From positions 1 through 36,656 of the forward strand of contig JAAUPS010000018.1 in assembly GCA_012033015.1 (NCBI GenBank): 36,656 nt of DNA, given 5' to 3'. Position 1 is the stretch's first letter; each line of letters opens with the position of its first letter. The translations under genes and the position numbers were made by a program. Origin of the DNA: Phormidesmis sp. RL_2_1 (lineage in GTDB: Bacteria > Cyanobacteriota > Cyanobacteriia > Phormidesmidales > Phormidesmidaceae). The notes beneath the pieces are model-generated. The model was not told the origin of the DNA and made no database searches. It saw only the letters and a program-made list of their open reading frames with translations. Shown here piece after piece: positions 1-36,656 of this stretch.

Positions 1-822
1 CAAGTCATCTAAGTACGGCGCGAGCTGTTCGGCAACGATGGCACCGTCATGGTTGCTAATCACGTTGCCAATTGTGCGCCAGCGACGTTCGTCTAAATCA
101 GCGTTGGGATCGCCATCGCCAAACAGAAAAGAAAAGATAGCTTCTAAAAACTGTAGCTTTTCGCCGGATTGAACGCTGCGCCCATTCTTAGCACCTCGGC
201 CAGCATACTGATCATAAGATTGATTGGGATAGCGCCGCCGACCCCGTCCGTAATTAAAATCAAACAGGTAGAAAAAATTAAAAGGCGAAAATCCAAAGCT
301 GAAGCCGCCGTCACGACGGTCATCGCGATCGCCCCCACCTTGGCTACTCATCGCCACCATCAGGGCAATGATTGCGATCGCAATGATTGCAATCGACACC
401 AATAGCACCACCCCAAAAGAGACTCGAATGAGATAGAAAACCACCTGCCAAACTTTCGCGGCCATTTCCTGGAAGCGCAATTGCCAATATTTATTGCGCA
501 GCACTCCTCGAAAATTGCGCGGAAACTCATAGGCAATCTCGCCCGTGTCGGATACTTGCATGTGCCCTTGAGCCTGTGAGGCGAGGGCCAACAATCCCTG
601 CTGGGCCACCTCCACATTTAGTCCTGCGCGAGCGGCGACATCGCCGACCGTCACCCGGTAGTGCAAAGATTCCACCGCCTGCATGACGTCTTGATTGAGA
701 TCTAGCTTTAAGCTTGCCTGTGGATTCACCGTTTTACCCCATGGGCTGGCCACCTGTTGAACAGTAGCTGCAGCCTCTGCCTTTGTGTGTTCTATTGTTC
801 TCCAGTATAAGAGTCTGCTCAC
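1..822 (-). CDS. Conserved cyanobacterial membrane protein, 5' part only
   Basis: The frame is open from the window edge to a GTG at 820-822, giving 274 residues with the C-terminus outside the window. Residues ~48-115 look like a small helical, winged-helix-like domain (VTVGDVAARAGLNVEVAQQG, then a stretch containing EIAYEFPRNF). A membrane segment lies at ~124-158 (VVFYLIRVSFGVVLLVSI onward), followed by a Gly/Arg/Phe/Tyr-rich linker at ~161-208 and an acidic/aromatic region (FLFGDGDPNADLDERRW). I recall this architecture from uncharacterised proteins of cyanobacteria and plastid-bearing plants; I know no function. The start is uncertain: the GTG has no good ribosome site, and an internal ATG just before AVESLHYR is an alternative. 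The gene is divergent from nothing nearby and may be monocistronic. Confidence 0.7.
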   Translation of the reverse strand, partial: MSRLLYWRTIEHTKAEAAATVQQVASPWGKTVNPQASLKLDLNQDVMQAVESLHYRVTVGDVAARAGLNVEVAQQGLLALASQAQGHMQVSDTGEIAYEFPRNFRGVLRNKYWQLRFQEMAAKVWQVVFYLIRVSFGVVLLVSIAIIAIAIIALMVAMSSQGGGDRDDRRDGGFSFGFSPFNFFYLFDFNYGRGRRRYPNQSYDQYAGRGAKNGRSVQSGEKLQFLEAIFSFLFGDGDPNADLDERRWRTIGNVISNHDGAIVAEQLAPYLDDL

Positions 823-918
823 AGGGCGACAGCAGAAAAGAGGTTCGGATCTCTACCAAGCGAATGTCTACTCAATTGATTTCTATCTAGTCAGTCGCGA
901 TGGCAGAGCGTCGCTATC

Positions 919-962
919 AAAACGCCATAAAAACGCCATAAAAACGCCATAAAAATGCCGAT
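919..962. repeat. 11-bp tandem repeat, four copies
   Basis: Unit AAAACGCCATA, three exact copies and a fourth degenerate one. It lies in the spacer between the leftmost gene and curT, and its last unit provides the A-tract (T-tract on the minus strand) of the curT terminator. Confidence 0.9.
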
Positions 963-985
963 AATTCCTCAACAGAATCATCGGC
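950..985 (-). terminator. Rho-independent terminator of curT
   Basis: On the minus strand, GCCGATGATTC pairs with GAATTATCGGC around a 7-nt loop (957-985) and is followed by ATTTTT. It starts 27 nt after the curT stop codon. Confidence 0.75.
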
Positions 986-1011
986 AAATTCTCGATATAA
1001 CGCGCTGAGCT

Positions 1012-1434
1012 TTAGAGTTGAGAAGCGCGACCCAAAATTTGATCCTTGAGTGCATCCATTTCGCTGGCTAGCTCACTGCGATTAGACGCTTTAAGCAAAT
1101 AGCGATAGACAAACCAACCGCTATACAGCAAGCCAATCAGCTCAAAGGTAGGTGCAAGGACGGGCACATCGTTAATCGCAGCCAAAACGGCCAGCGTCAA
1201 CTTAATGGACAGAAATAAACCGAAAAACAAGCCTAAGGCAATCAGCGGTCGCTTATATTCTCTAAAGAATTCACCAAAGTACTTGTCCAAGTCACCAAGC
1301 TTATCAACCACCTGAGCAGTGATTCGCTTGACTTGCTCAACTGTTTCTGACGTAGATGTATCGTTAGCCCCATTGGCAGCAGAGCCGCTGCCTTCAGCAA
1401 AGACGCTGTCGTCTGTTTTCAATTCCGTAGCCAT
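1012..1434 (-). CDS. curT: CurT/CAAD-domain thylakoid membrane-curvature protein
   Basis: 140 residues. The C-terminal ~95 residues match the CAAD/CURT1 family: an amphipathic stretch with KYFGEFFREYKRPL (~51-65), a first membrane helix (LIALGLFFGLFLSIKLTLAVLAAI), a short turn (NDVPVLAPTFELIG), a second helix (LLYSGWFVYRYLL) and a C-terminal amphipathic helix. The N-terminal ~45 residues are polar and low-complexity, as is usual. Family members bend thylakoid membranes at grana margins (plants) or at thylakoid convergence zones (cyanobacteria); the same domain is fused to some cyanobacterial aminoacyl-tRNA synthetases. This copy is free-standing and near typical length. The ATG at 1434 lacks a clear Shine-Dalgarno sequence. 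A terminator follows directly, so the gene is probably transcribed alone. Confidence 0.9.
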   Translation of the reverse strand: MATELKTDDSVFAEGSGSAANGANDTSTSETVEQVKRITAQVVDKLGDLDKYFGEFFREYKRPLIALGLFFGLFLSIKLTLAVLAAINDVPVLAPTFELIGLLYSGWFVYRYLLKASNRSELASEMDALKDQILGRASQL

Positions 1435-1614
1435 AGCAATCTATAAGAGTTAACAACATTGAGCTATGACCCCACCTAATAAAGCTCAAAAAGTTAACCG
1501 CCATCCCAAAAGTAATGGCAACCTCTAAAGCTTGAATCTATGGTAGAGCCCAAATTATTAAGGCACCATGATAGCGCCTTCACCTGATGGTGACTAGAGT
1601 CAATCGGTAGAATC

Positions 1615-1630
1615 ATTGACAAATGTCAAT
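1615..1630. promoter_or_regulatory. Palindrome ATTGACA-AA-TGTCAAT, possible operator
   Basis: Perfect 7-bp arms separated by 2 nt. The left arm contains TTGACA, so it could be a -35 element, a dimeric regulator site, or both. I found no clear -10 element at correct spacing, so its role is inference. Confidence 0.4.
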
Positions 1631-1777
1631 TTACACCCTTCTAGGTCACCTATCGATAACATTTGAATCTGCGACCTGCAGAAGGTGCTCCATTCATCAC
1701 AGACATATAGCGGTTCTCACTTGGCTAGAGTACAGATATTTTGGTGAAACCTTTGCAGGACAACGGGCCAAGTGATT

Positions 1778-1807
1778 AGCCTGTACCGAATGCATCCGGT
1801 ACAGGCT
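1778..1807. repeat. 30-bp near-perfect palindrome
   Basis: Arms AGCCTGTACCG and CGGTACAGGCT are exact reverse complements (11 bp). The 8-nt centre AATGCATC is itself palindromic apart from one mismatched pair. There is no T-tract on either side, so a terminator is unlikely. Confidence 0.8.
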
Positions 1808-2042
1808 ATAAAAGCGTACCGCAAAATTATCAGGATTCTTCATTTTTAGACGGTTGCCAGCATGTCGGCTCACAGCTTTTATCGTACTATATTTTGTACT
1901 ACTACAGGCGTGGTCGATACAAAGCGTAAACGATTGGCAAAATTTGTGACGCTTTCAGGCGTTAGCAGGCCAGCTCCTTCAGCATACTGATTACACTAAA
2001 AATACTGAACTATAGCGTTTCTCAAGTTCTAGGAGTGAACCC

Positions 2043-3728
2043 ATAGATAAACTTTACGGTGAGCTAAAAGGTCTCAAAACGAGTCAACTTAAAGCACTCA
2101 AAAATATCTATCATCAGCGTCTGCCGGTAGATCGCATTACCACGCCGGAATTTGCTCAGCGACTGGCTGCCATTAGTACCGACATTAATCAGGCGGTATG
2201 CGCCTATGTCGATAGACGCGGTCACGTTATTCGAGTTGGCGTAGGCAGTCCGCACAAAACTCAGATCCCGGTGCTGGAGCTGCCTCGCTATGGTGAAGAG
2301 CGGCTGTGTGGCATTCGCTGTATAGCGACTCAGCTCAAGGTAGAGCCGCCTAGTCACAGTGTGCTCACGGCCATGGCCATTCAACGCTTAGATGCGATCG
2401 CTCTGTTGACTCTGACTGGCACAGGCTTTAAGCGCAAAGGGGGTGGTGCCACGGGCTACATTCGCGAGGGTTACTTAGCCCATCTAGTGCCCCACCCGGA
2501 AGTCCAGTGGTCAGTGTCCGAGCCACTCACGTTAGATGAACTAGATGGGCAAGACTTTTTAGATCTCGCGGAAAGCTTAGAAGAAGAGTTTCGGCGGGTA
2601 TTTGTGGCGCAACAGGTCGATACTGACCATGAGCGCGTGCTGATTGTCGGGCTGATGACAGACAAAATGAACGAGGTCTCGTTTAACAATGGGCTAGAGG
2701 AGGTTGCTCGGCTGGTCGAAACAGCCGGTGGCGATGTGCTGCAAACGGTGAGGCAAAAGCGATCGCACCCCCATCCTAGAACCGTCATTGGGGCCGGTAA
2801 AGTCGATGAAATTGCCCTATTAGTACAGACTTTGGGGGTGAATTTGGTGGTATGCGATCGCGATCTTTCCCCCGCTCAAATCCGTAATTTAGAAGCCCAA
2901 ATCGGCGTCCGCGTCGTCGATCGCACCGAGCTAATCTTGGATATTTTTGCCCAGCGTGCCAAATCGGGTGCCGGGAAACTTCAAGTAGAACTTGCCCAGC
3001 TTGAATATCAGCTCCCTAGGCTCACCGGCCGCGGCCAAGCGATGTCCCGCCTAGGCGGCGGTATCGGCACTCGAGGCCCTGGTGAAACCCAGTTAGAAAC
3101 CGAACGCCGCGCCATTCAAAAGCGCATTAGCCGTTTGCAAAAAGACGTTACCCAGCTCCAAGAGCACCGAGCCCGACTGCGGCAGCGTCGTCAGCAGCAG
3201 TCCGTTCCCGCCATCGCCATTATTGGCTACACTAACGCTGGCAAGTCTACCTTGCTCAACCGGCTCACCGATGCTGATGTCTACGCAGCCGATCAGCTCT
3301 TCGCCACCTTAGATCCGACAACGCGACGCATCAGCATTGCTGACGATGACAGCATAGCGGTGCGATCGCTCGTGCTCACCGACACCGTAGGCTTTATTCA
3401 AGACCTGCCGCCCGCCTTAATGGATGCCTTTCGAGCCACCCTCGAAGAAGTCACCGAAGCCGATGCTCTCATCCATCTGGTCGATGCTAGCCATCCGGCT
3501 TGGCAAGCTCACATTCGCTCTGTCATGGGCCTACTAGCACAAATGCCCATCGCTCCCGGCCCCATTTTGCTGGTCTTTAACAAGCTCGATCAGGCCAACA
3601 CCAATGACCTAGAACTGGCGAAGGACGAATACCCCCAAGCTGTTTTTATTTCCGCCGCCAATAACCTAGGTATGAACACACTCCGACAAAAAATACTGCA
3701 GCTCATCGACTACGCTGTCACCAGTTGA
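2043..3728 (+). CDS. hflX: GTPase HflX, apparent ATA start codon
   Basis: Ribosome-associated GTPase that rescues or splits stalled ribosomes. 561 residues. Residues 1-150 are the cyanobacterial N-terminal extension (IDKLYGELKGLKTSQLKAL). The HflX domain and its coiled coil follow, with SRLGGGIGTRGPGETQLE. The G domain has G1 GYTNAGKST at ~395-403, DTVGFI as G3 and NKLD as G4. No ATG, GTG or TTG precedes the conserved N-terminus in this frame after the stop at 2013-2015. A good Shine-Dalgarno AGGAG (2031-2035) sits 7 nt before ATA at 2043, just where homologues start M-[D/E]. The first ATG-type start would only be at ~2271 and would remove ~76 conserved residues. Either initiation is at ATA or an ATG has been mutated or misread. 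Confidence 0.92.
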   Translation: MDKLYGELKGLKTSQLKALKNIYHQRLPVDRITTPEFAQRLAAISTDINQAVCAYVDRRGHVIRVGVGSPHKTQIPVLELPRYGEERLCGIRCIATQLKVEPPSHSVLTAMAIQRLDAIALLTLTGTGFKRKGGGATGYIREGYLAHLVPHPEVQWSVSEPLTLDELDGQDFLDLAESLEEEFRRVFVAQQVDTDHERVLIVGLMTDKMNEVSFNNGLEEVARLVETAGGDVLQTVRQKRSHPHPRTVIGAGKVDEIALLVQTLGVNLVVCDRDLSPAQIRNLEAQIGVRVVDRTELILDIFAQRAKSGAGKLQVELAQLEYQLPRLTGRGQAMSRLGGGIGTRGPGETQLETERRAIQKRISRLQKDVTQLQEHRARLRQRRQQQSVPAIAIIGYTNAGKSTLLNRLTDADVYAADQLFATLDPTTRRISIADDDSIAVRSLVLTDTVGFIQDLPPALMDAFRATLEEVTEADALIHLVDASHPAWQAHIRSVMGLLAQMPIAPGPILLVFNKLDQANTNDLELAKDEYPQAVFISAANNLGMNTLRQKILQLIDYAVTS

Positions 3729-3786
3729 GCAAGCCGGGTTGGAGCGATTGAACCTATCCGAAATTTAGCCATTGCCGAGTTAATTT

Positions 3787-3839
3787 ATCGAATTGGTCTA
3801 TCAAATGGGTTCATCGAATTGGTCTATTCAAATGGGTTG
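3787..3839. repeat. 26/27-bp tandem duplication
   Basis: Two adjacent copies beginning ATCGAATTGGTCTAT and ending AAATGGGTT, differing by one inserted T. They lie between the converging ends of hflX and the thioredoxin-like gene. Confidence 0.9.
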
Positions 3840-3856
3840 ACCAGATGAGTGTTGTC

Positions 3857-4384
3857 TCAGCGGGCTGGGCTGTAACCATCTGAAGCACCTGAAGCACCTG
3901 AAGCAGGCGAATCTTCTCCTTTAGCAGCAGGCTTAACGGCAGGCTGCTCAAATCCAGAGAGTCTGGCTAGTGTTCCTAAAGGCTGTACGCCTAAGTAGAT
4001 TTCACCATCAATCACCCAGGTAGGATAGGCTTCTATACCGCTCGCTTGGCACAAGGCTACTTGAGGGTTAAAGCCTTGGGGATCACACTCTACATAAGGA
4101 ATGCGATCAACCGCCCCACCAAAAGTTTTTTTTTTGGATGGCACAATGGGGGCACCAATAAGCGCCATACATTTTTGCCCCAGAAGCTGTCAATGATCAG
4201 CCAGGCGAGCCTCGTAGGAGCCGGGTAAGCTACTACAGCTCACCAAAAGCGTGAGCAAGACAGATGGGCCAACCATGACCAAGGGCCACTTGCCAGCGTG
4301 AAGCTGCTGCTTAAATACTTTGGTAAACCGTTTATGCACGTCTTTTTGATTCGCGGTGTTTTGATTTGCGGTGTTTTGATTCAC
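3857..4384 (-). pseudogene. Thioredoxin-like CPHC lipoprotein, two compensating frameshifts
   Basis: Read in one frame from GTG at 4384, the product has a lipoprotein signal (VMVGPSVLLTLLVSC, lipobox LVSC) and reaches LADH before a TGA at 4190-4192. Shifting frame there gives LTASGAKMYGAYWCPHCAIQ, the redox-active CPHC segment. At a run of ten T (ten A on the coding strand, 4126-4135) the original frame resumes with TFGGAVDRIPYVECDPQG and an Ala/Ser/Gly-rich tail. The joined product resembles the thioredoxin-like domain that follows VKOR in cyanobacteria, so a periplasmic thiol-disulfide role is likely. The gene lacks one base near 4192 and has one extra in the A-run, so the net shift is zero. 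It may be a pseudogene, a slippage gene, or a victim of two sequencing errors. The N-terminus carries a 15-bp repeat (NQNTA) and the C-terminus a 9-bp repeat (GAS). Confidence 0.75.
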
Positions 4385-4424
4385 GTTTTTGATGGATGAT
4401 CCACGGCGGCTGCAGTCAAAGGGT

Positions 4425-4439
4425 CAAACCTTCGGTTTG
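4425..4439. other. Small hairpin upstream of htrA
   Basis: CAAACC-TTC-GGTTTG, a perfect 6-bp stem between two divergent genes, with no T-tract. A second small hairpin (TGCGG/CCGCA) lies near 4559-4575 in the same 297-nt spacer. Function unknown. Confidence 0.35.
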
Positions 4440-4681
4440 CACAGACTATATCAGGGCTTACAGATTATTGAAGAGCACCTGGGGATAATAATTTTAAGCA
4501 TCGACTAAGCGTTAAGTCACCTCTCAAAGGCCGCCAATAGGAGCAATCCGTACCTGATATGCGGTTACATCCGCACTCTTCAGTTTTAAAAGAACTGCCA
4601 AAATAGTCAACAACAGCTTTCTGCACGATCAGGGCCTGCACCTGAGCTATGCGCCGTTGAGCATCATTCGCGAGGAATCCT

Positions 4682-5911
4682 ATGAATTTTCTGACCAAGC
4701 TGCCATCAATTGGACTGTTGCTTAAGCCGATTGCGGCAGTTGCGATCGCACTCTTAGTGACCAATAGCTTTTGGATGTTTCCTGTGCAGGCCCAAGCATC
4801 TGCTGCAGCCACAAGCACCCAAGCACCGATCGTTGCGCCAACAGCATCGCCGCTCGCAGCGGCCCTCTCCGCCGAAAGCTTTGTAGCCAACGCCGTCCGG
4901 AGCGTCGGTGATGCAGTGGTGCGCATTGACACAGAGCGCACCGTCACACGCAACGTCCCCGATCTGTTTTTTGACGATCCGTTCTTCCGGGGATCATTTG
5001 GCGGCAGAGGCGGTGGCTTTCAAACTATTCCCCAAGAAGAACGGCTGCGGGGCCAAGGGTCAGGCTTTATTATCAATAGCAGCGGCGACATTCTCACCAA
5101 TGCCCATGTTGTCGATGGAGCCGATCAAGTGACCGTCAAGCTCAAGGATGGTCGCTCTTTTGAAGGATTTGTCGAAGGCATTGATGAAATTACTGACCTA
5201 GCGGTTGTCCGCATCGATCCAGCCGGTGAGGTGCTGCCGGTTTCTCAGTTGGGCGATTCAGATGCTGTCGAAGTGGGTGATTGGGCGATCGCTGTGGGCA
5301 ATCCTCTCGGTCTAGATAATACAGTCACCTTGGGCATTGTCAGTACGCTCAAGCGATCTAGCGCCGCCGTCGGCATTCCGGACAAGCGGATCGATTTTAT
5401 TCAAACCGACGCAGCTATTAACCCCGGCAACTCTGGTGGCCCTCTCCTCAATGCCAACGGGCAAGTCATTGGCATCAACACCGCTATCCGCGCGGATGCC
5501 ATGGGTATTGGCTTTGCGATCCCGATCAATAAAGCGAAAGCCGTGCAGGCCAGCTTGGCCAAAGGTGAGCGTATTGCCCATCCCTACTTAGGGGTGCAAA
5601 TCGCTACCCTGACGCCAGATATGGCAAAAATGAACAATGAAGATCCCAACAGTGCGATTGCCCTGCCTGAAACCGATGGGGTTCTGGTGATACGCGTGCT
5701 GCCTAACACGCCGGCTGCCGAAGCGGGTCTGCGACGGGGCGATGTGATTACGGAAGTCGCTGGAATGCGAGTGAAAAAAGCAGACCAGCTCCAAAGCAGA
5801 ATTGATCAAGTCAAGGTCGGAGAGCTGCTGCAAGTTACATTCAAACGAGGCGATCGCACTCAAAAGCTATCGGTAAAAACTGCCGATCTTTCCACTCAAG
5901 AAAGTGCATAG
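4682..5911 (+). CDS. HtrA/Deg-family periplasmic serine protease
   Basis: 409 residues. An N-terminal hydrophobic segment (~15-38, ending VQAQA) is a signal peptide or anchor. The trypsin-like domain has the triad His142 (TNAHVV), Asp172 (DLAVVRID) and Ser251 (NPGNSGGPLLN). One PDZ domain follows at ~300-395 (PYLGVQI, GVLVIRVLPNTPAAEAGLRRGDVI). A Phe/Gly-rich loop (FFDDPFFRGSFGGRGGGF) precedes the protease domain. The single PDZ and overall length fit the cyanobacterial HhoA/HhoB/HtrA group, which degrades or refolds damaged envelope and thylakoid-lumen proteins; I cannot decide which paralogue. The ATG has GAGGA upstream at good spacing. It is divergent from the broken thioredoxin-like gene. 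Confidence 0.95.
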   Translation: MNFLTKLPSIGLLLKPIAAVAIALLVTNSFWMFPVQAQASAAATSTQAPIVAPTASPLAAALSAESFVANAVRSVGDAVVRIDTERTVTRNVPDLFFDDPFFRGSFGGRGGGFQTIPQEERLRGQGSGFIINSSGDILTNAHVVDGADQVTVKLKDGRSFEGFVEGIDEITDLAVVRIDPAGEVLPVSQLGDSDAVEVGDWAIAVGNPLGLDNTVTLGIVSTLKRSSAAVGIPDKRIDFIQTDAAINPGNSGGPLLNANGQVIGINTAIRADAMGIGFAIPINKAKAVQASLAKGERIAHPYLGVQIATLTPDMAKMNNEDPNSAIALPETDGVLVIRVLPNTPAAEAGLRRGDVITEVAGMRVKKADQLQSRIDQVKVGELLQVTFKRGDRTQKLSVKTADLSTQESA

Positions 5912-6147
5912 TCACCCAGCCATGACCGCCGCAACTCAGATTGCTTTAGTCTCTTAACACTGGATCTAGCTAAGACAAAAGATGTCTTTAACTCAAGACA
6001 TCAGCGAGCCATCACAACAACAACGCCTCAAAAAGCGCTAGGCTTGGTATGGACAAAATCGTTGAGGCAGCCTCTTCTTAAGTATCCAAATCAATGACCC
6101 AAATTTATTAGACCCAAAAATCACCCCAAAATATTTTCGTTCCTAGG

Positions 6148-6234
6148 GTTCCGGCTAATACCTCAGGGCAGTTTATCGGGCTACGGCCTGTCTGCTCATA
6201 TCATTGAGGTAAAAGTGTCTGGGTCGAGAGGAAC
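6148..6234 (+). ncRNA. Candidate structured RNA (unassigned)
   Basis: Four nested pairings are visible: GTTCC 6148-6152 with GGAAC 6230-6234; CCTCA 6161-6165 with TGAGG 6205-6209; GGGCAG 6166-6171 with CTGCTC 6192-6197 (one G-U); CGGGC with GCCTG around the apex. This makes one long interrupted hairpin with a large asymmetric internal bulge, and a strong terminator-like hairpin follows ~60 nt later. The shape recalls 6S RNA but is shorter, and I cannot match it to 6S, SRP RNA, tmRNA or RNase P RNA. The strand is inferred from the downstream terminator. Confidence 0.35.
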
Positions 6235-6236
6235 AG

Positions 6237-6281
6237 CTCAGTTGTTCAACTCAATTTTGAACAATTATTTAAACAACTGAG
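6237..6281. repeat. Inverted repeat with 10-bp arms
   Basis: CTCAGTTGTT (6237-6246) is exactly complementary to AACAACTGAG (6272-6281). The interior contains a second pair, GTTCA with TGAAC. It could be an RNA stem or a regulator site in the remA leader. Confidence 0.6.
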
Positions 6282-6294
6282 TACACGGCGGGAT

Positions 6295-6349
6295 AAAAGC
6301 CCGGGAGAAATTTACCACTGATGAGTGGTGATGTTTCTTCCGGGCTTTT
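6295..6349 (+). terminator. Long terminator-like hairpin
   Basis: AAAAGCCCGG (6295-6304) pairs with CCGGGCTTTT (6340-6349). Inside, AGAAA pairs with TTTCT and CCACT with AGTGG around a 4-nt loop, so almost the whole 55 nt is paired. The U-rich right arm fits a factor-independent terminator for htrA or for an upstream small RNA. Because it sits about 100 nt before remA, it could also act as an attenuator. Confidence 0.7.
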
Positions 6350-6453
6350 GTTTGCCCTATAACTGCAGATCGGTTCTTTGCATACAGTCTCTCTTCATGA
6401 AATCTAGCTCATCTCAATCCTCTCATTTACCGCAACCGACCCAAAACAAAGCT

Positions 6454-6693
6454 ATGGATATTCAGCTCATTAATGTTGGATTTGGCAATTGTGTTTCGGC
6501 TCATAAAGTGATTGCTATCGTCAGTCCTGAATCAGCGCCTATCAAGCGTCTGATTGCCGACGCTCGCGATCGCGGGCACATCATTGATGCGACCTATGGC
6601 AGACGCACCCGCGCTGTGATCATTACCGACTCAGGCCACCTCTTACTCTCATCGATTCAGCCAGAAACCGTAGCTAACCGATTCGTTGTGTAA
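6454..6693 (+). CDS. RemA-like DNA-binding regulator (DUF370)
   Basis: 79 residues beginning [20 protein letters not shown]. This is the full-length DUF370/RemA family, including the conserved Arg50-Arg51 pair in [13 protein letters not shown] and the C-terminal [10 protein letters not shown]. In Bacillus subtilis RemA is an oligomeric DNA-binding activator of biofilm-matrix and osmoprotection genes; the cyanobacterial role is not established to my knowledge. The frame is open upstream (ATG at 6397 adding [19 protein letters not shown]), but homologues start at MDIQLIN, so I chose 6454. No strong Shine-Dalgarno is visible for either. It has its own terminator and converges on rpoC2. Confidence 0.88.
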
Positions 6694-6741
6694 AACTCAG
6701 GCCATCTCTGCAGCGGTGAGACCCTGCGTCGTCGCACGGCG

Positions 6742-6827
6742 CTAAGGAACGCTCACCAAAACAAGGAACGCGCACGGCGCTAAGGAATGCTCACCCAGAC
6801 AAAGTCAGAATGCATCCGTACTTTGCT
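6742..6827 (+). repeat. ~86-bp interspersed repeat, copy 1
   Basis: It aligns over its whole length with the reverse complement of ~30420-30506. It contains three versions of a CTAAGGAATGCTCACC-like unit, then GACAAAGTCAGAATGCATCC and ACTTTGC. It lies just after the remA stop and before a terminator. Confidence 0.8.
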
Positions 6828-6860
6828 ATCACAGCACCAAAGTTTGACCAAGAGCCCTTA

Positions 6861-6895
6861 AAAAGCCCTGCTATCTAGACAACAGCAGGGCTTTT
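6861..6895. terminator. Bidirectional terminator between remA and rpoC2
   Basis: AAAAGCCCTGCT (6861-6872) is exactly complementary to AGCAGGGCTTTT (6884-6895), with an 11-nt loop. There are T-tracts on both strands, as expected between convergent genes. Confidence 0.85.
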
Positions 6896-6904
6896 ACCAT
6901 CCAC

Positions 6905-6936
6905 CTAACGGCTTATCAGACTAACGGCTTATCAGA
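6905..6936. repeat. 16-bp tandem duplication
   Basis: CTAACGGCTTATCAGA occurs twice in direct succession, 24 nt before the end of rpoC2. Confidence 0.9.
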
Positions 6937-6959
6937 ACTAAGCGAAAGGGCCATACCCT

Positions 6960-10930
<3,971 letters not shown>

Positions 10931-10975
10931 CTATGCCCTAAAACGCTTTGCTGCTGACTATGCTGGATTGACTGT

Positions 10976-11040
10976 ATTTTCAATGCGCTTATTTTCAATG
11001 CGCTCAACTAGATGCTCGATAGGCTTAATGCTCGATAGGC
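10976..11040. repeat. Two adjacent microduplications
   Basis: ATTTTCAATGCGCT is repeated with a 15-bp period (10976-11005), then ATGCTCGATAGGC twice with a 16-bp period (11012-11040). Both are in the 174-nt rpoC1-rpoC2 spacer. A weak GCAGG/CCTGC hairpin follows. Confidence 0.85.
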
Positions 11041-11095
11041 AGGCTGCCCCTTAGCGGCCAACCTGCTTTTATGCCTGTAGTTCAGGCCCTTTATA

Positions 11096-12970
11096 CTACT
11101 CAGAAAGTGCGCCCAATACGGCATGGTTATAAATAATTCGCCCTGGTGTTGTCTCCACATATTGAGAGATCATCTGGCCTAATTCGTCTTCTCTGACTCG
11201 GCGAAACTTATATATCTTGGTAGTGACACCGCTATCGTCGGTACTTACTTCTTTAGGCTCGCTGTCATCTTCGTCGGTTTCTACCTCGCCTTCAAAACGA
11301 AGCCATACCTTGGCATGGAGATCCACAAGGCCTTGTTCGTAGGCCGCGATCGCATCTTCCATATTGGCAAAGTAGCGGCCAGCTCCAGCCTGCTTACCCG
11401 GATTGTCCGCCGTCAGGTAATAGCAGCCCAGCACCATATCCTGACTCGGCGTAATAATCGGTCGTCCGGTCGCGGGCGAAAGAATATTATTAGACGCCAG
11501 CATCAGCAATCGCGCTTCCGACTGCGCCTCTAACGATAGCGGCACATGCACCGCCATTTGGTCACCGTCAAAGTCAGCGTTAAACGCCGGACACACCAGC
11601 GGATGCAGTTGAATAGCACGGCCTTCCACCATAATTGGTTCAAAGGCTTGAATCCCCAAACGGTGAAGAGTTGGCGCTCGGTTAAGCATCACAGGATGGC
11701 TTTCAATAACTTCCTCTAGCACTTCCCACACACTCGGATCACTGCGCTGGATCAGTTTTTTGGCGGCCTTAATGTTATTCACTAAGCCCTGACGAATTAA
11801 CCGATGAATCACAAATGGCTGAAACAGCTCAATCGCCATCTCACGCGGTAAACCACACTGGTGAATCTTCAGATTCGGGCCTACCACAATGACAGAACGC
11901 CCCGAATAATCAACCCGCTTACCCAGCAAATTTTGCCGGAACCGGCCTTGCTTACCTTCAATAATGTCCGACAAAGACTTTAGCGGTCGGTTGTTAGCCC
12001 CTACCACCGTGCGACCACGGCGACCATTATCAATCAGAGCATCCACCGCCTCCTGCAGCATCCGTTTCTCATTGCGGACAATAATCTCAGGGGCCAAAAT
12101 TTCCTGCAGCCGGGCCAAACGATTATTACGGTTGATCACCCGCCGATACAAATCGTTCAAATCAGAGGTAGCAAAGCGGCCCCCATCTAGCTGCACCATC
12201 GGCCGCAAATCCGGCGGAATGACTGGAATCACATCCAGCACCATCCAAGCGGGCTGAGACCCTGTCGCAATAAAGTTATCAATCACCCGTAGGCGCTTAA
12301 TGAGCTTGGCACGCTTTTGACCTTTCGAGGTCGAAATCGCATCCCGCAACTGCTCAGCCGTCTCTTCCAACTGCAGATCCTCTAGCAGCCGCTTCAGCGC
12401 TTCTGCACCGATACCAACTTCAATCCCTGCTAGCTGAGAATCCTCGTCATATAGCTGATCTTCAATCTCCATCCACTGATCTTCACTCAGCAGTTGCTTG
12501 TAAGCAAGATTGTCCGCATTACCCGGATCGAGCACAACATAAGCATTGAAATAAACAATTTGCTCCACATCCCTCAGCGGCATGTCCAGCAAAATTGCAA
12601 TGTAGCTCGGAATACCCTTGAGATACCACACATGGGCAACCGGTGCAGCCAGCTTAATATAGCCCATCCGATGACGGCGAACCCGCGATTCAGTCACTTC
12701 TACGCCACAGCGCTCACATACAATCCCACGATGGCGCACCCGCTTGTACTTGCCACAGTGACATTCCCAATCCTTCGCAGGGCCAAAAATCCGCTCACAA
12801 AACAGCCCATCCATTTCTGGCTTAAGCGTTCTGTAGTTAATCGTTTCTGGCTTCGTGACTTCTCCGACCACCGTGCCGTTTGGCAACGTCCGCTCACCCC
12901 AATCACGAATTCGCTCTGGTGACGCTAGGCCGATTTTGACATAGTCAAACCGCTGTTCTACTTTCGGCAT
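11096..12970 (-). CDS. rpoC1: RNA polymerase gamma subunit RpoC1
   Basis: N-terminal part of the split beta' subunit, holding the active-site Mg2+. 624 residues, complete. It begins [20 protein letters not shown]. The zinc-binding cysteines are Cys70, Cys72, Cys85 and Cys88 (CHCGKY, CERCG). The absolutely conserved catalytic motif [16 protein letters not shown] starts at Asn464, with Asp466, Asp468 and Asp470 as metal ligands. [15 protein letters not shown] is also intact. No frameshift, unlike its two operon neighbours. The rpoB-rpoC1 spacer is 228 nt and the rpoC1-rpoC2 spacer 174 nt, which is long for co-transcribed genes. Confidence 0.98.
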
Positions 12971-13198
12971 CCTTTGTTTATTCCTTTAAAACTTGACGTG
13001 AGTTCTCAACACTTTCGAAAGCTTTGAAACTTGCTGCCCTAGGTTGTGGCATCAGAAGATAGGGCAGCAGCAACCATCTGTATCAAAGCCGTACATTGCG
13101 CTCGCTCAGTGACCAACAACCTTTGAAACCATCGCCCTAGCCACATTACTCGTCACATTAATCGACACAGTCGATCGACCAGCGGGCGGAGCGAAGAC

Positions 13199-16100
13199 CT
13201 ATATGGGCGGCTGCATTGCTTGCATCTCACCCATAGGAGATTGTTCTGCCAACGGTTCCTCGCGAGCAACCGATTCGTAGGTCGGCCTTGAAGGCGTTCT
13301 GCGATTGCCCACATCTGCCATCAAATCAATCTCGCTATCACGGCTCGTACCATCTTCTTGGGTTTCTAGCTTATGCACAGCAATGTCTAAGCACAGCGAC
13401 TGCAGCTCTCGCATCAGCACTTTAAAGGATTCAGGCGTACCAGGTCGCGGAATAGCCTTGCCCTTAACGATCGCATTGAGCGCTTCGTTACGACCCTGCA
13501 TATCGTCAGATTTCACCGTCAGCAACTCTTGCAAAATGTAGGCTGCACCAAAGGCTTCTAAAGCCCAAACTTCCATCTCACCAAAACGCTGACCACCCTG
13601 CTGAGCTTTACCGCCTAGGGGCTGCTGAGTGACCAAAGAGTAGGGGCCTGTAGAGCGCGCGTGGATTTTATCATCCACTAAGTGAACCAGCTTCAGCATA
13701 TAAGATTGGCCCACCGTCACCTCTTGATCAAACGGCTCACCGGAACGGCCATCGTAGAGCTGAATTTTACCGGGATTATCTGGGTTAAAGACCCAGTCTT
13801 TACCCGTCGCTTCTCGCGCCTCCTTCATTTTCCCGTGGGTGGTTTCTAAAGAGGCTTCTTCGCCATACATTTCATCAAACGGCGTGACCTTAAATCGAGC
13901 ATTCAAGTTCTGCCCTGCCCAACCCAGCAGACACTCAAACACCTGGCCTACGTTCATCCGAGAAGGCACACCTAGGGGATTAAGGACGATGTCAATGGGC
14001 GTACCATCCGGCAAATAAGGCATGTCTTCCACCGGCAAAATTCGGGAAATAATCCCTTTGTTACCGTGACGGCCTGCCATTTTGTCACCGACTTGAATCT
14101 TGCGCTTTTGAGCGACATACACACGCACCACCATGTTGGCACCCGGCGGCAGTTCATCCCCCTGCTCTCGGGTAAATACACGGACATCAACCACCCGGCC
14201 TTTTTCCCCATTTGGCACCCGCAGGGAATTATCGCGAACATCTCGCGCTTTTTCTCCAAAAATGGCCCGCAGCAGCTTCTCTTCAGGGGGTTGGTCAGAT
14301 TCACCTTTTGGCGTCACCTTCCCCACCAAAATTTCACCGGAGCTGACCCAAGCGCCAATCCGAATGATGCCTGTTTCATCAAGTTGCCTGAGGGCATCTT
14401 CACCGACATTAGGAATTTCTCGCGTAATTTCTTCCGGGCCAAGCTTGGTTTGACGCGCCTCAATTTCATATTTTTCAATGTGAATGGAGGTATATACATC
14501 CTCGTAAACCAGCCGCTCACTGAGCAAGATGGCATCCTCGTAGTTGTAGCCCTCCCAAGGCATATACGTAATCAGCACGTTCTGGCCCAGAGCGATTTCA
14601 CCGCCCTCTGTCGCAGAACCATCTGCCATCACCTGACCAGCAACGACTTCGTCACCTTCATAAATCAAAGGTCGCTGATTCAAGCAGGTGTCTTGGTTAG
14701 AGCGCTGATATTTTTGCAGTTCGTAGGTGTGGGTGTTACCTTCTGGATCACGCACTTTAATCCAGTTCGCATCTAGGTAGGTCACCACGCCATCTGTCCG
14801 GCTGATAATCACCATACCTGAGTCGCGCGCTGCCTGAGCTTCTAGCCCTGTACCCACCAACGCCCGCTCAGGACGCAACAGAGGCACGGCCTGACGCTGC
14901 ATGTTCGAGCCCATCAAAGCTCGGTTGGCATCGTCATGCTCTAGGAAGGGTATCAAAGAGGTCGCTACCGAGATAATCTGGACTGGCGATACAGCGACAT
15001 AGTCCACTTCTTTTGGCGTGGTCACGGTAAAATCTTGGCGATAGCGCACTGGCACCGTCTCACCCAAAATATTATTGTTGGCATCAATGGGAACATCCCC
15101 TGGAGCCACACGCAAATCATCTTCTTCATCAGCGGTCATATATACCGCAGGTTTATCTTTGATGATCTGACCATTCACGACCGGGAAAAAAGGTGTCTCA
15201 ATAAAGCCGAAGTCATTCACCCGAGCGTGAGTTGCCAAAGAGCCAATCAAACCAGCATTGGGGCCTTCAGGTGTTTCAATCGGACAAATCCGACCATGGT
15301 GAGAAGGATGGATATCGCGGACAGCAAAACCCGCCCGCTCACGGGTCAAGCCACCTGGGCCAAGCGCACTAATCCGGCGCTTATGCGTTAGCTCAGCGAG
15401 TGGATTGGTTTGATCCATAAATTGCGATAGCTGACTAGAGCCAAAAACTCCTTGATAGCAGCGACGAGCGGTTTGGGGTTCACTAAAGATGCCGGCGTGA
15501 GAGAATCGGCATCAGAAACCGTCATACGCTCGCGGATGATGCGCTCTAGTCGATTCAGACCAACGCGTACTTGGTTTTGGAGCAACTCACCGACTGAGCG
15601 CACTCGGCGATTACCCAAGTGATCAATGTCATCGGGATTACCAATGTCAAACTCTAGATTGATCAGGTAGTCAATCGCAGCGACGATGTCTTGTGGGGTT
15701 AAGACCCTAGTAAATTCAGGAATATTCAGACGAAGTTTACGATTGAGCTTATGACGGCCAACCTTCCCAAGGTCATAGCGCTTAGGATCAAAAAACCTGG
15801 AATCCAGCAGTTGCTGTCCGCCATTGACAGTGGGCGGCTCACCGGGACGCAGCTTACGGTACAGCTCTAATAGGGCCTCTTCTTCACTAAATTGACCCTC
15901 TTTTTCAATCGTCTTTTGGAAGTACTCAGGGTGACGCAGCGAATCAAAGATTTCGCTATCACTCAGTCCTAGAGCTTTGAGCAACACTTGAGCAGAAAGC
16001 TTACGTGTTTTATCAATACGAACCCACACCAAGTCGTTCTTATCGGTTTCAAACTTTAACCATGCACCCCGGTTGGGGATCAAGTTGGCGGTATAGGTAC

Positions 16101-16587
16101 GACGACCATGCTTATCCGTTTCGGCTTTGTAATAAACGCCAGGACTACGCACAATTTGGTTGACAATGACTCGCTCAGCGCCGTTGATGATGAAAGTACC
16201 GCGATCGGTCATCAAGGGCAAATCGCCGATGAAAACCTCCTGCTCTTTGATTTCACCGGTCTCTTTGTTAATCAAGCGCGTGGGGACATACATCTGTACT
16301 GAGTAGGTGCTGTCTCGTCGCTTGGCCTCATCGACCATATATTTAGGAGCCTTGAGACGATAGTCCTTACCTAGAAAATGCAGCTCAAGTTTACCGGTAT
16401 AGTCAGTAATCGGCGAAAAGCTCTCCAGTTCTTCAACTAGCCCTTCCGACAAGAACCAACGGAAACTTGCCCGCTGAATTTCAACGAGATCAGGCAATAG
16501 GTGAACAGGTGTCTTAGTGGCACCAGGATTAATGACGGCAGCAGGGTTAGTCGTGGGTTCAACGGTGGCCAGGATAGAGTCAGTCAT
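13199..16587 (-). CDS. rpoB: RNA polymerase beta subunit, apparent 1-nt deletion
   Basis: The start at 16587 ([13 protein letters not shown]) has GAGGA 7 nt upstream on the minus strand; a TTG 12 nt earlier is less likely. The first frame runs to [15 protein letters not shown], where homologues have [18 protein letters not shown]. The second frame begins [20 protein letters not shown]. The coding strand has five T at 15443-15447 where six are needed; adding one restores [11 protein letters not shown] and a protein of ~1129 residues, normal for cyanobacteria. The rifampicin-site region ([18 protein letters not shown]), [15 protein letters not shown] and [10 protein letters not shown] are all present. 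The shift falls in a homopolymer inside an essential gene, so sequencing error or transcriptional slippage is more likely than loss of function. Confidence 0.95.
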
Positions 16588-16746
16588 TCGTTTCCTCAAA
16601 GTCGCGCCGAGCAGGGCAAACGTTTAGACAGCAGGGTGTAAGAAAGCACATTTCAAAGTTGTGCTAGATGGGGGGAGCTATGGACAGAAAATCATAGTTT
16701 TAAGCGTCTCTAGGCGAATAGGCAAGAAATTTAAGGAGGCGAAAAG

Positions 16747-16766
16747 GCTAGGGCGAACACCCTAGC
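16747..16766 (-). promoter_or_regulatory. Hairpin in the rpoB leader, possible attenuator
   Basis: GCTAGGG and CCCTAGC pair perfectly around a 6-nt loop. On the minus strand CTTTTCG follows, giving a weak terminator-like shape ~160 nt before rpoB. Confidence 0.4.
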
Positions 16767-17190
16767 TGAGCATAAAACCTCTATGAGGGGAAAATTTCTG
16801 TTGCCTGACTGCCTGCTGGCCCATATCGAATTTGGCCATGTTAAAAATTCTAAACTCACTCGTATCTGAGAAGGAAAGTTAGGAAATCTCAAAAGTAATC
16901 GCAGTGTATGATTGACTGGTATAGAGGGGAAAGCAGCGCTGAGCGATCGCACGCAAACAGTGCAGCAAACGCAAAACTAAAGATAAATAGGGTGCCTAAA
17001 GCCCTGTCTGACAGGCAATTGAGAGTCCATCCTAAATAGCAACCTATAAACGGCATGGGGCAAAGTCAAAGCAAAAATAAGGCGCAAGAGATATAACAGT
17101 ATTTTTTCGCTTATCCATCATAATCTAAACGTGGATCTTAAAAACATCAGATTGTCAAGATAGTCACTGACCCGCTTAGCCAATGCTCAC

Positions 17191-17214
17191 GTTCGATAGC
17201 GTTCGATAGCGTTC
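17191..17214. repeat. 10-bp tandem duplication
   Basis: GTTCGATAGC twice in succession plus a partial third GTTC, downstream of tatD. Confidence 0.85.
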
Positions 17215-17309
17215 TCTTGGGGTAAGCATCTTAAAGATGATCTACTTTATCGGTGGTTCTTATCGAGTGGCTCTTGCGACTAGAGCGCTCTCAGCCATCA
17301 AATCTTGAC

Positions 17310-18107
17310 TCAAACTTCAATGGGCTCAAGCGGCAGTTGAAAAAGCCTTTGAGCATTTTGAGTCGTTTGTATGGCTAGTTCGGGCAAAGAAACGCCACGG
17401 AGGTTAGCGACATACTCAGCAACGTGGTAAACGAAAGCAGGCTGATTACGCTTTTCCTTACGCTTGGGCACAGGCGAGAGGAAAGGACAATCCGTTTCGA
17501 TTAAGATGCGATCACTGGGCACCATCTGCGCTGAGGCTTGCACTTCAAGCGCACTTTTAAAGGTAACAATGCCGCTGAAGCTGATAAAAAAGCCCAGATC
17601 CAAAAATATTTGAGTGTCTTTTGGATTGCCTGTCCAACAGTGCATGACACCTGCGACAGGGCCATGCACTTGCCAAAACTCCGTCAGTATCTGAGCCATT
17701 TCTTCAGCAGCCTCTCGACAGTGAATAATCACTGGCAAATTCAGTACCTTAGCTACTTCCAATTGAGCGAGAAAGGCCTGCTTTTGCATTGGCTTGTTCT
17801 TGGCCTTGAAAAAATCTAAGCCAATTTCACCGATAGCCACAACTTTGGGCTCAGAAGCTGCCAGCCGGGAAATTTGCTCAGCCGTATCGCTTTCCCACTT
17901 GTCCATGTCTAGGGGGTGAAGCCCGACAGCCATAGATATTTCCGGATAGCGTTGAGCGATCGCCCGAATTTTCTCAAATTCACCGGGATACACGCAAGAG
18001 TGCACCAAATGAGCAACACCAGCTTTACGCCAAGCTTGGGCAACCTCGTCTCTGTCGGCATCAAAAGCGTCAAAATTGAGGTGAACGTGAGTATCGACTA
18101 AGCGCAT
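17310..18107 (-). CDS. tatD: TatD-family metal-dependent DNase
   Basis: 265 residues from the ATG at 18107 ([20 protein letters not shown]). A TTG 42 nt upstream extends the frame but lies outside the family's conserved N-terminus. Metal ligands of the TIM-barrel amidohydrolase fold are visible: His7 and His9 (THVHL), Glu94 (GEIGLDFF), His129 (VIIHCREA), His156 (GVMHCWTG) and Asp206 ([11 protein letters not shown]). Family members are 3'-5' DNases/RNases used in DNA repair and nucleic-acid turnover. The position between rpsT and rpoB is conserved in cyanobacteria. Confidence 0.95.
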
Positions 18108-18247
18108 AACTCCAGCTAAAACCTCAGTTAAACAAAATCTACTAAACAAAATCTACGGAAAGATGACCGCCAAACCAACAGTTGATCATGGTCGATCTAG
18201 CACGTTCCACCAGCACTTCTCCAAACCCCGATATCTCAGCTAAATCC

Positions 18248-18306
18248 CAGCTAAGCACTTCGCAGCCAAGCATTTCGCAGCCAAGCATTTCGCAGCCAAG
18301 CACTTG

Positions 18307-18307
<1 letters not shown>
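18248..18307. repeat. 15-bp tandem repeat, four copies
   Basis: Unit CAGCCAAGCATTTCG; two copies are exact and the flanking two differ by a few bases. It ends in the rpsT stop codon and fills part of the rpsT-tatD spacer. Confidence 0.92.
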
Positions 18308-18997
<690 letters not shown>

Positions 18998-20299
18998 ATG
19001 CTGCGAATTATCCATCAGCTAGGTGACGCTAGAGCAGAGCTACGACGCATTTGTAGTCGCACCCATGACGCCCAAGTCACCGAAAAAGAAGCCATTGTTC
19101 GCGACATTATCGAAGCGGTACGGCTAAAAGGTGACGAAGCGTTGCTGCACTACACCGAAAAATTTGACCATCAGAAGCTCACTGCCAAAACCTTAAAAGT
19201 AGATGGCGCACAGCTAGATGCGGCCTACCAGCAAATTTCACAGGGATTACTCAAAGCTATTCAAAACGCCTGCAAAAATATTGAAAAATTCCATCGGCAG
19301 CGCTTACCCCAAAGCTGGGTCAGCTTCGAAGATAATGGCGTTGTCCTAGGTAAGCGATACAACGCTGTCGCTAAAGCAGGAATCTATGTCCCCGGTGGGC
19401 GAGCAAGCTATCCGAGCACAGTGATGATGAATGCCATTCCAGCTCGCGTAGCTGGGGTTTCTCGAATTGTGATGGTCACGCCTATCGGAGCTGACGGTCA
19501 CTTGAGTCCGGCCGTTTTAGTTGCAGCTCAAGAATCAGGTATTCAGGAAATTTATCAAATCGGTGGAGCACAGGCGATCGCTGCACTGGCTTACGGTACG
19601 GCTACAATTCCAAATGTCGATGTCATCACTGGCCCTGGCAATATCTATGTCACACTGGCCAAAAAGCAAGTGTATGGCATCGTTGGCATTGACTCTCTAG
19701 CAGGCCCATCAGAGGTTCTCATCATTGCCGATCACACGGCTAACCCGGTGCATGTCGCTGCCGATCTATTGGCGCAGGCAGAACACGATCCATTGGCAGC
19801 CGCAATTTTAATTACCACATCTGAAGCCATAGCTCAGGCCGTAGCCTTGGAAATAGAACGGCAGCTTAAAAACCATCCTCGGCAAGTCCTGAGCGAAAAG
19901 GCGATCGCCCATTACGGCCTAGCCATCGTTGTAGAAAACCTAGAAACCGCCGCCCAACTATCCGATATATTTGCCCCAGAGCACCTAGAGTTAGAAATCG
20001 AATCTCCTTGGGACTTACTACCCCTGATTCACCAAGCAGGTGCCATTTTTCTCGGCCATGACACCCCAGAAGCCGTAGGTGACTACTTAGCTGGCCCCAA
20101 CCACACCCTTCCGACCTCAGGCGCAGCCCGTTATGCATCGCCGCTGAGCACCGAAACGTTCATCAAACATACCAGCCTCATCCAGTACAGCCGATTGGCC
20201 CTAGCCGATGTCGCTGCAGATATTAATGCACTCACAGAGGCAGAAGGATTGCCTTCCCATGGAGATTCCGTTCGCTTACGCACAGAAAACCCATCATGA
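18998..20299 (+). CDS. hisD: Histidinol dehydrogenase
   Basis: Last step of histidine synthesis: NAD- and zinc-dependent oxidation of L-histidinol to L-histidine. 433 residues, full length. Zinc ligands by family position are Gln260 and His263 (AQAEHDP), Asp362 (EAVGDYLAGPNH) and His421 (HGDSVR). The catalytic pair is Glu328-His329 (FAPEHLELE). The signature GPGNIYVTLAKKQVYG and the nucleotide region YVPGGRASYPSTV are intact. No Shine-Dalgarno precedes the ATG. No other his gene lies nearby, as is usual in cyanobacteria where histidine genes are scattered. Confidence 0.97.
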   Translation: MLRIIHQLGDARAELRRICSRTHDAQVTEKEAIVRDIIEAVRLKGDEALLHYTEKFDHQKLTAKTLKVDGAQLDAAYQQISQGLLKAIQNACKNIEKFHRQRLPQSWVSFEDNGVVLGKRYNAVAKAGIYVPGGRASYPSTVMMNAIPARVAGVSRIVMVTPIGADGHLSPAVLVAAQESGIQEIYQIGGAQAIAALAYGTATIPNVDVITGPGNIYVTLAKKQVYGIVGIDSLAGPSEVLIIADHTANPVHVAADLLAQAEHDPLAAAILITTSEAIAQAVALEIERQLKNHPRQVLSEKAIAHYGLAIVVENLETAAQLSDIFAPEHLELEIESPWDLLPLIHQAGAIFLGHDTPEAVGDYLAGPNHTLPTSGAARYASPLSTETFIKHTSLIQYSRLALADVAADINALTEAEGLPSHGDSVRLRTENPS

Positions 20300-20311
20300 G
20301 AACCGCACCGC

Positions 20312-20902
20312 TCAGATACAAACCTGCAAGGGCACCACGGTCTCTGCATAAGTTTTCTGCCCACTCAAGGTACGCGTCAAAAAATATAAAGGCAAAGGCT
20401 CTTGTAAGCGGATGGTCAATTGCGGAATAGATACTAATGTGGCTTGCTCACCAACATGTATCCTTTTTCGGCATTGATACCTTTCGTCCATTGGCACTGA
20501 ATGAGCGTACATAACCATCTGTGCAGTCGAAAACACCCAATACTCAGCAATACCCGCTTGGGCATAAACCTGGCTGTTATCTTGTGCCTGATTGCTGATA
20601 TGTAATACCCATCGAATTAGGGCGTTTGGCGATTGACTATCATGGATACAACCATGCTCAACAATGGCTAAACTCTGCGGCAAAGAGAGGGTTGTCTCAG
20701 GGTTTAGCCGACGACATTCTTGGTCAGAAGACAAAAGCGCTATCAGCTCTAAAGGCCCAGACCATCCTTGGTTCACTAGCACAATTTCAAACCAGTTTGG
20801 CGTGAGTGAACTGGCCATTTGCGGCAGGCCGTGGCGTTGAAACGCTTGCTGAATCTGATATCGCAACACATGCATTTGTCTGCTAATCGACAGCACCATC
20901 AT
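20312..20902 (-). CDS. Degenerate Uma2-like (DUF820) protein
   Basis: 196 residues. The segment VYAQAGIAEYWVF closely resembles the Uma2/DUF820 signature (Y-x-x-AG-[VI]-x-EYW-[IV]-[VF]) of PD-(D/E)XK-fold proteins that are abundant in cyanobacteria. The rest is divergent: the usual Lys shortly before that signature is absent (QDNSQVYAQ), and the expected Asp/Glu strand (P-D-L-V-V-E-V) is not recognisable. If it is of the family, it is probably catalytically dead or a decaying copy. It converges on hisD with only 12 nt between stop codons. No function can be assigned. Confidence 0.55.
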   Translation of the reverse strand: MMVLSISRQMHVLRYQIQQAFQRHGLPQMASSLTPNWFEIVLVNQGWSGPLELIALLSSDQECRRLNPETTLSLPQSLAIVEHGCIHDSQSPNALIRWVLHISNQAQDNSQVYAQAGIAEYWVFSTAQMVMYAHSVPMDERYQCRKRIHVGEQATLVSIPQLTIRLQEPLPLYFLTRTLSGQKTYAETVVPLQVCI

Positions 20903-20986
20903 CAGTTCATGGAATTGATAAACTCATTACACCACTTTCAGCCCATCAAATAGCGCACCAAATAACCCACCAAACAGACATTTCAC

Positions 20987-21071
20987 GAAGCCCAATCAAC
21001 CAAGCCCCAATCAACCAAGCTCAATCAACCCAGCTCAATCAACCAAGCTCAATCAACCAAGCTCAATCAGC
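20987..21071. repeat. 14-15-bp tandem repeat, six copies
   Basis: Unit AAGCTCAATCAACC with minor variants. The array runs from the Uma2-like gene's upstream side into the stop codon of the small unknown gene. Confidence 0.9.
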
Positions 21072-21354
21072 GAAGATGGTCAGGGTAGTCATCTAACAGA
21101 TCTTTATTTTCTGCGATCCATTTCACAATGGACTTAGCGATAGATGACTTCTGACGAAGCGCCCGCAGGGACTTTTCAAGATCTAACTCTTGAGCGGTTT
21201 CGGGATGGGATAAATCAAACATACCGGTTGCTACCAAGTCAACAATGCCAAATTCAGACTCCATATAGGTAAACGTATCGAGAAAAAACAGCGCACTCTC
21301 CCAACAAGGCGGATTGATCTTGAGTTCATCATCATTAGTCCACATTGTGTTCAC
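21067..21354 (-). CDS. Small unknown protein, 95 aa
   Basis: GTG start at 21354 (an ATG three codons later, MWTNDDELK, is equally possible). GAGGAG lies somewhat far upstream. The product is acidic, soluble, without Cys motifs or membrane segments: an N-terminal aromatic stretch (CWESALFFLDTFTYMESEFG) and a C-terminal charged helix ending ENKDLLDDYPDHLR. I do not recognise the family. The codon use and absence of competing frames suggest a real gene. Confidence 0.55.
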   Translation of the reverse strand: MNTMWTNDDELKINPPCWESALFFLDTFTYMESEFGIVDLVATGMFDLSHPETAQELDLEKSLRALRQKSSIAKSIVKWIAENKDLLDDYPDHLR

Positions 21355-21562
21355 GATGCTTATTTTTACTCCTCAGGCCAATAGGTAGCGATCATCACTG
21401 CAGGGGAATGTGCAAAGCAGACTTCCACCCCGATTAGCTATATGTGCCCACAGGCCAAATCCCCTTAAACACAGGCGCTTTCAGGTTCAGCGTTTATACC
21501 TCTGCCACTGACCCTAGGCCCAAATTTCAGCCTAACTACCTCAATAGAAACCACACATCTAT

Positions 21563-21592
21563 CAGAATGTATTCACACAGAATGTATTCACA
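21563..21592. repeat. 15-bp perfect tandem duplication
   Basis: CAGAATGTATTCACA twice in direct succession. Confidence 0.95.
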
Positions 21593-21624
21593 GCGGCTAT
21601 GACCTAAGCGCACTGTAGATAGTT

Positions 21625-21669
21625 CCAAATTAGATCGCTCCAAATTAGATCGCTCCAAATTAAATCGTT
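21625..21669. repeat. 15-bp tandem repeat, three copies
   Basis: CCAAATTAGATCGCT twice exactly, then CCAAATTAAATCGTT, and a decayed fourth start. Confidence 0.95.
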
Positions 21670-22657
21670 TCAAATTGCTCAGTCATGCCATCATCAACCC
21701 GCCATCCCTGATCAAATCGATGCCGTAGTGATTAAGCATTCGAGTTTTATGACTTTAATTTTTGGCCTAAACCGAATGACTGAAAAACAGTTGATATTCT
21801 AACAGTCTAATTAAGATAATTTGATGACTCAAGCGTTTGCTATTTAACCACTATATTCAAAATTTTCTTGATGCAAAAAGCCAACATACGCTCCTAACCA
21901 GACCATTCGGATTAATGGCTGCTTTGCAAAATATCAGCCAATCTGAATGGCTTAAGCAATCTGACAGATGCAATATTAAAAGCTTGAGTTTTATCTTTAA
22001 ATATGAGCTGCAAATCAAATAGAACAATATCACTCGATTGATCGCGAAGATCAACTGAGACAGCAAATATTCTCCCAGGCTTGATCGAGTTTTATACCGA
22101 TCCAGAGAGATCCGGAGATCTGCATAAAAATCAGCCAAATCGCTTAATTAAGAGCAAGATTAGTTGATATCTTGTCGCCATTACACCACAGTCTGCGTGG
22201 ATATACCGTGCGTGTTCTTGTAAACCCCGTATTCTTTAGGTACATATAGCGAGATCATCGGCTCAACATATCAAAGAGTATTGTTAGTAAGCGATTCATT
22301 TAAGTATTTGTGAGCAAGCCTTTTGAAAGATTAGCAAATCAACCTTTTTTGCTATTAAAAAATAGGTTTATCATCCCTGATTGTTTATTCCAAAAATTGT
22401 CTATCTTCTTATCAGAAGTTCGCTATAAAATGCGGTTTATCTAATCAATTTGTTTTGTTAATTAGCACGCTCAGTCGGGTTAAAGAGCAGACATGAACTG
22501 ACTAGAAAATGCTTTTTATTGGCTTCTGTGGGAGGACATGAAAGGTCGTTTCATAACTTTGCGCAGCGTTGGGCCTATAGCTAGAATCAACTGGCAGCCA
22601 TCCAGATTGAATAATAGCCAATCCAGCACGCGTACTTTTGCTAGGGGTGTTTTACTC

Positions 22658-25432
22658 ATGTCACGAGATGCGCTAATTGTCGGCATCAACCAATATCAGT
22701 GTTTGCCTGCGCTCACAGCACCCGCAGCAGATGCGGAGGCCGTTGCTGCTCGCCTACAAACCCAGGGCGAATTTCGGGTACATCGACTTCCCGAAATCGT
22801 TCAGAATAATCGGCCGATCATCAGCGCTCGGAAAAAAGTCACCGCTCAAATGCTTGAAGATGCCCTGATTCAGCTTTTTAAGCCAAAAGGGAAAAATATA
22901 CCGACCACCGCCCTATTTTACTTTTCAGGCCATGGTTTGCAGCGCGATGCCGGCATTCAAGAAGGCTACTTAGCCACTAGCGATAGCGATCCGAGTAAGG
23001 GAAGTTTTGGGCTTTCGCTAGATTGGTTCCGACGCTTACTGCAGCAAAGCCCTGTGCGGCAAATCATCGTCATTTTAGACTGTTGCCACAGTGGCGAGTT
23101 ACTCAACTTTTCTGAGGCCGATCCTGGTGCTCGCAATGGAACTGATCGCCTTTTCATGGCAGCATCTCGCGAATATGAATCGGCCTACGAATCTTTGGAA
23201 GGCAAGCATAGCGTCTTTACTGAAGCGTTGCTGTCAGGACTCAATCCGTATCAAAAAGAAGGCGGAAAAATTACTAATCATGGTCTGACTGAGCATGTGA
23301 GCCAGCAGCTTCGAGGAGAGATTCAGCAGCCCGTATTTGAGAACTCTGGCAGCGAAATTGTGCTTACACGGGTGAGTGGCCTCAAGGCGGCTTTTTCAAA
23401 AACGCCTATCAGCACGCTCACGCGTATCAAGCAGCTATCTTTTGGGTTTTGCCCTTATCGCGGGCTCTCTCCGTTTGACGAAGCTCATGCCGATTATTTT
23501 TTTGGGCGTGAAGAGCTGACAAGCCAACTGATTAACAAAGTCAAAGGCAGTGACTTTTGCGCCTTGGTGGGCGCTTCGAGCAGTGGTAAAACGTCTTTGC
23601 TGCGAGCAGGGCTGATGCATCATTTGCGTAAGGGCGATCGCATCTCAGGCAGCGAAAACTGGACGCTAAAGCTCATCAATCCGACCCGCCATCCCCTCAA
23701 AGGGCTAGCTGCCGCCTTTACCAGTGCCACCAAAGACGGCATCCAGCGGGCTAGCCAAATGCATCAAGCCGAAGAGCTTTTGCAAAAAGGTGCCGGAGAA
23801 GGTCTCGCCCAGCTTGTACGCGCCAGCTTAATGAAGCCTGGAGAAACGACCATTCCATCAAACTCAAAGCTATGGCTGATTATTGATCAGTTTGAAGAGC
23901 TGTTTGCACCGACCACCCAAGCTAACGATCACACCGAACGACAGCTCTTTATCCGCTGCTTAATTGAAGCGCTGCAAAATCCCAGTTCACCTTTGGGCAT
24001 TGTGATTGGCTTGCGGGCAGACGTTATCGATGAACTTATTCCTTACGCGGCGCTCAAAACCCTCGTCGAGCAAAATACAGTCGTCGTCACCCCAATGTCT
24101 TATGACCAAATCAAAACGGTAGTACAAAAACCCGCTGAGAAAATGGGCATCGAACTCGATGCGACCATGCTGTACACCTTAGCGATGGATACCAACGGAG
24201 CACCGGGAGAGCTACCGCTCATTCAGCAAACGTTGTTAGAACTGTGGCGACGACGAGATTCTAATAGCCGTGGCAGTATTGCACCTAAACTGACGATGGA
24301 AGCCTATATGGCCTTAGGTGGCGTCAAAAATGTCATGACGCAACGTGCTAATGACGTTTATGCCAGCTTAGGCGAAGCACAACAGCGAGCCGCACGGCGC
24401 ATTTTCCTATCGCTATGTGAGCTAGGTGAAGGACGCGAAGATAGAAGCCGCCGGGCGTTTAGAAATGAGCTGATCAATGAGGGGTTTCCCGCTGAATTGA
24501 TTGATGGCACCTTAGATAAATTGGCTGCAGAACGACTAGTGGTGGTTTCACAGTCTGCGATTGCAACCAACTGCTGTACTGAGCAGGGTACAGAAATGCC
24601 CAGTGCGGCTTGGCAAACCCAAGGCGATGAATCATCGCCATTGACAACTTGGTTTCTCAATAACGTGTCCGATACGCCAAAGCCAATTTTAGGCTCTCCA
24701 AGAACCGTTGAAATTGTTCACGAGTCATTGGTTCATGACTGGGACTTACTACGCACATGGCTAGCTGAATCTCGGAGCATCATGCGCTTACAGCGTCGAT
24801 TGGAAAGCAGCGCTCAAGAATGGGAAGAGCGCCACCGGCCCAAGGGCAGTGAATATCTGCTAGGCGGCACTCAGTTACAAGAAACCTTAGCTTTTGTACA
24901 GCTTCACCGAGATGAGCTCTCTGAGCTTGCCCAAGACTTTATTGCCGCGAGCCGTAAGTGCCAAAGTCGCCTGCGCCTGCGGACAAGTATGCTGATTCCC
25001 ATTGCCCTGATTGCTGGGATGGCAGCTTCTATTTTCAGTCGGTTTGTATTTCCTCCGGCACCGCCTTTACCGGCTCACAGCGAAATCCACACGCCTAAAC
25101 CAGAGGGCCATAGCCCTTCTGCTCAAAATGAGGCCACTGATGTATGGCAAAGGCAGGGCACAGCAGCTTCTGAAGGCAATATGGCCGATGGAAACGCCCA
25201 ATCTGCTCAAGATGGAACATCTACAGCCAAAGGCGACGAGACGGACAATGAAATTGACTATGTGATGGTGCCTGCGGGCAAAATGGCCTCGCCCCACAAT
25301 CCGAATGAATTGGTAGATATATGGCTAAGAGTACCGAAAGGCGCGAATACACCGGTATCGAGCGAACCTGCACAAGCGGCGACTGAATCAACACCTGTCG
25401 CGGTTCCAACACCTACCCCTGCAGGTCACTAA
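22658..25432 (+). CDS. Caspase-like / nSTAND1 NTPase with membrane segment
   Basis: 924 residues from the ATG at 22658 (MSRDALIVGINQYQ, the usual caspase-domain start); an ATG at 22538 would add 40 poorly conserved residues. Residues ~1-245 are a C14 caspase/metacaspase domain with catalytic His92 (FYFSGHG) and Cys143 (ILDCCHSG). From ~285 an nSTAND1 NTPase follows: CPYRGLSPFDEAHADYFFGR, Walker A GASSSGKTS (Lys311), Walker B LWLIIDQFEELF (Asp410), and the helical end IVHESLVHDWDLLRTWLAE. A single membrane helix lies at ~778-800, then ~120 Pro/Ala/Ser/Glu-rich residues with VMVPAGKM; there are no WD40 repeats. STAND-linked caspases are thought to be inducible protease switches in defence or programmed death, here probably membrane-tethered. 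Trigger and target are unknown. It stands alone, 160 nt before an SbcC-like gene. Confidence 0.92.
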   Translation: MSRDALIVGINQYQCLPALTAPAADAEAVAARLQTQGEFRVHRLPEIVQNNRPIISARKKVTAQMLEDALIQLFKPKGKNIPTTALFYFSGHGLQRDAGIQEGYLATSDSDPSKGSFGLSLDWFRRLLQQSPVRQIIVILDCCHSGELLNFSEADPGARNGTDRLFMAASREYESAYESLEGKHSVFTEALLSGLNPYQKEGGKITNHGLTEHVSQQLRGEIQQPVFENSGSEIVLTRVSGLKAAFSKTPISTLTRIKQLSFGFCPYRGLSPFDEAHADYFFGREELTSQLINKVKGSDFCALVGASSSGKTSLLRAGLMHHLRKGDRISGSENWTLKLINPTRHPLKGLAAAFTSATKDGIQRASQMHQAEELLQKGAGEGLAQLVRASLMKPGETTIPSNSKLWLIIDQFEELFAPTTQANDHTERQLFIRCLIEALQNPSSPLGIVIGLRADVIDELIPYAALKTLVEQNTVVVTPMSYDQIKTVVQKPAEKMGIELDATMLYTLAMDTNGAPGELPLIQQTLLELWRRRDSNSRGSIAPKLTMEAYMALGGVKNVMTQRANDVYASLGEAQQRAARRIFLSLCELGEGREDRSRRAFRNELINEGFPAELIDGTLDKLAAERLVVVSQSAIATNCCTEQGTEMPSAAWQTQGDESSPLTTWFLNNVSDTPKPILGSPRTVEIVHESLVHDWDLLRTWLAESRSIMRLQRRLESSAQEWEERHRPKGSEYLLGGTQLQETLAFVQLHRDELSELAQDFIAASRKCQSRLRLRTSMLIPIALIAGMAASIFSRFVFPPAPPLPAHSEIHTPKPEGHSPSAQNEATDVWQRQGTAASEGNMADGNAQSAQDGTSTAKGDETDNEIDYVMVPAGKMASPHNPNELVDIWLRVPKGANTPVSSEPAQAATESTPVAVPTPTPAGH

Positions 25433-25592
25433 ACGTAATAAAGCTAAGCACAGATCAAGCTAGGCACAGCCAACGACAAAGGACGTCACGGCGCTGAGAT
25501 CGAGATGGCAGGGGAGTCGTTTTGGATAGTCACTGCTGCTGAACGGCTATCAAGACGTATCCTTAAACTGTACTTGCCAAGCTAGCTTCAGT

Positions 25593-28355
25593 ATGCAGAT
25601 TCTCTCTGTCACCCTGACCAATTTTAAAACGCATCAAGACCGGCAATTTGATTTTCAGCCAGGAACAAACGCCATCTGTGGCGAAAATGGCGCAGGCAAA
25701 ACCAGCATTTTGGAAGCGATCGCCTGGGTGCTCTTTAACTACCAGGGCAGCTACAAAAAAGAAGACCTCATTCGAAACGGTGCTAGCAGTGCTCAGGCCA
25801 GAGTGGCCTTTATCTCAAACCGCGATAGCCGCACTTACGAAGTCCAGCGCTCCACCTTAAACGGCTATACCCTATTTGACCCACAGCTTAATGAGCGTCT
25901 GCCTTACACCCGCACGAAAGACGAAGTGCTGCCTTGGCTCAGGCAACATTTAGGCGTAGCGCCAGGGATAGATCTTGGCCAGCTATTTGCCAATACCATT
26001 GGCGTACCGCAAGGCACCTTTACGGCTGATTTTTTACTGAGTACAGAAAAACGCAAGCCAATTTTTGACACCATTTTGAAGGTCGAAGAATACCGGGCTA
26101 CTTACCAGCAAAGTAATAGTCTGAGAAAGTATGCGGAAGCGCAGGTACAGCGGCTCAAACATTTGATCGCGCAATACGAAGAGACACTGCAAGGCTGGAG
26201 TGAGCTGCAGAACCGTCAGCAGCAGCTACAGATGGAAATTACCCAAGCAGAGACTCAGCTCGCTGGCCTAGAGGAAAAGAGCCATCAGCTTGCTCAACAC
26301 AGACAAGTCATGATGGAAAAAGCTGAGCAGGTACAAACAGCCCGCAATCAGCAGCAGGCGCTGATATCTCAAATGGAAGCGCAGCAACAGCGGCAACAAC
26401 AAATTGAGAAATCCTTGGCAAAGGCCCAACAGGCGGCTGAGATTGCCAAAGGCAGCACAGTGCCTATGCCGGGTTTGTTGCGGCCGAGAGCCAAATTGCA
26501 GCTTTAAATGCCACTGGCCAACAGCGGCAGCAAGTGTTGCAACAACAGCAGCAGGTTCAGCAATCGCTGAACCATAGCCAAAGCGAGCTATCGCGACTAG
26601 AAGCCAAGCTAGAGCAGTTGATTGCCGATGAAAAGGAACTGGCTAATTTGGCGGCAGATGTGGCACGGCAAACTGAGTTAGAAGCTGGGCGAAAGACCCT
26701 TCAGCAACAGATACAAGCTTTTGCGAACGGACGTTTTCAAAAGCATAATTTGAGCCAACAGGCTGAGGTAATTGCACAGGAAATTGAGCAGATTGATGGT
26801 CAGCTCAAACGACTGAACCATTTGCAAAGCACCCTTGAGAACATTCCCCAGTGGGAGCAGCAGCTCAGCCGACTGCAACAACAGCTCAGCCGGATAGATG
26901 CCGCTCAACAATTTGAGCAGGAGCTGCGATCACTGATCGAAAAAGGCCAGCAGCAGCAAGGCGAGTATCGTCAGCAGGTCGCGATGGCATTGAAAACATT
27001 AGAGGCATGGGTCAGTGACATTGCTGGGATCAGCTCTGAGGCGATCGCACCTGTCAAAGCTGCGCTGTTTCAAGGCGGAATGCTCTCAAAAGCAACTCTG
27101 ACAGGTCTCAACAACATTTTGGCAGATCTCACTGCGCAGACCAATCAGGCCCAGATCAAACAGCAGCAGCGAGAATTGCATACTCAGTTGCAACTAGCCT
27201 ACGCCCAAAAAGCTGAGGTTATGGGCATCGGCTCACACACTGCCAAGCAGGCTCAACTGACAACTCAGCAAGCCCAAATTCAGCAGTCGATAGCGCAGCT
27301 CGATCAACAACTGACCACAGAATCTGAGACGGTTGCAGCCCTTGACCAGATAGAGAAACAATTGCAACAGCTTGAAAATCCGCAGGCAAAGCAGCAGTTG
27401 CTCATTAAAAAAGCTCAAACAGCAACAATCTGTTCAAAAACAATACAGCGCTCTACAAGCAACTCGAGCTGCTGCTGCGCAATCGCTCCGAGAAATCACC
27501 AGCCAACTGCAAGACTTTGAGCAGCTCGATGGGCAAATGCAGATCCAGCAGCAAGCGAAACAAACCCATCAAGCCGGATATTTACTGTATTTACAAAATC
27601 AACAGATGGCGCAACAGCTTCAGGGTCTGCAAACAGAGCATGAAACTGTGCTTGCCCTGCTCGCTCAACAGCAAGCCCACGATGCCGAACTCACCCACCA
27701 ATTAACAGCGCTCACCGCCGACTTTGATCCAGCAGTTTTTAGCGCCCTTGAAAAACAATACACAGACATTAATTCTCAAGCCGACCGGCTAAGGGGCAGC
27801 TTGCCCCAGATCAAAGGGCGATTAGCAGATCTCAGTGTTCAACTGAATTCACTAGCAGCTATTGCGAAAAAACGTGACCAAGCGGCGCAAGAGGTGAAGC
27901 AGCGCGATCGCATCAAACGATTTATCAACTATGCGCGCAAAGTGTACAAAGCGGCTGGCCCACGCATTACCGAACGCTATGTCCATCATATTTCTCGCGA
28001 AGCTGATCGGCTCTTTCGCGAGCTGCTAGGGCGAGCCAACGTCGCTTTAAGCTGGAGCGCCGACTATGAAATAACCGTTCAAGAAGGGGCCCATACGCGG
28101 CGATTTATGAACCTTTCAGGCGGCGAGCAAATGTGCGCAGCTTTGGCCGTCCGCTTAGCATTACTCAAAGTCTTAGCAGATATTGATGTGGCCTTTTTTG
28201 ATGAGCCCACGACGAATATGGATAGACCTCGGCGAGCAGCATTGGCTGAAGCTATCGCCCGGATAAAATCGTTTAATCAACTGTTCGTCATTAGTCACGA
28301 TGACACCTTTGAGCAAGTGACAGAAACCGTAATCACAGTAACACGGGAAATTTAA
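25593..28355 (+). pseudogene. SbcC/Rad50-like ATPase, two compensating frameshifts
   Basis: Three overlapping frames make one product of ~920 residues. The N-terminus has the split-ABC head: FKTHQDRQFDF and Walker A GENGAGKTSILEAI (residues ~30-43). Long Gln-rich coiled coils follow. The C-terminal head has the signature LSGGEQMCAALAVRLALLKV, Walker B VAFFDEPTTNMD and the His-switch FVISHDD. Near 26450 one base is missing (frame 2 continues with QHSAYAGFVAAESQIAAL). At an A6 run (27407-27412) one base is extra, returning to the first frame (KKLKQQQSVQKQY). Family members are DNA-end processing ATPases working with the nuclease SbcD/Mre11, which is not in the window. No CxxC zinc-hook motif appears anywhere in the coiled coil. 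Sequencing error would explain the shifts; a real pseudogene is the alternative. Confidence 0.82.
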
Positions 28356-28410
28356 ACACAATGACCGCGAAGGAACGGCCATGTGATCTATCAACTTAAG
28401 TCGAGTCTGA

Positions 28411-28432
28411 GCCCTTCTCAGGGCATTCTTTT
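28411..28432 (+). terminator. Short terminator after the SbcC-like gene
   Basis: GCCCT-TCTC-AGGGC followed by ATTCTTTT, 56 nt after the stop codon. Confidence 0.65.
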
Positions 28433-28569
28433 AAGGAGCCTTAGGCAGCTAAATCGAGTTAACCAGCTATTTTCAGGCTACACCTGTGAGTTCGCCTTGG
28501 GTAAATTGGTCTTTAACAGCGTCGGTGCTGTATAGATCACTTTCGCTGAAATCGTTCCTGACCCTACTT

Positions 28570-30411
28570 ATGAACAACCATTCGAGCGTGGCAGAATCTG
28601 CCTCGGCCAATCGTGCCTCGGCCAATCGTGCCGCGGTCACGACTGGTGCTTCGTCAGCAACAGCAGCAGCAGCGGACGCAGCGAAAGTAACAGAACCAGC
28701 GGCAGCACCGCCTGCAAATCAAGACGCGCTCAATACCAAAACCCTCAAGCAAATCTTTCAGCTCTCGCCCATTGGGATGACCATTTTAGATTTGGATGGG
28801 CGTTTTTTAAGTGCCAACCAGAGTTTTTGCGATGCAGTAGGCTACGCAGAATATGAGCTGATTGCCCTGTCTTTTAAAGACCTCACCCATCCTGAAGACG
28901 TGCCGTTGCTGTGCTCATTAGGTGAGCAGCTTTTGGCCGGTAAGCGCCAGCATTTTCAAATCGAGACCCGCCATTGGAGCAAGGACGAAAAACCCCTGCA
29001 TGTGGGCCTGACGGTCACGATGGTGCGCGATGGCTATCAACGACCGATTTGCTTTTTGCTTCAGGTGATTAATCTGACGGCGCAAAAGTGGATGGAGGCC
29101 CAGCTTCGTCATCGCGCTTTTTATGATGGGCTGACAGGGTTGGCCAATCGGGCACTGTTTGTCAATCGCTTAGAGCAGGCTGTAATTCGGCTAGAGCGAA
29201 ATACTAGCGCTCAGTGCGCGGTGCTCTTTTTAGATCTGGATCGGTTTAAGGTGATCAACGATAGCTTGGGCCACAATATTGGTGATAAGCTGCTGAGCGC
29301 GTTGGCAGGACGGTTAGAGGCTTGTATTCGTCGTTGCGATACGTTGGCTCGGTTAGGAGGCGATGAGTTTGCCATTTTGCTAGAGGATATTGATGGTTTG
29401 GAAGATGCCATCATGGTGTGCGATCGCATCCACAACAGCCTCAAAACACCCTTCAAACTAGATAAATACGAAGTTTTCGCCAACATCAGCATCGGCGTGG
29501 TGTGCAGCAGCGTTGGCTATGAAGAATCCAGCGATTTATTGCGCAATGCCGACACCGCCCTCTATCGGGCTAAAGCCCAAGGCGGTGCTTGCCACACCAT
29601 TTTCGATCAGACCATGCATCAGCGGGCAGTCGCCCTGTGGCAAATGGCTACCCAAGCTCAGTTTGCCGTGCAGCGAGAGGAACTCACCTTACACTATCAG
29701 CCCGTCATTGATATTAGCAATCGTCGAGTCTTGGGTGTAGAAGCGCTCATTCGCTGGAACCATCCGCAGTACGGCGCGATTTCTCCAGGAGAATTTATCC
29801 CCGTCATGGAGGAAACAGGCGTGATCACAATGATTGGTAAATGGGTGCTTCGAGAAGCCTGCCAGCAAATTTGCCAGTGGCAGCAACAACTCCCCCATCA
29901 CGACCCCATCAAACTTAACGTCAATCTATCGGCCCGACAACTGGCACAAAAAGACCTCGCTGAACAGGTCAACACTATTTTGAAGGAAACGGGTTTGGCC
30001 CACAAACATCTGCGGCTAGAGATTACCGAAACCGCTATCATGCAAAACTTAGTCGAAGCGATCAAAGTTCTCCAAGAACTGCGGGCGCTAGATGTGTGCT
30101 TATGCATTGATGATTTTGGCATCGGCTATTCGTCTTTGAGCCGACTACAGCAGTTACCTATCGATATTCTCAAAATTGATCGTTCCTTTGTGCAAAATAT
30201 CGGCGCAAAAGGAGAGAATACCGAAATTGTCCGCACCATTATCGATCTGGCCAATAGCCTTGGCATGGACATTGTCGCCGAAGGCGTGGAAACAGAAGCA
30301 CAGCTAGAAGGGCTCAGGGCTTTAGGCTGTCAAAACGTACAGGGATTTTATTTCGCCAAACCGATGACACCCGATATCGCCCTCGAATTTATCAAAAAGT
30401 CTAATCAGTAG
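28570..30411 (+). CDS. PAS-GGDEF-EAL cyclic-di-GMP signalling protein
   Basis: 613 residues from the ATG at 28570; a GTG at 28486 would add 28 residues, and neither has a good ribosome site. The N-terminal ~50 residues are Ala/Ser-rich with a perfect 15-bp duplication. A PAS domain follows (~60-175, FQLSPIGMTILDLDGRFLSANQ onward). The GGDEF domain has an intact GGDEF at 263-267, and RHRAFYDGLTGLANRALF marks its start. The EAL domain has EALIRWNHP at ~391 plus DDFGIGYSS and EGVETEAQ. Both catalytic signatures are intact, so it could make and degrade cyclic di-GMP, with the PAS domain as sensor. No membrane helix is evident, so it is probably cytosolic. It is monocistronic between two terminators. 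Confidence 0.95.
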   Translation: MNNHSSVAESASANRASANRAAVTTGASSATAAAADAAKVTEPAAAPPANQDALNTKTLKQIFQLSPIGMTILDLDGRFLSANQSFCDAVGYAEYELIALSFKDLTHPEDVPLLCSLGEQLLAGKRQHFQIETRHWSKDEKPLHVGLTVTMVRDGYQRPICFLLQVINLTAQKWMEAQLRHRAFYDGLTGLANRALFVNRLEQAVIRLERNTSAQCAVLFLDLDRFKVINDSLGHNIGDKLLSALAGRLEACIRRCDTLARLGGDEFAILLEDIDGLEDAIMVCDRIHNSLKTPFKLDKYEVFANISIGVVCSSVGYEESSDLLRNADTALYRAKAQGGACHTIFDQTMHQRAVALWQMATQAQFAVQREELTLHYQPVIDISNRRVLGVEALIRWNHPQYGAISPGEFIPVMEETGVITMIGKWVLREACQQICQWQQQLPHHDPIKLNVNLSARQLAQKDLAEQVNTILKETGLAHKHLRLEITETAIMQNLVEAIKVLQELRALDVCLCIDDFGIGYSSLSRLQQLPIDILKIDRSFVQNIGAKGENTEIVRTIIDLANSLGMDIVAEGVETEAQLEGLRALGCQNVQGFYFAKPMTPDIALEFIKKSNQ

Positions 30412-30421
30412 CCATGTCGCA

Positions 30422-30506
30422 AAGTTAAGGATGCATTCTTACTTTGTCTTGATGAGCATTCCTTATCCTGGCGAGCATTCTTTGTATTGGCGAGCATTCC
30501 TTATAT
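30422..30506 (-). repeat. ~86-bp interspersed repeat, copy 2
   Basis: Its reverse complement matches copy 1 (6742-6827) along its length: three AAGGAATGCTCGCC-like units, then GACAAAGTAAGAATGCATCC and TTAACTTTGC. It starts ~10 nt after the GGDEF-EAL stop codon and ends ~14 nt before a terminator. Confidence 0.8.
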
Positions 30507-30519
30507 GGGACGGCAACAA

Positions 30520-30553
30520 AAAAGCGCTAGGGTCTTTTTCCCTAACGCTTTTA
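30520..30553. terminator. Bidirectional terminator
   Basis: AAAAGCGCTAGGG pairs with CCCTAACGCTTTT around a T-rich loop. It lies between the convergent GGDEF-EAL gene and the small membrane protein. Confidence 0.8.
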
Positions 30554-30663
30554 CATTCGATTAAACCGATTAAATCCTAACGAAAATCCTATGATTGGGG
30601 AATAGACCACCCCCAGCAACAGGGCAACACAACTCTAACCGAGGGTGATACGAATCTGAATGC

Positions 30664-30819
30664 TTAGGAAGCTGAGGCAGCCTTGCGATAATCACTCTGA
30701 GGCGCTGTAGCAGGTGCGGAGGGCACAGACGCTTCAGGTTGAGGATCAAAGCCAGCTTGCGCACCCAAGGCGAATGCAAGTAACCAGCCAACAATTAGCA
30801 GAGCAAGAACAATTGCCAT
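30664..30819 (-). CDS. 51-aa single-pass membrane protein
   Basis: Start ATG at 30819, with GGAATC ~8 nt upstream; an upstream in-frame ATG at 30873 adds 18 residues without a ribosome site. Residues 2-22 form one membrane helix (AIVLALLIVGWLLAFALGAQ); the tail is short, Pro/Ala/Ser-rich and soluble (DPQPEASVPSAPATAP). The pattern GW-x2-A-x2-LG-x-QA-x-F recalls small cyanobacterial photosystem-associated proteins, perhaps of the Psb35 type, but I cannot confirm this. It has its own terminator downstream, supporting a real transcript. Confidence 0.6.
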   Translation of the reverse strand: MAIVLALLIVGWLLAFALGAQAGFDPQPEASVPSAPATAPQSDYRKAASAS

Positions 30820-31086
30820 TGATTGAGATTCCTTAAATTTGATAGGCAGTGAGCGAGCAGGCATCCATGCCACCTAGCACTGAGCCTATTTGTCTCATTA
30901 AGCAGTGCATCAAAGTCAGTAGCGTACCTACATGAACTAATGTAACGGCCATCAAAAGCAAATGTCAACGGCAAAGTCAATGAGCATAAATGCTTTTTTG
31001 AGCAAGATTGAGAGGTTAATCGGCAAAAGCCTTATTTTGTCGTTGCTTTTATGGAGAAAACTTTTATTAAGCATTGAGAAATTTAT

Positions 31087-31734
31087 TTAGTTGTGCGGCG
31101 GTCGGTTGAGCTTGCGCAGATGATGTAGGCTCTGGACGATGTAGTCGGCGTGGGCTTGCGCAGGGAAGTGGTCATCAGAGGCTAAGTAACCAGGGGCTAG
31201 GTCGTTAGCCGCTAGGTCATTCGGCGCTAGGTAAACTGTGGCGGTATGAGCGTTGCGGCCTGTGAGCAAATCGAATGGGTGATCGCCGGTCATCACTGCA
31301 TCTGTAGCCGCCGCTGACCATGCTGCCAATAGTTTGAAGATGCCGTCAGGGTGGGGCTTAGGCCGACAGCAGCTACGGCCCACAATATTATCAGCACAGA
31401 AAAAATCAGCGAGGCCGCAGGCTGCTAGGGTGGTACGGGCAATGTCTTTGGTATTGCGAGTCAAGATGCCGATGTGTTTATTTTGACTGAGCAAGTCACT
31501 GAGCAGTTCGGGCGCGCCGGGTTGAGGGGTGGCTTGGCGAGCGATGTCGATCTCTATGTCGGCGAGCTGCCGGTGACATTGAGCGAATTGCTCGGGCGGT
31601 AGGCGATTTAAAGCTTCTAAGATGGGTTCGTTTTCAGGTAGGCCGAGGGCGCGGCTGATGGCGGGGAAATCGTGACGGCTTTCGGTGAGGGTGCCGTCCA
31701 TGTCAAAAATCCAGGCAGTGCGGGTGTAGAGCAT
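31087..31734 (-). CDS. HAD-family hydrolase (phosphoglycolate-phosphatase-like)
   Basis: 215 residues, ATG at 31734. HAD motif I is FDMDGTLTES (nucleophile Asp11, acid Asp13), motif II ILTRNT, the Lys of motif III in CRPKPHPDG, and motif IV TGDHPFDLLTGRNA. The cap between I and II is a small helical one (HAD subfamily IA). Such enzymes remove phosphate from small metabolites; the substrate is not predictable. Near the C-terminus the sequence carries four 5-residue repeats (LAPND, LAAND, LAPGY, LASDD), encoded by four 15-bp units at 31171-31230, an expansion not expected in the family. Confidence 0.88.
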   Translation of the reverse strand: MLYTRTAWIFDMDGTLTESRHDFPAISRALGLPENEPILEALNRLPPEQFAQCHRQLADIEIDIARQATPQPGAPELLSDLLSQNKHIGILTRNTKDIARTTLAACGLADFFCADNIVGRSCCRPKPHPDGIFKLLAAWSAAATDAVMTGDHPFDLLTGRNAHTATVYLAPNDLAANDLAPGYLASDDHFPAQAHADYIVQSLHHLRKLNRPPHN

Positions 31735-31754
31735 TGAAAATCAAGTTGAGGGAT

Positions 31755-31801
31755 GAAGGTGGCAGACATGAAAGGTGGCAGACATGAAAGTTGACAGACA
31801 T
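31755..31801. repeat. 15/16-bp tandem repeat, three copies
   Basis: Unit GAAAGGTGGCAGACAT; copies of 15, 16 and 16 bp. It lies upstream of the HAD gene. An 11-bp duplication, TTAGGCATTCA, follows at 31861-31882. Confidence 0.9.
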
Positions 31802-31950
31802 AGCGTACGCCTACTCAACAGCACGCTAAACCATCCTGCCTGAGTAGAGTGATGGGCTCTTTAGGCATTCATTAGGCATTCACCTCATCTTTTCATCATT
31901 CATACTTCATCGTTATAAGATCCTTAAAGCTTACTGACGCGCGAACGAAT

Positions 31951-33195
31951 ATGACGACGATTAACGATAATTATCTCAAGCTTAAAGCCGGTTACCTATT
32001 TCCTGAAATTGGCCGTCGGGTCAAGGCGTATACAGACCAGCACCCTGATGCCTCTGTGATTAAGTTAGGCATTGGGGATGTGACTGAACCATTGCCGGAA
32101 GCTTGCCGCACGGCGATGATTGCGGCGGTCAATGAGATGGGCGATCGCAGCACGTTTAAAGGCTATGGCCCGGAGCAGGGGTACCTGTGGCTTAGGGAGG
32201 CGATCGCCCAGCACGACTTCCAAGCTCGTGGGTGTAACGTTGACGCCTCTGAAATATTTATTTCCGATGGATCTAAATGCGATTGCGGCAACATTCTCGA
32301 TATTTTTGGCAACGACAACAGGATTGCCGTGACCGATCCTGTTTATCCGGTATATGTAGATACCAACGTGATGGCAGGTCATACGGGCGAAGCTGATGGC
32401 ACAGGAAAGTACGAGGGCATTACCTATTTACCGATTAGCGCCGATAACGACTTCGCTGCGCAGATCCCATCTCAAAAAGTTGATTTGATCTATCTTTGCT
32501 CACCTAACAATCCGACGGGAGCAACGATGAGCCGAGAGCAACTCAAAGCTTGGGTTCAGTATGCCAATGCCAATGGCTCAATCATTTTGTTCGATGCAGC
32601 CTATGAAGCTTTTATTACAGATGACTCAATTCCCCACTCAATTTACGAAATTGAGGGAGCAAGAGACTGCGCCATTGAGTTTCGATCTTTCTCTAAAAAT
32701 GCAGGCTTTACAGGCACCCGCTGCGCCCTCACAGTGGTGCCAAAGTCTTTAACCGGTAAAGCAAAAGACGGTGCAAATGTGGAAATTTGGAGCCTGTGGA
32801 ACCGTCGCCAATCGACAAAATTCAATGGGGTCTCTTACATCGTCCAAAAGGCGGCTGAGGCAGTCTATTCAGAGGCAGGCCAACAGCAAACGAAAGCGTT
32901 GGTTAGCTTTTACTTAGAAAATGCAAAAATCATTCGAGACAAGCTAACGACGGCGGGCATTCAGGTGTATGGCGGTGTAAATGCGCCTTATGTGTGGGTA
33001 AAAACACCGGATCAACTCACAAGCTGGGACTTTTTTGATCAGCTCCTGAAAACCTGTAATATTGTAGGCACACCAGGTTCAGGTTTTGGTGCAGCGGGCG
33101 AGGGATACTTTCGGATCTCGGCTTTTAATAGTCGTGAAAATGTCGAAGAAGCCATGCAGCGGATTAGTGAAAAGTTCACAGCGGCCAAAGTTTAA
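31951..33195 (+). CDS. dapL: LL-diaminopimelate aminotransferase
   Basis: 414 residues. A fold-type I PLP aminotransferase that converts tetrahydrodipicolinate directly to LL-diaminopimelate for lysine and peptidoglycan synthesis, a route shared by cyanobacteria and plants. Visible features are the N-terminal [30 protein letters not shown], the phosphate-site [10 protein letters not shown], the strongly conserved SPNNPTGA, and the PLP Lys249 in [12 protein letters not shown]. The length is typical. No other lysine gene lies nearby, but the next genes include a peptidoglycan amidase. Confidence 0.97.
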
Positions 33196-33278
33196 TACCA
33201 ACTCATGCAGGCCATTTCAAGGGTTGCATTGATGGGAAAGCCTCTTTACAGGGAAAGCATCTTTTAACAGGCAGGTAT

Positions 33279-33308
33279 AGCCATCGCCAGATGGATTTGG
33301 CGATGGCT
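33279..33308 (+). terminator. Hairpin after dapL, weak terminator candidate
   Basis: AGCCATCGCC and GGCGATGGCT are exact complements around a 10-nt loop, but there is no T-tract. Confidence 0.4.
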
Positions 33309-33474
33309 GACCCCATAGCGCTATACGCATCAACGCTTTCACCTAAATATTGATCAGGTGTAGCGCCAGGTGGCGATCGCGATATTAAAACAGGCCGTAA
33401 AGGGAGACACATAGGCATGTCGGCAATCTTTATAGCTGGCAACAAAACATCTAAAGGTTCCTGTGTCTTTTGCA

Positions 33475-33641
33475 ATAAAGTACTGTCAGAAAAAGTATTG
33501 TCCCAAAAAGTACTGTCAAAAGGTGGTATATCGAACAAAAGGTGGTGTATCGAAGCATCTAGCGAGCTGTAAGGGCAGCTTCACTAGCTTCACTGATTTG
33601 TTTTTTGATTTGTTTTTTTGATTTGTTTTTTTGATTTGTTT
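33475..33641. repeat. Three consecutive microduplication arrays
   Basis: (1) AAAAAGTACTGTCAA-like, 15 bp, three copies (33475-33519). (2) AAAAGGTGGTATATCGAAC-like, 19 bp, two copies (33518-33555). (3) GATTTGTTTTTTT, about 13 bp, four copies (33595-33641). The sequences are unrelated to each other. Confidence 0.9.
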
Positions 33642-33661
33642 AGAGTGTCGGGAGTAGCTGG

Positions 33662-35551
33662 ATGGGTAAGGGCTGGGGACATGACGACAGATATTACTGG
33701 AGATGTATAACATTTGGGCTGTTGGGCGGGCTCGCTGGGGCAATGGTTCCTTTAGAAGCCAGCGCCCATTCCTCTACGCTTACGCAGGTCGCCTTAGCAC
33801 AGGCGACCCCAGCACAGGTGGCCCCAGCACAGGCGGCCCCAGCACAGATCGCTCAGGCCGCTATGCAGTCTTCTCCTGGCAGTTTGTTTGTAGCCTATCC
33901 GCCATCTGAACACCAGACAGTGGCGGATCGCATTTTCTTTATTGGGACAGCCGATCCGAGCGAGCCAGTGACGATTAACGGTCAAGTCATTGAAAATCGC
34001 AGTGGCGATGGCCATTTTGCGCCGAGCTTGCCGTTGGCCATGGGAGCAAATACATTTACCCTAGTGCAGGGCGAGGAAAGCCTAACGCTAACGATTACTC
34101 GCGTTGCGATTGAGCCACCGCTACCGGAAGGCGTTGGGTTTGCAGAAGGGACGCTATCGCCTGCCAATGATATGGCTCGGATGCCGGGAGAGCTGATTTG
34201 TTTGAGTGCGATCGCCGCTCCGCCCAACGCCACCGTCTCTGCAACCCTAGGGAATCAAACCATTGCTCTAACACCGCAAACCAGCGTCGATCTACCGCCC
34301 AACTCATCTGTACTGACCGCTCAGACAGCGCCTGTCACCCTGAGCGCCACCGAGTACGCAGGCTGCATACAGCCAGACATACCAGGCGAACTCGGCAACC
34401 CTCGCTTTACCGTCGAGAGCCAAGGTGAAACCGTCACCGCCACTGCCCCTGGCCAAATCAGCATTCTCTCGCCGACTAACTTTCAGGTGGCGGAAGTAAC
34501 CGTACCCCAAGGGGTGGCTCGCACCGGCCCGAGCACTGATTATTCACGCATTACCCCTCTACCAGCAGGCACCCGCGCCGCCATCACTGGCCGCGATGGA
34601 GAATGGCTCCGACTCGACTACGGCGGCTGGATCAAAGCAGCGGAAACCGAAATCAGCAGTGCTTCTGTACCACCCACTAGCATTATTCGAGGCATTAGCG
34701 CCAATCAGATCGGAGATTGGACTGAGATTGTTTTTCCTTTGCAAACCCCGGTACCCATATCTGTTCGCCAAGCACAACAATCTTTAACGCTGACGCTGCA
34801 CAACACCATCCCTCAGACAGACACGATTTACTTCTCGAACGATCCGGTGGTCGAAAGAATGGATTTTAATTCTGTTCTACCCGATAGTGCTGAATATACA
34901 TTTCACTTTAAAGCACCTCAGCAATGGGGCTACAAGCTGCGCTATGAAGGGACTAGTCTCATTCTTTCATTGCGCCATGCACCGGCTGACAACAGTTTGC
35001 GCGAGGCGACTATTTTGCTTGACCCAGGCCATGGCAGCAACGCTGACTTAGGGGCTCGTGGGCCGACGGGCTATCCTGAAAAAGACGTTACGTTAATTGT
35101 CTCCAAGCTGTTGCGCGATGAATTGCAGGCAAGGGGTGCAACCGTGGTGATGACTCGCGAAGGCGACGATGATTTGTACCCTGCTGACAGAGTAGACATC
35201 ATTGAAGCAACAGAGCCGACTATGGCACTGAGCCTTCACTATAACGCTTTGCCCGATGCGGGAGATGCCTTGGGAAGAGCAGGTGTTGGAACGTTTTGGT
35301 ATTATCCTCAGGCGCACAGCTTAGCGACTTTTTTACATAACTATTTGGTTCAAGCCTTAGGCCGTGAGTCCTATGGAGTGTATTGGAATAACTTGGCACT
35401 TACTCGACCTACTGTGACACCTGCTGTGTTGCTAGAGTTGGGCTTTATGATCAATCCCGAAGAGTTTGAGTGGATCACGGATGAAAACGCTCAAAAAGAG
35501 CTGGCTAGAACCCTAGCAGACGGTATAGAAGCTTGGCTAGACAGCCAATAG
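33662..35551 (+). CDS. N-acetylmuramoyl-L-alanine amidase with SH3b and AMIN-like regions
   Basis: 629 residues. GGAG sits 8 nt before the ATG. An N-terminal signal (ITFGLLGGLAGAMVPLEASA) is followed by a Gln/Ala/Pro-rich stretch encoded by four 15-bp units (33785-33844). The middle has a bacterial SH3-like domain (~270-330, VAEVTVPQGVARTGPSTDYS) and an AMIN-like region (~340-440). The C-terminal Amidase_3 domain has zinc ligands His457 (DPGHG), Glu473 (YPEKDV) and His526 (SLHYNAL), and catalytic Glu592 (LLELGFM). It cleaves the amide bond between N-acetylmuramic acid and the peptide stem in the periplasm, likely in cell separation or septal-junction remodelling. RNase III follows after 4 nt, so the two are probably co-transcribed. 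Confidence 0.93.
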   Translation: MGKGWGHDDRYYWRCITFGLLGGLAGAMVPLEASAHSSTLTQVALAQATPAQVAPAQAAPAQIAQAAMQSSPGSLFVAYPPSEHQTVADRIFFIGTADPSEPVTINGQVIENRSGDGHFAPSLPLAMGANTFTLVQGEESLTLTITRVAIEPPLPEGVGFAEGTLSPANDMARMPGELICLSAIAAPPNATVSATLGNQTIALTPQTSVDLPPNSSVLTAQTAPVTLSATEYAGCIQPDIPGELGNPRFTVESQGETVTATAPGQISILSPTNFQVAEVTVPQGVARTGPSTDYSRITPLPAGTRAAITGRDGEWLRLDYGGWIKAAETEISSASVPPTSIIRGISANQIGDWTEIVFPLQTPVPISVRQAQQSLTLTLHNTIPQTDTIYFSNDPVVERMDFNSVLPDSAEYTFHFKAPQQWGYKLRYEGTSLILSLRHAPADNSLREATILLDPGHGSNADLGARGPTGYPEKDVTLIVSKLLRDELQARGATVVMTREGDDDLYPADRVDIIEATEPTMALSLHYNALPDAGDALGRAGVGTFWYYPQAHSLATFLHNYLVQALGRESYGVYWNNLALTRPTVTPAVLLELGFMINPEEFEWITDENAQKELARTLADGIEAWLDSQ

Positions 35552-35555
35552 GTGA

Positions 35556-36230
35556 ATGAACGCTTTTGTGCGGCCTCCCTTTAAAAATCAGCGGCTATGG
35601 CAGCAGGCGATGACCCACAGTTCATTTGCCAATGAACAGCCTGAGGCCGGTGAACACAATGAACGGCTCGAGTTTTTGGGCGACGCTATTCTCACGTTTG
35701 TCAGTGGGGCTTATCTCTACCAGCGCTATCCTGAGCGGCCAGAAGGAGATCTGACCCCCCTGCGGGCGGCGTTAGTCGATGAGGCTCAGCTCTGTCATTT
35801 TGCCCAACAGCTTGGTCTTGGCGAGTCGTTGCGATTGGGCAAAGGAGCGGCCCAATCGGGCAGTCGCAAAAGCAGCCGACTGTTGTGTAGTGCTTTTGAG
35901 GCCATGGTGGGAGCCTATTTTTTAGATGCCGGGGGTGACGTCCAAGCGGTCAGTGACTATGTTGTGCCGATGTTTGACACGGTGGTGGAGCAGGCTGTGC
36001 GAGCAGGTGTTAATCCTAAAAGCCGATTGCAGGAATGGGCTCAAAAGGCATGGGGGCAGACCCCTGATTATGTGCTGATCAGCAGCAGCGGCCCTGACCA
36101 TGCTAAACAGTTTGTCGTAGAAGTGCAGATTGGCCAAAGGCCCTATGGCAGAGGCTGGGGACATAGCAAAAAAACGGCTGAGAAAGCGGCCGCGCAATCG
36201 GCGCTGTCGGCGATAGACACTGGGCTATAG
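35556..36230 (+). CDS. rnc: Ribonuclease III
   Basis: 224 residues. Cleaves double-stranded RNA in rRNA and mRNA processing. The signature HNERLEFLGDAIL has catalytic Glu39 and Asp43; the C-terminal dsRNA-binding domain spans ~150-220 (SRLQEWAQKAWG, GWGHSKKTAEKAAAQSAL). The second active-site segment reads CSAFEAMVGAYFLD: Glu115 is present, but Ser112 occupies the position where most bacterial RNase III enzymes have a metal-binding Asp. Some cyanobacterial paralogues may share this. The start ATG lies 4 nt after the amidase stop, with GGTGA immediately before it, suggesting translational coupling. Confidence 0.93.
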   Translation: MNAFVRPPFKNQRLWQQAMTHSSFANEQPEAGEHNERLEFLGDAILTFVSGAYLYQRYPERPEGDLTPLRAALVDEAQLCHFAQQLGLGESLRLGKGAAQSGSRKSSRLLCSAFEAMVGAYFLDAGGDVQAVSDYVVPMFDTVVEQAVRAGVNPKSRLQEWAQKAWGQTPDYVLISSSGPDHAKQFVVEVQIGQRPYGRGWGHSKKTAEKAAAQSALSAIDTGL

Positions 36231-36290
36231 CTGCTGTCGAGTGAGTCAGAATACGAGTGGATCGCTAGGAGCCCTTACCAACAGCAGCCC

Positions 36291-36351
36291 ATGGGACTAG
36301 AAAAATCTAATGGGACTAGAAAATAAGAGTGCATCCTTAACGTTGCTACAA
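36291..36351 (+). repeat. 19-bp duplication and partial third copy of the interspersed repeat
   Basis: ATGGGACTAGAAAA occurs twice with a 19-bp period (36291-36328). From ~36320 AAGAGTGCATCCTTAACGTT matches the GCATCC end of the 86-bp repeat at about 27 of 31 positions. It lacks the AAGGAATGCTC units. Confidence 0.7.
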
Positions 36352-36442
36352 AAGAAATTTGTGTGACGCAAATTAGGTAGGGTCACGCCGATTTTTACGC
36401 AAACTGGCACAATAGAGAGATTCACCCACACCCGATGATTTT

Positions 36443-36656
36443 GTGTTAGCGCCTGAAACCCTTTTTCCTTTTCAGCTAGATGACTTTCAGCTAGAGGCGA
36501 TCGCAGCCTTAAACCAAGGCGAATCCGTTATCGTTTGCGCACCGACAGGCTCTGGGAAAACCCTCGTGGGTGAATATGCCATCCACCGGGCATTGGCTAT
36601 GGGCAAAAGGGTGTTTTACACGACACCGCTCAAAGCCCTGTCCAATCAGAAACTGC
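36443..36656 (+). CDS. Ski2-like DEAD/DEAH RNA helicase, 5' part only
   Basis: 71 codons are present and the gene runs off the window. GTG at 36443 is the only plausible start after the in-frame stop at 36413: VLAPETLFPFQLDDFQLEAI. It continues with the Q-motif-like FPFQLDDFQLEAI, Walker A APTGSGKTLV and motif Ia TTPLKALSNQKL, the signature of the Ski2/Dob1-type superfamily-2 helicases encoded by cyanobacteria. The role is probably RNA unwinding for processing or decay, which fits the neighbouring RNase III, but co-transcription is doubtful because 212 nt separate them. Confidence 0.88.
   Translation, partial: MLAPETLFPFQLDDFQLEAIAALNQGESVIVCAPTGSGKTLVGEYAIHRALAMGKRVFYTTPLKALSNQKL

Follow-up and report, generated by a model that had tools for sequence, protein, structure and literature searches.

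Short tandem arrays occur far above chance in the genome of Phormidesmis sp. RL_2_1 (G000) and in that of a different species of the same genus (G001), and in both they are densest between genes. Their abundance, size band, frame filter in genes, mostly unrelated units, ends and position, together with one derived insertion, point to a duplication process. We consider it likely that the arrays are the record of an elevated, mostly homology-independent process of this kind, filtered by selection in genes. The window, the whole 36,656-nucleotide stretch of DNA that was analysed, belongs to G000. This genome was sampled at 411 kb of 5.56 Mb, including 84.5 kb of spacer, from a bin that is 7% contaminated, so some sampled stretches may be foreign; the G001 sample was 441 kb, including 73.1 kb of spacer. 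An exact array was defined as two or more full identical copies in which 12 or more bases match at the lag, and an imperfect array may score as two in the counts. Greedy reading frames of at least 100 aa served as genes, which places short genes in spacer and spurious frames in genes. The main density counts exclude loci L044, L045-L074 and L135-L143, and also a Gloeocapsopsis locus (L039) that contained no arrays.

In the sampled spacer, 131 exact arrays were found in G000 (15.5 per 10 kb) and 90 in G001 (12.3 per 10 kb). When the first 403 kb of the G000 sample were Markov-3 shuffled, none were recovered, nor were any from 200 kb of E. coli K-12, and 13 Nodosilinea-like loci (17.8 kb spacer) had no spacer arrays of 9-19 bp. 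When arrays at least 80% alike are admitted, they cover 13.3% of spacer in G000 and 13.7% in G001, as compared to 0.8% in shuffled sequence, and units of 9-19 bp far outnumber those of 20-40 bp (261 vs 21 in G000; 273 vs 9 in G001). For the remaining genomes, with samples of 14-400 kb, densities are based on few arrays: the density of exact arrays in spacer was 3.8 per 10 kb in comparison genome G002, and outside the genus spacer arrays with 9-19 bp units reached 9.2 per 10 kb in G027 and 6.3 in G030. Array density in genes was higher in G030 (3.6) than in G000 (2.1). Dense duplications of 9-19 bp are therefore not restricted to this genus.

Within the window, 15 exact arrays were counted, 12 of them in spacer, where the pairs 20991/21032 and 33594/33601 may each be one imperfect array. 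Tandem Repeats Finder (TRF) returned 40 rows, 11 with period 15 (starting at 365, 4344, 10975, 18248, 18645, 21563, 21616, 28595, 31196, 33477 and 33796). All nine 15-bp arrays listed in a first-pass annotation of this DNA are among these period-15 rows, with ends 0-25 bases from the positions given there. Seven of its further places also correspond to TRF rows, namely 919 (unit 11), 3787 (26), 6905 (16), 17191 (10), 20987 (14), 31755 (16) and 33518 (19). The place at 36291 has no TRF row; by eye, the sequence there does hold an imperfect 19-bp duplication. The same annotation described arrays as pervasive and as present in spacers and genes alike, and both statements hold across the 411 kb sample. 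The principal arrays of the window are collected in Table 1.

Table 1 Tandem arrays in the window, with position, strand, unit and copies, location and source.
Position	Strand	Unit and copies	Location	Source
919..964		11 bp, ~4 copies	spacer	TRF + exact run
3787..3838		26 bp, 2 copies (beyond the 9-19 band)	spacer	TRF
4344..4393		15 bp, ~3.5 copies, 86% matches	hflX / HhoA/HtrA-type protease gene spacer	TRF + genes
6905..6941		16 bp, 2 copies	spacer	TRF + exact run
10975..11004		15 bp, perfect 2-copy, 0 extra matching end bases	rpoC1-rpoC2 spacer	TRF + exact run
17190..17214		10 bp, 2.5 copies	tatD-rpoB spacer	TRF + exact run
18129..18156		14 bp, perfect duplication	edge of tatD reading frame / rpsT-tatD spacer	TRF + exact run
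18248..18305		15 bp, ~4 copies	rpsT-tatD spacer	TRF
20988..21069		14 bp, ~6 copies (one 15-bp variant)	spacer	TRF + exact run
21563..21592		15 bp, perfect 2-copy duplication	spacer	TRF + exact run
21616..21676		15 bp, ~4 copies, 89% matches	spacer	TRF
28595..28636	+	15 bp, in-frame (SANRA)	near N-terminus, PAS-GGDEF-EAL protein gene (28486-30411)	TRF
31171..31232	-	15 bp, four diverged in-frame units	HAD-like phosphatase gene (31087-31734)	TRF + relatives
31756..31801		16 bp, ~3 copies	spacer adjoining HAD gene	TRF + exact run
33477..33518		15 bp, ~3 copies, 81% matches	spacer	TRF
33517..33554		19 bp, 2 copies	spacer	TRF
33594..33641		13 bp, ~4 copies	spacer	TRF + exact run
33785..33852	+	15 bp, in-frame (Q-V-A-P-A type)	near N-terminus, amidase gene (33662-35551)	TRF

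Unit lengths in spacers occupy a band of about 9-19 bp and average 13.9 in G000 and 13.2 in G001. The first-pass annotation had proposed a preferred 15-bp unit, in spacers as well as genes. This preference is not upheld: spacer counts at 12, 13, 14, 15 and 16 bp are flat in G000 (14, 25, 17, 21 and 15; chi-square p = 0.34) and highest at 14 in G001 (12, 17, 23, 9 and 6; p = 0.009), and the peaks at 12 and 15 belong to genes. As for the spacer peak at 14-16 bp that the first-pass annotation predicted genome-wide, the sampled distribution includes these lengths within a broader band. The lower edge of the band, near 9 bp, is less sharply drawn in G001 than in G000. With a lowered threshold, 7-base duplications number 5 vs 4.8 expected in G000, and 5 vs 0.4 expected in the smaller G001 sample (13.4 kb spacer).

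Arrays in genes carry the mark of the reading frame. Among units of at least 9 bp, multiples of three in G000 account for 60 of 69 gene arrays vs 45 of 130 spacer arrays (Fisher 5e-13), and in G001 for 80 of 89 vs 28 of 90 (Fisher 1e-16), in agreement with the earlier statement that coding arrays stay in frame. Gene units are mainly 12 and 15 bp because of this frame selection. By eye, coding units differ from gene to gene; comparison of the encoded proteins with relatives gave few informative pairs. The arrays do not fit the class of pentapeptide repeat proteins, which share a five-residue motif, as spacer arrays are noncoding and the coding units vary in this way. One coding array (GADLS, locus L077) resembles a genuine pentapeptide repeat.

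The units are also largely unrelated to one another, as the first-pass annotation had it: those listed differ from array to array by eye. The exception is a dispersed 19-bp family comprising four of the listed 19-bp arrays and one 51-bp array. Short tandemly repeated repetitive (STRR) sequences of cyanobacteria have 7-bp units of shared sequence. The arrays here resemble them as short tandem repeats in cyanobacterial spacers but differ in having mostly unrelated units of 9-19 bp, where STRR have 7 bp and few shared units; the contrast with seven Microcystis loci, where spacers hold 18 arrays of 7-bp and 6 of 8-bp units, bears out the earlier remark that they look unlike such heptamers. Membership is ruled out, as under the 12-base threshold none of the 131 spacer arrays of G000 and none of the 90 of G001 has unit 7, and units mostly differ between arrays. 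CRISPR arrays are likewise ruled out, the copies being adjacent with no unique spacers between repeats.

The relatives are too distant for most spacers to be aligned, and only two arrays are informative on ancestry, one clearly derived and the other suggestive. The clear case is the array in the HAD phosphatase gene, where the 15-residue insertion of G000 is absent from 7 of 7 relatives. A loose alignment shows the rpoC1-rpoC2 spacer duplication as apparently single copy in G002 and G003, and the array region of the amidase gene varies among relatives. The rpsT-tatD spacer measures ~196 bp in G000 and 215 bp in G001. The same spacer is 53-66 bp long at 13 outgroup loci, 60 bp long in ULC129bin1 and longest of all in G002 (341 bp), where it nevertheless contains no exact arrays. 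Nucleotide alignment to relatives reached only 3 of 200 arrays. The relatives also proved too divergent for a gap-based search across seven genus genomes and within genomes, which recovered no more than three tandem gaps: a pair of 6 bp each and a third that falls within the 51-bp dispersed family. When the bin of the window was queried with 5.9 kb for a further allele, only the window itself matched.

In an effort to characterize the ends of duplications, we assembled 90 clean two-copy arrays with units of at least 12 bp, having dropped shorter units, arrays with at least 0.6 of a third copy and arrays whose flank is at least 60% alike at the same lag (a possible decayed third copy). In 55 of these 90 arrays, 0-1 extra bases match at the ends, so the majority are near-blunt head-to-tail duplications of arbitrary sequence, as fill-in at staggered breaks would give. 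More than half of the births, though not all, therefore probably took place without microhomology. The 56 near-blunt arrays inspected for a junction motif, a set that may include decayed flanking copies, showed no clear one. The most skewed junction cell, by eye, is C at position -2 (2 of 56).

These ends bear directly on polymerase slippage between short direct repeats, which we judge unlikely as the general explanation. Small loops lie in the range of mismatch repair and larger loops in that of large-loop repair; loops of 9-19 bases would escape both, and the band would be the gap between them. Such a gap would account for both band edges. Part of the arrays do fit slippage between short repeats, as 4-10 extra bases match in 19 of the 90 (14 of 47 in G000) where about one is expected and only 39 of the 90 have no extra base where random ends would give 50. 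About three or more copies have been reached by 18% of G000 and 22% of G001 spacer arrays, a growth typical of slippage. Against it stand the 55 arrays with 0-1 extra bases, 39 of them with none, and the lack of any hairpin excess (p = 0.76 and 0.63), which together speak against slippage over a loop as the general route that the first-pass annotation had suggested. The repair genes count against it as well: of the 38 genomes, MutS was matched in all and SbcD in all but one, each over its curated cut-off in 34. Near-blunt duplications would also be left by precise loss of transposable elements from their target-site duplications. Footprints of this sort are very improbable, as they should have a fixed or nearly fixed length where the arrays spread over 9-19 bp, no clear junction motif was seen in the 56 near-blunt arrays and arrays of 3-6 copies exist.

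Selection for function is a still less probable source. Some arrays do lie close to gene starts, as binding sites or regulatory spacers might, but most units are unrelated, and no exact G000 array recurred in relatives at the orthologous spacers examined. Arrays have no strong positional preference. Across successive fifths of co-directional spacers, pooled from G000, G001 and G002, they number 25, 24, 25, 23 and 15, and G000 density is independent of orientation, at 16.0, 15.8 and 15.7 per 10 kb in co-directional, convergent and divergent spacers; these densities are less even in G001 (11.1, 14.5 and 10.0) and G002 (4.8, 0 and 2.0). The G000 draft consists of 436 contigs, and a frame change splits each of rpoB, rpoC2 and polA, so errors or real lesions are present. 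An assembly or sequencing artefact could draw on this, and single arrays could still be wrong. As an account of the bulk pattern it is barely credible: gene arrays in multiples of three (60 of 69) are beyond any assembler's knowledge, and the assembly of another species, G001, which speaks to the earlier proposal to look for the arrays in an independent assembly, shows the same phenomenon at nearly the same density and in the same size band.

A duplicating mechanism, as the first-pass annotation proposed, thus remains the best reading. A stretch of ~9-19 bp (mean 13-14) would be copied once head to tail, mostly without end homology; a minority of arrays would then gain extra copies, and point mutation would decay them. 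Between genes such duplications would be seemingly neutral and lengthen the spacer, while inside genes most survivors would add whole codons. We infer a mutation bias that is still running in G000 and G001. As for the molecular step, two nicks placed 9-19 bp apart on opposite strands, or a break staggered by as much, may leave overhangs that are filled by repair synthesis and rejoined without Ku, the stagger length setting the duplicated length. This staggered-nick fill-in would be the most likely step, as a guess that we hold tentatively and with low confidence. The lower limit of ~9 bp, which staggered breaks do not predict, counts against it, as does the failure to find Ku, the usual joining factor, in any of 38 genomes (Bacillus subtilis was the sole control genome with a match). 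The failure to find Ku also tells against end-joining in the Ku sense, the other route named in the first-pass annotation.

The other repair genes covered do not sort the genomes of the genus by density. The PolA 5'-exonuclease domain was found in 37 of 38 genomes. The ATP-dependent ligase domain is shared by all seven genus genomes and occurs in 25 of the 38 overall; it was not found in G013, G024, G027 and G030, which have arrays in the same size band. MutS, SbcD and the PolA 5'-exonuclease are present in genus genomes of high and low density alike, and therefore no genetic cause was found among them; neither they nor Ku or the ATP-dependent ligase separates high- from low-density genus genomes. 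It is quite possible, though short of probable, that a lineage without detectable Ku forms largely homology-free duplications of ~9-19 bp by an undescribed repair route, with ~13% of its spacer recognisable as such.

The established view is that deletion keeps bacterial spacers short. Here, a measurable share of spacer DNA, along with many linker insertions, apparently comes from one duplication process of bounded size. If true, this process would be a slow engine of spacer growth and in-frame protein insertions, and would parallel in bacteria the small-duplication signature of eukaryotes. The array record differs strongly between congeners, which makes the genus a natural system for studying the repair steps behind short duplications without Ku. 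It also cautions against reading regulatory sites into the tandem motifs of such spacers.

In the mammalian case, as presented by Schimmel et al. 2021 (PMC8355091), small tandem duplications arise at staggered breaks, where fill-in gives near-blunt ends that are then joined; most duplications span nearly the whole overhang, and Ku80 is required, with CST and Pol alpha-primase also required at 3' overhangs. The arrays here are similarly short and head-to-tail, but in a bacterium, with Ku in 0 of 38 genomes, and were read from sequence alone. Prokaryotic satellites, for example in Methanosarcina, have at least four copies by definition; in the account of Subirana and Messeguer 2019 (PMC6749651), the main text of which lacks the string 'cyanobact', short-unit satellites are often related to microsatellites and ~40% have unique sequence. 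The likeness to our arrays lies in scattered short-unit repeats that are very uneven between species and in multiples of three in coding sequence. The arrays differ in copy number from these satellites of at least four copies (PMC6749651), with medians of 2.4 in G000 and 2.3 in G001. At least four exact copies of units of at least 10 bp, a criterion different from that of the satellite study, were found in 7 arrays of G000 (17 per Mb) and 13 of G001 (29.5 per Mb).

Short head-to-tail tandem duplications in Phormidesmis sp. RL_2_1 (G000) form a broader and better-defined phenomenon than could be seen from the window's sequence alone. An array was counted as exact when it held at least two complete identical copies of a primitive unit and 12 or more bases matched at the lag; with this count adopted, Tandem Repeats Finder scoring was set aside. 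The nine 15-bp arrays listed in the first-pass annotation, and likewise its further array places, were all found in the window, which contains 15 exact arrays, 12 of them in spacer. Across a 411-kb sample of G000 (42 stretches, one being the window and the other 41 taken by position; units of 8–60 bp), spacers carried 131 exact arrays in 84.5 kb (15.5 per 10 kb) and genes 69 in 327 kb (2.1 per 10 kb). A third-order Markov shuffle of an earlier 403-kb G000 sample yielded none. G001, an assembly of another species (441 kb), gave 90 arrays in 73.1 kb of spacer and 91 in 367.8 kb of genes, the congener G002 (400 kb) gave 26 and 9, and smaller samples (60–80 kb) of congeners G003–G006 gave 1.0–4.8 spacer arrays of 9–19 bp per 10 kb. 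No spacer array of 9–19 bp was present in 17.8 kb of spacer from 13 Nodosilinea-like loci, and no array in four 50-kb stretches (200 kb) of E. coli K-12. Arrays at least 80% alike cover 13.3% of spacer in G000 and 13.7% in G001, compared with 0.8% of shuffled spacers.

Numbers of exact spacer arrays by unit length (bp)
Genome	9	10	11	12	13	14	15	16	17	18	19	Other units, one array each
G000	4	6	9	14	25	17	21	15	5	4	5	8, 20, 24, 26, 34, 51
G001	5	7	5	12	17	23	9	6	3	1		24, 26

The initial claim of a preferred 15-bp unit did not survive the larger sample, as spacer counts in G000 are flat over 12–16 bp (p = 0.34) and the peak in G001 lies at 14 bp. Among gene arrays with units of at least 9 bp, the unit is a multiple of three in 60 of 69 (G000) and 80 of 89 (G001), mainly 12 and 15 bp. 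The apparent preference probably reflects this frame filter in genes together with the small size of the window, where a 15-bp unit happens to occur in 5 of the 12 exact spacer arrays. When short units (6–9 bp) were counted at a lowered match threshold, G000 showed an excess at 6 bp (32 versus 19.8 expected), none at 7 bp (5 versus 4.8), a slight one at 8 bp (4 versus 1.8) and the start of the rise at 9 bp (11 versus 0.8). The lower edge is less clean in G001, with 5 seven-base duplications versus 0.4 expected in 13.4 kb of spacer. Units of 20–40 bp are 12- to 30-fold scarcer than those of 9–19 bp among arrays at least 80% alike in G000 and G001.

An assembly artefact was considered and rejected as the source of the pattern, because units in genes keep frame, to which an assembler is blind, and a second assembly (G001) repeats the finding. 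Single arrays may still be wrong, since the G000 draft (5.56 Mb, 436 contigs, completeness 95.7%, contamination 7.0%) contains frame breaks in three housekeeping genes, rpoB, rpoC2 and polA, which are probably sequencing or assembly errors.

Features of the window and of other G000 loci
Position	Feature	Observation
6744-6800; 30447-30505	Dispersed 19-bp motif, TCTTGGTGAGCATTCCTT-like	Often tandem or inside a 51-bp unit; also at loci L014, L016, L017, L077, L082
10259-10295	rpoC2	Split by frame change
15388-15418	rpoB	Split by frame change
L151, about 3950-4030	polA	Split by frame change
22538-25432	964-aa protein	EACC1-type caspase domain match, 103.9 bits, under the curated cut-off of 140
25593-28355	SbcC/Rad50/SMC-like ATPase gene	Seemingly spread over two or three successive frames; within strong AT skew (0.274 at 26001-28000)
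31087-31734	HAD-like phosphatase	Four diverged 15-bp units accompany 15 residues inserted into a conserved loop

Comparison with relatives bears on the ancestral state of individual arrays. The phosphatase loop is short in all seven orthologues (G001–G006 and the cyanobacterium G009). The rpoC1-rpoC2 spacer carries a perfect 15-bp duplication, for which a loose alignment gives one copy in G002 and G003, and the region around the amidase array is highly variable among relatives. The window, which is the full length (36,656 bp) of G000 contig C406, also encodes hflX, an HhoA/HtrA-type protease, rpoB-rpoC1-rpoC2, tatD, hisD and others, with rpsT, read by translation, adjoining tatD. In a TatD search the closest named relative among the records listed, which may lack ones very near the window, was the metagenome-assembled genome Leptolyngbya foveolarum ULC129bin1 (75% identity); identities to G001–G006 are 74–81%. 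The rpsT-tatD spacer measures about 53–66 bp in 13 outgroup loci and 60 bp in ULC129bin1, 196 bp in G000 and 215 bp in G001, each with different arrays, and, without exact arrays, 88 bp in G004, 126 in G005, 155 in G003 and 341 in G002. The duplication process plausibly lengthens spacers, but it does not explain all of their growth.

The overall picture is one of largely neutral, mostly homology-independent duplication. Among 90 clean two-copy arrays with units of at least 12 bp (47 from G000, 24 from G001, 19 from G002), 39 had no extra matching bases at their ends, 16 had one and 19 had four to ten, where random ends would give about 50, 25 and 1. The excess at four or more bases is biggest in G000 (14/47) and small in G002 (2/19). 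From these counts, microhomology seems to have played no part in the birth of most such arrays and to have been involved in that of a minority. For 56 near-blunt arrays, the unit and its single-copy context, each taken separately, were no more prone to folding than random spacer (p = 0.63 and 0.76), and junction composition revealed no convincing motif. Array density is independent of neighbouring-gene orientation in G000 and less even in G001 (11.1, 14.5 and 10.0 per 10 kb) and G002 (4.8, 0 and 2.0, from few arrays). Positions within co-directional spacers, pooled over these three genomes, are near-even, with the last fifth poorer.

We favour fill-in at closely spaced nicks on opposite strands as the duplicating step. 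If the duplex between the nicks has to melt, an upper limit near 20 bp would follow. Such fill-in would not account for the lower limit near 9 bp, which a loop evading mismatch repair would fit better. In mammalian cells, small duplications at staggered breaks require Ku80 (PMC8355091), whereas Ku was absent from the search results for all 38 genomes here. None of the repair genes tested sets high- apart from low-density genomes of the genus.

Among 21 other cyanobacterial genomes (14–140 kb sampled from each), ten had no spacer array of 9–19 bp (G007, G018, G019, G021, G026, G028, G033–G036), seven had one (G008, G009, G012, G014, G016, G029, G037) and four had several (G013, 11; G024, 3; G027, 6; G030, 6). 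In these four, arrays in the size band of G000 occur at 4.3–9.2 per 10 kb of spacer, which makes for a patchy distribution of the trait among cyanobacteria. The four belong to other genera or families, with spacer arrays of 9–17 bp (loci L118-L119, L184-L190, L192-L195). G030 also has many arrays in genes, at a density (3.6 per 10 kb) above that in the genes of G000 (2.1). The top spacer densities are those of G000 and G001, also the two best-sampled genomes. Judged from titles and abstract openings, none of the papers listed from the open-access literature describes a duplication process bounded at 9–19 bp in cyanobacteria, a weak negative; one listed paper (PMC8619395) deals with microsatellites of Leptolyngbya-like species. 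Subirana and Messeguer describe scattered short-unit satellites, foremost in Methanosarcina, with at least four copies (PMC6749651); the present arrays, under a different definition, have median copy numbers of 2.4 (G000) and 2.3 (G001).

The TCTTGGTGAGCATTCCTT-like 19-bp motif looks like a species-specific repeat family, distinct from the one-off arrays. With up to three mismatches allowed, it matches 35 times in G000 (411 kb), once in G001 (441 kb), twice in G002 (400 kb), not at all in G005 (67 kb) and once in E. coli (200 kb). This family accounts for four of the five 19-bp spacer arrays in G000, and for the 51-bp one.
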